Source: Streptomyces canus
GTDB lineage: Bacteria; Actinomycetota; Actinomycetes; Streptomycetales; Streptomycetaceae
NCBI RefSeq assembly: GCF_030816965.1
Contig: NZ_JAUSYQ010000002.1
Span: 9,290,001 to 9,354,000, forward strand
Length of the DNA stretch: 64,000 nucleotides
Direction: 5' to 3'
The position numbers and the translations under genes were made by a program. Within the stretch, counting starts at the first letter, position 1. Each line of letters begins with the position of its first letter. Below the pieces are notes generated by a model. It was not told the DNA's origin, did not search any database, and worked only from the letters and a program-made list of their open reading frames with translations. This document shows positions 1 to 64,000 of the stretch, one piece after another.

Positions 1-177
1 GCCGCCGCCAAGTCCCTGAAGAACGCGGTCAATTACACACCCGTGCTGTTCAGCGAGCAGATGAAGACGGCCCTGCGCAACGAGGTCGCGAAGGCGTTGC
101 AGGGCAAGGAGAGTCCCGAGGAAGCCCTCGACAACGCTGTCAAGGCCTGCGACACGCTGCTCCAGCAGCAGGGATAG
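1..177 (+). CDS. C-terminal end of a sugar ABC transporter solute-binding protein (partial)
   Basis: Only the last 58 residues lie in the window, in frame 1, ending at TAG 175-177. The helical, charged C-terminus with a late cysteine (KACDTLLQQQG) suits an extracellular family 1 sugar-binding lipoprotein. The call rests mainly on context: two MalF/MalG-type permeases follow at once, the first starting 2 bases after the stop. The protein would capture an oligosaccharide outside the membrane and hand it to these permeases. Family membership cannot be proved from this fragment. Confidence 0.7.
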   Translation, partial: AAAKSLKNAVNYTPVLFSEQMKTALRNEVAKALQGKESPEEALDNAVKACDTLLQQQG

Positions 178-179
178 CC

Positions 180-1118
180 ATGGCGTCGTCCACCGTCTCC
201 CGGGCCCGGCCCGACAGCCGTGCGCCCGACGTCCCGCGCGGGCGTCGGGTCAGGCGCCAGCTCCCGTCGAGCCCCTGGCTGTTCGCCGCACCCGGTCTGC
301 TGATCATCAGCGCGTTCATCCTGTACCCGTTCGTCTCCACGCTGGTGAACGCCTTCACCGACCGCCGCACCCTGATCCCGGGCGAGTTCGTGGGCCTCGC
401 GAACTTCCGTGAGCTGCTGCACGACGACATGTTCTGGATCGGCCTGCGCAACAGCTCGCTGTACGTCCTCGGAGTCGTGCCCGCGCTGGTGATCCTGCCG
501 CTGCTGCTGGCGCTGCTGGTGCAGAAGAACATTCCCGGCATCACCTTCTTCCGGTCCGCCTTCTACACCCCGGTCGTCGCCTCGATCGTCGTGGTCGGCC
601 TCATCTGGGTGTGGCTCCTCGACGAACGCGGCCTGATCAACTCGCTGTTGGAGGCCATCGGGGTCGGGCGGATCGGCTTCCTGAGCGACCAGTGGCTGCT
701 CCTGCTGAGCGCCATGGCCGTCACGGTGTGGAAGGGCCTCGGCTACTACATGATCATTTACCTGGCCGCACTGGCCAACGTGCCGCGTGAGCTGCACGAG
801 GCCGCGGCGGTGGACGGGGCCGGGGCGATCCGGCGGTTCGTCACGGTGACGGTGCCCGCCGTCCGTTCGACCATGGCACTCGTCGGGGCACTGTCCTCGG
901 TCGCCGCCTTCAAGGTGTTCTCCGAGGTCTACCTGATGGCCGGCCCGAGCGGGGGGCCGGCCGGTGAGGACACCACGCTCGTGATGCTCGTCCAGCGCAC
1001 CGGCACCGGACTGACGGGCCGCGTCGGCTACGCGTCCGCGATCTCGGTCGTCGTCTTCGTCGTCACCGTCGCGCTGATGCTGCTCGTGCTGCGGGCCGAC
1101 CGGAGGGGGGAGGCGTGA
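180..1118 (+). CDS. Sugar ABC transporter permease, MalF/UgpA type (CUT1)
   Basis: A 312-residue integral membrane protein. After a basic N-terminus of about 35 residues come six hydrophobic segments, roughly residues 38-60, 97-118, 123-147, 172-190, 238-258 and 283-307. The cytoplasmic EAA loop (ELHEAAAVDGAG, near residue 204) is where the ATPase docks. It pairs with the downstream permease, whose GTG start overlaps this stop by 4 bases. No ATPase gene is linked; Streptomyces CUT1 importers usually borrow the shared ATPase MsiK, so that is the expected partner. The neighbouring glycosidases suggest an N-glycan fragment as the substrate. Confidence 0.93.
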   Translation: MASSTVSRARPDSRAPDVPRGRRVRRQLPSSPWLFAAPGLLIISAFILYPFVSTLVNAFTDRRTLIPGEFVGLANFRELLHDDMFWIGLRNSSLYVLGVVPALVILPLLLALLVQKNIPGITFFRSAFYTPVVASIVVVGLIWVWLLDERGLINSLLEAIGVGRIGFLSDQWLLLLSAMAVTVWKGLGYYMIIYLAALANVPRELHEAAAVDGAGAIRRFVTVTVPAVRSTMALVGALSSVAAFKVFSEVYLMAGPSGGPAGEDTTLVMLVQRTGTGLTGRVGYASAISVVVFVVTVALMLLVLRADRRGEA

Positions 1119-1945
1119 CCCGGGTACGCAAGGGCGAACTGGTGCTGCGGTACGTCCTGTTGCTCGCCGTCCTCGCCCTGACCGTCGGCCCCTTCCTCTG
1201 GCAGCTGTCGACCTCGCTCAAGGGCCCCACGGAGGACATCTACAGCTCGCCGCCGTCCTTCCTGCCCCGGAATCCGACCTTCCACAACTACGAGCGGGTC
1301 GCCGACACCATCCCCGTCTGGGACTACGCCTTCAACTCCCTGAAGGTCGCCACCGCCAACGTCGTGACCAACTGCGTCGGTTCGGCACTCGCCGGATACG
1401 CCCTGGCCCGGCTGCGCTACCGCGGCCGCCGCGCGGCCACCCTCGCGTTCGTCCTGGCGATGCTCGTGCCCGTGGAGGGCATCATCATCGCCCAGTTCAC
1501 CACCATGCGGGAGCTCGGCCTCAACAACACCCTGATCGGCGTGGTCCTGCCGGGCTGCATCGGCGCGATGAACGTCCTGCTGATGCGCAACGCCTTCCTG
1601 AACCTGCCGTACGAGATCGAGGAGGCGGCCTACGTCGACGGCGCCAACGTCTGGCAGCGGTTCCTGCGGATCGCGCTGCCGTCGGTGAAGGGGACCGTGG
1701 CCGTCGTCGCGATCTTCGCCTTCATGGGCGCCTGGGACGACTTCCTGTGGCCCCTGATCGTGCTGAGCGACCCGTCGAAGTTCACACTCACCATCGGCCT
1801 CAACTACCTGCACGGCACCTTCGCCAACGACGAACGGCTCGTCGCCGCGGGCACGGTCATCGCAGTGGCCCCGCTGATCGCCCTCTTCGCCGGCCTCCAG
1901 CGGTACTTCTTCCGCGGGGTGGGCGAGGGGGCGGTGAAGGGCTGA
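1115..1945 (+). CDS. Sugar ABC transporter permease, MalG/UgpE type (CUT1)
   Basis: A 276-residue permease and second half of the membrane channel. It starts at GTG 1115 inside the stop of the previous gene (GTGA overlap), so the two are probably translationally coupled. Six membrane spans are visible, and the EAA loop reads EIEEAAYVDGAN near residue 167, a strong MalG-type feature. A glycosidase gene follows after 33 bases, so uptake and intracellular trimming are probably co-expressed. Substrate inferred from context: a mannose/GlcNAc oligosaccharide from N-glycans. Confidence 0.93.
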   Translation: MTRVRKGELVLRYVLLLAVLALTVGPFLWQLSTSLKGPTEDIYSSPPSFLPRNPTFHNYERVADTIPVWDYAFNSLKVATANVVTNCVGSALAGYALARLRYRGRRAATLAFVLAMLVPVEGIIIAQFTTMRELGLNNTLIGVVLPGCIGAMNVLLMRNAFLNLPYEIEEAAYVDGANVWQRFLRIALPSVKGTVAVVAIFAFMGAWDDFLWPLIVLSDPSKFTLTIGLNYLHGTFANDERLVAAGTVIAVAPLIALFAGLQRYFFRGVGEGAVKG

Positions 1946-1978
1946 ACCCCCCCGCTTCGCGTCTGACAAGGACTCCGC

Positions 1979-3235
1979 ATGCCTGCTGCCGTGCGCTTCG
2001 GCGTCAACTACACCCCGAGCGTCGGATGGTTCCACCACTGGCTCGACTTCGACCTCGACCCCGTCCGCGCCGACCTCGACTCGATCGCCGCCCTGGGCCT
2101 GGACCACATCCGGGTCTTCCCGCTGTGGCCCTACTTCCAGCCGAACCGCACCCTGATCCGGGAGCGGGCCGTCTCGGATCTCGTGCGGCTCGTCGACGCC
2201 GCCGCCGAGCGCGGTCTCGACGTCAACGTCGACGGGCTGCAAGGTCACTTGAGCAGCTTCGACTTCCTGCCGGCCTGGACCCGGACCTGGCACCGGCGCA
2301 ATCTCTTCACCGACCCGGAGGTCGTCGAGGGCCAGGCCGCCTATCTGCGCACGCTGGCGGCGGCGCTGGCGGACCGCCCCAACTTCATCGGCATGACCCT
2401 CGGCAACGAGGTCAACCAGTTCTCGGCGGGGCCGCATCCCGACCCCGACCGGGCCACGTCCGAGCAGATCGACGCCTGGCTCACCCGCATGCTCGCCGCC
2501 TGCGAGGAAGGGGCCCCCGGCCGACTGCACCTGCACGCCGAGTACGACGCCACCTGGTACCAGGACGACCAGCCCTTCACCCCCGTCCAGGCCGCCCGCC
2601 ACGGTGCCGTCACCGCCGTGCACTCCTGGGTCTTCAACGGCACCGCCCAGCGCCACGGCCGCACCTCCGTCCCGGCCGAGCACCACGCCGCTTACCTCGT
2701 GGAGCTCAGCAAGGCCTGGGCCGAGGACCCGCACCGGCCCGTCTGGCTCCAGGAGGTCGGCGCCCCCGCCCCGCTGGTGCCGCCCGAGCACGCCGCCGCC
2801 TTCACCGAGGCGACCGTGGCGAACGCCCTGGACTGCCCCGACCTGTGGGGCATCACCTGGTGGTGTTCCCACGACGTGTCCCGGGAGCTCGCCGACTTCC
2901 CGGAACTGGAGTACGGGCTCGGCCTGTTGACCAACGACCGGAAGCCGAAGGAGGCGGCCCGGGCGCTGGAGCGGGCGGCGCGTACGGGCTCGCACGCGCC
3001 TGAACGCCGTACGACCGCACTGGTCGTTCCCTCCGACCCCGCCTGCCGTGCGCTCTGCGCGCCCGGTGGCCCGGTCTTCGACGCCTACTTCCGGCTGGTC
3101 GCCGACGGCGCCCGCCCCACCACCGTCCTCGACACCCGTGCCGCCGACCAGGACCATCTGTCCGCGCGCGGCATCACCGAGGTCGTCACATCCGATCAGG
3201 TACTCCCACCGTTCCTGGGGACTGAGCAGGAGTGA
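1979..3235 (+). CDS. GH5-type beta-mannosidase, probably subfamily GH5_18
   Basis: A 418-residue cytoplasmic glycosidase with no signal peptide. The N-terminus reads FGVNYTPSVGWFHHWLDFD and continues with RVFPLWPYFQPNRT. The clan GH-A acid/base lies in LGNEVNQ (Glu144) and the nucleophile in WLQEVGAP (Glu259). Length and these motifs match, from memory, the GH5_18 beta-mannosidases that split Man-beta-1,4-GlcNAc, the core disaccharide left when an endo-glycosidase and alpha-mannosidases have acted. The last 75 or so residues look like a small alpha/beta accessory domain. An AAGGA ribosome site precedes the ATG. The GH85 and GH38 neighbours support the role; subfamily assignment is inferred. 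Confidence 0.8.
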   Translation: MPAAVRFGVNYTPSVGWFHHWLDFDLDPVRADLDSIAALGLDHIRVFPLWPYFQPNRTLIRERAVSDLVRLVDAAAERGLDVNVDGLQGHLSSFDFLPAWTRTWHRRNLFTDPEVVEGQAAYLRTLAAALADRPNFIGMTLGNEVNQFSAGPHPDPDRATSEQIDAWLTRMLAACEEGAPGRLHLHAEYDATWYQDDQPFTPVQAARHGAVTAVHSWVFNGTAQRHGRTSVPAEHHAAYLVELSKAWAEDPHRPVWLQEVGAPAPLVPPEHAAAFTEATVANALDCPDLWGITWWCSHDVSRELADFPELEYGLGLLTNDRKPKEAARALERAARTGSHAPERRTTALVVPSDPACRALCAPGGPVFDAYFRLVADGARPTTVLDTRAADQDHLSARGITEVVTSDQVLPPFLGTEQE

Positions 3236-3263
3236 GCCCGTTCAGCCGCACGCCCCGAACGGT

Positions 3264-3309
3264 CTTGGGCGTTCCCCCACTGCCTCAAGGGCGTGGGAGG
3301 TGCCCCCAG
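3264..3309. repeat. Imperfect intergenic palindrome, Streptomyces type
   Basis: Arms 3264-3280 and 3293-3309 pair at about 11 of 17 positions around a 12-base loop. The core words TTCCCCCACTGCC and GTGGGAGGTGCCCCCA are, from memory, very common between Streptomyces genes. Confidence 0.55.
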
Positions 3310-3419
3310 GTCCCCGGCGTACTCGACCCCGGGGCGGCGACACGCATCCTGTGCGTGGTCCGGTCCCGGTGCTACGGCCAGAGGCGACGGGAGGCCCCTG
3401 ACCATCTCTCTGGTGGAGC

Positions 3420-3453
3420 GGGGGCCCCGCACTCCCCCAGAGGGGGTGCCCCC
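3420..3453. repeat. GC-rich hairpin, second intergenic palindrome
   Basis: GCACTCCCCC (3429-3438) faces GGGGGTGC (3442-3449) across the loop AGA, with one bulged T, and the stem can extend outwards through GGGG/CCCC. It shares the word GGTGCCCCCAGG with the first element, so the two look related. There is no T run, so a classical terminator is unlikely. Confidence 0.5.
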
Positions 3454-3620
3454 AGGCGCCGTACCCGGCGTCCCAGCTCGCACGATCACGTCAACCCGAT
3501 CGGCCCAGGGCCCCGCAAGCCCGCGACCGGACCATCACACGATCGAGCTCACTCGACCTCGTACGCACTCCCCGGCGAGCAGTTACCAACCGCACAAGGA
3601 CCACTAGGAGGCACCCGCTC

Positions 3621-5612
3621 GTGAACCCCACCAGACGCACGGTTCTGCTCGCCGCGACCGCGGCGGCGCTGCTGCCCGCGCTGCCGGCGAAGGCAGCGGC
3701 GGCGACCACGCTCCAGCCGTACGCCACCTACTGGTACCCGGACTCCCTGCCCTCCGGCGGCCCCGGCACCGGCATCACCTGGCGCAGTCTCAAGGACTGG
3801 CGGGCGGTCGACGACGCCGACCTCGCCTTCAACGCGGCCTCCGTACCGCTCGCCGCCCGCTTCACCCCGACCCCCGCGAACACGACGGCACGCGCCGGGC
3901 AGGCCCGCATCCAGTCGCTGGTCTCCTTCGGGCCCACCTCGGGCAACCCTTCGCAGGGCTCGGCGACGTCCGACTACTACGCCTTCGGGCACTGGGCCTA
4001 CGTCGACGAGCTGGTCTTCTGGGGCGGTTCGTCCGGCGAGGGACTGATCCTCGCGCCGAACGCGCCGATCGTGGACGCCGCCCACCGCCACGGCGTGCCC
4101 GTGCTCGGCAACGTCTTCCTGCCGCCCGTCGCCTACGGCGGGCAGTTGCAGTGGACCCGGGACCTGGTGCAGAAGGACGCGGCCGGGCGGTATCCACTGG
4201 CGGCGCAACTCGTCGCGGTGGCCGCGGCCCACGGCTTCGACGGGTGGTTCGTCAACGCCGAGACCGGCGGAGGGGATGCGGCTCTCGGCGCGGACATGCT
4301 GGGATTCGTCCGGGAGCTGAAGTCGCTCGCCGCCGCTCGGGGGCAGCGGGTGACGTGGTACGACTCGATGACCGTGAACGGGACGGTGAGCTGGCAGGGT
4401 GCGCTGAACAGCCGCAACCAGGCGTTCTTCGAGGCCGCCGACGACATGTTCGTCGACTTCCGGTGGACGGCGGCCGCTCTGGCTTCCTCGGGCACCCTGG
4501 CGCAGCGACTGGGCCGTAGCCGCTACGAATTGTGGGCCGGGGTGGACGTGGAGGCGGGCGGTTGGAACACGTCCGAGAACTGGGACGCGATCGTGCCGGC
4601 CGGCAAGCCGCACATCACGTCGATCGGGCTGTACCGGCCGGAGTGGACCCGCAACCACCTGCCCGCCGACCAGCGGTCACCGGAGGACTTCCACGCGGCC
4701 GACGACCGCTTCTGGACGGGCCGGTCGCTCGATCCGTCCCGCCCCGACGGGACGGACGGCTGGCGCGCTCCGGCGGTGTCGGTCGCCGACCGGTCGACGG
4801 TCACCTCGCTGCCGTTCGCGAGCGTGTTCAACACCGGGCACGGCCTGCGGTGGTACGAGGAGGGTGCCGTCACGTCGGACGCGGCCTGGAACCACCTCGG
4901 GTTGCAGGACCGGCTGCCGTCGCGGCAGTGGGTGGTACGGACGGAGGGCTCCCGGCCGGCCGTCTCCTTCGACTTCGCGGACGCCTGGCGGGGCGGAAGC
5001 AGTGTGGTCGTGAGTGGCTCGGTTGATGAGCCGGTCACCGTGGATCTGTATGCCGCGCGGCTGCCGATCAGCCACGACACGGTGGTCGAGCTGACCCACC
5101 GGATGGACGCGGGTGCGGTGGGCGTCGAGCTGGCCGTGGCCACCGCCGAGCCGGGCGCGTCGGGGGCGACACCGCCGTACGTCCATCTTCCCGTGACCTC
5201 CGGCGACGGCTGGCACACCTCGACCGTACGGCTCACCGGGCTCTCCGGGACCGTCCACGCGCTCGGCGTGCGGCTCACCGGCAGCGGCTCGCTGACGTGG
5301 CGGCTCGGCGGTCTCGCGGTGTACGACACCCCCGGCACCCCCGCCGCACCTTCCGGCCTGCGGATCACCGCGGCCTCCGGCGGCGACCTGCGCCTCGCGT
5401 GGAACGCGGCTCCCGGCGCCGTACGCCACTACACCCTGCACCGGCTTTTGCCCGACGGCAGCCGGCGTTTTCTCGGCGGCACCTGTCAGCGGGCCTACTT
5501 CGTCGGCGGCCTCCGGCCCGAACAGGGCGAACGGCAGGCGCGGTTGGAGCTGCGTGCCGTGGGGGAGCTGTACACGTCGTCGGACCCCGTGACCGTGACC
5601 CACCCCTGGTAA
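3621..5612 (+). CDS. Secreted endo-beta-N-acetylglucosaminidase, GH85
   Basis: A 663-residue exported enzyme that cuts between the two core GlcNAc residues of N-glycans. The N-terminus has an arginine pair, a hydrophobic stretch and an Ala-rich cleavage region near residues 27-32, possibly a Tat-like signal. The GH85 core begins at about residue 40 (TYWYPDSLPSGGPGTG). The catalytic pair sits in GWFVNAETGG: Asn212 stabilises the oxazolinium intermediate and Glu214 is the acid/base, the family's N-x-E signature. Residues 430-570 look like beta-sandwich carbohydrate-binding domains and the tail (580-663) like fibronectin type III. Start GTG 3621 is set by AGGAGG just upstream. It would generate the oligosaccharide imported by the adjacent transporter. 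Confidence 0.92.
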   Translation: MNPTRRTVLLAATAAALLPALPAKAAAATTLQPYATYWYPDSLPSGGPGTGITWRSLKDWRAVDDADLAFNAASVPLAARFTPTPANTTARAGQARIQSLVSFGPTSGNPSQGSATSDYYAFGHWAYVDELVFWGGSSGEGLILAPNAPIVDAAHRHGVPVLGNVFLPPVAYGGQLQWTRDLVQKDAAGRYPLAAQLVAVAAAHGFDGWFVNAETGGGDAALGADMLGFVRELKSLAAARGQRVTWYDSMTVNGTVSWQGALNSRNQAFFEAADDMFVDFRWTAAALASSGTLAQRLGRSRYELWAGVDVEAGGWNTSENWDAIVPAGKPHITSIGLYRPEWTRNHLPADQRSPEDFHAADDRFWTGRSLDPSRPDGTDGWRAPAVSVADRSTVTSLPFASVFNTGHGLRWYEEGAVTSDAAWNHLGLQDRLPSRQWVVRTEGSRPAVSFDFADAWRGGSSVVVSGSVDEPVTVDLYAARLPISHDTVVELTHRMDAGAVGVELAVATAEPGASGATPPYVHLPVTSGDGWHTSTVRLTGLSGTVHALGVRLTGSGSLTWRLGGLAVYDTPGTPAAPSGLRITAASGGDLRLAWNAAPGAVRHYTLHRLLPDGSRRFLGGTCQRAYFVGGLRPEQGERQARLELRAVGELYTSSDPVTVTHPW

Positions 5613-5639
5613 CCCCCGGACCCTTGGAGAGCACCCCGC

Positions 5640-8600
5640 ATGCATGACGACCGCAGCCTGGTCGAAGCCCGCCTCAGGCGCGTCCTCGACGAGCGACTCC
5701 GCCCCGCCGTGTACCCCGAGTCCGTGCCGCTGGAAGTGGCGGTGTGGCACGCGCCCGACGAGCCGGTGCCCGTCGCCGAGGGCCTGGCGGCCGAGCCGGA
5801 GCCCATCGCCGTGGGCGCCCGCTGGGGTGCTCCCTGGGGCACCAGCTGGTTCCGCGGCACCGGAACCGTCCCCGAGGCGTGGGCCGGGAAGACCGTCGAG
5901 GCCCTCCTCGACCTCGGCTTCGACGAGAACATGCCCGGCTTCCAGTGCGAGGGCCTGGTCTACCGGCCCGACGGCACCCCGGTGAAGGGCCTCAACCCGC
6001 GCAACCAGTGGGTGCGGATCGGCGCTCCCGTCGAGGGTGGCGAGGAGGTGCGCCTGCACATCGAGGCCGCCTCCAACCCCGTCATCCTCGATTACCACCC
6101 CTTCCTGCCCACGCGGTTGGGCGACAAGGAGACCGCGGGCGGCGAACCGCAGTACCGGCTGGCACGTATGGACCTCGCCGTGCTCGACGAGACGGTGTGG
6201 CAGCTGGTGATCGACCTGGAGGTGCTCGGTGAGCTGATGGCCGAGCTGCCGGTGGAGTCGGCGCGGCGCTGGGAGATCCTGCGGGCGGTGGAGAAGGCGC
6301 TGGACGCGCTGGACCTCCAGGACGTGGGCGGCACGGCGGCGCAGGCCCGTTCGCGGCTGGACAGCGCCTTCGAGGCGCCCGCCGTCCCCTCCGCCCATCG
6401 CGTCAGCGCCGTGGGACACGCCCACATCGACTCGGCGTGGCTGTGGCCGCTGCGGGAGACCGTGCGCAAGGTCGCCCGGACGACATCCAACATGACCGCC
6501 CTCCTCGACGACGAGCCGGAGTTCGTGTTCGCCATGTCCCAGGCCCAGCAGTGGGCCTGGGTCCGCGACCACCGGCCCGAGGTGTGGGCGCGCGTGAAGA
6601 AGGCGGTGGCGGACGGGCGGTTCGTGCCGGCCGGCGGCATGTGGGTGGAGTCGGACACCAACATGCCGGGCTCGGAGGCGATGGCCCGTCAGTTCGTGCA
6701 CGGCAAACGGTTCTTCCTCGACGAGTTCGGCGTCGAGAACCAGGAGGCGTGGCTGCCCGACACGTTCGGCTTCGCGGCCGGACTGCCGCAGATCATCAAG
6801 GCGGCGGGCTCCAAGTGGCTGCTGACACAGAAGATCTCCTGGTCCCAGACCAACAAGTTCCCCCACCACACCTTCCAGTGGGAGGGCATCGACGGCACCC
6901 GGATCTTCACGCACTTTCCGCCCGTCGACACCTACAACTGCTCCATGAAGGGCAGCGAAATCGCCCACGCGGCACGGAACTTCAAGGACAAGGGGGTCGC
7001 CCGGCACTCCCTCGCCCCCACCGGCTGGGGCGACGGAGGCGGCGGTACGACCCGCGAGATGGTCGCCAAGGCGGCCCGCCTGCGCGACCTCGAAGGCTCG
7101 GCGACCGTGACGTGGGAGACCCCGGCGGAGTTCTTCGCGAAGGCCCAGGCCGAATACCCCGAACCGCCCGTCTGGGTCGGCGAGCTCTACCTCGAACTCC
7201 ACCGCGCGACCCTCACCAGCCAGGCGAAGACCAAGCAGGGCAACCGCCGCAGCGAACACCTCCTGCGCGAGGCGGAGCTGTGGGCGGCGACGGCGGCCGT
7301 ACGGGCCGGATCGCCCTACCCGTACGAGGAGTTGGACCGCATCTGGAAGACGGTGCTGCTCCACCAGTTCCATGACATCCTGCCGGGGTCGTCGATCGCC
7401 TGGGTGCACCGGGAGGCGCGGCGCACGTACGAGCGGCTCGCGGACGAGTTGAACGGCATCATCGACGCGGCCCAGCGCACCCTCGCGGGGGAGGGGACAC
7501 GGGAACTGCTCTTCAACCCCGCACCCCATGGCCGTGACGGAGTCGCCGCGGGCGGTGCCGGAATCGCGGTCGTCGAGGGGCGGACGACGGTGACCGAGCG
7601 GCCCGGCGGCGGGCACGTCCTGGACAACGGCATCCTGCGGGTCGAGGTCGACGCGCGCGGCCTGGCCGTCTCCGTGTACGACATCGAGGCCGACCGCGAG
7701 ACGATCGCACCGGGCCGTGCCGGCAACCTCCTCCAACTCCACCCGGACTTCCCGAACATGTGGGACGCGTGGGACGTGGACGAGTTCTACCGCAACACGG
7801 TCACGGATCTCACCGAGGTGGACGAGCTCGCCCCCGAGGGGCACGGTGTGCGGATCGTGCGGACCTTCGGCGGCTCCCGCGTCACCCAGGTGCTGTCCCT
7901 GGGGCCCGGTGAGCGGCGGCTTCTCGTGGACACGGAGGTCGACTGGCACGAGACGGAGAAGTTCCTGAAGCTCGCCTTCCCGCTCGACGTGCACGCCGAA
8001 CGGTACGCGTCGGAGACGCAGTTCGGGCACTTCCACCGGCCCACGCACACCAACACCTCGTGGGAGGCGGCGAAGTTCGAGGCCTGCAACCACCGCTTCG
8101 TGCACCTGGAGGAACCGGGCTGGGGCGTGGCGATCGTCAACGACTCGACGTACGGGCACGACGTGACCCGTACGGTCCGGGTCGACGGCGACCATGGCAC
8201 GACCACCACGGTCCGGGTGTCGCTGCTGCGGGCCCCGCGTTTCCCCGATCCCGAGACCGACCAGGGCGTCCACCGGTTCCGGCACGCGCTGGTGCCGGGG
8301 GCGGGCATCGGGGACGCGGTACGGGAGGGGTGGCGGATCAATCTGCCGGACCGGTCCGTGCGGGGTTCCCAGGAGGTCGCTCCCCTGGTGACCGTCGACC
8401 AGGAGGCGGTGGTGATCACAGCCGTCAAACTGGCCGACGACGGGAGCGGGGACGTGGTGGTCCGCTTCCACGAGGCACACGGCGGGCGGGCCCGGGCCAC
8501 CCTCACGGCGGGGTTCGAGGTCGCCGGGGTCACGGCGACGGATCTGCTGGAGCGCCCGTTGTCCGATGCCCCCTCGCTGCGGCGTGAGGGGAACGAGGTG

Positions 8601-8654
8601 TTCTTGCGACTGCGGCCGTTCGAGCTGGTCACGCTGCGGTTCGGCAGGGCCTGA
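5640..8654 (+). CDS. Alpha-mannosidase, GH38
   Basis: A 1004-residue cytoplasmic enzyme that removes alpha-linked mannose, of usual length for the bacterial family. The zinc site begins in GHAHIDSAWLWPL (His260, His262, Asp264), the nucleophile is Asp374 in WLPDTFGF, and a further conserved histidine lies in LLHQFHDILPGSS. The last third (from about residue 660) is the usual beta-rich GH38 C-terminal region. It starts 27 bases after the GH85 gene with GGAG upstream, and ends 2 bases before a strong terminator, so it is the last gene of this unit. With the endo-glycosidase and beta-mannosidase it completes breakdown of the N-glycan core. Confidence 0.95.
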   Translation: MHDDRSLVEARLRRVLDERLRPAVYPESVPLEVAVWHAPDEPVPVAEGLAAEPEPIAVGARWGAPWGTSWFRGTGTVPEAWAGKTVEALLDLGFDENMPGFQCEGLVYRPDGTPVKGLNPRNQWVRIGAPVEGGEEVRLHIEAASNPVILDYHPFLPTRLGDKETAGGEPQYRLARMDLAVLDETVWQLVIDLEVLGELMAELPVESARRWEILRAVEKALDALDLQDVGGTAAQARSRLDSAFEAPAVPSAHRVSAVGHAHIDSAWLWPLRETVRKVARTTSNMTALLDDEPEFVFAMSQAQQWAWVRDHRPEVWARVKKAVADGRFVPAGGMWVESDTNMPGSEAMARQFVHGKRFFLDEFGVENQEAWLPDTFGFAAGLPQIIKAAGSKWLLTQKISWSQTNKFPHHTFQWEGIDGTRIFTHFPPVDTYNCSMKGSEIAHAARNFKDKGVARHSLAPTGWGDGGGGTTREMVAKAARLRDLEGSATVTWETPAEFFAKAQAEYPEPPVWVGELYLELHRATLTSQAKTKQGNRRSEHLLREAELWAATAAVRAGSPYPYEELDRIWKTVLLHQFHDILPGSSIAWVHREARRTYERLADELNGIIDAAQRTLAGEGTRELLFNPAPHGRDGVAAGGAGIAVVEGRTTVTERPGGGHVLDNGILRVEVDARGLAVSVYDIEADRETIAPGRAGNLLQLHPDFPNMWDAWDVDEFYRNTVTDLTEVDELAPEGHGVRIVRTFGGSRVTQVLSLGPGERRLLVDTEVDWHETEKFLKLAFPLDVHAERYASETQFGHFHRPTHTNTSWEAAKFEACNHRFVHLEEPGWGVAIVNDSTYGHDVTRTVRVDGDHGTTTTVRVSLLRAPRFPDPETDQGVHRFRHALVPGAGIGDAVREGWRINLPDRSVRGSQEVAPLVTVDQEAVVITAVKLADDGSGDVVVRFHEAHGGRARATLTAGFEVAGVTATDLLERPLSDAPSLRREGNEVFLRLRPFELVTLRFGRA

Positions 8655-8656
8655 GC

Positions 8657-8682
8657 AAGGGGGCGGGGAGACCCGCCCCCTT
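8657..8682 (+). terminator. Hairpin terminator of the N-glycan operon
   Basis: A perfect 11-bp stem, AAGGGGGCGGG (8657-8667) and CCCGCCCCCTT (8672-8682), with a 4-base loop, begins 2 bases after the GH38 stop. No U tract follows, which is common for Streptomyces terminators. Confidence 0.8.
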
Positions 8683-8915
8683 CACCGGACGAGCTGATCC
8701 TGTCGCACCCGTGCACTCGCCCTGCTCATCCTCGGCCGCGATGCCCGCGGGCGCGGTGGTGGCGGTGACGAGCGCGCCGTGTGCGGGTGTCGGTCCGAGC
8801 CGAGGCGTCGGCCGTCGGCGTCCGTGAACCGGACGTCCCCGCGTTCCGGATACGGCCTGTCGTCCCCCCCACCGGACCGCCTGCGCGCGCAGCTCCACCT
8901 CGGGCTCCTCTTCGG

Positions 8916-9617
8916 TCACGCCCCGAGCTGCGCCCGCAGCCACTCCTCCACCTCGCCCACATGCGCGGCCGCCGCCGCCCGGGCCGCCTCCGGGTCGCGG
9001 GCGATCAGGGCCCGGTGGATCGCGGCATGCTCGCGCCGCGTGCGTTCGAACGCGCCCTCCTCCTGGTAGCCGCGCCACACCCGCGCCCGGAAGGTGCGCG
9101 ACGACAGGCCCTCCAGGATCGCCGCCATCGTGTCGTTGCCGGCCGCCACCGCGATCTCGCGGTGGAAGGCCAGGTCGTGGGCGAGGATCTCCTCGGGGTC
9201 GTCGGTGGCGTTCATCGCCGCGAGGTGTTTCTCGACCTCGGCCAGCTGGTCGGGCGTGATGCGGGCGGCGGCCAGCGCGGTCGCCGTCGACTCGAGGACG
9301 CGGCGCACCTCGAGCAGCTCCACCAGACGCGGGCCCCGGGACAGGTCGGCGACCACGCCGAAGGTCTCCAGCAGGTCACCCGCCTCCAGCTGGGTGACGT
9401 AGATGCCCGAGCCGTGCCGGGCCTCCAGCACGCCCATCACCGTCAGCGCCCGGATCGCCTCCCGTATCGAACTGCGGGAGATGCCCAGCTGGACGGCCAG
9501 ATCTCGCTCGGTCGGCAGCCGCTGGCCGGGCTCCAGCCGGCCCTCGCCGATCATCGCCTTGATCTGCTCGATGGCGCGCTGCGTCACGGTGCCCTTCTGC
9601 GGGGCTGTCTCGTCCAC
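8916..9617 (-). CDS. FadR-family (GntR) transcriptional regulator, probable repressor of the deoxysugar operon
   Basis: A 233-residue protein. Residues about 7-70 form the GntR winged helix (PTERDLAVQLGISRSS recognition region, HGSGIYVTQ wing). The rest is an all-helical FCD-type effector domain with the ligand region around RRVLESTATALAA and DLAFHREIAVAAGN. I chose GTG 9617 because GGAGGA sits just upstream; ATG 9632 and GTG 9635 lack a ribosome site. It is divergent from the sugar importer and catabolic genes starting at 9808, and the 190-bp gap contains a FadR-like palindrome. Inference: it represses this operon and is released by the sugar or an acid intermediate. Confidence 0.85.
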   Translation of the reverse strand: MDETAPQKGTVTQRAIEQIKAMIGEGRLEPGQRLPTERDLAVQLGISRSSIREAIRALTVMGVLEARHGSGIYVTQLEAGDLLETFGVVADLSRGPRLVELLEVRRVLESTATALAAARITPDQLAEVEKHLAAMNATDDPEEILAHDLAFHREIAVAAGNDTMAAILEGLSSRTFRARVWRGYQEEGAFERTRREHAAIHRALIARDPEAARAAAAAHVGEVEEWLRAQLGA

Positions 9618-9663
9618 GCCATTCCTCCACATCACCGGGGTGCGCCGCAGTCTAACCAGCAGG

Positions 9664-9676
9664 GTGGTCGGACCAC
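9664..9676. promoter_or_regulatory. Candidate FadR-type operator, site 1
   Basis: GTGGTCGGACCAC is a palindrome with 6-base arms around a single G. Its core TGGTC-N-GACCA is the operator form known for FadR-subfamily GntR proteins. It lies between the divergent regulator and importer genes, 131 bases before the binding-protein start. Confidence 0.65.
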
Positions 9677-9728
9677 TATGGCCGGAAGACGGGAAAACCT
9701 GCCGCCGGAGGGTATTGCAAGGGGTGAG

Positions 9729-9739
9729 TGGTCTGATAA
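9729..9739. promoter_or_regulatory. Candidate FadR-type operator, degenerate site 2
   Basis: TGGTCTGATAA keeps the full left half TGGTC and GA of the right half of site 1. It lies 69 bases before the importer start, where bound repressor could block the promoter. Confidence 0.35.
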
Positions 9740-9807
9740 GTATCGGGCATCTGCTCGAACACGCTCATGCTCGATCACGCTCGACACGCTCAATGAGGAG
9801 CCGCCAG

Positions 9808-10881
9808 ATGCCCGGCAGAACAGTGGGGAAGCGGAACAGGTTTCGCATCATCGGCGCGGTGGCCGCGGCCGCGAGCGCCTCGCTCGTGCTTGCCGCGTGC
9901 GGCAGCACCAAGGACACCGGCAGCGCCGGCGCCGAGGGAGGCGACGGGACCGGCAAGGTAGGCGTGATCCTGCCGCTGCTGACCTCGCCGTTCTGGCAGT
10001 CGTACAACGACTACGTGCCCAAGATGGCCAAGTCCGAGGGGGTGGACACGCTGAAGACGGTCAACTCCAACAGCGACCCCTCCCAGCAGATCACCGACAT
10101 CAACAACGAGCTCAACCAGGGCGTGAAGGGCCTGGTCGTCGCCCCGCTCGACAGCGCCGCCATCGAGGCCGGCCTCGACCAGGCCGAACGCAAGGGCGTC
10201 CCGGTCGTCGCGGTCGACGTGGCCCCCGACAAGGGCAAGGTCGCCATGGTCGTACGGGCGAACAACGTCTCGTACGGCGAGAAGGCCTGCCAGTACCTCG
10301 GGGAGCAGATCCCCTCCGGCAAGGTCGTGCAGATCATGGGCGACCTCGCCTCCGTCAACGGCCGCGACCGCTCCGAGGCCTTCCGGGCCTGCGTGAAGAA
10401 GAACTTCCCCAAGCTGAAGGTGTTGGAGATCCCCGCCAAGTGGGAGTCCGACGCGGCCGCCTCGCAGCTGGGCACCCTCCTGAACGCCAACCCCGACATC
10501 AAGGGCATCTACATGCAGGCCGGCGGCGTCTACCTCGCGCCGACCCTGCAGACCCTCAAGTCCAAGGGATTGCTGAAGAAGGCCGGGCAGGCGGGCCACA
10601 TCAGGATCGTCTCCAACGACGGCATCCCGCAGGAGTACGACGCCATCCGCAAGGGCGAGATCGACGCCACCGTCTCCCAGCCCGCCGACCTGTACGCCAA
10701 GTACGGCATGTACTACATCAAGGCGGCCATGGAAGGAAAGACCTTCAAGCCCGGCCCGACCGACCACGACTCCACGATCGTCAAGCTGTCCAGCGGCATC
10801 CTGGAGGACCAGCTGCCCGCGCCCCTGGTCACCAAGGACAACGTCGACGACCCCAAGCTGTGGGGCAACACGGTCAAATGA
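9808..10881 (+). CDS. Sugar ABC transporter substrate-binding lipoprotein, ribose/rhamnose-binding type (CUT2)
   Basis: A 357-residue lipoprotein. The signal peptide ends in the lipobox LVLAAC with Cys31 as lipid attachment site. The mature part is a type-I periplasmic-binding fold of about 320 residues: VGVILPLLTSPFWQSY opens the first lobe, and VKGLVVAPLDSAAIEAGL plus KGVPVVAVDV are typical of sugar-binding members. I chose ATG 9808 with GAGGAG 8 bases upstream; the frame stays open far upstream, but that part is only complementary to the regulator gene. It overlaps the ATPase start by 4 bases. Substrate inferred from the operon: probably L-fucose or a related 6-deoxysugar. Confidence 0.92.
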   Translation: MPGRTVGKRNRFRIIGAVAAAASASLVLAACGSTKDTGSAGAEGGDGTGKVGVILPLLTSPFWQSYNDYVPKMAKSEGVDTLKTVNSNSDPSQQITDINNELNQGVKGLVVAPLDSAAIEAGLDQAERKGVPVVAVDVAPDKGKVAMVVRANNVSYGEKACQYLGEQIPSGKVVQIMGDLASVNGRDRSEAFRACVKKNFPKLKVLEIPAKWESDAAASQLGTLLNANPDIKGIYMQAGGVYLAPTLQTLKSKGLLKKAGQAGHIRIVSNDGIPQEYDAIRKGEIDATVSQPADLYAKYGMYYIKAAMEGKTFKPGPTDHDSTIVKLSSGILEDQLPAPLVTKDNVDDPKLWGNTVK

Positions 10882-12371
10882 GCACCCCACTGGTTGAAGC
10901 CGAGGGGGTCGTCAAGCGGTACGGCCCCACGACCGCCCTCGCGGACGGCCGCCTCACCGTGCTGCCCGGCGAGTCCCACGCCCTCGTCGGGCGCAACGGG
11001 GCGGGCAAGTCCACCCTCGTCACGATCCTCACCGGCCTCCAGGCCCCCGACGAGGGCACCGTCCGCTTCGACGGCGAGCCCGCGCCCCCGCTCGCCGACC
11101 GGGACGCCTGGCGGAGCAAGGTCGCCTGCGTCTACCAGAAGCCCACCGTCGTACCCGAGTTGACGGTCGCCGAGAACCTCTTCATCAACCGGCAGCCGCT
11201 GCGCCGGGGGTTCATCAGCTGGCGCGGTCTGAAGAAGGAGGCCGCCGAACTCCTCGACACCTGGGACGTGCGCGTCGACCCGGAGTCGCGCACCGCCGAC
11301 CTCAAGGTCGAGGACCGCCAAATGGTGGAGATCGCACGGGCGTTGAGCTGCGGCGCCCGCTTCATCGTCCTCGACGAGCCGACCGCGCAGCTCGACAAGC
11401 GGGAGATCGAGCGGCTCTTCGGCAGGATGCGCGCGCTCCAGGACTCCGGTGTCACCTTCCTGTTCATCTCGCACCACCTCCAGGAGGTGTACGAGGTGTG
11501 CCAGACGGTGACGGTCCTCAGGGACGCCCGCTGGATCACCACGGCCCCGGTCGCCGACATGCCCCGGGCGGCCCTGGTCGAGGCCATGGCCGGCGAGACC
11601 GTCGCCGAGCAGGCGGGCCGGCTCAGGGAGGTCGAGAACACCGCGCCCGTCCTTCTCGACGTGCGCGGCCTCACCTCCGACGCCTACGAGGACGTCGACC
11701 TCACCGTGCGCCGCGGTGAGGTCGTCGGACTCGCCGGCATCAGCGGCAGCGGCAAGATCGAGCTCGCCGAGTCCTTCACGGGACTGCACACGCCGACCGG
11801 TGGAACAGCCCAACTGGGCGGCAGGCCACTGCCGTTCGGCGACGTACAGGCCAGTCTCAAGGCGGGCGTCGGCTTCGTGCCGCGCGACCGGCACGCACAG
11901 GGCCTGGTCTTCGGCATGACCATCGGCGACAACGCCACCCTCAGTGTCCTGGACCGGCTCGGCCGCTACGGCTTCGTCGGCACCGACCGCAAGCGCGGCT
12001 TCGCCGCCGAGCTGATCGACCGGCTCGACATCCACACCGAGGGCCCCGACCAGCCCGTCTCCGACCTCTCCGGCGGCAACGCGCAGAAGGTCGTCATGGC
12101 CCGCGCCCTCGCCTCCGACCCCCGCCTGCTGGTCCTCATCAACCCCACGGCGGGCGTCGACGTGAAGTCGAAGGAGTCCCTGCTCTCCCGCGTGGACACC
12201 GCCCGCGACGATGGCACCGCGGTTCTGGTCGTCTCCGACGAACTCGACGACCTGCGGCGCTGTGACCGCGTCCTCGTCCTCTTCCACGGCCGCGTGGTCG
12301 CCGAGCACCCGGCCGGCTGGCGCGACCGCGAGCTGATCGCCTCCATCGAAGGAGTGGACCACCATGGCTGA
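10878..12371 (+). CDS. Sugar ABC transporter ATP-binding protein, two nucleotide-binding domains (CUT2)
   Basis: A 497-residue RbsA/XylG-type ATPase with two fused domains. Domain 1 (about 1-240) has an intact Walker A (GRNGAGKST) and Walker B (FIVLDEPTAQLD) but a degenerate signature (VEDRQMVEIARAL). Domain 2 (about 255-497) has a good signature (DLSGGNAQK) but a Walker A ending GSGKIE and Asn in place of the catalytic Glu (LINPTAGVD). Of the two composite sites, one should hydrolyse ATP and the other only bind it. The ATG lies in the stop of the binding-protein gene, and the 3' end overlaps the permease by 8 bases. Confidence 0.94.
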   Translation: MSTPLVEAEGVVKRYGPTTALADGRLTVLPGESHALVGRNGAGKSTLVTILTGLQAPDEGTVRFDGEPAPPLADRDAWRSKVACVYQKPTVVPELTVAENLFINRQPLRRGFISWRGLKKEAAELLDTWDVRVDPESRTADLKVEDRQMVEIARALSCGARFIVLDEPTAQLDKREIERLFGRMRALQDSGVTFLFISHHLQEVYEVCQTVTVLRDARWITTAPVADMPRAALVEAMAGETVAEQAGRLREVENTAPVLLDVRGLTSDAYEDVDLTVRRGEVVGLAGISGSGKIELAESFTGLHTPTGGTAQLGGRPLPFGDVQASLKAGVGFVPRDRHAQGLVFGMTIGDNATLSVLDRLGRYGFVGTDRKRGFAAELIDRLDIHTEGPDQPVSDLSGGNAQKVVMARALASDPRLLVLINPTAGVDVKSKESLLSRVDTARDDGTAVLVVSDELDDLRRCDRVLVLFHGRVVAEHPAGWRDRELIASIEGVDHHG

Positions 12372-13389
12372 CACGCAGGCTCCGCCGGTGAAGCAGGTGA
12401 GCGTGCCCGAGGTACGGTCAGCGCGGGCTCTGCTGCTGCGCCGAGCTCGCGAACTCGCTCTCGTGCCGGCGCTGTTGTTGTTGCTCGTACTCGGTGCCGT
12501 ACTCAACGACTCCTTCTTCACCGAGGCCACCCTGATCTCCATCCTGACCTCATCCGCGGCGCTGGCGATGGTGGTGCTCGCCGAGTCGCTGGTGCTCATC
12601 ACCGGCAAGTTCGACCTGTCACTGGAGTCGATGGTCGGCATCGCGCCGGCGGTGGCGGCACTTCTGGTACTGCCGGCCGCACAGTCCGGCTGGGGCACGG
12701 AGCTCCCCGCTCCCGTCGCCCTGCTGGCCATCCCCCTCGTGGGCGCGGCCATCGGCGCCTTCAACGGCCTCCTTGTGGTGAAGGTGAAGCTCAACGCGTT
12801 CATCGTCACGCTTGCCATGCTGATCATCTTGCGTGGCCTCCTCGTAGGCGCCACGAAGGGCAAGACGTTGTTCGGCATGCCGGATTCGTTCTTCTCGCTG
12901 GCCACCACCACGTTCCTGCACATCCCCATGTCGGTCTGGCTCGCCGCCGCCGCTTTCGCCGTTGCCGGGCTGGTGCTCAAGTACCACCGTGTCGGGCGGT
13001 CGTTGTACGCGATCGGCGGCAATCTCGAAGCGGCCCGCGCCGCAGGCATCCGCGTCGACCGTGTCCGGCTGGGTGTCTACATCGTCGCCGGGGTTCTCGC
13101 CTCGATCGGTGGACTCATGTACACCGGCTACGTCGGCGCGATCGGCGCCAACCAGGGCCAGAACATGATCTTCACGGTGTTCGCCGCCGCTGTCATCGGA
13201 GGTATCAGTCTCGACGGCGGCCGCGGCACCATGTTCGGGGCCCTGACGGGCGTTCTTCTGCTGGGCGTGGTCAAGACCATGCTCACCATGGCCCAGGTGC
13301 CGCCCTCCTGGATCGACGCCATCTACGGCGGAATCATCCTGCTCGCACTCATGATCGCCCGAGTGACGACGGGCCGGGCCCAGGACTGA
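12364..13389 (+). CDS. Sugar ABC transporter permease, RbsC type (CUT2)
   Basis: A 341-residue permease with 8 to 10 hydrophobic segments, the first near residues 31-50. Family features include the loop [16 protein letters not shown] and the late segment [24 protein letters not shown] found in ribose-type permeases. The ATG is preceded by GGAG inside the end of the ATPase gene. A run of TTG leucine codons around 12474-12483 is unusual for this window. Partner of the preceding binding protein and ATPase; substrate probably the sugar degraded by the following five enzymes. Confidence 0.93.
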
Positions 13390-13427
13390 CCCCGCCCGCG
13401 TCCCCGTCACCTACCGAAAGGCACTCC

Positions 13428-14777
13428 GTGTCCCCGACCCCCGCCCGCATCACTGCGGTAGACACCTACGACATCCGCTTCCCCACCTCGCGCGAGCTCG
13501 ACGGCTCCGACGCGATGAACCCGGACCCCGACTACTCGGCGGCCTACGTCGTGCTGCGCACGGACGCCGCCGACGGGCACGAGGGGCACGGATTCACCTT
13601 CACCATCGGGCGGGGCAACGAGGTCCAGGTCGCCGCGATCGAGGCGCTGCGCGGGCATGTGGTCGGACGGTGGGTGGACGAACTGTGCGCGGACCCGGGG
13701 ACGTTGAACCGCGACCTGATCGGCGACAGCCAGTTGCGCTGGCTCGGACCCGAGAAGGGCGTGATGCACATGGCGATCGGCGCGGTCGTCAACGCCGTGT
13801 GGGACCTGGCCGCCAAACGCGCGGACAAGCCGCTGTGGCGGCTGCTGGCCGAGGGCGACCCCGAGTGGCTGGTCGGCCAGATCGACTTCCGCTACCTCAC
13901 GGACGCGCTCACCCCGCAGGAGGCCCTGGAGATCCTGCGGCGGGGGCGCGAGGGGGCCGAGGACCGGGTCGCCGAGCTCCTCGCCACCGGCTACCCCGCC
14001 TACACCACCTCCGCCGGCTGGCTCGGCTACGACGACGAGAAGCTCACCCGGCTCGCGGCCGAGGCCGTCGCCGACGGCTTCCGGCAGATCAAGCTCAAGG
14101 TCGGCGCGGATCTGGAGGACGACGTACGGCGCTGCCGTGTCGCCCGCCAGGTCGTCGGCGCCGACATCCGCATGGCGATCGACGCCAACCAGCGCTGGGA
14201 CGTCGACGAGGCGATCCGCTGGACCAAGGCCCTCGCCGAGTTCGACCCGTACTGGATCGAGGAGCCCACCAGCCCCGACGACATCCTCGGCCACGCGACG
14301 ATCCGCAAGGCCGTCGCCCCGGTCAAGGTCGCCACCGGCGAGCACGTCCAGAACCGGGTCGTCTTCAAGCAGCTGCTCCAGGCCGGCGCCCTCGACGTCG
14401 TCCAGATCGACGCGGCCCGCGTCGGCGGCGTCAACGAGAACCTCGCCATCCTGCTGCTCGCCGCCAAGTTCGGCGTGCCGGTCTGCCCGCACGCGGGCGG
14501 GGTCGGCCTGTGCGAACTCGTCCAGCACCTGTCGATGTTCGACTACGTGGCCGTCACCGGCACCACCGAGGACCGGGTCATCGAGTACGTCGACCATCTG
14601 CACGACCACTTCCTCGATCCCGTGGTGATCCGGGAAGGCCACTACACGGCACCCGTCGCGCCGGGCTTCTCGGCCGCCATGCGCCCCGAGTCCATTGCGC
14701 GGTACACGTTCCCCGGAGGCGCCTTCTGGGCAGAAGACCTCGCCGACGACACGCAGAAGAAGGGGCAGGCGGCATGA
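13428..14777 (+). CDS. L-fuconate dehydratase (enolase superfamily)
   Basis: A 449-residue mandelate-racemase-type dehydratase turning L-fuconate into 2-keto-3-deoxy-L-fuconate. The barrel carries the superfamily residues: lysines in IKLKVGAD, metal ligands in [19 protein letters not shown] and TGEH, and the base region CPHAGGVGL. The N-terminal [25 protein letters not shown] and the whole length match fuconate dehydratases and the human homologue ENOSF1 closely, which distinguishes it from rhamnonate or galactonate dehydratases. Start GTG 13428 has AAAGG upstream. It begins 38 bases after the importer and overlaps the next gene by 4 bases. Confidence 0.9.
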
Positions 14778-15529
14778 GTGACTTCGAGGGTCTCAAGGCC
14801 CTGGTGACCGGCGGCGCCTCCGGCATCGGCCGGGCCACCGCGGAACTCCTCGTCGCACGCGGCGCCCAGGTCGCCGTCCTCGACCTGGACCCGTCCTCGG
14901 TCGAGAAGCCGCTGCTCGCCTACCGCGCCGACGTCACCGACGACGCCTCCGTCCGCGAGGCCGTGGCCGCCGCCGTGGCCGAACTCGGCGGACTCGACGT
15001 CGTGGTCAACAACGCGGGCATCGGCGCCCAGGGCACCGTGGCGGACAACGACGACGACGAATGGCACCGCGTCCTCGACGTCAACGTCGTCGGCATGGTC
15101 CGCGTCGCCCGCGCCGCCCTGCCCCACCTGCGCGCGTCCGCGCACGCGGCGATCGTGAACACTTCCTCCATCGCGGCCACGGCGGGCCTTCCGCAGCGGG
15201 CGCTGTACAGCGCGACCAAGGGGGCGGTGTACTCCCTGACCCTCGCCATGGCCGCCGACCACGTCCGCGAGGGCATCCGCGTGAACTGCGTCAACCCCGG
15301 CACGGCGGACACCCCGTGGATCGGGCGGCTGCTCGCCAAGGCCCCCGACCCGGCGGCCGAACGAGCCGCCCTGGAGGCCCGCCAGCCCACCGGCCGGCTC
15401 GTCTCGGCGGACGAGGTCGCGGGCGCCATCGCCTACTTGGCCAGCCCGCTCTCCGGCGCGACCACCGGCACCTCTCTCGCCGTCGACGGCGGCATGCAGG
15501 GCCTGCGCCTGAGGCCGGTGGGCCAGTGA
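14774..15529 (+). CDS. SDR dehydrogenase, probable 2-keto-3-deoxy-L-fuconate dehydrogenase
   Basis: A 251-residue classical short-chain dehydrogenase. The NAD(P) motif is [10 protein letters not shown] near residue 13, NNAG follows about residue 79, and the catalytic set is Ser in NTSSIA with YSATK. The tail [12 protein letters not shown] is typical. Coupled by an ATGA overlap to fuconate dehydratase, it most likely oxidises 2-keto-3-deoxy-L-fuconate to the diketo acid, as in the known non-phosphorylating fucose route. It could instead be the first sugar dehydrogenase, with the aldo/keto reductase taking another step. No hydrolase or aldolase for the diketo product is seen here. Confidence 0.83.
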
Positions 15530-16494
15530 ACACCCTCGGCACGAGCGGTGTGCGGGTCAGCGGACTGGGCTTCGGCGCCGCCGTCATCGGCAACCTCTTC
15601 ACCGAGGTCAGCGACGAACAGGCGCACGAGGCGGTCACCGCCGCCTGGCAGCGCGGCATCCGCTACTTCGACACCGCCCCGCACTACGGTCTCGGACTGT
15701 CGGAACGCCGGCTGGGGGAGGCACTGCGCGAGCATCCGCGCGCGGAGTACACCCTCTCCACGAAGGTGGGCCGCCGCCTGGAGCCGTCCGGGGACGGCGG
15801 CGACGATCTCGCCGACGGCTTCGCGGTTCCCGCCACGCGGCGCCGCGTGTGGGACTTCAGCGCCGACGGCGTACGACGCACCCTCGAGTCGAGCCTCGAA
15901 CGGCTCGGCCTCGACCGCGTGGACGTCGTCTACCTCCACGATCCCGACGACCACGCCGAAGAGGCCTTCCGCGAGGGCTACCCGGCCCTGGAGAAGCTCC
16001 GCTCCGAGGGTGTCGTCGGGGCGATCGGCGCCGGCATGAACCAGGCCGGGATGCTGACCCGCTTCGTCCGCGAGACCGACGTCGACGTGGTGCTGTGCGC
16101 CGGCCGCTACACCCTGCTCGACCAGAGCGCGCTCGCCGAGCTGCTCCCCGCCGCCGTGGCACGGGGCGTCTCCGTGGTGATCGGCGGCGCCTTCAACTCC
16201 GGGCTGCTCGCTGATCCGAGGCCCGGAGCGACGTACAACTACGCGCAGGCCTCCGGGGACGTGCTGGACCGGGCCCTGCGCATGCGGGAGGCCGCCGAGC
16301 GGCACGGCATCAGTCTGCGTGCCGCCGCCCTCGCCTTCTGTGCCGCCCACCCGGCCGTCGCGAGCGTCCTGGTGGGTGCCCGCTCGGCGGCCGAAGTCCA
16401 GGATGCCGCCGACCAGTTCGCGACCCCGGTGCCCCCTGTCTTCTGGCAGGAACTGCGCGACACCGGTCTCCTGACCACCGAGGAGCCGTCATGA
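15526..16494 (+). CDS. Aldo/keto reductase, probable L-fucose (D-threo-aldose) 1-dehydrogenase
   Basis: A 322-residue TIM-barrel oxidoreductase. The catalytic tetrad is visible: Asp and Tyr in YFDTAPHYGLGLSERRLG, Lys in LSTKVGRRLEPS, His in VYLHDPDDH. The YFDTAPHYG..LSE form with KVGR is that of D-threo-aldose/L-fucose dehydrogenases, which oxidise the free pyranose to the 1,5-lactone. Start GTG 15526 lies inside the SDR stop (GTGA). It should supply the lactone for the lactonase at the end of the operon. Confidence 0.83.
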   Translation: MNTLGTSGVRVSGLGFGAAVIGNLFTEVSDEQAHEAVTAAWQRGIRYFDTAPHYGLGLSERRLGEALREHPRAEYTLSTKVGRRLEPSGDGGDDLADGFAVPATRRRVWDFSADGVRRTLESSLERLGLDRVDVVYLHDPDDHAEEAFREGYPALEKLRSEGVVGAIGAGMNQAGMLTRFVRETDVDVVLCAGRYTLLDQSALAELLPAAVARGVSVVIGGAFNSGLLADPRPGATYNYAQASGDVLDRALRMREAAERHGISLRAAALAFCAAHPAVASVLVGARSAAEVQDAADQFATPVPPVFWQELRDTGLLTTEEPS

Positions 16495-16805
16495 GAGTCG
16501 CCCTGCACACCAAGGTCCGCGCGGACCGCGTCGAGGAGTACGAGGCCGCGCACCGCGAGGTCCCCGTCGAACTCACCGACGCGATCCGCGCCGCCGGGGC
16601 CCACTCCTGGACGATCTGGCGCAGCGGCACCGACCTCTTCCATGTCCTGGAGTGCGAGGACTACGGCCGCCTCCTCGCCGAGCTGGAGAAGCTCCCGGTG
16701 AACGTCACCTGGCAGGCCCGCATGGCCGAACTCCTCGACGTGGCGCACGACTACTCCGACGAGGGCGCCGACGCCGGCCTGCCCGTCGTGTGGGAGCTGC
16801 CATGA
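16491..16805 (+). CDS. Sugar mutarotase, RhaM family (L-rhamnose/L-fucose mutarotase)
   Basis: A 104-residue protein of the usual RhaM length. The HTKVRADRVEEYEAAHREVP start and the WTIWRSGTDLFHVLECEDY strand with paired aromatics and a histidine match the ferredoxin-like mutarotase fold. It speeds exchange between alpha and beta anomers, which helps a dehydrogenase that accepts one anomer. It overlaps both neighbours by 4 bases (ATGA). Rhamnose and fucose mutarotases of this fold are not separable by eye; the operon favours fucose. Confidence 0.87.
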   Translation: MRVALHTKVRADRVEEYEAAHREVPVELTDAIRAAGAHSWTIWRSGTDLFHVLECEDYGRLLAELEKLPVNVTWQARMAELLDVAHDYSDEGADAGLPVVWELP

Positions 16806-17641
16806 CGGTGGACGCGCACCACCATGTGTGGGACCTGTCGGTGCGGGACCAGGACTGGATCGGCTCGGACAGCCCGCTGCGACGGAACTTCACGATCGAG
16901 GACCTCGCCCCCGAGGCCCGCGCGGCAGGCGTCGAACGCACGGTCCTCGTCCAGACGATCACCGTGCCCGAGGAGACCCCGGAGTTCCTGGCCCTCGCGG
17001 CCCGCCACGACGTGATCGCGGGTGTCGTGGGCTGGACCGACCTGAGCCGTCCCGATACCGCCGACGAGTTGGCACGTCTGCGCGAACTCCCCGGCGGGAC
17101 CTTCCTCAAGGGCATCCGCCACCAGGTCCAGGGTGAGCCGGATCCCGAGTGGCTGCTGCGGCCGGACGTACGCCGAGGCCTGACCGCGGTAGCCGAAGCG
17201 GGTCTGGTGTACGACCTGGTCGTCCTGCCGCACCAACTGCCCGCCTGCGCCAAGGCGGCCGAGTCGCTGCCACACCTCACCTTCGTCCTCGACCACTTGG
17301 GCAAACCGCCCATCGCCTCCGGCGCCATGGAACCCTGGGCGGTCGGCGTCCGTGCCCTCGCCGCCCTGCCCAACACCGTCTGCAAACTCTCCGGCATGGT
17401 CACCGAGGCGGACCTCGGCTCCTGGACGATCGACGACCTGCGCCCGTACGCGGACACGGTCCTGGACGCCTTCGGCCCGGACCGTCTCATGTTCGGCTCA
17501 GACTGGCCGGTGTGCACACTGGGAGCGACATACGGGGAAGTGCTCGACGCCGCACGCCGGTTGACACCCGTGTCCGCACACCCCCAGGTCTTCGGGGCCA
17601 CGGCCACGCGCGTCTACGGACTCGGCGACTCCGGGACGTAA
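16802..17641 (+). CDS. Amidohydrolase, probable L-fucono-1,5-lactonase
   Basis: A 279-residue amidohydrolase_2 enzyme. The metal motif H-x-H is VDAHHHVWD at the N-terminus; GIRHQVQGEPDPEWLL, FVLDHLGKPP and the late aspartate in MFGSDWPVC are hallmark motifs of the sugar-lactonase group. It would open L-fuconolactone to L-fuconate, the dehydratase's substrate. Last gene of a five-gene run in which each start overlaps the previous stop by 4 bases (ATGA or GTGA). Its 3' end faces the LMF-type membrane gene, with 26 bases between the stops. Confidence 0.87.
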   Translation: MTVDAHHHVWDLSVRDQDWIGSDSPLRRNFTIEDLAPEARAAGVERTVLVQTITVPEETPEFLALAARHDVIAGVVGWTDLSRPDTADELARLRELPGGTFLKGIRHQVQGEPDPEWLLRPDVRRGLTAVAEAGLVYDLVVLPHQLPACAKAAESLPHLTFVLDHLGKPPIASGAMEPWAVGVRALAALPNTVCKLSGMVTEADLGSWTIDDLRPYADTVLDAFGPDRLMFGSDWPVCTLGATYGEVLDAARRLTPVSAHPQVFGATATRVYGLGDSGT

Positions 17642-17667
17642 CCGTCCCGTCCGTACGCCGACCCCTT

Positions 17668-19086
17668 CTAGGGACTCACGACCTCCGCCAGCCGCGTAGG
17701 CGGCAGAAACTCCCGCACATACGTCCGCTCCCAGCACGCCCCCGTCTCCCGCAGCTCCCGCCACGTCGTGTACCGGTACCGGAAGAGGCGGGCGCGGACA
17801 TGGCGGGGCGGCTCGTCCGGCGGGAACGGTGAGCGGCGCAACAGCCTCAGCGTGGCGGGGTCGTTCTCCAGGAGCCGTTCGACCATGGTGCCGAACCACG
17901 CCTGGGCGTACGCCGGGGACAGCGCGGCGAACCACATCATCCAGTCCAGACGCAGATGGTAGGGCGCGAACTGGCGCGGCCAGCGCCGTGGATCGCCCGG
18001 CTTGCCCTTGAACTCGTACTCCTTCCACTCGGAGTCCCTGCGCGGTACGTCGTCCGCCGTACCCTCGACCACCACCTCGTAGCGGATCCGGCTGACGCTG
18101 CCGAACGCGCCGTAGGTGTTGACCAGATGGAGCGGGTCGAAGGAGCGGTTCATGATCTGGCTCCGGGAGATCATGTTGCGGACCGGGTGGTAGCTCAGGC
18201 CCAGGAGCAGCGCGGCGACGGCGAGGACCACCACCTCGTACCAGAGCGGAGTGGCGGGCAGGTCCGGTGCCTCGCCCGAGAGGTCCAGCGCCGGCACCGC
18301 CAGCACGATCGTGATCCAGTTCAGCCAGGCGAAGTTGCCCGAGAGCACCAGCCACAGCTGAGTCGCGATCATCAGGGACGCGGCCGCCGTGGCGATCGGC
18401 TGCGGGGTGAACAGGAGGAAGGGAACCACGAGCTGGGTGACGTGGTTCGCGGCCACCTCCACCCGGTGCAGCGGCCGGGGCAGATGGTGGAAGAACCAGC
18501 TCAGCGGCCCCGGCATCGGCTGGGTCTCGTGGTGGTGGTCGAGGCAGGTGAGCTTGCGCCAGCAGGCGTCGCCGCGCATCTTGATGAGCCCCGCGCCGAA
18601 CTCGACCCGGAACAGGATCCAGCGCAGGAGGAACAGCACCAGGACCGGCGGGGCCACGTCGTCGTTGCCGAGGAACACCGCGAGGAAGCCGACCTCCAGC
18701 AGCAGGGACTCCCAGCCGAAGCCGTACCAGGTCTGGCCCACGTTGACGATCGACAGATACAGCAGCCACGGCACCAGCCACAGCAGCATCCCGCCCCACA
18801 GCGGCAGCCAGGAGTCGAGGCCCGCCGCCAGCGCGACCGCCACCGCGCAACCCGTCCCCGCGCAGAGAGCGAAGAAACGGTCCGAGTAGTGCAGTTGGAA
18901 GAGACTCGGCGCCCTCCGGAAGGGCACGCGGGCGACGAAACGCGGGATGGGCAGCATCCCGCGCTCCCCGAGCAGCGCCCGGAACTGCAGGGCCGCCGCC
19001 AGGAACGCGACGAAGTACAGCCCGGCCAGAGCCCGCTGGAAGACCAGCCGGCTCAGCCAGTAGTCGGGTGCGGTGAACCAGTCCAC
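17668..19086 (-). CDS. Lipase maturation factor family membrane protein
   Basis: A 472-residue multi-span membrane protein. The first two thirds hold about eight hydrophobic segments; LLRWILFRVEFGAGLIKMRGD and LTCLDHHHETQPMPGPLSWFFHHLP are the LMF1-type conserved loops. The C-terminal third (from about 325) is soluble and includes VNTYGAFGSVSRIRYEVVVEGT and the WMMWFAALSP segment typical of the family. In vertebrates LMF1 helps lipases fold; the bacterial role is unknown. Start GTG 19086 (VDWFTAPDYW) has AGGAGA 7 bases upstream; longer openings of the frame lack one. Divergent from the DUF6777 lipoprotein. Confidence 0.88.
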   Translation of the reverse strand: MDWFTAPDYWLSRLVFQRALAGLYFVAFLAAALQFRALLGERGMLPIPRFVARVPFRRAPSLFQLHYSDRFFALCAGTGCAVAVALAAGLDSWLPLWGGMLLWLVPWLLYLSIVNVGQTWYGFGWESLLLEVGFLAVFLGNDDVAPPVLVLFLLRWILFRVEFGAGLIKMRGDACWRKLTCLDHHHETQPMPGPLSWFFHHLPRPLHRVEVAANHVTQLVVPFLLFTPQPIATAAASLMIATQLWLVLSGNFAWLNWITIVLAVPALDLSGEAPDLPATPLWYEVVVLAVAALLLGLSYHPVRNMISRSQIMNRSFDPLHLVNTYGAFGSVSRIRYEVVVEGTADDVPRRDSEWKEYEFKGKPGDPRRWPRQFAPYHLRLDWMMWFAALSPAYAQAWFGTMVERLLENDPATLRLLRRSPFPPDEPPRHVRARLFRYRYTTWRELRETGACWERTYVREFLPPTRLAEVVSP

Positions 19087-19216
19087 GGCCGTCTTCTCCT
19101 GCCTCCATTGTCCCGCCGAACCCTGCGTGACTCCCCGTGTACCTTCCCTCCGCTTGCGTAACCAAAGTGAGCGAAGCAGACAATAGTGACGAACTGTGCG
19201 GTATGGATGGGAGAAC

Positions 19217-20371
19217 ATGGTGCGGATACCCACCCAGGCCCTCGTCGCGGCCTGCGTGCTCGCGGCGGCACTCCTCGTTGCCGGATGCGGCGGAGGCGGC
19301 GACGAGAACAACGCCGAGGCGGACGGTGACGTGTTTCTTCAGCCGGCGGCGGCTCAGGGCCCGAGCCCCTTCACCCGCTCCTCGGTGACCTCGGTGACCT
19401 CGGTGAAGTCGGTGACCGTACCCCCGCCCCTCACCCGAACGCCCCAGCCGGCCCCGAGGACCGTCTCCGGCGGGATGCCCGGTCTCTACGGCGGCATCGA
19501 GCGCGTCGGCAGCTGTGACGTGGCTCGGCAGCTCGACGAGCTGACCGCGGACCGGTCCAGGGAGCGTGCGTTCGCCCAGGTCGTGGGCGTCTCTCCGGAC
19601 GCGGTGCCGGACTTCCTGCGCGGGCTCGCCCCGGTCGTCCTGCGGGCGGACACCCTCGTCACCGACCACCGCTATCGCGCCGGCCGGGCGAGCGGCTTCC
19701 AGTCCGTCCTCCAGGCGGACACCGCCGTCCTCGTCGACGACCGTGGTGTCCCGCGGGTCCGCTGCGCCTGTGGCAACCCCTTGACGCCGCCGGTGGCGAT
19801 TCCGGGCGGCGCGGTCGTGGGCGGGCAGCCGTGGCCCGGATACCGGCCCGCCCGGGTGGTCGTGGTGGCCCCCAGCGAGCGGGTCATCACCAACCTCACG
19901 ATCATCGACCTCGTCGACACCACCTGGATCGAACGGTTGATCGGCAACGACTGCCGGCACGACCATGTCGTACCTCCGCCGCAGCCGGAACCGCCGACTC
20001 CCACGTCGGCTCCCGCGACGCCTCTCGGTCCGCGCCCGGACGAGACGGCGTCCCCGGAGGCCTCGCCGAGCACCGGGAGCGACTGCGTCACCCTCACCGG
20101 CGCACCCGGCGTCGTCGCGACCGCGGAGCCGTACGACGAGAACTGCCCCGCGGCCACCCTGCTGCCCACGACCGGGCCCGGCCTTCCCGCGCTTCCGCCG
20201 GACGGCACCCGTACGGCCGTCCCCGGGGACCCCGAGACCGGAATCGGCCCCGAGACCGTCCCGGACACCCCCGATCTCCCCGACGGCGGCGGACTGATCC
20301 CCGACGGTCCGTCGGAGCCGGCCGGCGCGGACACCGTCTTCGCCGGCCCCGCCGACGTCTTCGGTGTCTGA
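19217..20371 (+). CDS. DUF6777-type lipoprotein
   Basis: A 384-residue predicted lipoprotein: signal peptide with lipobox LLVAGC, then a low-complexity stretch with repeated SVTSV. A conserved domain at about residues 85-235 contains GGMPGLYGG, SCDVARQLDELT, LRADTLVTDHRYR, FQSVLQADTAVLVDD and GVPRVRCACGNPLTPP, which I recognise as DUF6777 of unknown function. From about 260 on it is Pro/Thr/Glu-rich and probably disordered. ATG 19217 follows GGGAG; GTG 19196 or 19220 are possible. The SpoIIE phosphatase downstream is close enough to share a transcript, so an outside sensor or wall role is possible. Confidence 0.72.
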   Translation: MVRIPTQALVAACVLAAALLVAGCGGGGDENNAEADGDVFLQPAAAQGPSPFTRSSVTSVTSVKSVTVPPPLTRTPQPAPRTVSGGMPGLYGGIERVGSCDVARQLDELTADRSRERAFAQVVGVSPDAVPDFLRGLAPVVLRADTLVTDHRYRAGRASGFQSVLQADTAVLVDDRGVPRVRCACGNPLTPPVAIPGGAVVGGQPWPGYRPARVVVVAPSERVITNLTIIDLVDTTWIERLIGNDCRHDHVVPPPQPEPPTPTSAPATPLGPRPDETASPEASPSTGSDCVTLTGAPGVVATAEPYDENCPAATLLPTTGPGLPALPPDGTRTAVPGDPETGIGPETVPDTPDLPDGGGLIPDGPSEPAGADTVFAGPADVFGV

Positions 20372-20433
20372 TGGACTCGGAGCGTATGTGTCTCCCGGTC
20401 GAAGAATCGGACAAATCCTGGCAAGGTGGCCCC

Positions 20434-22521
20434 ATGGTTGATCGGGGAGCGAGCGCCCTGTCACTCCCGGACGACTGGCCCGCCCACCCGGATCCGATCC
20501 TGGCGCTCAACCGCATGGGCAGCTTCGACTGGGACCTGGACAGCGGTCTGTTCCACATGGACGCCCAGGCCCACGAGGTCTTCGACCTGCGCCCCGACGA
20601 GTACGACGGAAACCCGATGAGCCTCGCCGTCCGGGTGCCGAGGGCCGAGGCGCACCGGCTCGACGCCCTGGTCGCCCAGGCCATCAAGGACGGCAGCGAG
20701 AACTACGGCGCCTACTTCCGCCTGCGCTGCCGTGACGGCAGCCTGCGCTGGACGCACACCCAGGGCTACATCCGACGGGACGGGACGGGCCGCCCGCGCC
20801 GGATCATCGGCATCGTCCGCGACGCCACCCAGGAAGTGGGCGAGCTGGAGAACCACCGGGAGCAGGTCGCCGAGGACGAGGCCAGGCGCCAGCAGACCAA
20901 CGTCGTCCAGCTCACCACGGCCGCTCTCGCCCATGCCCGGACCGTCCAGGACGTCATCGACGTCCTCAAGGACACCCACGGCCTCACCCACCTCGGCGCC
21001 ACCAGCCTGGTCATGGGTCTGGTCGAGGCCGGCCGGATCCGGCTGATCGCCGAGGGCCCCGCGGGCAGCTTCGTGCCCGGCACCGACATCACCCGGATCG
21101 ACGAGCCGTACCCGATGAGCGAGGCCGTGCGCACGCTCACCCCGCGCTTCATCGAGTCGCCGCAGGAGTTCGCCGATCGCTACCCGATCCTGTGGCCGCA
21201 CATCACCGGCCTCAACATCACCTCCGCCGCCTACCTCCCGCTGATCGCCGAGGCCCGTCCGATCGGTGCGATGGGTCTGCTGTACAGCGACCGGTACGGG
21301 TTCACCCCCGAGGATCGCAACGTCCTGATCGCCCTCGGCAGCAGCATCGCCCAGAGTCTCCAGCGGGCCATGCTGTACGAGCAGGAGAAGGACCTCGCCA
21401 CCGGGCTCCAGCAGGCGATGCTGCCGCGCACCATCCCGAGCGTCCCCGGCGTCGATGTCGCCGTCCGCTACCGGGCCGCCAGCGCCGAAGGCTCGCTGGG
21501 CCGGGACATCGGCGGCGACTGGTACGACCTGATCCCGCTGCCCGGCGGCCGCGTCGGCGCCGTCATCGGAGACGTCCAGGGCCATGACACGCACGCCGCC
21601 GCCGTCATGGGTCAGCTGCGGATCGTCCTCAGGGCCTACGCCGCCGAGGGGCACACCCCGGCCACCGTGATGGCCCGCGCCTCCGTGTTCCTCCACGAGC
21701 TCGACACCGACCGCTTCGCGACCTGCCTGTACGCGGAGGCCGACCTGTCCACCGGAGTCGTCCAGGTGGTCCGGGCGGGCCACATCGACCCGCTGGTCCG
21801 GCAGGCCGCGGGCACCTGCCGCCGGGTGACCGTGGAAGGTGGACTGCCGCTCGGGCTGTCCGCCGAGTTCGGGCAGCTCGACTATCCCGTCTCCACCCTC
21901 GAACTCGACCCCGGGGACACCCTGCTGCTGTGCACCGACGGGCTGGTCGAAGAGCCCGGTGCCGACCTCGACGACGGTATGCAGACCCTCACGACCCTCA
22001 TCACGGACGGTCCCACCGACGTGTGGGAGCTGGCCGACCGGCTCATCGACGTGGCCGAGGAACGCGCCGGCGACGACGACGTGGCGCTGCTCCTGCTGCT
22101 CCGCCGTGGCCTGGACGCCCAGCAGCCCGGCGGCCGCCTCCAACAGCATGTGCCGCCCGGGGACCCCGAGGCCCTCACCCAGGCCCGGCACATGATCCGG
22201 GCCGCGGTCGGCGCCTGGGGCGCGCGGGAGCGCTCCGACGAGATCGAACTGGTCGCCGACGAGCTGATCACCAACGCCCTGATGCACACCGAGGGCGCCG
22301 CGATCGTCACCCTGCGGGTCCTGACCGGCTCCGACCGGCGGATGCGCGTCGAGGTCGAGGACTCCTCCAGCGCCCTGCCGCGCCGCCGCGAGGCGGGCGA
22401 GTCGGGGGTCTCGGGCCGAGGCCTGCTCCTGGTCGACCTGCTGAGCGATGTCTGGGGCGTGGAGGCGCGGGGCGGCGGGAAGTGCGTGTGGTGCGAGTTC
22501 GTCGTACGTGAGCGGACCTGA
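20434..22521 (+). CDS. PAS-GAF-SpoIIE (PP2C) phosphatase with C-terminal HATPase domain
   Basis: A 695-residue regulatory protein. Order: PAS (about 15-130, SFDWDLDSG to IGIVRDATQ), short coiled linker, GAF (about 160-310), PP2C/SpoIIE phosphatase (about 325-545, with metal-binding IGGDWYD, IGDVQGHD and DDDVALLLL) and an anti-sigma-type HATPase (about 570-695, ELVADELITNALMH and GRGLLLVD). Such proteins dephosphorylate anti-anti-sigma factors and may also phosphorylate them, in partner switching. I chose ATG 20434 because AAGGTGG precedes it; an in-frame ATG at 20371 overlaps the previous stop by 1 base and would add 21 residues. Partners are not encoded here. Confidence 0.92.
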   Translation: MVDRGASALSLPDDWPAHPDPILALNRMGSFDWDLDSGLFHMDAQAHEVFDLRPDEYDGNPMSLAVRVPRAEAHRLDALVAQAIKDGSENYGAYFRLRCRDGSLRWTHTQGYIRRDGTGRPRRIIGIVRDATQEVGELENHREQVAEDEARRQQTNVVQLTTAALAHARTVQDVIDVLKDTHGLTHLGATSLVMGLVEAGRIRLIAEGPAGSFVPGTDITRIDEPYPMSEAVRTLTPRFIESPQEFADRYPILWPHITGLNITSAAYLPLIAEARPIGAMGLLYSDRYGFTPEDRNVLIALGSSIAQSLQRAMLYEQEKDLATGLQQAMLPRTIPSVPGVDVAVRYRAASAEGSLGRDIGGDWYDLIPLPGGRVGAVIGDVQGHDTHAAAVMGQLRIVLRAYAAEGHTPATVMARASVFLHELDTDRFATCLYAEADLSTGVVQVVRAGHIDPLVRQAAGTCRRVTVEGGLPLGLSAEFGQLDYPVSTLELDPGDTLLLCTDGLVEEPGADLDDGMQTLTTLITDGPTDVWELADRLIDVAEERAGDDDVALLLLLRRGLDAQQPGGRLQQHVPPGDPEALTQARHMIRAAVGAWGARERSDEIELVADELITNALMHTEGAAIVTLRVLTGSDRRMRVEVEDSSSALPRRREAGESGVSGRGLLLVDLLSDVWGVEARGGGKCVWCEFVVRERT

Positions 22522-22557
22522 CCTGACCGCAGCGGCCCCCGGTGGCACTCTGGACGT

Positions 22558-23421
22558 ATGCCGGAACTCCCCGAGGTGGAAGCGCTCAAGGACTTCCTGA
22601 GCGAGAACCTGGTCGGCCACGAGATCGTGCGCGTACTGCCGGTGGCCATCAGCGTCCTGAAGACGTACGACCCTCCGCTCACCGCCGTCGAGGGCCGCGA
22701 GGTGGTCGCCGTGCACCGCCACGGCAAGTTCCTCGACCTGGAGACGGACGGCGGCCCGCACTTCGTCACCCACCTGGCCCGCGCGGGCTGGCTGCACTGG
22801 AAGGACCGCCTCCCCGACGGCCCGCCCCGCCCCGGCAAGGGCCCCCTCGCCCTGCGCGTGGCCCTGGAGACCGGCGCGGGCTTCGACCTCACGGAGGCCG
22901 GCACACAAAAGCGCCTGGCGGTGTACGTGGTGGCCGACCCGCACGAGGTCCCCGGCATCGCCCGCCTGGGCCCGGACCCGCTGGCCGAGGACTTCGACGA
23001 GGCGAGCTTCGCGGCCCTGCTGAAGGACGAACGCCGGCAGCTGAAGGGCGCCCTGCGCGACCAGACGCTCATCGCCGGTGTGGGCAACGCCTACAGCGAC
23101 GAGATCCTGCACGCGGCGAGAATGTCCCCCTTCAAGCTCGCCGCCTCCCTGGCCCCCGAGGAGACGGAAGTCCTCTACCGGGCCCTGCGTACGACCCTCA
23201 CCGAGGCGGTGGAACGCTCAAGGGGTGTGGCAGCAGGCCGCCTGAAGTCGGAGAAGAAGTCCGGCCTCCGCGTCCACGGCCGCACCGGCCACCCCTGCCC
23301 GGTCTGCGGCGACACCATCCGGGAGGTCTCCTTCAGCGACTCCTCGCTCCAGTACTGCCCCACCTGCCAGACGGGCGGCAGACCACTGGCGGACCGGAGG
23401 TTGTCGAGACTGCTCAAGTGA
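22558..23421 (+). CDS. Fpg/Nei-family DNA glycosylase
   Basis: A 287-residue base-excision repair enzyme with intact active site: N-terminal Pro-Glu (MPELPEVEA) as nucleophile and acid, a conserved lysine in HRHGKFL, the H2TH region (DQTLIAGVGNAYSDEIL) and a C-terminal zinc finger with CPVC and CPTC ending near QTGGRPLADR. It removes oxidised bases and nicks the abasic site. The finger and the GNAYSDEIL motif favour Fpg or Nei2 rather than zincless members; substrate cannot be fixed by eye. It starts 36 bases after the phosphatase gene. Confidence 0.92.
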   Translation: MPELPEVEALKDFLSENLVGHEIVRVLPVAISVLKTYDPPLTAVEGREVVAVHRHGKFLDLETDGGPHFVTHLARAGWLHWKDRLPDGPPRPGKGPLALRVALETGAGFDLTEAGTQKRLAVYVVADPHEVPGIARLGPDPLAEDFDEASFAALLKDERRQLKGALRDQTLIAGVGNAYSDEILHAARMSPFKLAASLAPEETEVLYRALRTTLTEAVERSRGVAAGRLKSEKKSGLRVHGRTGHPCPVCGDTIREVSFSDSSLQYCPTCQTGGRPLADRRLSRLLK

Positions 23422-23431
23422 TCCGACGTGC

Positions 23432-24085
23432 TCAGCCGGGATCCAGCGTCACCAGATGCTCCCCGCTCGACGTCCTGACCTCGTAGTGGTCGATCTGGTC
23501 GGCGTGGAAGGTGGAGCTGCCCATCATGGTGTTGTCGTCGGTGGCGTGCCCGGTGGCTTTCCAGCCGGTGACGGTCTCTTCCTTGCCGTCGCGGCTGATC
23601 GCGACGAGGTGACAGGCGCGGGGGCCGGACTCGTCCTTGACCTTGAGCTCCACCTGGGTGCCCCAGTCCTCGTCCTCGGTGGTGACCTGGGCCCACACGC
23701 CGGACCGGACGTCGGTGGCCTCGACACTGGTGGTGCCGTCCGGGTCACCGCCCGCCGTCAGCGCGAGGGTGGAACCGCCCACCGTCAGGACCACCGAGGC
23801 GGCGACGGCGTACAACAGCCGCCTGCGGCGCGCCCGGTGCCGCGTCGCGACCTCGCCGAGGAGTCGGTTGAGGAGCTGGGGGCCGGGCTGCGCCATCGGG
23901 TGCACGACGCGCGGAGTCGCCCGGCGGTAGAGCATCATCTGACGGGTCACAGGACCGAACTCGGTCACGTGTGCCGCGCACTTGGGGCACTCCATGAGGT
24001 GATCCTCGAAGCGGAAGGCCTCCGCCTCATCCAGCACGCCGATTGCGTACGCGCCGACGTCGCGATGCCTCTCCAAGGACCTCAT
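23432..24085 (-). CDS. Zinc-finger anti-sigma factor, membrane-anchored (RskA/ZAS type)
   Basis: A 217-residue protein. The N-terminal anti-sigma domain carries the ZAS motif H-x3-C-x2-C (HLMECPKC, His29, Cys33, Cys36). A basic patch (RHRARRRR) precedes one transmembrane helix at about 89-109 (LLYAVAASVVLTVGGSTLAL). The outer domain (about 115-217) resembles the RskA-type anti-sigma C-terminal fold. It probably holds the ECF sigma factor encoded upstream on the same strand; an unknown gene lies between them. Control by proteolysis or thiol change is possible but inferred. Confidence 0.87.
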   Translation of the reverse strand: MRSLERHRDVGAYAIGVLDEAEAFRFEDHLMECPKCAAHVTEFGPVTRQMMLYRRATPRVVHPMAQPGPQLLNRLLGEVATRHRARRRRLLYAVAASVVLTVGGSTLALTAGGDPDGTTSVEATDVRSGVWAQVTTEDEDWGTQVELKVKDESGPRACHLVAISRDGKEETVTGWKATGHATDDNTMMGSSTFHADQIDHYEVRTSSGEHLVTLDPG

Positions 24086-24236
24086 GCGGAAACCTCGTGC
24101 CGTTGAGTGTGGGTGGGGTTACTGGTTGCTCCCACCGGTACGCACCAGCCCGCCGAATCACTCAAGGCATGCACAGAATCGTGACCAAGGGATTCGGAGC
24201 GGTCGGCCCCGCGGATTGGTCCGAATCGAAAGGAAT

Positions 24237-24752
24237 CTAGAACAGGTGAATGGCGAGGTGACCGAGGGGCAGACCGAGCTGCCACGCCGGTGTCCACACC
24301 TTCGGCCCCTCGTCCTCACCGACGCCCGCCCCGCCGCCCGGCACGGCGTTCAGATCGGGCGCGAGCAGCTCTGTCTCCTCCAGCCAGCGCCAGGCCGCCG
24401 CCGCGAGTTCGAGGTCCGGCGCGGGCTCGCCGGTGGCCACCGCCGCGGCGGTCAGCGCGGCCATCCGCTCACACACCCAGTCCTGCCACGGCTGGTCGTA
24501 CGCCGTCAGTGACAGCCAGTTCTCCAGCTGGGAGACGACCTGGATGCCGGAGAGTTCTCCCTCGGTGTCGGCGAGGAAGACGGTCAGCGCCAGCGCGTCC
24601 CGCCCGGCGCGGAACTCGAAGGACGTCGGCGGCATCAGATCGCCGGAACGCAGCAGCTCGTCGGCGATGTACTCGGCGTACAACCAGGCCATGGGGACGA
24701 GGAGTTCGCCCCCGCCGGTGCCGTCCGTGCTCTCTTGACCTCTGTGCAGCAT
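24237..24752 (-). CDS. Conserved-looking hypothetical protein between sigma and anti-sigma genes
   Basis: A 171-residue soluble acidic protein with no signal peptide or membrane segment. I do not recognise a family. Residues 20-130 look helical (WLYAEYIADELL, SFEFRAGRDALALTVFLAD, VVSQLENWLSLTAYDQPWQDWVCERMAAL). A Gly-rich linker near 140-150 precedes WTPAWQLGLPLGHLAIHLF. Codon pattern is that of a real Streptomyces gene. It lies between the ECF sigma gene (135 bases upstream) and its presumed anti-sigma gene (151 bases downstream), all on the minus strand, so a role in that circuit is possible. Confidence 0.7.
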   Translation of the reverse strand: MLHRGQESTDGTGGGELLVPMAWLYAEYIADELLRSGDLMPPTSFEFRAGRDALALTVFLADTEGELSGIQVVSQLENWLSLTAYDQPWQDWVCERMAALTAAAVATGEPAPDLELAAAAWRWLEETELLAPDLNAVPGGGAGVGEDEGPKVWTPAWQLGLPLGHLAIHLF

Positions 24753-24887
24753 CCCTTCCTGCCTTCCTCCGGTGCGTGCGCGTCGCCCGTCGCCGGGACC
24801 CCATCCGGAACACGGATGAGGACAGCCGATTACTCAACCGGGGTCCTCAGCAAGGCGCTTTACGGAGGTTTGACTTTCCCATTGGTT

Positions 24888-25433
24888 TCACCGCAGGTCG
24901 GCCGCGTATCCCGGAAGCACCCGGCGCAGGGCCCGCAGCGCGTAGTACGCGCGGGACTTCACCGTACCGGGCGGAATTCCGAGGATTTCGGCGGCCTCCG
25001 CCACACTCGCCCCCTGGAAATACACCAGCACCAGGACTTCACGGTGCTCCGGAGTGAGTGTCTTCACAGCCTCGCGTACGTCGAGGGCGGCAGCCGCCCG
25101 TTCGGCGTGATCGGCGCACACCCGGGCGTTCTCCAGAACCGCGTCGCCGACCTCGGCGGGGCGTGCCTGCCGGGCCCGTCGCGCGTCGATCGCGAGCCGG
25201 CGTCCCACGGTCAGCAGCCATGGCCGTACGGACTCGAAGGCGTCGGCGCGCAGCGCCTCGGGGTGCTGCCAGGCGCGCACGAGGGTCTCCTGCACCAGGT
25301 CCTCGGCGCGTTGCCGGTCGCCGTCACTGAGCCGGAGCAGGAGCGCGAAGAGGGGCCGGCCGTGCTCCCGCTGCAGTGCGGCGAGCTCGTGCTCGGCGGT
25401 CGTCCCGTTCGTGAGGGTGGTTCCGGCCGTCAT
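24888..25433 (-). CDS. ECF sigma factor (sigma-70 family)
   Basis: A 181-residue ECF sigma factor. Region 2 spans about 15-80 (GDRQRAEDLVQETLVRAWQHPEAL, FESVRPWLLTVGRRLAIDARRAR) and region 4 about 115-170 (LTPEHREVLVLVYFQGASVAEAAEILGI split by a turn, then PPGTVKSRAYYALRALRR). It directs RNA polymerase to a small regulon and is probably sequestered by the membrane anti-sigma factor encoded downstream. I chose ATG 25433 with a weak GAGGTG upstream; a longer start (25478) would add 15 residues without sigma homology. Confidence 0.88.
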   Translation of the reverse strand: MTAGTTLTNGTTAEHELAALQREHGRPLFALLLRLSDGDRQRAEDLVQETLVRAWQHPEALRADAFESVRPWLLTVGRRLAIDARRARQARPAEVGDAVLENARVCADHAERAAAALDVREAVKTLTPEHREVLVLVYFQGASVAEAAEILGIPPGTVKSRAYYALRALRRVLPGYAADLR

Positions 25434-25654
25434 GGCCGTATGGCACCTCAGCACGAGGCCGGGGGACAGGGCACGCACAAGGATCTGCGGCGGACGGTCG
25501 ATCGCGTCGACGAACGGTTCGGTGAACGGTCCGTTCCGCGTCCTTTCCGCGTCCCGTCCACCCCGGACGGGTCAAGAAGGCGGTCAGGCCGTTTGCGGAC
25601 GCGGACAAGCTCATACCTATTCGTCAGCAAATATGACCACAGTGGGGTGAGCTG

Positions 25655-26803
25655 ATGATTGCACGCAGACGGCAGGTTGCCCTGGCCCTCACGGCCCTTC
25701 TCGCCGGGGGCGCCGCCTGTCAGGCGCACGACCACGAGACACCCGGGCGCCCGGCCCCGGCCGCCGCCGCACCGCGCGGCTTCACACTCGTCGCCTCCGG
25801 TGACGTCCTGCCGCACAGTTCGATCATCGACCGGGCCCGCTTCGACGGGGGCGGGAACGGCTACGACTTCCGTCCGATGCTGGCCGGAATCCGATCCGTC
25901 GTCTCCCCCGCCGATCTGGCGCTGTGTCACATGGAGACCGTCTACGGCGCGAACGGCGACTACACCGGCTACCCGACCTTCAAGTCACCGCCCGAGGTGG
26001 CCCAGGCACTTGCCGCCACCGGCTACGACGGCTGCTCCACCGCCTCCAACCACAGCCTCGACGACGGCTCCGAGGGCATCCGCCGCACCCTCGACGCCCT
26101 GGACCGTGCGGGCGTACGGCACGCCGGGTCGGCCCGCACCGAGGCCGAGGCGCGCACGGTCACCGTCCTGCGTGCCGGGTCGGCGAAGGTCGCCCATCTC
26201 GCCTACACCTATGACACCAACGGCTTCCCGCTGCCCCAGGGGCAGCCCTGGGCGGTCGACCTGATGGACGAGAAGAAGATCCTGGCGGATGCCCGTGCCG
26301 CCCGGAAGGCGGGCGCCGACGTGGTCGTCGTATCGCTGCACTGGGGCACCGAATGGCAGGACGCGCCCGATGAGCAGCAGGTGGCCCTGGCGCGCGATCT
26401 GACCGCCGCCCGCACCGGCGGGCGTCCCGACGTCGACCTGATCCTCGGCACCCACGCGCATGTCCCGCAGGCGTACGAGAAGGTCAACGACACCTGGGTC
26501 GTCTACGGCATGGGCGACCAGATCGCGGGCGAGATGTCCAACCACGAGGGCGCGCAGGACCCGCGCGGCAACCAGTCCACCCTCGGCCGCTTCACGTTCG
26601 TCCCGCCCGCCCGGCCGGGTGAGCGCTGGCGGGTCGCGAAGGCGGAGTTCGTGCCGCAGATGTTCGACGTGGACGCCGGCCGGGCGGTGAACCTCAACGA
26701 GGCGATCGCGCAGGGCGCCGATCTCGAGGGCGTCCGCGACCGGATCCGCCAGGTGGTGCTGAGCCGGGGCGCGGCGAAGGACGGGCTGGCGATGGGGGAG
26801 TAG
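25655..26803 (+). CDS. CapA-family lipoprotein (poly-gamma-glutamate synthesis protein-like)
   Basis: A 382-residue exported protein; the signal peptide ends in a lipobox-like GGAAC. The mature part is a calcineurin-like metallophosphatase fold: TLVASGDVLPH, DLALCHMETVYG, TASNHSLDDG, VVSLHWGTEW and DLILGTHAHVPQ follow the CapA motif order. Other CapA members support poly-gamma-glutamate capsule or wall polymer formation, but no capB/capC lies nearby, so the role is open. A stop-proximal GGGGTGAG serves as ribosome site. Convergent with the MarR gene, with 1 base between their stops. Confidence 0.87.
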   Translation: MIARRRQVALALTALLAGGAACQAHDHETPGRPAPAAAAPRGFTLVASGDVLPHSSIIDRARFDGGGNGYDFRPMLAGIRSVVSPADLALCHMETVYGANGDYTGYPTFKSPPEVAQALAATGYDGCSTASNHSLDDGSEGIRRTLDALDRAGVRHAGSARTEAEARTVTVLRAGSAKVAHLAYTYDTNGFPLPQGQPWAVDLMDEKKILADARAARKAGADVVVVSLHWGTEWQDAPDEQQVALARDLTAARTGGRPDVDLILGTHAHVPQAYEKVNDTWVVYGMGDQIAGEMSNHEGAQDPRGNQSTLGRFTFVPPARPGERWRVAKAEFVPQMFDVDAGRAVNLNEAIAQGADLEGVRDRIRQVVLSRGAAKDGLAMGE

Positions 26804-26804
26804 G

Positions 26805-27293
26805 TCAGTCCACGTCCACATGGTCGAAGGTCCGCAGCATCTCCTTCAGGACGCGCGCGCAGGCCCGCAGTTCGGCGTCCGTCAGATCGCCGCCGACCTG
26901 CCGGTTCAGGGCGTGCTCGCGGGCGAGGATCGCGTCGATGACGGCCTCGCCCTCGGCGGTGATCCGGATCAGCGAGGACCGCTGGTGTGCGGGGTTCGGT
27001 GTGGCCTCCGCCCAGCCCGCCGCCACCGCGTCGTTGACCATGCGCTGCACGAACTGCCGGGTCAGCGCCATGAGCCGGGCCATCTGAGGCACCGTCATGG
27101 CGCCGTACCGGCGCAGCAGGACCAGTACGGAGCGCACGCCGACGGAGACCCCCTCGATCTGTTGGCTCTGTTCGAGCTTGCGCAGGCCGCGTCGGTAGAG
27201 GGCGCCGATCAGGTCGAACACCTCGGAGACGCGGTGGCCGAGTTCGTCGGGGGGAAGCGGGGCGTCGATGTCGTTCACCCGCTCATCATGCAC
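26805..27293 (-). CDS. MarR-family transcriptional regulator
   Basis: A 162-residue MarR-type winged-helix protein. Helical dimer segments flank the DNA-binding domain (about 55-115: MTVPQMARLMALTRQFVQRMVND, wing with RSSLIRITAEGEAV). Start ATG 27293 or GTG 27278. It is divergent from the alpha/beta hydrolase, and the 57-bp gap plus the hydrolase start codon holds two copies of the inverted repeat TGACA-N7-TGTCA, very likely its operators. It should repress both itself and the hydrolase until a small ligand or oxidation releases it. Confidence 0.87.
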   Translation of the reverse strand: MHDERVNDIDAPLPPDELGHRVSEVFDLIGALYRRGLRKLEQSQQIEGVSVGVRSVLVLLRRYGAMTVPQMARLMALTRQFVQRMVNDAVAAGWAEATPNPAHQRSSLIRITAEGEAVIDAILAREHALNRQVGGDLTDAELRACARVLKEMLRTFDHVDVD

Positions 27294-27303
27294 CGGCTCA
27301 TCA

Positions 27304-27320
27304 TGACAGCCTGGTTGTCA
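27304..27320. promoter_or_regulatory. MarR operator candidate, copy 1
   Basis: TGACAGCCTGGTTGTCA: perfect 5-base inverted half-sites TGACA/TGTCA with a 7-bp spacer, 11 bases before the MarR start. Copy 2 lies 31 bp away centre to centre, about three helical turns, so two dimers would sit on one face. Confidence 0.72.
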
Positions 27321-27334
27321 AAGTCGCCAGAAGA

Positions 27335-27351
27335 TGACACCTTGGTTGTCA
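27335..27351. promoter_or_regulatory. MarR operator candidate, copy 2, overlapping the hydrolase start codon
   Basis: TGACACCTTGGTTGTCA matches copy 1 at 14 of 17 positions. Its last base is the A of the hydrolase ATG, so a bound repressor would cover the translation start and, if the transcript is leaderless, the transcription start. Confidence 0.72.
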
Positions 27352-28196
27352 TGACAGTCGCTTCGGAACTGAGCTTTTTCGCGTCCACCGACGGGGACAT
27401 CGCCTATCTCGACACCGGAACCGGGGACCCTGTGGTCCTGCTGCACGCCGGCTACGTCGACCACCGCCTCTTCGAGGCCCAGACACCGGTCCTCGCCGCC
27501 GACCACCGCGTCATCGCCGTCGACATCCGCGGCCACGGCTGGACCGCCAACGCGACCCGGCCCTTCCGCTGGGCCGACGACCTCGCCGGACTGCTGCGCC
27601 ACCTCGACGCGGGCCCCGCGGTCCTGGTCGGTGTCTCGATGGGCGGGGCCGTCGCCGGTGACACGGCGATCGAGTATCCGGAACTGGTCCGGGGGATCGT
27701 CCTGAGCGGGGCCTCGGTCAGCGACTTCGAGTACACCCACGAGGTGACCCGACAGAGAGTGGCCGAGTCCCACCGGACCCTGCACTCGGGCGACATCGAG
27801 GGCTGGCTCAAGGTGTTCCTGCGGTCCGTCGCGGGCCCCTTCCGCGAGCCCGACGAGACCGACCCGCGGATCCTGGACCACCTGCGCGAGATGGCCCTGC
27901 ACACCATCTCCAAGCACACGCCGGGCGAACGGAACTGGCACGTGCCCATGACCGACACCTGGGCCCGGGTCCCGAAGATCGACGTCCCGGTCCTCACCGT
28001 CAACGGCACGCTCGACTCCCCGGACCTGCTCGCCGACGCGGAACGCTTCGCCGACACCGCTCAGAACGGCCGCTCGGTGCTGGTGGAGGGCACCTCGCAC
28101 TTCCCGAACCTGGAGAAGCCCGAGGAGTTCAACGCGATTGTGCTGGACTTCCTGCGCTCGCTCCAACACCCCGCCGGCACCGACCGCTTGTACTAG
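27351..28196 (+). CDS. Alpha/beta hydrolase under MarR control
   Basis: A 281-residue alpha/beta-hydrolase. GDPVVLLHAGYVDHRLF gives the oxyanion region, the nucleophile elbow is VGVSMGGAVA (Ser about 95), the acid is in the NGTLDSPDLL loop and the histidine in GTSHFPNLEKPEEF. The layout is that of lactonase or C-C hydrolase-like members; the substrate is unknown. ATG 27351 has no Shine-Dalgarno sequence, so a leaderless mRNA is likely. The frame is open further upstream, but that part only opposes the MarR gene. Tight coupling to a MarR protein suggests a detoxification or aromatic-ester role. Confidence 0.87.
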   Translation: MTVASELSFFASTDGDIAYLDTGTGDPVVLLHAGYVDHRLFEAQTPVLAADHRVIAVDIRGHGWTANATRPFRWADDLAGLLRHLDAGPAVLVGVSMGGAVAGDTAIEYPELVRGIVLSGASVSDFEYTHEVTRQRVAESHRTLHSGDIEGWLKVFLRSVAGPFREPDETDPRILDHLREMALHTISKHTPGERNWHVPMTDTWARVPKIDVPVLTVNGTLDSPDLLADAERFADTAQNGRSVLVEGTSHFPNLEKPEEFNAIVLDFLRSLQHPAGTDRLY

Positions 28197-28244
28197 CACC
28201 CGAAAGGGCTGCGCGAGGAGGTGCTCGCCTGACCCCGAGCAGGC

Positions 28245-28706
28245 TTATGGCACCACGGTCACCGGCCACCGCCCCGCCTTGACCAGCCGCACCGCGACGG
28301 AACCGACGATCCGGTGGCCGGCCTGCTCCGAGGCTCCTACGACGACCGCGTCGGCCTTGAGCTCGTCCGCCGCCTTCGTCAGCCCGCTGTAGGGGTCGCC
28401 ACGGAAGGTGTGGAACTCCCAGCGCACATCGAATATCCCCTTGTTCTGCTCGGTCGCGTGCCGGATCTGGGCGACCAGGTCCTCGGCGATCTCGTCGGTC
28501 GTCTCGGCGACCGGCGCGCCGAGCGCGGCGCCCGAGGCGATCACCGGCTGGACGTACACGACGGCGAGCAGCGCGTGCTGCCGCCGGGCCAGACCGCCGG
28601 CGTATGCCGCGGCGCGGAGCGAGGAGTCGGAGCCGTCCACGCCGACGACGATGACCTTGGGCCCGTCCGTGCCCCGCTCGAACTGGTGCGCATGCTGTTC
28701 CGTCAC
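28245..28706 (-). CDS. Universal stress protein (UspA family)
   Basis: A 153-residue single-domain USP. The first strand VIVVGVDGSDSSLRAA and the C-terminal ATP-binding loop VVVGASEQAGHRIVGSVA (G-x2-G-x9-GS type) are clear, and PVTVVP ends the sheet. GTG 28706 is my choice because the fold begins soon after; upstream residues in frame are not USP-like. No ribosome site is evident there, so the start is uncertain. Probably an ATP-binding stress protein; its partner process is unknown. Confidence 0.83.
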   Translation of the reverse strand: MTEQHAHQFERGTDGPKVIVVGVDGSDSSLRAAAYAGGLARRQHALLAVVYVQPVIASGAALGAPVAETTDEIAEDLVAQIRHATEQNKGIFDVRWEFHTFRGDPYSGLTKAADELKADAVVVGASEQAGHRIVGSVAVRLVKAGRWPVTVVP

Positions 28707-29023
28707 GGCTGTGAGGCTATCGGAAGCCGCAGGTCCAGGCGGCATTCGGGGACCCGTCGACATGGGTGGGCAAGTTCTGGCGAAATGGGGCACCCGAGGG
28801 GCGGGCCGCGAGCGGGCCGCCACCGAAGCCCGCCGCCGCCCTCGGCACCCGGCCTCGCCGGAGGGGACGAGGCCGGGGCCGAAGCCGATTGCCCTCGTAC
28901 GACGTCGGCCTGACGTTCCGCCATGCCGACGGACACGTCTTCACTGGGCCGGGTGGGTGTAATCGTGCCGCCGCACCGGTGTTGCTGAGGTGCGTCTAAG
29001 CTCCGCCGGGCGACTGATGAGTC
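28707..29023. other. 317-bp intergenic region with a hairpin, between divergent genes
   Basis: No gene seen. It lies between the divergent universal stress protein and polysaccharide deacetylase genes, so it should hold both promoters. A perfect 9-bp inverted repeat, CCGGCCTCG (28849-28857) and CGAGGCCGG (28868-28876), could be an operator or a leader hairpin. The deacetylase start at 29024 has no strong ribosome site. Confidence 0.5.
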
Positions 29024-29890
29024 ATGACGAAGGATCAGTTGCTCACACGGCTGTCGTCGACGGCGGTGGTGCTCACCCGGCGTCGGGCCCTGGTGGCCGG
29101 CGCCGCCGCGGTCGGGGCCGCCGGCACGGCCGGAGTGCTCGCTGCGGTCACCGGCAAGGAGCCGGTCGGGCCGGCGCTCCCCGCCGCCGGCCCACCGGCC
29201 CACCGCGCGGTCAAGTCCTCGGCCTACCGCCTCCAGCCCCTGACCGGCTACGGCCCGCCGCACGCCGCCCGCCGGAAGACGCTGGTGCGCCACGAGCCGT
29301 TGCTGAAGGTCTCCGGACGCGGCAGGACCATGGTGCTGACCTTCGACGACGGACCCGACCCCCGCTACACCCCGCACATCCTGGACACGCTGGCCGAGTA
29401 CGACGTACGGGCGATGTTCTTCGTGTGCGGGGAGATGGCGGTCGACAACCAGGACCTGCTGGCCCGGATGTCCGACGAGGGGCACGTCGTCGGCAACCAC
29501 ACCTGGTCCCACCCCCTGCTCACCCGGCTCACCCGCTCCCGCATCCGCTCCGAGATGGAACGCACCTGCGACGTCATCGAGGACGCCTACGGCGAGCGGC
29601 CCGAATGGTTCCGTGCTCCCTACGGTGCCTGGAACCGCGCCGCCTTCCAGCTCGGCGCCGAGCTCGGCATGGAACCCCTCGCGTGGACCGTCGACACCCT
29701 CGACTGGACCACCCCGGGCACCCGCCGCATCGTCGGCACGGTGGAGAACGGCGCCGCCCCCGGCGTCGTGGTGCTCTCGCACGACGCCGGGGGCGACCGC
29801 TCCCAGAGCGTCCGGGCGCTGCGCGACTATCTGCCGCAGCTCATCGATTCCGGCTATCACATCACCGTCCCGCGACGGCAGTACGTCTAG
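29024..29890 (+). CDS. Polysaccharide deacetylase (carbohydrate esterase 4), Tat-like export signal
   Basis: A 288-residue exported NodB-type deacetylase. The N-terminus has a twin-arginine-like region (LTRRRALVAGAAAVGAAG). The catalytic domain starts about residue 100: MVLTFDDGPDP gives the base and metal aspartates, VVGNHTWSHPLL the two metal histidines, WFRAPYGAWN motif 3, and PGVVVLSHDAGGDRS the C-terminal acid region. It would remove acetyl groups from peptidoglycan, chitin or another surface glycan. Lies next to the sortase gene, convergent, stops 30 bases apart. Confidence 0.9.
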   Translation: MTKDQLLTRLSSTAVVLTRRRALVAGAAAVGAAGTAGVLAAVTGKEPVGPALPAAGPPAHRAVKSSAYRLQPLTGYGPPHAARRKTLVRHEPLLKVSGRGRTMVLTFDDGPDPRYTPHILDTLAEYDVRAMFFVCGEMAVDNQDLLARMSDEGHVVGNHTWSHPLLTRLTRSRIRSEMERTCDVIEDAYGERPEWFRAPYGAWNRAAFQLGAELGMEPLAWTVDTLDWTTPGTRRIVGTVENGAAPGVVVLSHDAGGDRSQSVRALRDYLPQLIDSGYHITVPRRQYV

Positions 29891-29920
29891 CCGGAACGCG
29901 CCCGCCGGGTCGGGGAACGC

Positions 29921-30592
29921 TCAGCGGACCTCGACCAGGCGGGCGAAGGCGACGACGTTTCCGTCGTAGCCGTTGTGCTTGGAAAATCCGCCCCCGCAGG
30001 TGATGACCCGCAATTCGGGGGTCCCCTTGGAGCCGTAGACACGATCTCCGGGGAAATTGTTCTTCTCGAATACCTCGACGCCGTAGATCTCGAAGACGGC
30101 CGTCTTTCCGTCCTTGCGCCTGATCTCGACGCGATTTCCCTTCTTCAGGGCCCCGAGTCCGTAGAACACGGCGGGGCCCTGTTTGTTGTCGACATGGCCG
30201 ACGACGACCGCGGTGCCCTTCTCGCCGGGGGAGACCGCGCCGGTGAACCAGCCGGCCAGATTCGGGTCCTCCGGCGGCGGCGCGCCGACCCAGCCGTCCG
30301 AGTCCAGGCCGACGGGCAGCATCGGCGCGTCGACCCGGATCGCCGGGATGGAGACCCGGTCGGGCGCGGCGTACGGCAGGGGAGCGGGGGCGTTGCCGAA
30401 GGCGGTGCCGTGCACCCGGCTGTCCGCCGCGGCCGCCGACGCGGGTTGCGGCGGGCCGACGTCGAACTCCCCCGAACCGTTCCGAATGAGCGCGAGACCG
30501 GTCAGCAGAACAAGCGCTATCACGCCCCAGGGAGCGCGCTTCTTCCGCCGCTCCTCCTCTTCGGCCAGCTCGGCCAGCTCGGACGCAGACAT
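29921..30592 (-). CDS. Class F sortase
   Basis: A 223-residue membrane-bound sortase. One N-terminal transmembrane helix (about 22-38, GVIALVLLTGLALIRNG), a Pro/Ala-rich linker, then the sortase barrel with catalytic histidine in TAVVVGHVDNKQGPAVF and cysteine in LRVITCGGGFSKH. The short actinobacterial form without other domains is class F. ATG 30592 has GAGAGGGGA upstream; longer openings of the frame lack one. Class F enzymes are thought to join or trim surface proteins; two membrane-anchored secreted proteins follow, though neither has an obvious LPxTG motif. Confidence 0.88.
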   Translation of the reverse strand: MSASELAELAEEEERRKKRAPWGVIALVLLTGLALIRNGSGEFDVGPPQPASAAAADSRVHGTAFGNAPAPLPYAAPDRVSIPAIRVDAPMLPVGLDSDGWVGAPPPEDPNLAGWFTGAVSPGEKGTAVVVGHVDNKQGPAVFYGLGALKKGNRVEIRRKDGKTAVFEIYGVEVFEKNNFPGDRVYGSKGTPELRVITCGGGFSKHNGYDGNVVAFARLVEVR

Positions 30593-30925
30593 TGACTTCC
30601 CCTCTCGACGCGGCCGTCGCCACGTCATTCGCGCATACGAGAACGCTAAGTCCGGCGCGCGAAACCAGCGACGGGGCGGCGGCGAACGGGTGGCTCCCGG
30701 ACGCGCGTGGTGCGCCATCCGAGTTGCCGTGAGCAGGAATTTTCTGACGGTCCGTGACCTGCGGAGATATCCGATTGTGCGCTTTTCGTTCGGCGTGTCC
30801 TCTCACCAGTACGGACCAGTGCCGAAATGCGGGCTTGCGCACGGCATCTGAGGGTCTTCCTGGGAGGCGTTTTCTCGCCGATCCACCGGGGACCGTTCCC
30901 GGGGCGTCTCCCGCGGAGGATTCAC
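30593..30925. other. 333-bp divergent promoter region
   Basis: No gene seen. It separates the sortase from the first secreted anchor protein and must hold both promoters. The 3' end carries a strong GGAGG ribosome site at 30914-30918. I could not define convincing -35/-10 boxes or an operator. Confidence 0.5.
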
Positions 30926-31417
30926 ATGCGTACTACCAGTGCCCTGGCGGCCGCCGGCGCCGCGGTCGCCGTGCTCGGACTCGCCGCCCCGGCGGCCGTC
31001 GCGCGGGACGGCATGAACCTGAGCCCCAGCAACGTCGTCGCCCTTCCCAGCGTCATCGCCCGGGGCGGACAGCTGACCATCACCGTCAACAACTGCACCG
31101 GCAACGCCACCGCGAGCTCGGACGCGTTCCGGACGATCAGGCTGAGGACGGGGCCCAACAACCTGGCGACGGGACGCGCCACGGTCAACCGGAACGCGGC
31201 CACGGGATCGCACAGCATCAGTGTCGTCTGCCACAACGGCACCGTGATCAACCCCACGGCCTTCACCGTCATCGGCGGAGTCCGCGGCGGCCTCGGTGGC
31301 AGCAGCTCCGCCGGGGCCACCCCGACCGACATGGCCATCGGCGGCGGTCTCGTGGCCCTCGCCGTCATCGGCGGCGGGGTGTTCTGGATGCGCCGGCGGT
31401 CCGAGAAGCACATCTGA
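30926..31417 (+). CDS. Secreted, C-terminally membrane-anchored protein (sortase-locus paralogue A)
   Basis: A 163-residue exported protein of unknown function. A signal peptide (about 1-26, ending AVAR) precedes a small beta-rich domain with NLSPSNVVALPSVIARGGQ and a cysteine pair (NNCTGNA, SVVCHNG). After a Gly/Ser linker comes one C-terminal helix (DMAIGGGLVALAVIGGGVFW) and a basic tail (MRRRSEKHI). This is the layout of a sortase substrate, but no LPxTG-like pentapeptide precedes the helix. It is clearly related to the protein at 31521-32057. GGAGG precedes the ATG. Confidence 0.8.
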   Translation: MRTTSALAAAGAAVAVLGLAAPAAVARDGMNLSPSNVVALPSVIARGGQLTITVNNCTGNATASSDAFRTIRLRTGPNNLATGRATVNRNAATGSHSISVVCHNGTVINPTAFTVIGGVRGGLGGSSSAGATPTDMAIGGGLVALAVIGGGVFWMRRRSEKHI

Positions 31418-31463
31418 TCTCCGCCCCCTTCGGAGATTTCCGACCGTACGCGGCACAGGCCTT

Positions 31464-31495
31464 CGCCCCGGATTCCGAGAGGAACCACCGGGGCG
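31464..31495. terminator. Possible bidirectional hairpin between convergent genes
   Basis: CGCCCCGG (31464-31471) pairs with CCGGGGCG (31488-31495) over a 16-base loop, between the convergent ends of the two secreted-protein genes. Confidence 0.4.
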
Positions 31496-31520
31496 GAGGT
31501 CTGCGCGCCCGGCGGAGCCG

Positions 31521-32057
31521 TCACGCGTCGTCCTCGCCGGTGCCACGACGGGAGAAGTGGTACGCCGCCCCGACCGACCCCGTGATCAGCGCGGCGCCCA
31601 TGCCGAGCTCCTTGAGGTCGAAACCGGCGATGCTGCTGCCGCCCTCACCGGCGTGCACACCCCGGTCGGGGTGGAGCGGCATCGGTGTCGGACCGTCCGG
31701 GTGGCCGCCTGCGATGGTCACACTCGTGGACCCGCTCACGCCGTCGCAGGTGAACGTCACTCGGTACACCGAACCGGGTCTGGCGTCCCAGTCGACGATG
31801 GCCGTCGCGTAACTCTTGTGCGGCGGGATGATGACGGTGTCGAGTACCGCCGATGTGACGGTCGCCGAGCCCCTGCAGCCGTCGTGGTTGCGTTCCAGCA
31901 GGAGCGCCACCTGTCCGCCCGCGGCGATGGTCGAGGGCAGGACGCTGAAACCGAAGGGCGTGATGTTGGTGTCGGCCTTCGCCACGGCGGCCGGTGCGGA
32001 GAAGGTCAGGGCGGTCGCGCCCAGCAGTGCGGCCGCGGCGACGCGTATCACGCGCAT
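31521..32057 (-). CDS. Secreted, C-terminally membrane-anchored protein (sortase-locus paralogue B)
   Basis: A 178-residue exported protein of unknown function: signal peptide (about 1-27), beta-rich domain with NITPFGFSVLPSTIAAGGQVALL and two cysteines (DGCRGSA, TFTCDGVSG), then a C-terminal hydrophobic segment (LGMGAALITGSVGAAYHF) and a charged tail. The order LPS-IA-GGQ then N..C.G.A repeats that of the protein at 30926-31417, so they share one domain. Again no LPxTG motif is seen. The disulphide-like pair suggests a stable outer domain. Confidence 0.8.
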   Translation of the reverse strand: MRVIRVAAAALLGATALTFSAPAAVAKADTNITPFGFSVLPSTIAAGGQVALLLERNHDGCRGSATVTSAVLDTVIIPPHKSYATAIVDWDARPGSVYRVTFTCDGVSGSTSVTIAGGHPDGPTPMPLHPDRGVHAGEGGSSIAGFDLKELGMGAALITGSVGAAYHFSRRGTGEDDA

Positions 32058-32262
32058 GGTGGTTCCTCCGGTCCCCGAGGAGCAGCTGCGGACCCTCTCC
32101 GCCTTCGTCGGAAATGCGCCTCGATGACCGAAACGCTAGGAACAGCTGTCCGTCCGCGCGATCGCTGTCGCTCCGAATGGGGCATATGTGTGGGCCGCTC
32201 AGGGGACGCCGACGGCGTGTCGGACGCCGGACATCCCCGATGTGCCCGGGTGGGACGCGTCG

Positions 32263-33027
32263 TCAGCCCTTGATGTCCGGGAAGAGGACGAGGAACGGCT
32301 CCGCGGACGCCGTGATGCCACGGCTGTAGGGGGCGTCGAAGTCCCAGATCAGGAAGAGCAGGAAGGCGATCAGCGCGGAGAACAGGCCGGCCAGGATCAG
32401 CTCGCGTGTCGTACGCCGGATCTGCAGCGCGAAGACCATGCCGATGGTGACGACGCCGCCGCCCAGCAGGCCGAACCAGACCACCCCGGGCATGGTGGGC
32501 TCGACCGAATTCGCGCGGGCGTTGCGGGCCTGGTCCACGGCCGCCACCTGGTCGACGAGCGGCTGGTAGGCCTGGGCCTCGAAGTCGGTCTTCGGCTGGT
32601 AGGAGGTGACGTCCGTGCGGAGCCGGTCGAGGAGTTCGGTGCCGCGCCCGGTCATGCGGCGGTGGTCGGCCATCTCCTCCCACTCGGTGGTGACGACGTG
32701 TCCGGCATAGGCGTTGACATCGTCCCGAATGCGGTCACGGGTGTCGGCCGGATAGACCTGGACCCGCTCCGAGATCTCGTGCAGCGCCTGGGCCTCCGCC
32801 TGGACGTGGTCCTGGGCGGAGCTGCGGGCCTCCCAGACGCCCGCGATGGCCAGACCCAGGACGATGGCGTACACCACCCCGATCCACATCGTCATGTACT
32901 CGATGACGTCGGGGGTCTCGCTGGGATCCTCGTCCACGGGTGCCGCCTTGTGGCGGATGAGCGTGATGGCGACCACCACGGCGCATGCGGCCAGCATCGC
33001 GAGGACGAGAACAAGCCATTCCGGCAA
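32263..33027 (-). CDS. DUF4239 (bestrophin-like) membrane protein
   Basis: A 254-residue membrane protein. Hydrophobic segments: about 4-22, 45-65 (MTMWIGVVYAIVLGLAIAGVWEA), 181-202 and 209-229. A long helical outer loop lies between (HEISERVQVYPADTRDRIRDD). This pattern and the IAGVWEARSSAQDHVQAEAQAL stretch match DUF4239, thought to be related to bestrophin-like channels; function unproven. Start is TTG 33027 with GGAGG 7 bases upstream. It follows the proline-rich protein gene after 21 bases, so both probably share a transcript. Confidence 0.82.
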   Translation of the reverse strand: MPEWLVLVLAMLAACAVVVAITLIRHKAAPVDEDPSETPDVIEYMTMWIGVVYAIVLGLAIAGVWEARSSAQDHVQAEAQALHEISERVQVYPADTRDRIRDDVNAYAGHVVTTEWEEMADHRRMTGRGTELLDRLRTDVTSYQPKTDFEAQAYQPLVDQVAAVDQARNARANSVEPTMPGVVWFGLLGGGVVTIGMVFALQIRRTTRELILAGLFSALIAFLLFLIWDFDAPYSRGITASAEPFLVLFPDIKG

Positions 33028-33048
33028 GGGATGCCTCCAGGATCGGCA

Positions 33049-33717
33049 CTAGCGGGGCCGCAGGGCGGCCACGGCGACCACCGCGGGCGCGGTGATGAGC
33101 AGGACGTAGATCACGGGCGAGGTCGTGCTGTGCGTGGACCGGTCGGGCGCCTTCGCGTGGTGGTGGGCCGGGTAGGTCACCGGGGTCGCGGAGGGGCCTG
33201 GGGCCGGCCTGGGCGGTGGCTTCCGCGTCGGCGTCGGCGTCGGGGTGGGAGCCGGTGACGGGGTGGGAACGGGGGGCGTTGTGGGGCGCGGCCGCGGTGC
33301 GGCCGGTTGCGGTGCCGGTGCGGGGGGCGGGGGCGGGGGAGCCGGCGGCTCGGGTGTCGGCGTCGGTTTGGGCTTCGGCGGCTTCTGCGTCGGTGTCGGC
33401 GTGGGGTCGGGAGCAGGGGTCGGCGTACACGGAGGCTCGGAGGGTGGGGGAGTCGCAGTGGGAGGGGGAGTGGGCGGGGGTGGAGGCTCGGGCTTCGGGC
33501 ACGGCGGGAGAGTGGGCCAGGTGGGGCTTCCGGCGACCGCCACTGCCTCCGCGCCGTCGGGGCCGACAGAGGCGTACGCGCAGGCATCCGCCTCGGCCAC
33601 CCCGGCCGTGGGACCGATGAGCGCCCACGTCAACGTCAGCAGGGCCAACACCCGTAAGGCGGAGGTTGATTGGGGTGATGCGGGTCGATGCACGACGGAG
33701 ATCATGAGGCCTGCCAC
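33049..33717 (-). CDS. Proline-rich exported protein with C-terminal membrane anchor
   Basis: A 222-residue protein: N-terminal hydrophobic signal (about 20-42), a short Cys-containing segment, then about 110 residues dominated by Pro, Thr, Lys and Ala (PTPTPTQKPPKPKPTP-like), and a C-terminal hydrophobic helix (VIYVLLITAPAVVAVAAL) with RPR tail. Such regions span the peptidoglycan. No enzyme domain is seen. Start may be GTG/ATG 33717 or ATG 33702. The reverse strand also gives long Gly-rich frames here, artefacts of the proline bias. Confidence 0.72.
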   Translation of the reverse strand: MAGLMISVVHRPASPQSTSALRVLALLTLTWALIGPTAGVAEADACAYASVGPDGAEAVAVAGSPTWPTLPPCPKPEPPPPPTPPPTATPPPSEPPCTPTPAPDPTPTPTQKPPKPKPTPTPEPPAPPPPPPAPAPQPAAPRPRPTTPPVPTPSPAPTPTPTPTRKPPPRPAPGPSATPVTYPAHHHAKAPDRSTHSTTSPVIYVLLITAPAVVAVAALRPR

Positions 33718-33966
33718 GCCCTCTCACGCGCGGGCGCGAAGGGATTGGTCCGAAGGAGGGGCAAAGGACCGCCCGATGTTTGAATTCCCGGCGCTCGTCC
33801 GTCCGGTGGGGGGTACATCTGTGCGGTCTGAGGCGGGTGTGCTCACAGCTTCCGAAAAGAAATATGCGGGACGGTTGAACACAACCCCTGCTCCGGTGCG
33901 TACCCATTGTCGTGCGGCGGCGCAGCAGGGCGCTGCAACACCCTTTTGAATTATGGGGAGTTGACG

Positions 33967-34932
33967 ATGAAGACCTCCTGGCGGAACGCCTCACTCGTGG
34001 CAAGCGCCGCGGCGGTGCTGGTGCTGACGACGGCGTGCGGTCAGGAAGGCGGCACGTCGTCGGTGGGCAGCCAGAACGTCGGTGCCACGGCGGCGGCGGG
34101 CGGTTACGGCGGTGTCGGCTCCGGTATCGGGACCGGGACCAGCCCGAGCCCCAGCTCGACCGTGGGCGGTGGCCAGGGGAACCTGGGAGCCCAGTCGGCC
34201 TCGGCCGGCAAGCTCGAGGTTTCCGCGAACGCCGAGCTCGGGGACGTGCTGACCGACAGCGCCGGTCTCAGCCTCTACCGCTTCGACGAGGACACCGCCG
34301 AGCCGCCGAAGTCGAACTGCAACGGCGACTGCGCAACTGCCTGGCCGCCGGTACCCGCGAACGACGCCTCGGCCGGCGCCGGTATCGACAAGGCGCTGCT
34401 CGGTGAGGTGACCCGGGCCGACGGCAGCAAGCAGCTGACCATCGGCGGCTGGCCGGCCTACCGCTATGCGAAGGACACCAAGGCCGGCGATCTGACCGGC
34501 CAGGGCGTGGGCGGCAAGTGGTACGCGCTGGCGCCCACGGGCAAGAAGGCGTCGGTCGCCAGCCTGCCCGGACTGTCCACGCGCAACGACCCCAACCTGG
34601 GCGAGATCGTCGTCGACAAGAACGGCATGACGGTCTACCGCTTCGCCAAGGACAAGGCCTGGCCCGAGCCGGTCTCCAACTGCACCGGTGCCTGCCTGGA
34701 GAAGTGGCCGGTCGTGGCGCCGGTATCGGCGAACGACACCAAGGACGTCCAGAAGAAGGGCCTGATGAGCTTCACCCGTTCCGACGGCGTCAAGCAGCAG
34801 ACGGTCAACTGCTCCCCCATCTACACCTTCGCGGCGGACAAGCAGCCCGGCGACACCAACGGCCAGGGCGTCGGCGGCACCTGGTACGCCGTCCGTCCCA
34901 ACGGAGAGATGGTCGGCGTCTCCGACAAGTGA
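33967..34932 (+). CDS. SCO0930-type lipoprotein with two COG4315-like repeats
   Basis: A 321-residue lipoprotein: signal with lipobox LTTAC, Gly/Ser linker to about residue 75, then two similar domains (about 85-195 and 205-315). Each has a YRF strand (GLSLYRFDEDT; GMTVYRFAKDK), a cysteine pair in NCNGDCATAWPP / NCTGACLEKWPV, and an end GQGVGGKWYAL / GQGVGGTWYAV. This matches the family named after S. coelicolor SCO0930; function unknown. GGGGAG precedes ATG 33967. A strong terminator follows the gene. Confidence 0.86.
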   Translation: MKTSWRNASLVASAAAVLVLTTACGQEGGTSSVGSQNVGATAAAGGYGGVGSGIGTGTSPSPSSTVGGGQGNLGAQSASAGKLEVSANAELGDVLTDSAGLSLYRFDEDTAEPPKSNCNGDCATAWPPVPANDASAGAGIDKALLGEVTRADGSKQLTIGGWPAYRYAKDTKAGDLTGQGVGGKWYALAPTGKKASVASLPGLSTRNDPNLGEIVVDKNGMTVYRFAKDKAWPEPVSNCTGACLEKWPVVAPVSANDTKDVQKKGLMSFTRSDGVKQQTVNCSPIYTFAADKQPGDTNGQGVGGTWYAVRPNGEMVGVSDK

Positions 34933-34951
34933 CGGCGGTCTCGCCCGAACC

Positions 34952-34997
34952 ACCGGTCCGCCCCCTCCGCGCCGCACGGAGGGGGCGGACCGGTTTT
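34952..34997 (+). terminator. Strong rho-independent terminator
   Basis: Perfect 18-bp stem, ACCGGTCCGCCCCCTCCG (34952-34969) with its complement at 34977-34994, loop of 7, then TTT. It lies 20 bases after the lipoprotein stop. This is the clearest terminator in the window. Confidence 0.92.
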
Positions 34998-35216
34998 GCC
35001 GTCATTCCCCCCAACTCACCGCGAGTCGGCGCCCGCTCCGGAACTCTCCGGAGTGCGGCGCCTACTTTTCGTAGGGAATCCACGCCGTCCCGCAGCGGCA
35101 CGTGCCGCAGGCAGTGACCGGGAACGGACGGTCAATTTCCGTTTCCACTCGCTCCGTTGGCGGTCGATCAGTAGCCTCAGCTCGAACACCGGATCGTCTA
35201 CGCCTTGGAGAGATAC

Positions 35217-36038
35217 ATGGAGCGTCCCGCCTGGGCTCCCCGGAGCATCGACATCTCGGTGCCGAGTGTCTCGCGTATCTACGACTTCTACCTGGGCGGT
35301 TCGCACAACTTCGAGGCCGACCGGGAGGCGGCCCGCAGGGTCATGGAGTTCGCACCGGGGCTGCCGAAGACCATGCAGGCGAACCGGGCCTTCCTGCGGC
35401 GGGCGGTGCAATTCGCCGCCGACGAGGGCATCACCCAGTTCCTGGACATCGGCTCCGGCATCCCGACCTTCGGCAACGTCCACGAGGTCGCCCAGAGCGC
35501 CCGCCCCGGCGCCCGTGTCGTCTACGTCGACCACGACCCGGTGGCCGTCGCGCACAGCCAGGCGGTCCTGGAGGGAAACGCGGACGCGGGAGTCGTCGCC
35601 GCCGACCTTCGCAAGCCCCGGGAGATCCTCGGCAGTCCCGAGGTTCAGCGCCTGATCGACCTGAACCGGCCGGTGGCACTGCTTCTCGTTGCCATACTGC
35701 ACTTCGTGGAAGACGCGGACGACCCCTACGGAGCGGTGGCGGAGCTGCGCGACGCACTCGCGCCCGGCAGCCTGCTGGTGCTCACGCACGCGTCGTACGA
35801 GGGAATCCCGCTTCCGCAGGAGCGGACCGAGGGCGCGGTGGACGTGTACAAGGACATTCGCAACCCGCTGATCATGCGCTCGCGCGAGGAGATCGCGCGG
35901 TTCTTCGAGGGGTACGACATGGTGGAACCGGGACTGGTGTCGCCGCCGCGGTGGCGGCCCGAGTCGGCGACCTGGAACCCCGACGACGAGGATCCGTGGG
36001 CCTTCTCCGGGTTCGCCGGCGTGGGGCGTACGGCGTGA
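35217..36038 (+). CDS. SAM-dependent methyltransferase, DUF574 (SAV2177) family
   Basis: A 273-residue methyltransferase-fold protein of a family expanded in Streptomyces. Family marks: YDFYLGGSHNFEADREAARR, NRAFLRRAVQF, the SAM loop FLDIGSGIPTFGNVHEVAQ and VVYVDHDPVAVAHSQAVL. ATG 35217 follows GGAGAG; the upstream TTG 35205 is less likely. Its stop overlaps the GTG start of the RmdA-like gene by 4 bases, so both proteins are made together. The natural substrate is unknown. Confidence 0.9.
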   Translation: MERPAWAPRSIDISVPSVSRIYDFYLGGSHNFEADREAARRVMEFAPGLPKTMQANRAFLRRAVQFAADEGITQFLDIGSGIPTFGNVHEVAQSARPGARVVYVDHDPVAVAHSQAVLEGNADAGVVAADLRKPREILGSPEVQRLIDLNRPVALLLVAILHFVEDADDPYGAVAELRDALAPGSLLVLTHASYEGIPLPQERTEGAVDVYKDIRNPLIMRSREEIARFFEGYDMVEPGLVSPPRWRPESATWNPDDEDPWAFSGFAGVGRTA

Positions 36039-38170
36039 TCGCCGAGCCGGACGGGCCGGAGGACAGACTGCGCCGGTTCGCGACGATCTGGAGCCGGGCC
36101 GTGTTCCCGGTGACGTCGACGTCCGCGACCCGGCCGGAGTTCGAGGAACAACTGCTGCCGCTGGCCCGCCGGTTGAGCGAGGCGCTCGCGGCCAGGGTCG
36201 TCGACACCGACGAGGGCCGGGCGGTCGGAGCCGCGCTCGTCGACGCGCACTGCACGGATCCGGAAGCGCTGACCCGCTCCCTGGACTGTGTCGACGCCTA
36301 TCTGGTGCTCTACTGCGGCGGCGACGGCGACCGCGAGGATCTGAGGTCGCGCTCCGCACGCCTCCAGCACGCCATGGCCGCCGGGTTCGCGCACGCGCTG
36401 CGGGAGCGGACGCTGGCCGAGCAGGAGGCCATCGCGCAGGCCGCCCTCGAGGCGCAGGGCGTGGTGGCGCAGGCGCTGCACGCGACGGAAGCCCGGTTCC
36501 GCGCGGTGTTCGAGGGCGCGGCCATAGGAATCGGCATCGCCGACCTGGACGGCAACGTCCTCCAGGTCAACGGTGCGTTGCTGCGCATGTTCGGCATCAC
36601 CGACCAGACGATGCGCGGCCGCAGGGTCCAGGAGTGGACCCACCCGGAGGACGCCCCGCAGACCTGGACGCTCTACGACGAACTCGTCCGCGGTGAGCGC
36701 GAGCACTACCACCTCGAAAAGGCCTTCTCCCGCCCGGACGGAACGGTCCTGTGGACCAACCTGACGGTCTCCCTGCTGCGCGACGCCGACGGGGTCCCGC
36801 AGTACCAGCTCGCCCTCATGGAGGACACCACCGAGCGCCGGCTGCTCAACCTCAGGCTGCGTTACGAGGCCACGCACGACGCGCTCACCGGACTGCCCAA
36901 CCGCACGCTGTTCTTCGAGCGCCTGGAAAAGGCGCTGAACGCGGGCGAGGGCCAGCGGTTCGGGCTGTGTTACCTCGACCTAGACGGCTTCAAGACCATC
37001 AACGACAGCCTCGGCCACGCGGCCGGCGACCGGCTGCTCGTCGAGGTCGCCGACCGGCTCCAGTCGTGTGCCACCGCGCCGGGCGAGATGGTGGCCCGGC
37101 TCGGCGGTGACGAGTTCGTGGCGCTGACCACCGGCCCCGACACCGAGAGCGAGGTCGACGACCTCGCGGCGCGCATCATGAACGTGCTGCTCGCCCCGGT
37201 CCGTATCGACGGCCGCGAGCTGACCGTGCGCGGCAGTATCGGCATCGTCGAGGGCCCCACGGGCGAGCGGGGTCCTGCGGAGGTACTGCGCAGCGCCGAC
37301 ATCACCATGTACCGGGCCAAGTCGGCGGGCGGCAACCGCTTCGAGCTGGCCGACCCGGAGGCCGACGCCCGCGCCATCACCCGGCACGGGCTGACCACGG
37401 CGCTGCCCGCGGCCCTGGACCGCGGCGAGTTCTTCATCGAGTACCAGCCGCTGGTCCACCTCGGCGACGGCAGTGTGCGGGGCGCCGAGGCGCTGGTGCG
37501 CTGGCTGCATCCGCAGCACGGGGTGCTCGGCCCGGACCGGTTCATCCCGCTCGCCGAGCACACCGGGCTGATCGTGCCGCTCGGCCGCTGGGTCCTGGAG
37601 CAGTCGGTACGGCAGGCCCGTGAATGGCGAGAACGGTACGGGCAGAACGGTCCCCTGAGGATCAACGTCAACCTCTCGCCGTGCCAACTCACCCACCCCG
37701 GCCTGGTCCAGGACACCGTCGACATCCTGGAGCGCACCGGCGTCGAGCCGGACGCCCTGTGCCTCGAAGTCACGGAGTCGGCCCTCATCGGCGCCGACGA
37801 CGACCTCCTCAAGCCGCTGCGCCGGCTCGCCGAGATGGGCGTCGACATCGCCCTGGACGACTTCGGCACCGGCTACTCGAACCTGGCGAACCTTCGCCGC
37901 CTCCCGGTCAGCGTCCTGAAGCTGGACCGTTCCTTCACCCAGAGCATGCAGCAGTTCCCCGCCGATCCCGTCGACCTCAAGATCGTCGAGGGCATCGTTT
38001 CGCTCGCCCACGGCCTGAACCTCGCGGTGACGGTCGAGGGGGTCGAAACCGGGGCGCAGGCCGAGCAGTTGCGGATACTGGGCTGCGACACAGCCCAGGG
38101 CTGGTACTACGCCCGCCCGGGCCCGCCGGAGCGGCTGCACGAGCTGGCGCTGGTGGACGCGACGGGCTGA
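36035..38170 (+). CDS. rmdA: PAS-GGDEF-EAL cyclic di-GMP enzyme, RmdA-like
   Basis: A 711-residue soluble protein. An N-terminal helical region (1-140) precedes PAS (about 150-270, ARFRAVFEGAAIGIGIADLDGN), GGDEF (about 285-440, intact GGDEF at 357-361) and EAL (about 455-705, EALVRWLHP at 485, plus DDFGTGYSNL). Both catalytic motifs are complete, so synthesis and breakdown of c-di-GMP are possible; no RxxD inhibitory site precedes GGDEF. Domain order, length and neighbours match S. coelicolor RmdA (SCO0928), a regulator of colony development. GTG 36035 overlaps the methyltransferase stop. The frame is open upstream, but that part opposes nothing functional and lacks a start signal. Confidence 0.88.
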   Translation: MIAEPDGPEDRLRRFATIWSRAVFPVTSTSATRPEFEEQLLPLARRLSEALAARVVDTDEGRAVGAALVDAHCTDPEALTRSLDCVDAYLVLYCGGDGDREDLRSRSARLQHAMAAGFAHALRERTLAEQEAIAQAALEAQGVVAQALHATEARFRAVFEGAAIGIGIADLDGNVLQVNGALLRMFGITDQTMRGRRVQEWTHPEDAPQTWTLYDELVRGEREHYHLEKAFSRPDGTVLWTNLTVSLLRDADGVPQYQLALMEDTTERRLLNLRLRYEATHDALTGLPNRTLFFERLEKALNAGEGQRFGLCYLDLDGFKTINDSLGHAAGDRLLVEVADRLQSCATAPGEMVARLGGDEFVALTTGPDTESEVDDLAARIMNVLLAPVRIDGRELTVRGSIGIVEGPTGERGPAEVLRSADITMYRAKSAGGNRFELADPEADARAITRHGLTTALPAALDRGEFFIEYQPLVHLGDGSVRGAEALVRWLHPQHGVLGPDRFIPLAEHTGLIVPLGRWVLEQSVRQAREWRERYGQNGPLRINVNLSPCQLTHPGLVQDTVDILERTGVEPDALCLEVTESALIGADDDLLKPLRRLAEMGVDIALDDFGTGYSNLANLRRLPVSVLKLDRSFTQSMQQFPADPVDLKIVEGIVSLAHGLNLAVTVEGVETGAQAEQLRILGCDTAQGWYYARPGPPERLHELALVDATG

Positions 38171-38194
38171 GCGGACCTCCCGCCGCCGACCGGC

Positions 38195-38812
38195 TCAGGG
38201 CAGCGGGAGTGAGCGCGCGGACCCGTAGGTGTGGCTGGTGACCACGATGGCCCGCGTCCGCGCCCGGCGCGACCGCCACGGGGTACGCGCCGGCCCGGCG
38301 CGAGGACCGTCCAGCTCACCTTGTTGCCCGTGACCGGCCGACGATCCCGCCTGAGCCGGTGCGCCGTCGCGTCGCAGGAGCCGCGGGCGTCGTGGGCGGA
38401 GACGGACGTCGTCGATCCGCCGGGCGGGGACCGTCCAGGTGGCCTTGCCGGTGGCCTGTGACCGGCGGACGATCCCGCCTGGGCCGGTGCGCCGTCGCGT
38501 CGCAGGAGCCGCGGGCGTCGTGGGCGGAGACGGACGTCGTCGATCCGCCGGGCGGGGACCGTCCAGGTGGCCTTGCCGGTGGCCCGTGACCGGCGGACGA
38601 TCCCGCCTGAGCCGGTGCGCCGTCGCGTCGCAGGAGCCGCGGACGTCGTGGGCGGAGACGGACGTCGTCCACGCGCGCCACGGGCCCGAGACCGGCAGCG
38701 AAGCGGGGGCCGGTGTCGGCCCGGAGCTCCGCGATCCGCCGGACGCGGTGGTGCCCGGGCACCCCGCGGGCACCATCAGCGCCGCGCCCGACACGACGAT
38801 CCGCCGCGCCAT
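38195..38812 (-). pseudogene. Doubtful or decaying lipoprotein-like ORF spanning the tandem repeats
   Basis: An open frame of 205 codons starting MARRIVVSGAALMVPAGC, which looks like a lipoprotein signal with a lipobox cysteine, followed by a Gly/Ser/Pro linker. The remainder is translated from three copies of a 128-bp repeat. Because 128 is not a multiple of three, each copy is read in a different frame, giving unrelated Arg/Pro-rich peptides; only the first (SVSAHDVRGSCDATAH) looks protein-like. The tail RAIVVTSHTYGSARS may be the original C-terminus. It starts 39 bases after the LysR stop. Probably a small secreted-protein gene disrupted by repeat expansion; a fortuitous frame is possible. 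Confidence 0.35.
38305..38670. repeat. Tandem repeat, 128-bp unit, almost three copies
   Basis: The word ACGATCCCGCCTG recurs at 38341, 38469 and 38597, exactly 128 bp apart, and GACCGTCCAG at 38305, 38429 and 38557. The first copy is 4 bp shorter near 38320. Copies 1-3 are almost identical over the shared body; copy 3 breaks off after GACGTCGTC near 38670. The near identity implies recent amplification. Confidence 0.9.
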
Positions 38813-38850
38813 CCGCCCGCCCCGTGCAAGAAGACCCCTGCTACGACCGC

Positions 38851-39738
38851 TCAGCGCTCCAGGAGCATCCGCTGCAACTCCCGTGCCGCCCGCGGCGGAG
38901 CCACGTCGCTGCGGTGGGCCAGCGCGATCGTCCGGTGCAGGCCGGGACGGGCGAGCGGGGTGACCCGCAGCCCCCGGCCCGAGCGGGTGGCGACCATGCG
39001 CGGTACGACGGCCACCCCCAGGCCCGACCGAACGAAGCCCAGCACCGCGTCCATCTCCCCGCCCTCCACCGCGAAGTCCGGCTCGAAGCCCTCGGCACGG
39101 CACGCGGCCACGGTCAGTTCGCGCAGGTCGTAGCCGTGCCGGAACATCACCAGGGGCTCGCTCTCCAGGTCGGCGACGCGCACGGTACGGCGGCCCGGGC
39201 CACCGGGGGCCGGCGCCTCCGGCGAGGACACGACGACCAGGTCCTCGCGCAGCAGCTCGACCGTCGTCAGCGCCGGGGACGGCGACGGCAACGGGGAGAC
39301 CACCAGGGCCAGGTCGAGGGCGCCGCGCGCGAGCAGCCGTACAAGATCGTGGGAGCCGCCCTCCTCGATCATCAGCCGGATGCCGGGATAGCGGTCGTGG
39401 AAGGCGCGCAGCACGTCCGGCAGCAGGCCGGTGCACAGGCTCGGGGTCGCGCCGAGCCGGACCCGGCCGCTGCGCAGCTGCACCAGCTCCTGCACCTCGT
39501 GCCGGGCCGTGTCCGCGTCGGCCAGGATGCGGCGGGCCAGCGGCAGCAGGGCCTCGCCCGCGTCGGTGAGGGTGATGTTGCCGCGCGCCCGCAGGAACAG
39601 ATCGGCCCCGAGCTCCCGCTCAAGGGCCTTGATCTGCTGGGACAGGGACGGCTGCGCCACATGGACGAGATCGGCGGCGCGGGTGAAGTGCCGGGTCTCG
39701 GCGACCGCCACGAAGTACTGGAGCTGCTGGAACTGCAT
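38851..39738 (-). CDS. LysR-family transcriptional regulator
   Basis: A 295-residue LysR protein. The helix-turn-helix is at 1-60 (MQFQQLQYFVAVAETRHFTRAADLVHVAQPS in two parts, LSQQIKALERELG), and the effector domain from about 90 (RVRLGATPSLCTGLLPDVLRAF). ATG 39738 fits the family N-terminus; in-frame codons upstream add unrelated residues. Divergent from sdhCAB with 83 bases between starts, where an ATAG-N7-CTAT palindrome with the LysR T-N11-A pattern is found. It probably controls this succinate dehydrogenase set. Confidence 0.9.
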   Translation of the reverse strand: MQFQQLQYFVAVAETRHFTRAADLVHVAQPSLSQQIKALERELGADLFLRARGNITLTDAGEALLPLARRILADADTARHEVQELVQLRSGRVRLGATPSLCTGLLPDVLRAFHDRYPGIRLMIEEGGSHDLVRLLARGALDLALVVSPLPSPSPALTTVELLREDLVVVSSPEAPAPGGPGRRTVRVADLESEPLVMFRHGYDLRELTVAACRAEGFEPDFAVEGGEMDAVLGFVRSGLGVAVVPRMVATRSGRGLRVTPLARPGLHRTIALAHRSDVAPPRAARELQRMLLER

Positions 39739-39747
39739 CCTCGTACG

Positions 39748-39762
39748 ATAGCCGGTCCCTAT
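39748..39762. promoter_or_regulatory. Candidate LysR box upstream of sdhCAB
   Basis: ATAGCCGGTCCCTAT is a palindrome (ATAG-N7-CTAT) with the T-N11-A spacing of LysR sites. It lies 10 bases from the LysR start and 60 bases before the sdhC ATG. Confidence 0.55.
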
Positions 39763-39821
39763 GGAATCAAGCCGGACCATGTCTTGGACCGATCGGGTCG
39801 TTCGGCTCTAGCGTCTTGACC

Positions 39822-40529
39822 ATGGCTCTGGCAACGCGGACGGACCGACGGCCGTCCATGGCACGCACCGTGTGGGACAGCTCCGTCGGCAAGAAGACCG
39901 TGATGGCCGTCAGCGGCCTGATCATGCTGCTGTACCTGGTCGTCCACATGATCGGCAACCTGAAGATCTTCTTCGGGACGGGCGAGTTCAACCACTACGC
40001 GCACTGGCTGCGCACGGTCGGCGAACCGTTCATGCACTACGAGTGGACGCTCTGGCTCATCCGGATCGTGCTGGTGATCGCCGTCGTCGCGCACGCCGTC
40101 TCGGCGTACCAGCTCAGCCGCCGTGACATCCGTGCCCGGCCCAGCAAGTACGTCCACAAGAAGCCGCGGGCGAGCTACGCGACGCGCACCATGCGCTGGG
40201 GCGGGATCATCCTCGGCCTGTTCATCGTGTGGCACGTCCTCGACCTGACGACCGGCACCGTGCACTCCGGCGGCTTCCAGGAGGGCCACCCGTACCAGAA
40301 CGTCGTGGACACCTTCTCCACCTGGTACGGCAACGTCATCTACATCGTCGCGATGCTCGCCCTCGGCCTGCACGTCCGGCACGGCTTCTGGAGCGCCGCC
40401 CAGACCCTCGGCGTGGGCAGCCGCACCCGCGACCGTGCCCTCAAGGCCGTCGCCGATGTCCTCGCACTGCTGCTCACGGCCGGCTTCATCGCCGTGCCCG
40501 TGGGTGTCATGACCGGAGTGGTGAGCTGA
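39822..40529 (+). CDS. sdhC: Succinate dehydrogenase/fumarate reductase cytochrome b subunit
   Basis: A 235-residue membrane anchor with five hydrophobic segments (about 33-53, 72-92, 125-145, 170-190, 208-230). Conserved histidines lie in [20 protein letters not shown] and [11 protein letters not shown], the expected haem ligands of the single-polypeptide, five-helix (type B) form. It anchors SdhA/SdhB to the membrane and exchanges electrons with menaquinone. ATG 39822 is used; ATG 39858 ([11 protein letters not shown]) is an alternative. First gene of sdhCAB, 2 bases before sdhA. Confidence 0.92.
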
Positions 40530-40531
40530 AC

Positions 40532-42474
<1,943 letters not shown>

Positions 42475-42478
<4 letters not shown>

Positions 42479-43224
42479 AGCTCACCCTGCGCGTCTGGCG
42501 ACAGAAGAACGCCGACGCCGACGGCGCGATGTCCACGTACGAGGTCGACGGCATCTCGTCCGACATGTCCTTCCTGGAAATGCTGGACACCCTCAACGAG
42601 GAGCTCATCCTGCGCGGTGAGGATCCGGTGGCCTTCGACCACGACTGTCGCGAGGGCATCTGCGGCGCGTGCTCGCTCGTCATCAACGGCGACGCCCACG
42701 GGCCCGAGCGGACGACCACCTGTCAGCTGCACATGCGGTCCTTCTCGGACGGCGACACGATCGACGTCGAGCCGTGGCGGGCGTCCGCGTTCCCGGTGAT
42801 CAAGGACCTGGTCGTGGACCGGTCGGCCTTGGACCGGATCATCCAGGCCGGGGGATACATCACGGCGCCCACGGGTGCGGCACCCGAGGCCCATGCGACG
42901 CCGGTCCCCAAGCCCGATGCCGACCTCGCCTTCGAGCACGCCGAGTGCATCGGGTGCGGGGCGTGTGTCGCCGCCTGCCCCAACGGGGCGGCGATGTTGT
43001 TCACCTCGGCCAAGGTGAATCACCTGAACGTGCTGCCGCAGGGGGCTCCGGAGCGGGAGACCCGGGTGATCGACATGGTGGAGCAGATGGACGAGGAGGG
43101 CTTCGGCGGGTGCACGCTGACGGGTGAGTGCGCGACGGCCTGTCCCAAGGGTATTCCGCTGGTCTCCATCACCAGCATGAACAAGGAATGGCTGCGCGCG
43201 ACACGGAAGGTCGCCAGGCGCTGA
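42475..43224 (+). CDS. sdhB: Succinate dehydrogenase/fumarate reductase iron-sulfur subunit
   Basis: A 249-residue protein with three cluster sites: the N-terminal 2Fe-2S domain ([14 protein letters not shown], later Cys in TTTCQLH) and C-terminal cysteine groups [15 protein letters not shown] and [17 protein letters not shown] for the 4Fe-4S and 3Fe-4S clusters. It carries electrons between SdhA and the haem subunit. The ATG lies in the sdhA stop (ATGA). The operon ends with a hairpin 28 bases later. Confidence 0.95.
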
Positions 43225-43532
43225 GAGCCGTTCGCCGACAAGGTGCGGACGGGCGGGGCCGGACGTGGTGTTCTGGTCCGGCCCCGCCAAGGTCACTTGG
43301 AGAGGGCCGTGTCGATCAGTGCGCGGTAGCCCCCGCCCCGGGGTTGCCTTGCCCCGGCCACCGGCGGGACACCGGCCGGTCGGCGGAGTCGCAGGCCCCG
43401 GACACCTTGCCCGAGCCGTTCAACCTCCGCACATCCGCGCTCTTGGAACCCGCCACGTACACGCCAACCGGCGTCGGGAGAACAGGGACAGCGGCACCGC
43501 TCGCCGCCTCCGCCTGTGACCTGGAGAGTGCC
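43225..43532. other. 308-bp gap with terminator and a possible gene remnant
   Basis: It holds the sdh terminator (43252-43288). Beyond it, the minus strand reads GYRALIDTALSK then stop at 43293, and a second minus frame reads VAGSKSADVRRLNGSGKVSG upstream of it; joining them needs one frameshift near 43330-43345. This may be the end of a lost convergent gene. The plus-strand GGAGAG at 43522-43527 serves the acyltransferase gene. Confidence 0.4.
43252..43288. terminator. Hairpin terminator after sdhCAB
   Basis: Perfect 13-bp stem GGCGGGGCCGGAC (43252-43264) / GTCCGGCCCCGCC (43276-43288), loop of 11, 27 bases after the sdhB stop. It could also serve the minus-strand remnant ending at 43293. 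Confidence 0.8.
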
Positions 43533-44306
43533 ATGAACGGCGTTTCCACCCTGGACCGTCCCCCGCAGAGCGTCGCCCCCACCCGCTACACCGTCGGCCT
43601 GGCCCGCGACGAGGACGACGTACGGGCCGCGCAGCGGCTGCGGCACGACGTGTTCGCCGGGGAGATGGGTGCCCTCCTGGCCACCCCGGAACCCGGCCTC
43701 GACATGGACGGCTACGACGCCTACTGCGACCACCTGCTCGTCCGCGACACCGTGACCGGCCAGGTCGTCGGCACCTACCGGCTGCTGTCTCCGGAGCGGG
43801 CCGCGGTGGCCGGACGCCTGTACTCGGAGGGCGAGTTCGACCTCGCGCCGCTCGACGCGATCCGCCCGGGCCTCGTCGAGGTCGGCCGCTCCTGCGTGCA
43901 CCCCGACCACCGCGACGGGGCCGTCATCGGTCTCATCTGGGCGGGGATCGCTCGCTACATGGTGGACCGCGGCCATGACTGGCTGGCCGGCTGCTGCTCG
44001 ATCCCGCTCGCCGACGGCGGCGCGCTCGCGGCCGGCACCTGGGACCGGGTGCGCACCAAGTACCTGGCTCCCGAGGAGTTCCGGGTACGACCCCTGCTGC
44101 CCTGGGAGCCGGTCGAGGGGACGCCCGCCGCCCACACCGAGCTGCCCCCGCTGCTGCGCGGCTACCTCCGCCTCGGCGCCTGGGTGTGCGGTCAACCCGC
44201 CCACGACCCGGACTTCGGGGTCGCCGACATGTACGTGCTGCTGTCGATGCGCCGGGTCAACGCCCGCTATCTGCGGCACTTCCTCTCGCTCGCCCCGGCC
44301 CGATGA
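43533..44306 (+). CDS. olsB: GNAT-fold N-acyltransferase, OlsB-like
   Basis: A 257-residue acyltransferase. Family marks: RYTVGLARDEDDVRAAQRLRHDVF, AYCDHLLVRD, VVGTYRLL, VEVGRSCVHPDHRDGAVIGLIWAGIARY and CCSIPLADGG, which are those of ornithine-acyl-ACP N-acyltransferases. It would add a 3-hydroxyacyl chain to ornithine, making lyso-ornithine lipid for the next enzyme. ATG 43533 has GGAGAG upstream; its stop overlaps the next start (ATGA). S. coelicolor is known to make ornithine lipid. Activity assigned by family and by the paired gene. Confidence 0.82.
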   Translation: MNGVSTLDRPPQSVAPTRYTVGLARDEDDVRAAQRLRHDVFAGEMGALLATPEPGLDMDGYDAYCDHLLVRDTVTGQVVGTYRLLSPERAAVAGRLYSEGEFDLAPLDAIRPGLVEVGRSCVHPDHRDGAVIGLIWAGIARYMVDRGHDWLAGCCSIPLADGGALAAGTWDRVRTKYLAPEEFRVRPLLPWEPVEGTPAAHTELPPLLRGYLRLGAWVCGQPAHDPDFGVADMYVLLSMRRVNARYLRHFLSLAPAR

Positions 44307-45106
44307 GCGTCTGGCTGCCCAGCGCGCCCTGCACCCCGGGGGCGTGTGGGGAGCGGACGGGGGCCGCCACGGCCGTACCCCGGGCCGTGGTGCGGCTCCT
44401 CGCGGTCACGTCGGTGCTGCTCGCCGGAATCGCGTTGCTGCCGGTCGGCCGGCTGATCCCGGCCGGCGCGGTCAGGTGGTGGTGCCGGGCGGTGGTGCGG
44501 GCCTCGGGGGTCCGGGTCCGCATGTCCGGCGCCACCACGCCCCCGGGCGGGGTGCTCCTGGTCGCCAACCACATCTCCTGGCTGGACATCCCGCTGCTCG
44601 CCGCGGTACGCCCCGCGCGGATGCTCGCCAAGTCCGAGATCCGGCAGTGGCCCGTGGCGGGATGGCTGACGGCCCGCAGCGGCGCGCTGTTCATCGAGAG
44701 GGACCGGCTGCGTGCCCTCCCGGACACGGTCGCCCGGATCGCCGAAGCGCTGCGCGGGGGCTCCGCGGTCGCCGTCTTCCCCGAGGGCAGCACCTGGTGC
44801 GGCCGCGCACAGGGCCACTTCCGTCGCGCGGTGTTCCAGGCGGCCCTGGACGCCGGGGTGCCGGTCCAGCCGGTGAGTCTGCGGTACCGCCTGGTCGACG
44901 GCGGGTCCAGTACGGCCCCCGCCTTCATCGGCGACGACTCTCTGCTCGCGTCGGTGTGGCGGGTGGTGTCGGCACGGGGGCTGATGGCCGAGGTGGAGGT
45001 GGTAGACCCCGTCACCCCGGGCAGCCACCCCGACCGCCGCTCACTGGCCCGGGCGGCGCAGTCGTGCTCGTGCCATGGGCGGACCGGGCAGCACACGGTC
45101 GGCTGA
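44303..45106 (+). CDS. olsA: 1-acylglycerol-3-phosphate-type O-acyltransferase, OlsA-like
   Basis: A 267-residue PlsC-family acyltransferase with an N-terminal membrane segment (about 27-52). The catalytic H-x4-D is NHISWLD near residue 91, the substrate motif FPEGSTW near 160, and VPVQPVSLRYR follows. Coupled by ATGA to the OlsB-like gene, it most likely acylates lyso-ornithine lipid, though it could act on lysophosphatidate. The tail (RAAQSCSCHGRTGQHTVG) has no family counterpart that I recognise. Confidence 0.8.
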   Translation: MSVWLPSAPCTPGACGERTGAATAVPRAVVRLLAVTSVLLAGIALLPVGRLIPAGAVRWWCRAVVRASGVRVRMSGATTPPGGVLLVANHISWLDIPLLAAVRPARMLAKSEIRQWPVAGWLTARSGALFIERDRLRALPDTVARIAEALRGGSAVAVFPEGSTWCGRAQGHFRRAVFQAALDAGVPVQPVSLRYRLVDGGSSTAPAFIGDDSLLASVWRVVSARGLMAEVEVVDPVTPGSHPDRRSLARAAQSCSCHGRTGQHTVG

Positions 45107-45188
45107 CACCCCGACGGCCACGGCGGCGAGGCCGACCGCCCGACGGGCGACAGCCCTGAGCCTGTGGCACGCGGCGGGGGCGGTCACC

Positions 45189-45217
45189 GTCGGGCACCCC
45201 GTGGTCAGGTGCCCGAC
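45189..45217. terminator. Bidirectional hairpin between olsA and the UvrA-like gene
   Basis: Perfect 10-bp stem GTCGGGCACC (45189-45198) / GGTGCCCGAC (45208-45217) with a 9-base loop. It lies between convergent genes and its right arm forms the last codons of the UvrA-like gene. Confidence 0.7.
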
Positions 45218-47562
45218 GTCAGTGCCCGTCCCAGGTAAGGGGCCGTGGCGCTCCCCTCCACCCCGGCCACTTCCCCCGGCGTTCCGGCCGCCACGATCCG
45301 TCCGCCGGCGTCGCCGCCGCCCGGGCCCAGGTCGATGACCCAGTCCGCGCCCGCCACGACCGACATGTCGTGCTCGACGACGATCACCGTGTGGCCGGCG
45401 TCGACGAGGCCGTGGAGTTGGCGCATGAGGACCTCCACGTCGGCCGGGTGGAGGCCGGTCGTGGGTTCGTCGAGGAGGTACAGGGTGTGGGCGCCGCGGA
45501 CGCGCTGGAGTTCGCTCGCGAGCTTGATGCGCTGGGCCTCGCCGCCGGAGAGTTCGGTGGCCGGCTGGCCGAGGCGGAGGTAGCCGAGACCGACGTCGAG
45601 GAGGGTGGTGAGACTGCGGGTCACGGCCGGGGTGTCCGCGAAGAAGTCCGCCGCCGACTCCACCGTGAGGTCGAGCACCTGCGCGATGTTCCGTCCCCGG
45701 TACGTCACGTCGAGCGTGGCGGGGTTGTAGCGGGCCCCGCCGCAGTCCGGGCAGGGGGCATAGGTGCTCGGCAGGAAGAGCAGCTCGACGCTGACGAACC
45801 CCTCGCCCTGGCAGGTCTCGCAGCGCCCTCCCGCCACGTTGAAGGAGAACCGGCCCACACCGTAGCCGCGTTCACGCGCCTCGTCGGTACCGGCGAAGAC
45901 CTTGCGCACGACGTCGAACAGTCCCGTGTAGGTCGCCAGGTTGGAGCGCGGGGTCCGGCCGATCGGCTTCTGGTCGACCGAGACCAGACGGCCCACCCGC
46001 TCCCGCTCCTCCGTGATCTCGCCGACCAGCGTGGACTTGCCCGAGCCCGACACCCCGGTCACGGCGGTGAACACGCCGAGCGGGAACTCGGCCGTCACCC
46101 CGCGCAGGTTGTGCCGGGTGACCGGACCGACCTTCAACCGGCCGCGCCATGACCGCACTTCACGCTTCACCACGGGGGCGCGGTCGAACAGGAACCGAGC
46201 CGTCGCCGAGTCCGCGACCTCGGCCAGCTGCTCCACCGGGCCGCTGTGCAGCACCTGCCCGCCGTGCTCACCCGCCCGCGGCCCGACGTCCACCAGCCAG
46301 TCCGCCCCGCGCATGACGTCCAGCTGGTGCTCCACCACGAACACCGAGTTGCCGGCCGCCTTCAGCCGCGCCAGCACGGTGAGCAGTGCCTCGGTGTCCG
46401 CGGGGTGCAGTCCGGCGGAGGGTTCGTCGAGGACGTACACGACTCCGAACAGCCCGGACCGCAACTGGGTGGCGAGCCGTAGCCGTTGGAGTTCACCGGC
46501 GGACAGGGTGGGCGTGGCGCGGTCCAGGCTGAGATAGCCGAGACCGAGCTCGACGATGGGTGCGATACGGGAGGTGAGGTCGTCGGTGAGGACCCGCGCG
46601 GTCTCGCCGCGGGCGACCAGCGAGGCGGCCAGCTCGGTCAGCGGCAGTGCCGCGAAGTCGGCGATCGTGCGGCCCGCGAAGGTGACCGCCAGCGCCTCCG
46701 GGCGCAGCCTGCTGCCGCCGCAGGCCGGGCACGGGGCGGAGACCAGAAACCCCTCGGCCTTCGCCCTGAGGGTCTGGCTCTTGGAGTCCGCGAACGTCTT
46801 GAGGACATAGCGGCGGGCGCTCATGTACGTGCCCTGGTACGGGCGTTGAATGCGGTCGGCGTCCCGCACCGGGTGCACGGTGACGACCGGTTGCTCGTCG
46901 GTGAACAGGATCCACTCCCGCTGTTCGGCGGGCAGCTCACGCCAGGGCCGGTCCACGTCGTAGCCGAGCGCGTCGAGGATGTCCCGCAGGTTCTTGCCCT
47001 GCCAGGCACCCGGCCACGCCGCGATGGCGCCCTCCCGGATCGACAGCGACGGGTCGGGGACCAGCGACTGTTCGGTCGTACGGTGGACGCGGCCCAGACC
47101 ATGACACTCCGGGCAGGCGCCGACCGCCGTATTGGGGGAGAAGGAGTCCGAGTCGAGCCGTTCGGCGCCCGGCGGGTAGTCACCGGCCCGGGAGAACAGC
47201 ATGCGCAGCGAGTTCGAGAGATTGGTGACGGTCCCCACGGACGAGCGGGACGTCGGCGCCGAACGGCGCTGCTGGAGCGAGACCGCGGGCGGCAGTCCGG
47301 TGATCTCGCCGACCTTCGGCGCGCCCACCTGATGGATCAGCCGGCGCGCGTACGGAGCCACCGACTCGAAGTACCGGCGCTGAGCCTCCGCGTAGATCGT
47401 CCCGAACGCCAGCGACGACTTCCCCGACCCGGACACCCCCGTGAACACGGCCAGCACATCCCGGGGGACATCGACATCCACACCCTTGAGATTGTGCTCA
47501 CGGGCACCGCGGACGCGTACGTAGGGGTCGTGGGAGCCGTCGGGGTCATCGGGGCCGTGCAT
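45205..47562 (-). CDS. UvrA-like ABC-type DNA-binding ATPase (class II, without UvrB-binding domain)
   Basis: A 785-residue UvrA paralogue, shorter than UvrA (about 950). Two ATPase heads: Walker A at about 43 ([14 protein letters not shown]) and 500 ([14 protein letters not shown]), signatures [12 protein letters not shown] and [12 protein letters not shown], Walker [14 protein letters not shown] and [13 protein letters not shown]. Zinc cysteines remain ([26 protein letters not shown]), but the segment after the first Walker A is short, as in UvrA2/DrrC proteins. Such proteins give resistance to DNA-binding drugs or tolerance of damage. Starts next to a divergent frame of no interest; convergent with olsA. 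Confidence 0.92.
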
Positions 47563-47572
47563 GAGAACGACT

Positions 47573-48571
47573 CTAACCGGAGGTGATCGTTGCCAGCCGC
47601 CGGTAGGAGTCCAGCAGGGCCCCGCGGTCGTACGTGCTGGTCGTGACCAGGACCTCCTGGGCCGCCGTCTCCTTCAGTACCGTCTCCAGCTCGTGGGCGA
47701 CCTGTTCCTCGGTGCCGGCGATGTGCCCGGCGAGACCGCCCTCGTAGAAGCCGCGTTCCTTCTCCGTCATCGCGAGACCCTCGACGCGCTCCACAGGCGG
47801 GAGCGGCGGGAAGGTGCCGTGCGTGCGGGAGTACGCCATCGCCCAGGCCTCCGGGATCAGCAGGCGCCGTGCCTCCTCCGGGGTGGCGGCCACCGCGACC
47901 GTCCCGGAGATGACGACGTACGGCTCCCGCGCCCAGGGAGAGGGCCGGAAATGCGCGCGGTAGTGGTCGATGCCCCGCTGCATCTTCTCTCGGTTCCTGA
48001 GGTCGCCGATGACCATCGGCAGGCCCGCGCGGGCCGCGATCGTGGCCCCCTCGCCCATGGCCAGCACGAAAGGCGGCACGGTCAGGCCTTCGGCCGGTCG
48101 GGCGTGCACGCCCGTCGGGGAGGTGCCGCGGAACCAGCCCAGCAGTTCCTCCAGCTGTACGGCGAAGTCGTCGGCGTCGTCCTTGCCGCGGCCCAGCGCC
48201 TTGCGCACACCGTCGGTGAACCCGACCGAGCGACCCAGGCCCATGTCGATCCGGCCGGGGAAGAGGGACTCGAGCACACCGAACTGTTCGGCGACGACCA
48301 GGGGTTGGTGGTTGGGCAGCATCACACCGCCGGTGCCCACCCGGATCCTGTCCGTGGCGGAGGCGACGGCGGCTGCCAGCACCGTCGGTGCGGAGCCCGC
48401 GACTCCCGGCACGCCGTGGTGCTCCGAGACCCAGAAGCGGTGGTAGCCGAGCCCCTCCAGCTCCCGTGCCAGCCGGACGGTGTCCTGCAGCGCCTGCGCG
48501 TTCGTGCCGCCCTCGCGGGTGCGGGAGCGGTCCAGGACGGAGAAGCGGGTGGCGGCGATCACGGAACTCAC
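47573..48571 (-). CDS. LLM-class flavin-dependent oxidoreductase
   Basis: A 332-residue bacterial-luciferase-like monooxygenase of the MsnO8/YhbW type. Marks: LGYHRFWVSEHHGVPGVAG, TDRIRVGTGGVMLPNHQPLVVAEQFG and FPGRIDMGLGRSVG. It probably uses reduced FMN to oxidise a small molecule; the substrate is unknown. GTG 48571 (VSSVIAATRF) fits the usual first strand. The gene ends 10 bases before the UvrA-like start, so they may be co-transcribed. Confidence 0.88.
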   Translation of the reverse strand: MSSVIAATRFSVLDRSRTREGGTNAQALQDTVRLARELEGLGYHRFWVSEHHGVPGVAGSAPTVLAAAVASATDRIRVGTGGVMLPNHQPLVVAEQFGVLESLFPGRIDMGLGRSVGFTDGVRKALGRGKDDADDFAVQLEELLGWFRGTSPTGVHARPAEGLTVPPFVLAMGEGATIAARAGLPMVIGDLRNREKMQRGIDHYRAHFRPSPWAREPYVVISGTVAVAATPEEARRLLIPEAWAMAYSRTHGTFPPLPPVERVEGLAMTEKERGFYEGGLAGHIAGTEEQVAHELETVLKETAAQEVLVTTSTYDRGALLDSYRRLATITSG

Positions 48572-48647
48572 ACAGGGTTCAACGCGTGACCGGGTGGGGT
48601 ATTCCCGCCGGAAAACCGGATGACCGCGATCGCCGCAGGTCAGCACA

Positions 48648-49328
48648 ATGGACGGCGTGACCGTCCAGAACATCCTGCTCTCCGGCATCGTCGGCTCGAC
48701 CGCGTACGGACTCGCCCGCGAGGGCTCCGACGTGGACCGGCTCGGCATGTTCGCCGCGCCCACCGAGACCCTGCTCGGCCTGCACACGCCGAAGGAGTCC
48801 CACGTCACCACGGCACCGGACCGCACCCTGCACGAGGCGGCGAAGTGGTGCCGGCTCGCCCTCGGCGGCAATCCGACCGTGATGGAGCTGGTCTGGCTGC
48901 CGGACGAGCTGTACGAGGTGCGCACCCCGCTGGGCGACGAACTCATCGGCATCCGCGGGTCGTTCCTGAGCGCCCAGCGGGTCCGGGACGCCTATCTCGG
49001 GTACGCCACCCATCAGTTCAGGAAACTGGAGAGCCGCGCCGGCGACCACCGCACCGCCAAGCACGCCCGGCATCTGAAGCGGCTCTGCCACCAGGGTCTG
49101 GAGCTGTACACCACCGGACGGCTCGCGGTGCGGGTCGTGGACCCCGAGGAGTACCACCGCTTCGGGGACGCCGTCGCCGCCGATCCCGCGTCGGCCCGGT
49201 CACTGCTCGCCCACTACGAGACCGCGTTCACCGAGACCCGCAGTGTCCTGCCGGACCGGCCCGACGAGGCACCGGCCGAGGCGTGGCTGCGCCGCGTCCG
49301 CGCGGAGTTCTACGACACGGCGGCGTGA
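48648..49328 (+). CDS. Nucleotidyltransferase, RlaP/DNA polymerase beta-like
   Basis: A 226-residue protein. The N-terminal nucleotidyltransferase site is clear: LSGIVGSTAYGLAREGSDVDRLGMF, with the G-S motif and D-x-D metal carboxylates. FRKLESRAGDH and KHARHLKRLCHQGLELYTTGRLAV follow. This arrangement matches the family once named the RNA-repair pathway polymerase-beta group (RlaP). Substrate unknown. Its 3' end overlaps the converging COG0523 remnant by 19 bases. Confidence 0.8.
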   Translation: MDGVTVQNILLSGIVGSTAYGLAREGSDVDRLGMFAAPTETLLGLHTPKESHVTTAPDRTLHEAAKWCRLALGGNPTVMELVWLPDELYEVRTPLGDELIGIRGSFLSAQRVRDAYLGYATHQFRKLESRAGDHRTAKHARHLKRLCHQGLELYTTGRLAVRVVDPEEYHRFGDAVAADPASARSLLAHYETAFTETRSVLPDRPDEAPAEAWLRRVRAEFYDTAA

Positions 49329-49785
49329 GCGTGGGCTGCAGCGGCCTCGTGGTCACAGGTGTCGTCGACGCCGTACGTCTCCCAGGCGGGGAAGGGGTCC
49401 ACGAGCGGGCGGTCCTCGTCCGGGGCCATGAGGCAGGCCGCCAGGGCTCTGCGCAGTCCGTCCTGTGCGCACTGCGTCCCGATGAAGACCAGTTCCTGCG
49501 CGTACGGCGCCTCGATGTCCCTCGCGGCGGACGGCTCGAACCGGGCCACCGAGCCGGCCTGTGACCACAGGCCCGTCACCTGTGGGCGGCCGGCCAGGGT
49601 GAAGAAGCCCTTCGAGCGCAGGATCCGCCCGTACGCCCCGCTGTCCAGCTCCTCGGTGACGAAGTCCCACAACCGGCCCGGGTGGAAAAGGAGTTCGGAG
49701 CGGAAGACGGTGGAGGAGACGCCGTCGTCTTGCCCGCCCCGAGGAAGCCGGAGACAACGGTGACGGGCAGGCGGTCGTACGGCAT
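49310..49785 (-). pseudogene. COG0523 (CobW-type) GTPase remnant, internal deletion plus frameshift
   Basis: ATG 49785 opens MPYDRLPVTVVSGFLGAGKTT, the usual start and P-loop of a COG0523 metal chaperone. After about 22 codons the matching frame is lost: in another frame comes VFRSELLFHPGRLWDFV, the start of the CobW C-terminal domain, which runs to TAG at 49310 (RSKGFFTLAGRPQVTGLWSQAG, TQCAQDGLRRALAACLM). The 200 or more residues between, with the switch, GTP and zinc-binding CxCC motifs, are missing. It follows the zinc-free L32 gene after 12 bases. Intact relatives deliver zinc during zinc shortage; this copy cannot. Confidence 0.85.
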
Positions 49786-49797
49786 CGGACCCGGCCC

Positions 49798-49968
49798 TCA
49801 GCCCTCGGGGCGCAGCAGGCCGCGCTCGTACGCCTTGACCAGGTTCTGCGGGACGAGATGTGCGACGCCCTCGATCGTGACCGGCACCAGCTGGGTGGTG
49901 GTGGCCTTCCACTGCGAACGACGGTGGCGGGTGTTGCTGCGGGACATCTTCCGCTTGGGGACAGCCAT
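49798..49968 (-). CDS. rpmF: 50S ribosomal protein L32, zinc-independent form
   Basis: A 56-residue L32: [21 protein letters not shown] is the canonical start. The zinc form has two CxxC pairs; here the corresponding region ([24 protein letters not shown]) has no cysteine, so this is the C-minus paralogue used when zinc is scarce. GAGGAGG precedes the ATG and partly lies in a hairpin. The Zur-like site upstream and the COG0523 remnant downstream support zinc control. Confidence 0.93.
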
Positions 49969-49979
49969 GGCGGGAACCT

Positions 49980-50001
49980 CCTCGGTGGGTGAGCACCGAG
50001 G
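49980..50001 (-). promoter_or_regulatory. Leader hairpin overlapping the rpmF ribosome-binding site
   Basis: On the transcript, CCTCGGTG pairs with CACCGAGG (8 bp, loop of 6). The second arm runs into GAGGAGG, so folding would hide part of the Shine-Dalgarno sequence of the L32 gene. Confidence 0.5.
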
Positions 50002-50009
50002 ACGCTACA

Positions 50010-50030
50010 TGAAAATGGATCCCATTAACA
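50010..50030. promoter_or_regulatory. Candidate Zur operator
   Basis: TGAAAATGG-ATC-CCATTAACA is a 21-bp imperfect palindrome, 41 bases before the L32 start, in an AT-rich patch unlike its surroundings. The left half equals the half-site of actinobacterial Zur boxes (TGAAAAT); the spacing is a little wider than the usual 7-1-7. The zinc-free L32 gene makes Zur the natural candidate. Confidence 0.55.
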
Positions 50031-50031
50031 A

Positions 50032-50460
50032 TCAGCGGCGGCGACGGGACCGTACCCGGGCCTCCCGCGGCGGCTCGATGAACTGCAGCTCCAGCGTGAG
50101 CGGCGGCTCGGCGACCCCCGGGCCGCCCGCGGCCGCCCACTGCACGACCTCCTCGGTGCCCTCGTCGTCCATGACGAACCCGATCCAGGCGGCCCGGCCA
50201 CCCGCCCGGCGCCCGGCTGCGGAGGGCCGCACGACGATGACGTTCGCCTGGTCGCAGGGGCCCAGGCAGTCGGTCGTACGGACCTGGAAGCCGTGCTCGG
50301 CCGCCCCCGCCCGCAGCAGCTCCAGCTGCCAGGGATGGTCGGTGCCGGGGTGCTTGCGGACGTCGCCGCAGCAGCAGCCCCGGCAGACGACGACGGTGCA
50401 GGAGGCGGAGCCGATCAGGGAGGAGCGGGGCGTCGAGGACATGGAAGAAGCATGATCCAT
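50032..50460 (-). CDS. (2Fe-2S) ferredoxin-like protein, thioredoxin-fold type
   Basis: A protein of about 142 residues. VVVCRGCCCGD near residue 24 and TTDCLGPCDQANVIVV near 63 give the C-x(n)-C ... C-x3-C pattern of small thioredoxin-like 2Fe-2S proteins (the form also appended to some (2Fe-2S) ferredoxin-domain proteins). The tail is Arg-rich. Start may be ATG 50460 or 50442; neither has a clear ribosome site. The stop lies 2 bases from the Zur-like palindrome. A role in the zinc locus is suggested only by position. Confidence 0.72.
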   Translation of the reverse strand: MDHASSMSSTPRSSLIGSASCTVVVCRGCCCGDVRKHPGTDHPWQLELLRAGAAEHGFQVRTTDCLGPCDQANVIVVRPSAAGRRAGGRAAWIGFVMDDEGTEEVVQWAAAGGPGVAEPPLTLELQFIEPPREARVRSRRRR

Positions 50461-50494
50461 GCGGTTCGCGCCCCGGGCCACCGGGTCGGCCGGA

Positions 50495-51700
50495 TCAGAA
50501 CCTCGCTCCTATGGCGGCCCCGCTCCGCGGCACCAGGAACGACGGCGCCGACGGCAGTGAACCGTCGGCCCCGCGTGCGCCCGTGAGCGGCGCCGGATCC
50601 GTGCTCAGTACCGAGGACGCGTTCCACGTGCCGCCCAGATCCCAGGAGTTCCCGCTGGAGACGGTGGCCGAGCCGAGTGCGGCGGCCTTGGCGTCGGCGA
50701 CGGACAGGTTCGCGGTCAGCCTGGCCGTGCCGCCCGAGACGTCGGCGTCGAAGCCGGTACCGCCGTTGGCCCACGTGGTGGTGCGCGACAGGGCGAGGGC
50801 GCCGGTGTTGCCGTTGTCCGTCACGCCGTGCGCCGCGTTCTTGAAGGCGATCGAGTTGCGCAGGGTGTGCGCCACCGCCGGTGCCGGGCTGCCGCCGCCG
50901 AGCTTGAAGCCGTTGCCGTCGCCCGCGAAGTCGGGGAAGCTCCAGCGGTTGAAACCGTTGCCGTACGCGATCGTGTTCTCGACGAGGACCGGCGAGGTGA
51001 ACTTCCAGTCGTCGAAGCCGTCGTCGACGTTGTTCCACAGCCGGGCGCCCCGCACCACGTTGCCGGTGCCCGAACCCTCCTTGATGGCCAGCCCGTCGGC
51101 GCTCTCGCCGTTCTTGCGCGGGTCGCGGTTGGCGTAACTGTCCAGGTCCAGGATCTGGTTGCCGCTGGACGCGCCCTGGAGCTGGAAGCCGGACTCGTAG
51201 TTGTCGTGGGTCTTCAGACGGGCGAAGACATTGCCGTTGCACCCGTCGCAGTAGACGCCGTAGGGGCCGTTGACGATCTCCAGGTCCGAGATCCGCCAGT
51301 ACGACGCCTCCTGGTGGATCGCCCCGCGCTCGGCCCGCGGGATGCTGCCGCCGACCGGGGTGTGGCTGGCGGCCAGCTGCTCGCCGTCGATCACGACCCG
51401 TTCGCCCTGATAGGCGCCGAGAGAGATGGGCTGGGACGCGGTGCCGGAGGTGGCGATGGTGATGTTGTCGGTGAGCGCGTAGGTCCCGGCCCGTACGGCG
51501 ATGGTGTCGCCGGGCTTCGCCAGGTCCACGGCCCGCTGGACGGTGCGCAAGGGCCGGTCGAGGGTGCCCGGGGCGGTGTCGTTCCCGTCCGTCGCCACCA
51601 CCAGCGTCGTCGGCGCCGCGGACGCCTGGGTCGCCGGTAATGCCGTCATCAGTACGGCGCTCACCGCTGCCGCCGTCCAGATCGCCTTGTTCACGTGCAT
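50495..51700 (-). CDS. Secreted parallel beta-helix protein, pectate lyase PL9-like
   Basis: A 401-residue exported protein: signal peptide (about 1-29, ending ASA), then a right-handed beta-helix. GTLDRPLRTVQRAVDLAKPGDTI is the DUF1565-like first rung found in PL9/PelL proteins, and SADGLAIKEGSGTGNVVRG, NNVDDGFDDWKF and GNGFKLGG form the calcium- and substrate-binding turns. It probably cleaves pectic or another uronic polysaccharide. ATG 51700 follows GGAGA (GGCGGGAGACCCC). No linked transporter or regulator. Confidence 0.87.
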   Translation of the reverse strand: MHVNKAIWTAAAVSAVLMTALPATQASAAPTTLVVATDGNDTAPGTLDRPLRTVQRAVDLAKPGDTIAVRAGTYALTDNITIATSGTASQPISLGAYQGERVVIDGEQLAASHTPVGGSIPRAERGAIHQEASYWRISDLEIVNGPYGVYCDGCNGNVFARLKTHDNYESGFQLQGASSGNQILDLDSYANRDPRKNGESADGLAIKEGSGTGNVVRGARLWNNVDDGFDDWKFTSPVLVENTIAYGNGFNRWSFPDFAGDGNGFKLGGGSPAPAVAHTLRNSIAFKNAAHGVTDNGNTGALALSRTTTWANGGTGFDADVSGGTARLTANLSVADAKAAALGSATVSSGNSWDLGGTWNASSVLSTDPAPLTGARGADGSLPSAPSFLVPRSGAAIGARF

Positions 51701-51785
51701 GGGGTCTCCCGCCTCGGCCTGACTGCTGTATCGCCAGGCAGTGGTCGCCCGGGGCGGGAAGGTTGCCGGGTCTAGGGTGGGTGAG

Positions 51786-52277
51786 GTGACCGACAGCAGC
51801 AAGCGCCCGCTCGCCGTGTTCGACCTGGACAACACCCTGGCCGACACGGCCCACCGGCAGCGGTTCCTGGAGCGCAGGCCGCGCGACTGGGACGCCTTCT
51901 TCGCGGCCGCTCCGGAGGATCCGCCGATCCCTGAGGGCATCGCGCTGGTGCTGGAGCGCGCCGAGGAGTGCGAGATCCGCTACCTCACCGGGCGGCCCGA
52001 GCGCTGCCGGCGCGACACGCTGGCCTGGCTCGGCGCACAGGGGCTCCCCGAGGGGCGCGTGTACATGCGGCGCAACGACGACCGGCGGCCCGCCCGGCGC
52101 ACCAAGCTGGAGATCCTGAAGCAGCTCGCCCGCACCCGCGAGATCCGGGTCCTGGTGGACGACGACGAGTTGGTCTGCGAGGACGCCGAACGCGCCGGAT
52201 TCACCGTCGTACGGGCACGCTGGACCGCCCCTTCCGCGGCGCTGGAGGTGGCCCAGGAGCGGGAGGGGCGGACCTGA
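51786..52277 (+). CDS. HAD-family phosphatase resembling the polynucleotide kinase phosphatase domain
   Basis: A 163-residue HAD phosphatase: motif I VFDLDNTLADT (nucleophile Asp), motif II Thr in RYLTGRPERCR, motif III region RRTKLEIL and acidic motif IV VLVDDDELVCEDA. The TGRPE...R..T..WL pattern is that of the phosphatase part of T4-type polynucleotide kinase. It could remove 3'-phosphates from nucleic acid ends or a small-molecule phosphate. Start GTG 51786, preceded by GGGTGAG. Divergent from the PL9-like gene. Confidence 0.82.
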   Translation: MTDSSKRPLAVFDLDNTLADTAHRQRFLERRPRDWDAFFAAAPEDPPIPEGIALVLERAEECEIRYLTGRPERCRRDTLAWLGAQGLPEGRVYMRRNDDRRPARRTKLEILKQLARTREIRVLVDDDELVCEDAERAGFTVVRARWTAPSAALEVAQEREGRT

Positions 52278-52283
52278 GAGCGG

Positions 52284-52499
52284 TCAGCCGGACTCGTCCA
52301 GGCGGAAGCCGACCTTCAGCCCCACCTGCCAGTGCTGGATCTGTCCGTCCTCGATCTGGCCCCGCACTTGGGTCACCTCGAACCAGTCGAGGTTGCGCAG
52401 GGTCTGCGAGGCACGGGTGATGGCGTTGCGGACCGCCTGGTCGACGCCGTCCGGCGAGGTGCCGACGATCTCGGTCACCCGGTAGGTGTGGTTCGTCAT
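52284..52499 (-). CDS. Dodecin family protein
   Basis: A 71-residue dodecin, exactly family size. [22 protein letters not shown] and [31 protein letters not shown] include the flavin-stacking tryptophan and glutamine/histidine positions. Dodecins form hollow 12-mers that store or buffer flavins (or CoA). Convergent with the HAD gene, 6 bases apart, and divergent from the MalY-type gene. Confidence 0.93.
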
Positions 52500-52558
52500 G
52501 GTTCCACGGTGCCTCAGGCGGCGGCGGAGCGCGAGCTGTCCGACCCTATCGTTGGCCC

Positions 52559-53743
52559 ATGGACGGTATGCCTCGTGAGACCCCTGCCCCCGCCGAGGTG
52601 AATCCCCTGCGCCGGCTCACCCTGGAGCAGCTCCGACGGCGTACGAGCATGAAGTGGCGGACCTACCCGGAGGACGTACTGCCGCTGTGGGTCGCCGAGA
52701 TGGACGTCCCCCTGGCCGAGCCGGTCGCGCGGGCCGTCCGGGACGCGGTGGCGCTGGGAGACACCGGATACCCGGCCGGGACGGCGTACGCCGAGGCGCT
52801 GGCCGACTTCGCGCGCACGCGGTGGAGCTGGGACGGGCTCGCGGTGGAGCGTACGGCGATCGTCCCGGACGTCATGCTGGGCGTCGTCGAGATGCTCAAG
52901 CTGGTCTCCGGACCGGGCGATCCGGTGGTCGTCAACTCGCCCGTGTACCCGCCCTTCTACCCGTTCGTCGGAAACATGGGCCGGCAGGTCGTCGAGGCTC
53001 AGCTCGGTGCGGACGGCCGGATCGACTTCGAGGTCCTGGAGGGCGTCTTCGCGCGGGTGCGCAAGGGCGCGGCCCGGCCCGCCTATCTGCTGTGCAGCCC
53101 GCACAACCCGACCGGCGCCGTCCACTCCGCCGACGAGCTGGCGGACGTCGCGGCGCTGGCGCGGACGTACGGCGTGCGGGTCGTGGCCGACGAGATCCAC
53201 GCCCCGCTCATGGCGGCGGGTGCGACGTTCGTCCCCTACCTGAGTGTGCCCGGCGCGGGGAGCGGGCTGTCGCTGATGTCGGCCTCCAAGGCGTGGAACC
53301 TGGCCGGTCTCAAAGCCGCCGTGGCCGTCGCCGGGCCCGACGCGGCCGACGACCTCGCGCGCCTTCCCGAAGAGGTCGGTCACGGTCCCAGCCATGTCGG
53401 CGTCATCGCCCACACCGCCGCGCTGAGGGACGGCGGCGCCTGGCTCGACGCACTGCTCACCGGCCTCGACGACAACCGCCGGCTGCTGGCCGGGCTCCTC
53501 GCCGAGGCGCTGCCCGCCGTGCGCCACGAACCGGCCCAGGCCACCTACCTCGCCTGGCTGGACTGCCGCGCGCTGGATCTGCCCGGCGATCCGGCGGACG
53601 TCTTCCTGGAGCATGGCCGGGTCGCCCTGAACTCCGGCGTCCCGTTCGGCACCGGGGGCGCCGGCTTCGTACGGCTGAACCTGGCGACGTCTCCCGAGCT
53701 GATCACCGAGGCGGTCCGGCGGATGGCCGCGGCCCTCGACTGA
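52559..53743 (+). CDS. MalY/PatB-type PLP-dependent C-S lyase/aminotransferase
   Basis: A 394-residue fold-type-I PLP enzyme. [26 protein letters not shown] is the MalY/PatB start; [24 protein letters not shown] and [10 protein letters not shown] line the cofactor, and the PLP lysine is in [12 protein letters not shown]. Such proteins cleave cystathionine or other cysteine S-conjugates. It converges on the ergothioneine operon, whose final step needs a PLP C-S lyase (EgtE), so it is a candidate for that step; the evidence is positional. Confidence 0.9.
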
Positions 53744-53744
53744 C

Positions 53745-53774
53745 CGCGGGGACCGGCCAGAACCGGCCCCCGCG
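53745..53774. terminator. Bidirectional hairpin between the MalY-type gene and egtD
   Basis: CGCGGGGACCGG (53745-53756) and CCGGCCCCCGCG (53763-53774) pair at 11 of 12 positions over a 6-base loop, between convergent stops 39 bases apart. Confidence 0.7.
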
Positions 53775-53782
53775 AGTCCGTG

Positions 53783-54745
53783 CTAGCGCACCACGCTCAG
53801 CGACAGCGCGAACCGACCCTCGCTGTCCGTCCACCAGTGCGCCAACTCCAGCCCGACGGCGGCCAGTTCGGCACGGACGCCCTCCTTGCGGAACTTCGCC
53901 GAGATCTCGGTGTGCAGCTCCTCGTCCGCCGCGAAGTCGACGGCCAGGTCGAGCGCGGGGACCTTCACGGTCTGCTCCGCGCGGGAGCGCAGCCGCATCT
54001 CGATCCACTCGTTCTCGGCGTCCCAGAGGGCCACGTGGTCGAAGGCGCCGGGATCGAAGTCGGCGCCCAGCTCGCGGTTGACGACGGTCAGGACGTTCTT
54101 GTTGAACGCGGCCGTCACCCCGGCCGCGTCGTCGTACGCCCTGACCAGCACGTTCTCGTCCTTGACCAGGTCGGTGCCGAGCAGCAGCGCGTCACCGGGC
54201 GAGAGCAGGGCATGGACGGAGGCGAGGAACGCGGCGCGCTCGACCGGCAGCAGGTTGCCGATCGTGCCGCCGAGGAAGGCCACCAGGCGCGGGCCCGGCG
54301 TCCCCGGCAGGGTCAGACCGCCCGTGAAGTCGGCGATCAGCGCGTGCACGCTCAGCTCCGGCCGCTGGGCGATGAGCGCGTGCCCGGCCTGGGTGAGGGC
54401 ACTCTCGCTGACGTCGACCGGCACGTACGTGTGCAGCCCGGTCAGCGCGTCGAGCAGGTACCGGGTCTTCTCCGACGAACCGGAGCCCAGCTCGACCAGG
54501 GTGCGGGCACCGGTCGCCGCGGCGATCTCGCCGGAGCGCGCGACGAGGATCTCCCGTTCCGCGCGGGTCGGGTAGTACTCGGGCAACTCGGTGATCTGCT
54601 CGAAGAGTTCGCTGCCGTGGGCGTCGTAGAACCACTTCGGCGGCAGAGTCTTCGGCGTGTGCGTCAGGCCCTTGAGGACGTCGGCGCGCAGGGCGGCCTC
54701 GGTGGCGTCCTCGGGCAGGGTGCGGGTCAGAAGGAACGGACTCAC
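53783..54745 (-). CDS. egtD: L-histidine N-alpha-methyltransferase EgtD
   Basis: A 320-residue SAM enzyme that trimethylates histidine to hercynine, the first step of ergothioneine synthesis. LPPKWFYDAHGSELFEQITELPEYYPTRAE is the family start (positions about 35-65); TLVELGSGSSEKTRYLLDAL is the SAM site and LVAFLGGTIGNLLP the next strand. GTG 54745 overlaps the egtC stop (GTGA). Last gene of egtABCD on the minus strand. Confidence 0.96.
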   Translation of the reverse strand: MSPFLLTRTLPEDATEAALRADVLKGLTHTPKTLPPKWFYDAHGSELFEQITELPEYYPTRAEREILVARSGEIAAATGARTLVELGSGSSEKTRYLLDALTGLHTYVPVDVSESALTQAGHALIAQRPELSVHALIADFTGGLTLPGTPGPRLVAFLGGTIGNLLPVERAAFLASVHALLSPGDALLLGTDLVKDENVLVRAYDDAAGVTAAFNKNVLTVVNRELGADFDPGAFDHVALWDAENEWIEMRLRSRAEQTVKVPALDLAVDFAADEELHTEISAKFRKEGVRAELAAVGLELAHWWTDSEGRFALSLSVVR

Positions 54746-55521
54746 GTGCTGGGCTCCTCGAGTGGTTCCGCGGACGGTTCCTTGAGCGGCGTGAGCAGGA
54801 CGTCGGTGCGGCTCGCCGCGAGCAGAGTGCGGTCGGGGACCTCCTGCCAGTGCGGATCGTCGTCGTAGGGCTCGGAGGCCACGACGGTGCCGGTGCCGGG
54901 GCGCTGGAGGTACCAGAGGGTGTCGCCCCAGGCGGTCGCTGCGATGGACTCCCCGTTGGTCAGCAGGAGGTTGAGCCGGGAGCCCGGGGCCGCCTCGGCG
55001 ACCTCCAGGACCGTGTCGGCCAGCGCCTGGCCCTCCTCGTCGCCGCCGCGCAGCCGGTTCAGGACCAGCGCCCACACGAACGCCGAGTCGTTGCGGGCCT
55101 CCATCGACAGCAGATCCGCCGGGGGCAGCGCGGCGGTCAGGGGCGCCAGGGCACCTGGCCACCCCTTGACCGCGCCGTTGTGGCTGAACAGCCAGGGCCC
55201 CGAGGCGTACGGCGCCGCGGCGGCCTCGGCGTCGGCTCCCGCAAGCGTCGCGTCCCGTACGGCGGCCAGGATCGCCGTGCTGTTCACGACCCGTGCCAGA
55301 TCCGCGAAGGACAGGTCCGCCCAGATGGGTCCGGCCCGTCGGTACCGTGCCGGGACCGGGTCGCCCTCGGCGTACCAACCGACCCCGAAACCATCGGCGT
55401 TGACGGTGCCGTACCGCTGCCGCCTGGGCGCCCAGGACTGGCGGTAGAGGCTGTGCGGGGGCGCCACGAGGAGGCTGCCGAGCGGCTCCCCAGGGCCCAG
55501 ATACGCCAGGTGACGGCACAT
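54742..55521 (-). CDS. egtC: Gamma-glutamyl-hercynylcysteine sulfoxide amidase EgtC
   Basis: A 259-residue class-II glutamine-amidotransferase-type hydrolase. The nucleophile is Cys2 (MCRHLAYLG); NADGFGVGWY, LFSHNGAVKGW and ARNDSAFVWALVLNRL follow. It removes the gamma-glutamyl group from the sulfoxide made by EgtB. The ATG overlaps the egtB stop by 1 base. The last 20 residues are Pro/Glu/Ser-rich. Confidence 0.95.
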   Translation of the reverse strand: MCRHLAYLGPGEPLGSLLVAPPHSLYRQSWAPRRQRYGTVNADGFGVGWYAEGDPVPARYRRAGPIWADLSFADLARVVNSTAILAAVRDATLAGADAEAAAAPYASGPWLFSHNGAVKGWPGALAPLTAALPPADLLSMEARNDSAFVWALVLNRLRGGDEEGQALADTVLEVAEAAPGSRLNLLLTNGESIAATAWGDTLWYLQRPGTGTVVASEPYDDDPHWQEVPDRTLLAASRTDVLLTPLKEPSAEPLEEPST

Positions 55522-56849
55522 CAGACGGATCCCGAACGGGCCGTGCGGAAGCCGGAGAAGATCTGCCGCCTGATCGGATAGTCCCAGTTGCGGAACGTGC
55601 CCCGGCAGGCCACCGCGTCCACGGCGAACGAACCACCGCGCAGCACCTTGTGGTCGGGGCCGAAGAACACCTCCGAGTACTCCTTGTACGGGAACGCCTG
55701 GAACCCGGGGTAGGGCTCGAAGTCGCTCGCCGTCCACTCCCACACGTCACCGATCAACTGCCTTACGCCGAGCGGTGATTCGCCCTGCGGGTAGCTTCCG
55801 GCGGGGGCGGGTCGCAGATGCCGTTGGCCCAGGTTGGCGTGCTCGGGCGCGGGATCGGCGTCGCCCCACGGGTAACGCGTCGAGCGGCCGGCGGCCGGGT
55901 CGTGGCGGGCCGCCTTCTCCCACTCGGCCTCGGTGGGCAGCCGCCGTCCGGCCCAGCGGGCGTAGGCGTCGGCCTCGTACCAGCACACGTGGACCACCGG
56001 CTCGTCGGGCGGCACGACCTCGGTGACGCCGAAGCGCCTGCGCAGCCACTGTTTGCCGTCGCGGCTCCAGAACAGCGGGGCGTGGATGGAGTGCCGGCGG
56101 ATGTGTGCCCACCCGGCCGGGGCCCACCAGCGCTCGTTGTCGTAGCCGCCGTCGTCGATGAAGGCCTGGTACTCGGCGTTCGTCACCGGAGTGGTGTCGA
56201 TGTAGAAGGGATCCACCTCACGCCGGTGCGCCGGGCGTTCGTTGTCCAGCGCCCACGGCTCGTCGGAGGTACCCATGGTGAACGGGCCGCCGGGGACGAG
56301 GACTTCGGCCGGGCCGGTGAACAGCGGGGCCGGTTCCGGGTCGGGGGCGGTCAGGGCCTGGGGGCCCTTGCGGAGCTGATGGGTGATCAGCATCGTCTCG
56401 TCATGCTGCTGTTCGTGCTGCGCGATCATCCCGAAGGCGAACCCGGCCTCGGTGAGCCGGGTCCCGTGGAGCGCGGCGCCCTCCAGGACGTCCAGCACCC
56501 GCCCGCGCACCTCCGCCGCGTAGCGCCGGGACTCCGCGGGCGACAGCAGGGGCAGTGTGGGGCGTTCGGAGCGCGGGTGCTCGAAGGCGTCGTAGATGCC
56601 GTCGATCTCGGGCCGTATCGCCTCCTGGCCGGCGACGGTCCGCAGCAGCCACTGCTCCTCCTGGTTGCCGATGTGGGCGAGGTCCCACACGAGCGGCGAC
56701 ATGAGCGGCGAGTGCTGGGCGGTCAGGTCGGGGTCCTCCACGCAGCTGGTGAGCAGGGTCGTGCGGTCCCGGGCGGTGACCAGGGTGGTCACGGCCCGCT
56801 CGCGGACGGTCTCGGGGTCGACGGAGGCGTCGGCGGACGGGTTGGTCAT
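55521..56849 (-). CDS. egtB: Hercynine sulfoxide synthase EgtB
   Basis: A 442-residue iron enzyme joining hercynine to gamma-glutamylcysteine with oxygen. The N-terminal DinB-like domain has the iron ligands SPLVWDLAHIGNQEEQWLL and AQHEQQHDETML (H-x3-H-x-E). The C-terminal FGE-sulfatase domain (about 185-442) carries GGPFTMGTSD, RLPTEAEWEKAAR, GDVWEWTASDFEPYPGF and KVLRGGSFA. ATG 56849 lies within the egtA end (4-base overlap). Confidence 0.96.
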   Translation of the reverse strand: MTNPSADASVDPETVRERAVTTLVTARDRTTLLTSCVEDPDLTAQHSPLMSPLVWDLAHIGNQEEQWLLRTVAGQEAIRPEIDGIYDAFEHPRSERPTLPLLSPAESRRYAAEVRGRVLDVLEGAALHGTRLTEAGFAFGMIAQHEQQHDETMLITHQLRKGPQALTAPDPEPAPLFTGPAEVLVPGGPFTMGTSDEPWALDNERPAHRREVDPFYIDTTPVTNAEYQAFIDDGGYDNERWWAPAGWAHIRRHSIHAPLFWSRDGKQWLRRRFGVTEVVPPDEPVVHVCWYEADAYARWAGRRLPTEAEWEKAARHDPAAGRSTRYPWGDADPAPEHANLGQRHLRPAPAGSYPQGESPLGVRQLIGDVWEWTASDFEPYPGFQAFPYKEYSEVFFGPDHKVLRGGSFAVDAVACRGTFRNWDYPIRRQIFSGFRTARSGSV

Positions 56850-58153
56850 GTGCGGACTTCCTTCTTCCCGAGCGAACCGTGCGTCCGGTCCAGCAGATCG
56901 TCGGCGGGGCAACGGCCCCGGATCACATAGCGGTGCAGATACGTCTCGACGGCATCCGTGACCTCGCGTGTGGCGCCCAGCCGTGGCAGCGCCTCCAGCG
57001 CCGTCCCGAAGCACGCGATCGCCGCCTCGTGCAGTTCGGGGTCGGCCAGGCCGTGGCGGGCCGCGTCGATCCAGAGCGGATTGTGCGGCGCGGGCAGCGA
57101 GTGGGTGCGCTCGGCCAGTGGCTTCACCACCCGGTAGGCGGTCTCGGCGGCCTCGGGGTCGTCGAAGAGCGCCGCCGTCACCGCGAGCGGCACGATCCAG
57201 CCGTCCTCGCCCGGCTGGGCGTCGATCATGCGCAGCTCGAGATGGCCGCGCGGTCTGACCGGCGGGAACAGGGTGGAGACGTGGTAGTCGAGATCCTCCC
57301 GGGTCGGCGGCCGGGGCACTGACGACCTGGCCCACTCCCGGAAGGTGAGCCTCTCGGGGACGTCCCAGGGGCCGCTGTCCCGTCGTATGCACATCACCGG
57401 CGCGTCCAGGACGTGCCGGGCCCAGGCAGTGCGGGGGTCGGTGTCCAGGGAGGGGCCGCCCGCCCGGTCCTCGCCGATCTCCGTCCACAGCAGCTGGCGG
57501 GTCGAGAGCCAGCCGGTGGGCTCGGAACCGGCGAGCGGGGAGTTGGCGAAGGCGGCCACCAGGACCGGGCCCAGCTGGTGTGCCAGCGACCAGCGTCGTC
57601 CGAGGCCGAGGGGGCCGGGCTCCTCGTGTCCGGCGTCCACGCACACCTGCACGGAGGCCGAGGTGCACATCATCGCGCGGCCCGCCGGGCCGGTGCGGTC
57701 GAGGCAGGCCTCCAGGGCGTCGTAGCGCGGTTCGTGCAGATACCTGCGGGGCGGGTGCCAGGGATCGTGGCCGATGCCGACGAGGCCGAGGCCGTGCTCG
57801 GCGAGGGCCGCCCGGACGGCGGCGAGGTCGGCGGAGACGGTACCGATGCACTCCATCAGGGAGTCGGCGGGCTGAGAACTCAGCTCCAGCTGACCGCCCG
57901 GTTCGACGGTGAGCGCCGACTTCAGGGGCACGGTCCGCAGTGCGGCGTAGGCCGCCGCGAGTCGTTCGGGTGTGACGGGGAGCCGAGGGCTGCTCAGCTC
58001 GTGGACAAGCCATTCCACTTCCACCCCGATGCGGCGGGGTGGGCCGGTCTTGAAGCAGATGCCGCGGACCAGGGCCTCGAGCTCTGCTTCGGGCAGGGAT
58101 GTACGGGGCTTCGTACAGTCGCCCGGCGTACAGTCGCTGGGTGTGTCGGACAT
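56846..58153 (-). CDS. egtA: Glutamate-cysteine ligase EgtA
   Basis: A 435-residue ATP-dependent ligase making gamma-glutamylcysteine for EgtB. RRIGVEVEWLVHE and VEPGGQLELSSQPADSL are glutamate/metal-binding regions; GIGHDPWHPPRRY, MCTSASVQVCVDAG and RGHLELRMIDAQPGEDGW are GshA-type actinobacterial motifs. ATG 58153 is set by AGGAGG 8 bases upstream, ahead of ATG 58180. First gene of the operon; its promoter lies in 58154-58442, next to the divergent PARG-like gene. Confidence 0.95.
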   Translation of the reverse strand: MSDTPSDCTPGDCTKPRTSLPEAELEALVRGICFKTGPPRRIGVEVEWLVHELSSPRLPVTPERLAAAYAALRTVPLKSALTVEPGGQLELSSQPADSLMECIGTVSADLAAVRAALAEHGLGLVGIGHDPWHPPRRYLHEPRYDALEACLDRTGPAGRAMMCTSASVQVCVDAGHEEPGPLGLGRRWSLAHQLGPVLVAAFANSPLAGSEPTGWLSTRQLLWTEIGEDRAGGPSLDTDPRTAWARHVLDAPVMCIRRDSGPWDVPERLTFREWARSSVPRPPTREDLDYHVSTLFPPVRPRGHLELRMIDAQPGEDGWIVPLAVTAALFDDPEAAETAYRVVKPLAERTHSLPAPHNPLWIDAARHGLADPELHEAAIACFGTALEALPRLGATREVTDAVETYLHRYVIRGRCPADDLLDRTHGSLGKKEVRT

Positions 58154-58442
58154 GTCGGGATCCTCCTGAGATTCCACCATGCCACCAGTCCGGGGATCAG
58201 GTGGGTCGGACCGGCAACGCTCGTCCCACCCAAGACCCTCATCTCGTTCCGCACAAGGGGGCACATCCTTGCATTAGGGGCTGTGGATCTCCGTTTTCCC
58301 GGGGTTTTCGAGGCGTTTTCCTGCTGTGCCGGGCGCCGGAAACTCTGTTGCACCGCATCCGCGCCATCGCCCACGATTCCTCCATGGGCACGACGGGGGA
58401 GACCGCGCGGCGTGCGGTCATGGCGCTCACGGGGGTGGCGCC

Positions 58443-59267
58443 ATGAGCGCGCGTCTGCGCGGGATCGCGCAGGAGACGGAACAGATCGTCGCGGCCGGGC
58501 GCTATCGAGCCCCGGACGGCCGCGAGGTCGTGGTGGCCGCCGAGACCGACGCGGCCCGGGCGGCGACGCGGATGTACGGACCGGGCCCCGTCGAGGTGCC
58601 GGTCTTCGCCGCTGTGGACACGTTCTTCGAGGTCACGGGCGAGAGCAGCCTGGAGGCGGCCCATCGGCTCGGCGGGCGCACCGCCGTACTGAACTTCGCC
58701 TCGGCGCGCAATCCGGGCGGCGGTTATCTGAACGGCGCTCAGGCACAGGAAGAGGCCCTGTGCCGGGCGTCCGCGCTGTACACCTGCCAGCTGGGGGCCC
58801 GCGAGTTCTACGACCACCACCGGGCCCACCGCGACCCGTTCTACACCGACCGGGTCATCCACGCACCGGCCGTGCCGGTGTTCCGGGACGATCGCGGCCG
58901 TCTGCTGGACGCGGCACACCTCGTGGGCTTCCTGACGGCGGCCGCCCCGAACGCCGGGGTGGTCCGGCGGACGGCACCCGAGCGGACCGCCGAGCTGCCC
59001 CGAGCTCTCGCGGCGCGAGCCGGGCAGGTGCTGTCGGTCGCCGTCGCGGAGGGCTACCGGCGGCTGGTGCTGGGCGCCTGGGGGTGCGGGGTTTTCCAGA
59101 ACGACCCCGCACAGGTGGCGGGGGCGTTCCGGGCGCTGCTCGAGCCCGGCGGACGGTTCGCCGGAGCCTTCGAGCATGTGGTGTTCGGGGTGCTGGACCG
59201 GACGCGGGGCGCGGTGGTGCGCGCAGCGTTCGTACGGGCGTTTCCGGAGCGTCAGCTCCAGCGGTGA
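58443..59267 (+). CDS. Bacterial-type poly(ADP-ribose) glycohydrolase (TIGR02452/DUF2263 macrodomain)
   Basis: A 274-residue macrodomain protein. The bacterial PARG signature GGG-x(n)-QEE is intact: ARNPGGGYLNGAQAQEEALCRAS near residue 90, with catalytic glutamates. DRVIHAPAVPVFRDD and VLGAWGCGVFQNDP are further macrodomain motifs. It probably removes ADP-ribose polymers or reverses ADP-ribosylation. Start ATG 58443; divergent from egtA. No ADP-ribosyltransferase is linked. Confidence 0.9.
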   Translation: MSARLRGIAQETEQIVAAGRYRAPDGREVVVAAETDAARAATRMYGPGPVEVPVFAAVDTFFEVTGESSLEAAHRLGGRTAVLNFASARNPGGGYLNGAQAQEEALCRASALYTCQLGAREFYDHHRAHRDPFYTDRVIHAPAVPVFRDDRGRLLDAAHLVGFLTAAAPNAGVVRRTAPERTAELPRALAARAGQVLSVAVAEGYRRLVLGAWGCGVFQNDPAQVAGAFRALLEPGGRFAGAFEHVVFGVLDRTRGAVVRAAFVRAFPERQLQR

Positions 59268-59290
59268 CCGTCAGCTCTCCGAAGGGGGCC

Positions 59291-59737
59291 TCAGCGCCAG
59301 CCGTACCGCTCATGAAGCCGCTGCCTGACCAAATTGAACCGCCCCCGGTCCAGCGCGCACGCCTCCCGGCGCATGCCCTCCTCGTGGAGGCGCAGGATGC
59401 GGTCGACGTCCACCCAGGAGTCCCGTCCGGTCCGGTCCCAGGGCCCGCTGCCGATCGGCACCCACTCCCGGTCCCCGTCGTGCCGCTTGCTCGACAGCTG
59501 TACGGCGAGCAAGGTGCCGGCCGCCTCCCGGGCGACCACGAGCACGGGACGGTCCTTGCCGCGTCCGTCGTTCTCCTCGAAGGGCACCCAGGTCCACACG
59601 ATCTCGCCGGGGTCCGGGTCGCCGTCGTGCGCGGGGGAGTACTCGGTGCGCACCCTGCCGACCTCGCGGGGTTCGGCCTCGGTGGTGGCGGTGGCGCCGA
59701 AGCGGCCGGGGACGTTCTCATCGGTAAACGCAGTCAC
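59291..59737 (-). CDS. Orphan PemK/MazF-like protein
   Basis: A 148-residue protein. After about 45 variable residues the PemK/MazF barrel is recognisable: GEIVWTWVPFEENDGRGKDRPVLVVARE and LLAVQLSSKRHDGDREWVPIGSGPWD, ending DVDRILRLHEEGMRREACALDRGRF. MazF-type proteins cleave RNA, but the extended N-terminus and absence of an adjacent antitoxin suggest a non-toxin role or a distant antitoxin. Start GTG 59737 with AAGG upstream; nearly adjacent to a divergent membrane gene. Confidence 0.78.
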   Translation of the reverse strand: MTAFTDENVPGRFGATATTEAEPREVGRVRTEYSPAHDGDPDPGEIVWTWVPFEENDGRGKDRPVLVVAREAAGTLLAVQLSSKRHDGDREWVPIGSGPWDRTGRDSWVDVDRILRLHEEGMRREACALDRGRFNLVRQRLHERYGWR

Positions 59738-59789
59738 GTGGGGAACCTTAAGGCGTTCTGCGAACCGGGCGAGCGGTACGGTCGGTTGG

Positions 59790-60218
59790 ATGAACGCAAC
59801 GTCGGCCGCGACGGCGAGCGCGGTCACCTTCGTGTGGCTGGGGATGGTGCTGGCGATCTCCTTCCTGGAGGCGCCGCTGAAGTTCCGCGCCCCGGGCGTC
59901 AGTGTCCGCATCGGCCTGGCCATCGGGCGACTGGTCTTCCGGGCCCTGAACGTCGTGGAGTGCGTCCTGGCCACCGCGGTGGTCGTGGCCGTCGCCGCCG
60001 GTGACCCACCGGGCCGGATCGTCGGGTGGACCGTGGCCGCGGTGGTGCTGCTGGTCGGTCAACTGGCCGTCGTCCGCCCCCGCCTGAACCGCCGCTCCGA
60101 CCGCGTTCTGGCCGGCGAGGACCTGCCCCGCTCGCGCGGCCACCTTTTCTACGTCGCCTTCGAGGCCGCCAAGGTCGTCGCCCTGCTCGGCCTGGGTGTC
60201 ACGCTGCTCGCGCTGTGA
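59790..60218 (+). CDS. Small four-helix membrane protein, unknown function
   Basis: A 142-residue membrane protein with hydrophobic segments near 10-27, 47-68, 77-96 and 118-142. A conserved-looking loop SFLEAPLKFRAPGVSVRIGLAIGRLVF follows the first helix; I have the impression of a conserved actinobacterial family but cannot name it. Start ATG 59790, 52 bases from the divergent PemK-like start. It converges with the flotillin gene. Confidence 0.72.
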   Translation: MNATSAATASAVTFVWLGMVLAISFLEAPLKFRAPGVSVRIGLAIGRLVFRALNVVECVLATAVVVAVAAGDPPGRIVGWTVAAVVLLVGQLAVVRPRLNRRSDRVLAGEDLPRSRGHLFYVAFEAAKVVALLGLGVTLLAL

Positions 60219-60281
60219 ACGCGGGCCGTCCGGGACCCTCGTACCCGAGAGCCCCGGACGGATGTCGGGTGCCGCTGCCCG

Positions 60282-61757
60282 TTACTCCTGGACCGGCACT
60301 TTCTGGGAGGGCGGCGACGCCACCCCGTTGAGCGAACTGCCGTTGACGGGCTGCCCGTTCTGGTTCATCGACGCCAGCAGCTGACGGGCCAGACCCAGCC
60401 CCGTGCCACCCATGGTGAGCGCCTTGGCGAACATGTCCGCCATGCCGTCGGCGCCGTTGAGGATCACCATGTTGTCGGCGTTGCCGAACGCGGACGCGCC
60501 GGCCCTGACGATCTCCGGCCAGTTCTCGGCGAGTTGCTGGGCGACGACCGCCTCCTGGTTCTCGGCGAGTGCGGCGGCGCGGGCCTTGATGGCCTCCGCC
60601 TCCGCGAGGCCCTTCGCCCTGGCCGCCTCGGCCTCCGCGAGGCCCTTGGCCTGAGCCGACGCGGCCTCGGCCTCACCGGTTGCCCGGGTCGACGCGGCCA
60701 TGGCCGTACCGCGGGCCTTGGTCGCCTCGGCCTCGGCCATCGCGGCCGTCTTGACCCGGGTGGCCTCGGCCGCCGCGGCGAGCTCGGTCTCCTTGGCCTT
60801 GGCCTCGGCCCCGGAGATCTGCGCGTCGCGCTCGGCCTCGGCGAGGGTGCGCTTCTCGTAGGCCTTGGCGTCCGCCGGCTTGCGGACGTCCGCCTGCAGC
60901 TGCTGTTCGCGCCGGTGCGCCTCCAGTTCGGCGATCCGGGTCTCCTGGACGACGACCTCCTGCCGGGCCGCGGCGTCCGCGAGCGGACCGGCCTGGCGCG
61001 CCTTGGCGCCCGCCTTGTCCCGCTCGGCCTGGTAGCCGGCCTGGAGGATCTCGCTGTCCCGGGTGGCCTCCGCCATCCGGGCGTACGACTTCTGCTCGGC
61101 CTCGGTGGCGAGCCTGTTCGCCTCGGCCTGCGCGATGCGCGCGTCCCGCTGGACGGCCGCCGCGTGCGGCATCGCCAGGTTCTGGATGTACCCGGTCGGG
61201 TCCTCGATCTCGTGGATCTGCAGGGAGTCGACGATGAGCCCCAGCTTCTCCATCTCCGTGCCGCAGGCGGCCCGGGTCTGACCGGTGAGCTTCTCCCGGT
61301 CGCGGATCATGTCCTCGACGGTCAACCCGCCGACGATGGACCGCAGATGACCGGCGAACACGTTGTGCACCCGCTCGGACATCAGCTTCTGCTGGTCGAG
61401 GAAGCGACGCCCCGCGTTGGCGATCGACACGAAGTCGTCGCCCACCTTGAAGATGACCACGCCCCGCACCTTGAGCGGAATGCCCTGGTGGGTCACGCAG
61501 TCCACATGCAGTTCGGTCTCGTTCAGGTCGAGCGAGAGCTTGCGCACCGCCTGTACACCGGGCAGCACCAGCGTGCCGCGTCCGGTGACGATGCGGAATC
61601 CCATCCCCGCTTCGAGCCCCTCCGTCTTGTGGTTGGAGCCCGAGATGATCAGTGCCTCGTTGGGTTCCGCGACACGCCACATCAGTTTGAACAGACCGAT
61701 CAGAACGGCGATGGCAGCTACGGCCACCCCCGCAACGACGCCGACAACCATCGGCAT
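60282..61757 (-). CDS. Flotillin-like SPFH-domain membrane scaffold protein
   Basis: A 491-residue flotillin. One N-terminal membrane helix (about 3-25, MVVGVVAGVAVAAIAVLIGLF-like), an SPFH domain (about 35-200: EPNEALIISGSNHK, LDLNETELHVDCVTHQGIPLKVRGVVIFKVGDD in two strands), then a long coiled coil rich in Glu/Ala/Lys (about 205-400; AEAEATKARG, AKGLAEAEAARAK). ATG 61757 has AGGGGG upstream; ATG 61772 is possible. Flotillins organise membrane microdomains. The upstream gene encodes a small NfeD-like OB protein, the usual partner. Confidence 0.93.
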   Translation of the reverse strand: MPMVVGVVAGVAVAAIAVLIGLFKLMWRVAEPNEALIISGSNHKTEGLEAGMGFRIVTGRGTLVLPGVQAVRKLSLDLNETELHVDCVTHQGIPLKVRGVVIFKVGDDFVSIANAGRRFLDQQKLMSERVHNVFAGHLRSIVGGLTVEDMIRDREKLTGQTRAACGTEMEKLGLIVDSLQIHEIEDPTGYIQNLAMPHAAAVQRDARIAQAEANRLATEAEQKSYARMAEATRDSEILQAGYQAERDKAGAKARQAGPLADAAARQEVVVQETRIAELEAHRREQQLQADVRKPADAKAYEKRTLAEAERDAQISGAEAKAKETELAAAAEATRVKTAAMAEAEATKARGTAMAASTRATGEAEAASAQAKGLAEAEAARAKGLAEAEAIKARAAALAENQEAVVAQQLAENWPEIVRAGASAFGNADNMVILNGADGMADMFAKALTMGGTGLGLARQLLASMNQNGQPVNGSSLNGVASPPSQKVPVQE

Positions 61758-61890
61758 ACGCCCCCTTTGCATGGTGCCCTTTCGGCACCGAACGAAGGGA
61801 GTGTGCGCCTGTTCGAGGCCACGGTGAAGAGGCTGACGCATCCTTGTCGAAACCTTGATACACACGCCTCTCACCTGCGCGTGAGCAGGC

Positions 61891-62109
61891 TCAACTGTCG
61901 TACGCCGCCTGGACGTAGACCGTCCTCGGCGGCAGGTACTCCACCACCATCACCACCGTCCCCCGCTCGATCCGGTCCGTGCCGGAGGCGGGGTAGGCGA
62001 GGAAGTGCTCGGCGCCGCCCCGGACCCGGACGATCACCTCGCCGACGAGCCCCGGCCCGATCGTCCCCGTGACCCGCCCCATGAGCCCGACCATCGACGC
62101 ATCGTCCAT
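61891..62109 (-). CDS. Short NfeD-like OB-fold protein, putative flotillin partner
   Basis: A 72-residue protein too short for many gene finders. LMGRVTGTIGPGLVGEVIVRVRGG and DRIERGTVVMVVEYLPPRTVYVQ resemble the C-terminal OB domain of NfeD (G.VTG.I.P.G.V.V...; I..GT.V.VVE). It lacks the membrane and protease parts. It lies 133 bases upstream of the flotillin gene on the same strand, the order seen in many bacteria. ATG 62109 follows a weak GGGTA...; next gene upstream is the amidase. Confidence 0.78.
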   Translation of the reverse strand: MDDASMVGLMGRVTGTIGPGLVGEVIVRVRGGAEHFLAYPASGTDRIERGTVVMVVEYLPPRTVYVQAAYDS

Positions 62110-62135
62110 GGTCACAGGGTACGGGCCAGGGGTGC

Positions 62136-63560
62136 TCACACGGCAGGTGAATCCGCGCTGACGTGGGACTCCGGCCAGAGCTCGGGCCAGCGCAGCTCCG
62201 CCTCCAACTGCGCCGCGAGCGACAGCAGGAGCGGCTCGCTGTTCGCAGGGCCGAGCAACTGCGCTCCGACGGGCAGTCCGCCGCCGACGAACCCGGCCGG
62301 CACACTGACCCCGGGCCACCCCAGCACGTTCCAGGGCCAGGCGTAGGGACAGGCCGCGATCATCGCGCGGTCCGTGGCCAGCCCGCCCAGCTCCGCCATC
62401 GCCCCGATGCGCGGCGGGGGCGCGGCCGTCGTGGGGGCCAGGACGACGTCGTACGACGTGAAGAACCCGCCGATACGGCGGTGCAGGACCGCCTCCGCGC
62501 GCCGCGCCACCCGCAGCGGGGCCCCGCCGAGCAGTCCGCCGAGCCGGGCCGCGTCCCGGGTGCGGCGATCGAGGAGCGCGGGGAAGGGCGCCTCGCGGAC
62601 CCGCTCGGCGATACCGGCCGTGGCGCGCGGGATGAAGGTGAGCCCGATCTGCCCGTACGGCGGATCCGCCTCCTCGACGCTGTGCCCCAAGTCGCTCAGT
62701 TTCCCGGCGAGTTCGACGACCCGGGCCCGCACTTCCGGCTGGAGCCGGGCGGGCAGTGCGGTGAACGGCGGCTTCAGGGCGAGCGCGATGCGCAGCCGGC
62801 CGGGGTCGCGGCCGATCGCCGCCGAGGCATCGATGGCGGGCGGGCGATGCGGGTCCAGGGCGTGGTTGCCGGCGGCCGCGTCGAGGAGGAGGGCCGCGTC
62901 GGCGACCGTGCGGGCGAGCGTGCCGTTGACGGTGATGCCCTGGAAGGACTCGCCGCGCGGCCAGGTCGAGATACGGCCGCGCTGGGGTTTGATGCCGACG
63001 AGGTGGGTCCAGGAAGCGGGGATCCGTACCGAACCGGCCCCGTCCGAGCCGAGCGCGGCGGGCACCAGACCTGCGGCGACGGCCGCGGCGGACCCGCCGG
63101 ACGAGCCGCCCGGCGTGTGCTCCGGGCTCCACGGATTGCGGGTCGCGCCGAAGGCGGGCCCCTCGGTGAACGGCCACTGCCCGAACTCGCAGGTGTTGGT
63201 CTTGCCGACGATCACGGCCCCGGCCGCGCGCAGCCGCCGTACCGCCTCCCCGTCCCGGGCGACCGCCGGGAACTCCCCCCGGCAGCCGAACGCCGTGGGT
63301 TCACCGGCCACATCCATGTCGTCCTTGACGGCCACGGGCACCCCGAGCAGCGGCTTCCGCACCCCGGCGGCCAGTTGGGCGTCCGCGGCCTCGGCCTCAA
63401 GGAGAGCGGCCTTCGTCCGTACGACCCGGAAGGCGTTGAGGGAGGCCTGGGACGTCTCGATCCGCTCAAGGGCCTGTTCGACGAGGGCCCGGGAGGTGAT
63501 CGTGCCGTCGGCCAGGGCGCGGGCGGTCTCCACCAGGCCTGCGGAACGGTCGTGCGTCAT
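62136..63560 (-). CDS. Amidase signature family enzyme
   Basis: A 474-residue amidase. The Ser-cisSer-Lys triad is visible: lysine in PVAVKDDMDV (about 78), serines in TPGGSSGGSAAAVAAG (about 155) and GSDGAGSVRIPAS (about 178), the last normally reading GSDTGGSIR. KPQRGRIST follows. It hydrolyses an amide of unknown identity; no GatB or GatC is linked, so it is not the tRNA amidotransferase subunit. ATG 63560 has GGAGG upstream. Confidence 0.92.
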   Translation of the reverse strand: MTHDRSAGLVETARALADGTITSRALVEQALERIETSQASLNAFRVVRTKAALLEAEAADAQLAAGVRKPLLGVPVAVKDDMDVAGEPTAFGCRGEFPAVARDGEAVRRLRAAGAVIVGKTNTCEFGQWPFTEGPAFGATRNPWSPEHTPGGSSGGSAAAVAAGLVPAALGSDGAGSVRIPASWTHLVGIKPQRGRISTWPRGESFQGITVNGTLARTVADAALLLDAAAGNHALDPHRPPAIDASAAIGRDPGRLRIALALKPPFTALPARLQPEVRARVVELAGKLSDLGHSVEEADPPYGQIGLTFIPRATAGIAERVREAPFPALLDRRTRDAARLGGLLGGAPLRVARRAEAVLHRRIGGFFTSYDVVLAPTTAAPPPRIGAMAELGGLATDRAMIAACPYAWPWNVLGWPGVSVPAGFVGGGLPVGAQLLGPANSEPLLLSLAAQLEAELRWPELWPESHVSADSPAV

Positions 63561-63837
63561 ACGGGGGCACCTCCGGGACTCCGGGACGACGTTGCCTACC
63601 GAACGGTAACGTCGGAAAGCGCTTCGCCGGAACGTGCCAGGCCGGAGTGGCGGCCATGCGGGTGCCACAGCTTTCGCACAGGGCTCACCAGGTCGTGCGC
63701 GAAGCATTGACGCGTTCCGGTCACAGCCCTACCTTCTGATCGACTTCCCGAACTTTGTTCGGCATGTCGGACGTGCAGGTCGAACGCCGTCGAACGTCAG
63801 AGTCGCGTCTTGTTCTTGTCCGAGGGAGAGCCGCCCC

Positions 63838-64000
63838 GTGAGCACACGACCCCCCACGCCGTCCCGCCGCACGCTGCTGCGCGCGATGGCGGCCCTGCCC
63901 GCCTCGGCCGTCCTGCTGGGCGAACTGCCCGGTCTCGCCGGCACGGCGCTGGCCGCCGCCCCGCCCAGCGGCTCGGCCACCCGCTACACGATCGTGCCGT
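63838..64000 (+). CDS. N-terminus of a Tat-exported protein (partial)
   Basis: The first 54 codons of a gene running off the window. GTG 63838 is preceded by GAGGGAGAG. The start MSTRPPTPSRRTLLRAMAAL is a twin-arginine signal (SRRTLLR), with cleavage expected after GTALAAAPP. Only GSATRYTIVP of the mature part is seen, too little to name it. Confidence 0.75.
   Translation, partial: MSTRPPTPSRRTLLRAMAALPASAVLLGELPGLAGTALAAAPPSGSATRYTIVP

Follow-up and report, generated by a model that had tools for sequence, protein, structure and literature searches.

A modular locus of Streptomyces canus that may serve foraging on glycoprotein glycans

Introduction

Why should genes for N-glycan breakdown and an operon for L-fucose oxidation stand next to each other in Streptomyces? 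The question is raised by the window, i.e. the whole stretch of 64,000 nucleotides analysed here (Streptomyces canus, contig NZ_JAUSYQ010000002.1, positions 9,290,001 to 9,354,000). An earlier note, made from these letters, proposed that both groups of genes form one foraging region. The reading preferred here, to which we assign a probability of roughly 0.6, is a modular locus for foraging on the glycans of glycoproteins, part of which is seen in the window.

The N-glycan genes

The start of the window falls inside an N-glycan locus. The first gene, for a CUT1-type solute-binding lipoprotein, is present with its 3' end (1..177, plus strand) and starts upstream at L009:18891 (20000 is subtracted from L009 coordinates to obtain window coordinates). 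It is followed on the plus strand by two ABC sugar permease genes (180..1118 and 1115..1945, both BPD_transp_1), a GH5_18 exo-β-1,4-mannosidase (1979..3235; 681 bits to ScGH5_18, 7lr7), a GH85 endo-β-N-acetylglucosaminidase (3621..5612; PF03644, 280.6 bits) and a GH38 α-mannosidase (5640..8654; Pfam, 318 bits). The earlier note had named the permeases and all three enzymes, and Pfam and solved-relative matches recovered each of them in its place. By eye, GH85 carries an N-terminal signal peptide and GH38 none; none was seen in GH5_18 either. GH85 is predicted to be secreted and to free N-glycans from protein.

Cleavage by GH85 enzymes keeps a single GlcNAc on the glycan, which GH5_18 enzymes can release. 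Given these known family activities, no hexosaminidase is needed after GH85.

With GH5_18 and GH38 adjacent and accompanied by an ABC sugar importer, the genes belong to the GH38/GH5_18 N-glycan loci of actinobacteria that Higgins and colleagues reportedly described in 2021. As in those loci, neither enzyme shows a signal peptide, and importer and regulator genes are close. The locus of C. acnes is of this kind, and the GH29 gene of that species lies apart from it (PMC6160142). The Streptomyces locus differs in its neighbours, a fucose-oxidation operon and a GH29-B/lacto-N-biosidase pair. Such N-glycan loci are already known; the fucose and lacto-N-biosidase extension was not found in the open-licence literature searched, and the loci of Higgins 2021 may show part of it.

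The fucose operon

After the N-glycan genes come a divergent GntR-type regulator (8916..9635, minus strand) and an eight-gene fucose operon on the plus strand. The regulator and importer that the earlier note ascribed to the fucose genes both exist, but the regulator does not share their orientation. The operon opens with a CUT2-type monosaccharide-binding lipoprotein (9808..10881), a CUT2-type ATPase with two ABC_tran stretches (10878..12371) and a CUT2-type permease (12364..13389). The L-fuconate dehydratase (13428..14777) scores 692.7 bits to 1yey, a structure named as an L-fuconate dehydratase, versus 86 bits to L-rhamnonate dehydratase. An SDR (14774..15529) is assigned by context as 2-keto-3-deoxy-L-fuconate dehydrogenase, and an aldo-keto reductase (15526..16494) as L-fucose dehydrogenase, its nearest solved relatives being L-galactose dehydrogenases (121 bits). 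A sugar mutarotase-like protein (16491..16805) matches TIGR02625 under its cut-off, and an L-fucono-1,5-lactonase-like amidohydrolase (16802..17641) matches NF052480 with 222 bits, under its cut-off of 400. The substrate of the operon would be L-fucose. A lipase maturation factor (LMF1) gene follows on the minus strand (17668..19086).

The pathway had been called full. Candidate dehydratase, lactonase and dehydrogenase genes are there, but the hydrolase of the last step, a 2,4-diketo-3-deoxyfuconate hydrolase of the FAH family, is missing from the operon: none of the nine FAH-family matches in the genome falls within it, and one is located in a second fucose cluster. In Xanthomonas campestris, oxidative L-fucose breakdown relies on a gene set for a dehydratase, a lactonase, a mutarotase, an aldo-keto reductase and an SDR. 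Genes of these types, lactonase-like and mutarotase-like ones included, are clustered here too, whereas the ABC importer, the GntR-type regulator and the missing FAH hydrolase set the Streptomyces operon apart.

The upstream fucosidase and GH20 enzyme

That the window holds no α-fucosidase is borne out for GH29: none of seven matches genome-wide lies inside it. Past 19 kb, Pfam gave no match to a fucosidase or hexosaminidase family in 37 of the 39 predicted genes (all but those at 23432-24085 and 61891-62139). The guess that both lie upstream proved right as to family. GH29-B and GH20 genes, each with a signal peptide, sit 2.8-6.1 kb before the window, at L009:15695-17227 and L009:13895-15685 (both plus strand; the initial GH20 ORF of 1105 aa was overlong). 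On the minus strand, an amidase gene (L009:12272-13615) precedes them and a LacI regulator gene (L009:17660-18706) follows; both are likewise outside the window. GH92 and GH95, also suggested for this region, had no match among the upstream genes scanned.

As to type, the pair is not what the N-glycan core would lead one to expect. The best solved relatives of the fucosidase are 4zrx (387 bits), 3mo4 (331) and 6org (272), and AlfC reaches just 39 bits; it thus stands near GH29-B α-1,3/4-fucosidases and distant from core α-1,6 enzymes. A core α-1,6-fucosidase is rejected by this PDB ranking in favour of a probable antennary type.

Three lacto-N-biosidases are the closest solved relatives of the GH20 protein (565, 412 and 385 bits); the next, a β-N-acetylhexosaminidase, reaches 116 bits. 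The GH20 of S. canus DSM 40017 (L089) is 96% identical. Ten of 12 mapped active-site residues of LnbB are identical, and the differing Q190 and Y427 match the state in 8hvb, the closest lacto-N-biosidase. Within the -2 subsite of LnbB for galactose (Q190, E216, N259, H263, D467, L574), four of five mapped residues are identical; Q190 corresponds to Tyr157, as in 8hvb, and L574 is unmapped. An ordinary hexosaminidase is rejected by the ranking and these residues. By its sequence, the protein resembles a lacto-N-biosidase, with predicted activity on type 1 chains. By sequence, the pair is of the GH20 and GH29-B types known from B. bifidum, with LnbB as its lacto-N-biosidase, and may correspond to the enzymes of Streptomyces sp. 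142; the genomic context of the pair sets it apart. Both activities, lacto-N-biosidase and α-1,3/4-fucosidase, are sold from that one strain. A Streptomyces lacto-N-biosidase was not found by name in the open-licence literature. A search for a GH112 phosphorylase that could take up lacto-N-biose gave no match in 25 genomes, and its control gave none either.

Regulation

Operator-like palindromes are conserved across orthologous regions. The probable GntR operator, GTGGTCNGACCAC (9664..9676), recurs in the majority of 41 orthologous intergenic regions, and a second conserved site, AGTGGTCTGATAAGTATC (9727..9744), also lies 5' of the importer gene. With matrices from 23 (LacI) and 41 (GntR) orthologous regions, the GntR palindrome occurs in the genome only 5' of the fucose importer, and the LacI palindrome only between the LacI and binding-protein genes, with a weaker copy alongside. 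Each palindrome would be the site of the regulator beside it. Among 25 regions upstream of GH20, two (GntR matrix) and three (LacI matrix) exceed the random 95th percentile, with scores far below those of true sites. No operator common to all units was found, and a common regulon was abandoned because no true-like LacI or GntR site precedes GH20/GH29-B. The arrangement is probably one place with three control units.

Distribution in Streptomyces

Neighbourhoods were surveyed in 150 genomes of the genus Streptomyces. Class A comprises the 42 dehydratase rows that rank higher than the second paralogue of the genome analysed here; each genome contributes one. Identity cut-offs were 67% (GH5_18), 59% (GH85), 72% (GH38), 70% (GH29) and 65% (GH20), and "none" means none above these. 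All 122 dehydratase and all 54 GH85 rows were used, as were 90 GH5_18 rows (two half-gene rows of G081 excluded), 30 of 43 GH29 rows (13 weak partial ones excluded) and 31 of 58 GH20 rows (those of 42% and less excluded). For GH38, 70 rows were used among the matches listed; nearly all those excluded were below 72% identity, the others being two of 72-73% (G020:C24, G001:C235), both from contigs that carry no dehydratase. The GH29 fragment of G142 is outside the 26 strong copies and is counted as linked in the link, tree and importer counts.

Within 25 kb, 35 of 42 class-A dehydratase copies, and just 4 of the 80 others, have at least one of the five glycosidase genes (GH38 among the matches listed). 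Five class-A genomes hold none of the five above the cut-offs, again with GH38 among the matches listed. An FAH homologue is present somewhere in all 42.

In 22 of the 26 genomes holding both classes, dehydratase and GH5_18 are at most 25 kb apart, and in each of these they share a strand; one exception is split over contigs (G078), and in three the genes are apart (G001, G019, G108). The two halves are therefore not rarely neighbours, a possibility raised with the earlier note. Its single foraging region holds in so far as they recur together, but co-presence is weak (of 70 genomes carrying this GH5_18 class, 26 have the fucose class; p 0.03, uncorrected, from Fisher values that ignore relatedness among genomes) and no shared operator was found. 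The 44 GH5_18 genomes without the class-A fucose dehydratase speak against tight coupling. Of 57 genomes holding both GH5_18 and GH38, 53 have the two at most 25 kb apart (GH38 among the matches listed).

The upstream pair is closely tied to the fucose genes. Of the 26 strong GH29-B copies, 23 have a fucose dehydratase no more than 25 kb away (in G013 and G078 the assembly splits the genes over contigs; G022 is truly apart), and 23 have GH20 within 300 bp. A class-A dehydratase is present in 23 of the 25 genomes whose GH20 is strong. Among 44 loci without FAH, GH29-B accompanies none of the eight lacking the CUT2 importer (one of which, G096, ends at a contig edge) versus 24 of the 36 having it; the pair of G013 was set to present by hand, and FAH-type loci (the second cluster of G000, G104, G007, G047) were excluded. 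GH29-B without importer occurs in G007, an FAH-type locus outside this count, as well as in the named strains of L142 and L144.

The N-glycan half might serve fungal or plant high-mannose glycans alone, with GH29-B/GH20 and the fucose operon as a separate unit for Lewis-type structures. GH85 is nearer to 2vtf (347 bits), which we take, partly from PMC10154615, to be Endo-A, than to 2w91 (Endo-D; 233 bits). Loci L018-L022 carry GH29-B/GH20 and fucose genes without the N-glycan half. Galactofuranose is a fungal sugar, and a β-galactofuranosidase-like GH2 was found further upstream. This separation is possible but doubtful, since 13 of 42 genomes have all five glycosidase genes no more than 30 kb from their class-A dehydratase (GH38 among the matches listed).

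Proposed route and glycan source

If the locus is a modular one for glycoprotein glycans, GH29-B would strip α-1,3/4-linked (antennary) fucose outside the cell, the lacto-N-biosidase-like GH20 would next remove Gal-β-1,3-GlcNAc, likewise extracellularly, and GH85 would then sever what is left, a mannose-rich glycan, from the protein. The CUT1 importer would bring in Man(n)GlcNAc, to be split by cytoplasmic GH38 and GH5_18 into mannose and GlcNAc under LacI control. Free L-fucose would be taken up separately by the CUT2 importer and oxidised under GntR control by a dehydrogenase, the lactonase, the dehydratase and a second dehydrogenase, the last cleavage falling to an FAH-family hydrolase encoded elsewhere in the genome. 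The genes present, their domain families, the conservation of operator-like palindromes and the recurrent neighbourhood are observed; the specificities, export, import, order of steps, pairing of regulators with sites and fucose as substrate are what we infer from them.

Lewis a is an antenna of plant complex N-glycans, and GH29-B and GH20 together might dismantle it to fucose and lacto-N-biose, with the adjoining operon burning the fucose. We regard plant complex-type N-glycans bearing Lewis a as a tentative choice of substrate, somewhat short of even odds. In gut Bacteroides feeding on plant N-glycans, GH29 first takes the antennary α-1,4-fucose; a GH2 β-1,3-galactosidase and then GH20 dismantle what remains of Lewis a, and a PNGase is used as well (PMC9522356). 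The proposed GH29 step would precede the rest in the same way as in that account, whereas in Streptomyces a lacto-N-biosidase would remove both sugars of the disaccharide at once, and release of the glycan would fall to GH85. If true, the use of a lacto-N-biosidase in breaking down plant N-glycans would depart from the galactosidase-then-hexosaminidase route described there for Bacteroides.

Animal-type glycans, i.e. type 1 chains as found in mucin, milk or the glycoproteins of invertebrates, might be served instead. Organisms that use milk and mucin are the best-described sources of GH29-B enzymes and lacto-N-biosidases, and the commercial enzymes from Streptomyces sp. 142 are applied to human glycans. 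We consider this source distinctly unlikely: among the best 80 of 175 relatives, 79 loci are named Streptomyces, four with scab names, and the scanned genes of the locus gave no match to a sialidase family. It is compatible with the foraging locus, which is independent of the glycan source. A plant-type sugar tip could account for soil bacteria carrying enzymes better known from breast milk digestion. The proposal thus offers a route by which Streptomyces may use plant glycoproteins and a testable natural role for two enzymes otherwise familiar chiefly as reagents for glycan analysis or from gut bacteria that feed on milk and mucin.

Borders and turnover

The same two genes often border the locus: of 42 class-A genomes, 34 have LMF1 there, 27 the amidase gene and 23 both; the eight loci without LMF1 have less than 2 kb of sequence past the last fucose gene. 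Common descent at one site accounts for much of the association. On the dehydratase tree, the GH29-B/GH20 label (set to "none" for G013, whose pair is on a separate contig) changes 14 times, at least seven times on well supported branches, so the pairing with fucose genes is not one frozen inheritance; the pair has been gained and lost repeatedly at one chromosomal site. The turnover is almost as fast as with shuffled labels (mean 16.4 changes; 71 of 500 shuffles as low as 14).

These borders and label changes, the separate LacI and GntR operators and the loss of individual modules in turn would also suit three independent catabolic modules at one permissive site between amidase and LMF1, united by site and common descent and not by joint use. 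This explanation is unlikely, because the nameable modules at the site suit one substrate class, other fucose dehydratase copies are so seldom near these glycosidases (the four of 80 above), and strong GH29-B copies stand beside fucose operons in other layouts too: on the opposite strand next to GntR in G001 and G020, and, with GH20, next to the FAH-type operon of G007. The modular foraging locus is preferred. In some genomes, unannotated inserts lie between the modules, e.g. one of ~9 kb in G010.

Conservation of the neighbourhood

The finding is real, and part of the genus shares this conserved neighbourhood. In a survey of 150 genomes with six proteins, fucose dehydratase copies ranking above this genome's own second paralogue were termed class A (42 copies, one per genome) and the other 80 class B. 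At least one of GH5_18, GH85, GH38, GH29-B and GH20 lies within 25 kb of 35 of the 42 class-A copies vs 4 of the 80 class-B copies (Fisher p 3.5e-19, kinship ignored). Five of the seven unlinked class-A copies are in genomes without any of the five glycosidases above the cut-offs; G013 and G084, which carry the other two, have them on contigs that are short or split. The earlier proposal that N-glycan and fucose genes may form one foraging region is partly borne out, in that the two halves are recurrent neighbours: of the 26 genomes that carry both, 22 have GH5_18 linked to the class-A dehydratase, in every case in the same orientation. Association by mere presence is weak for this GH5_18 (class-A fucose genes in 26 of 70 genomes carrying it, p 0.03); these genes occur in 23 of 25 genomes with a strong GH20.

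A search with GH20 gave 175 named loci; of the best 80, 79 are from Streptomyces. Within these 80, 71 have at least 4 kb of downstream sequence, of which 64 contain GH29-B and 63 contain an N-glycan or fucose gene within the sequence available. Loci L141 and L146 have GH20, GntR, SDR and aldo-keto reductase genes, with no dehydratase or importer match in the available sequence.

GH38/GH5_18 loci as such are already known; what sets this variant apart is its fucose operon together with the fucosidase/lacto-N-biosidase pair.

Gene content and upstream glycosidases

The genes named in the earlier note are present in the first 17.6 kb of the window (G000:C2:9290001-9354000, in a genome of 10.66 Mb on two contigs). 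The left window end cuts a solute-binding lipoprotein gene starting 1.1 kb before it, at L009:18891 (L009 being the region with the upstream sequence). Read by eye for signal-peptide, twin-arginine and lipobox motifs, GH85 begins with a signal peptide containing a twin arginine and both binding proteins have lipobox-like ends, while no signal peptide was seen at the N-termini of GH38 and GH5_18. The GH85 product scores 347 bits to 2vtf vs 233 bits to 2w91.

The fucosidase and hexosaminidase missing from the window had been suggested to lie upstream. The preceding 20 kb contain, among others, PA14-GH2, amidase, GH20, GH29 and LacI genes, so the gap is filled within about 6 kb, though by enzymes of a particular kind, a lacto-N-biosidase-like GH20 and a GH29-B. 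The GH20 product matches three lacto-N-biosidases at 565, 412 and 385 bits; the next best entry reaches 116. PMC8004761 gives the galactose subsite of LnbB, the Bifidobacterium bifidum enzyme, as Gln190, Glu216, Asn259, His263, Asp467 and Leu574, a subsite that hexosaminidases lack. Four of the five mappable residues are identical in GH20, and Gln190 is replaced by Tyr, as in 8hvb. The GH29 product best matches 4zrx (387 bits), the alpha-1,3/4-fucosidase 3mo4 (331) and SpGH29 (272), with 39 bits to AlfC. According to PMC11189522, cluster-1 GH29-B enzymes, a group with a member from a Streptomyces sp., act preferentially on alpha-1,3/4 linkages and on Lewis epitopes. Both products carry signal peptides, again read by eye. 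Both activities were purchased as products of Streptomyces sp. 142 in a urinary-glycan paper (PMC8091460).

The PA14-GH2 protein (L009:3843-6461) has a signal-like N-terminus, and its closest solved relative is a beta-D-galactofuranosidase (576 bits). Within the best 80 of 175 named GH20 loci, a relative occurs in 19, beyond the amidase in 17 of these, and an extra GH29-like gene lies just 5' of the lacto-N-biosidase gene in 15 (for example L096, L099, L105, L106, L108 and L111; about 31% to the GH29 of L017 where mapped).

The fucose operon and its last step

The fucose operon is compact: by coordinates, its seven gene joints comprise five four-base overlaps, one eight-base overlap and one 38-base gap. 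The dehydratase is by a wide margin predicted to be an L-fuconate dehydratase (692.7 bits to 1yey vs 86 to L-rhamnonate dehydratase). The lactonase matches the L-fucono-1,5-lactonase model with a score under the model cut-off, the aldo-keto reductase has L-galactose dehydrogenases as nearest relatives, and the SDR is assigned its role by context.

The pathway had been described as full; its preceding genes are present, but the last enzyme is absent from the operon. The genome has nine matches to FAH, the hydrolase family of this step. One, at G000:C2:9956187, is in a second fucose cluster, beside a second dehydratase (82% identical), an SDR, an aldo-keto reductase and another GH29. Its nearest relative is L-2,4-diketo-3-deoxyrhamnonate hydrolase (247 bits), and all 42 class-A genomes have at least one homologue. 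The second cluster (L015:2732-14162; G000:C2:9950732-9962162) also contains a divergent CUT2 importer, and its GH29 has ricin-type lectin repeats.

Control

In 23 regions the gap separating LacI from the binding-protein gene has retained the palindrome CTAATRCGCATTAG, which shows variants such as CTAAAGCGCATTAG. A different palindrome, GTGGTCNGACCAC, is conserved in most of 41 regions that lie between GntR and either the importer or the dehydratase. The LacI palindrome has a weaker copy 24 bases off, in the same gap; otherwise the scan of 44 kb of this genome gave no further match of similar strength to either palindrome. Each regulator presumably binds the palindrome next to it. The two are separate and neither precedes GH20; we read the arrangement as a single place with three control units.

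Borders and module turnover

All five glycosidases lie within 30 kb in 13 of the 42 class-A genomes. The amidase border is found in 27 of these genomes, the LMF1 border in 34 (the remaining eight loci have less than 2 kb past the last fucose gene), and both in 23. The LMF1 gene, the recurrent right border at window positions 17668-19086, encodes a bacterial homologue of the lipase maturation factor LMF1.

Reduced layouts combine the fucose genes with GH29-B/GH20 only (L018-L022), GH38 only (L028, L029) or GH85 only (L031, L032). Modules can be separated by inserts, such as an unannotated one of about 9 kb in G010 (L039). GH29-B and GH20 lie at most 300 bp apart for 23 of 26 strong copies. Three layouts deviate: G001 and G020 have GH29-B without GH20, on the opposite strand, and G007 has GH29-B/GH20 beside an FAH-type operon.

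When mapped on a tree of 48 dehydratases, presence of GH29-B/GH20 requires 14 changes, and well supported branches force at least seven of these. Shuffling the labels gives hardly more (a mean of 16.4, with 71 of 500 shuffles reaching 14 or fewer), so turnover is fast. Despite this turnover, 23 of 26 strong GH29-B copies are near a fucose dehydratase. Among 44 loci without FAH, GH29-B occurs in none of the eight without the CUT2 importer (one of which ends at a contig end) vs 24 of 36 with it (p 7e-4, uncorrected). GH29-B does occur without the importer in G007 and in two named strains (L142, L144), none of which entered this count.

Proposed substrate

An attractive reading, predicted from the gene set, is that the locus may address Lewis a, an antenna of plant complex N-glycans. 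Removal of alpha-1,4-fucose by the fucosidase, followed by the lacto-N-biosidase, would offer a short route through this antenna. A glycan released by GH85 would keep one GlcNAc, and its breakdown could then be completed by GH38 and GH5_18 inside the cell, in the cytoplasm. Two points limit this reading: the GH85 is nearer to 2vtf than to 2w91, and according to a review, no GH18 or GH85 had been described as active on plant N-glycans.

Other loci

A second GH5_18 (53-55% identical), at L016:6616-15876 (G000:C2:7691616-7700876), is accompanied by a gene with a BadF-type ATPase domain, a pair of GH3 genes, and genes for permease and binding protein; this may be a further locus for N-glycans or beta-mannosides. 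A GH4-GH38-GH29 row at L017:6899-12613 (G000:C2:8471899-8477613) is a further mannosidase/fucosidase combination. At window positions 53783-57931, histidine-specific methyltransferase, class-II glutamine amidotransferase, FGE-sulfatase/DinB and GCS2 genes form a row resembling the ergothioneine genes.
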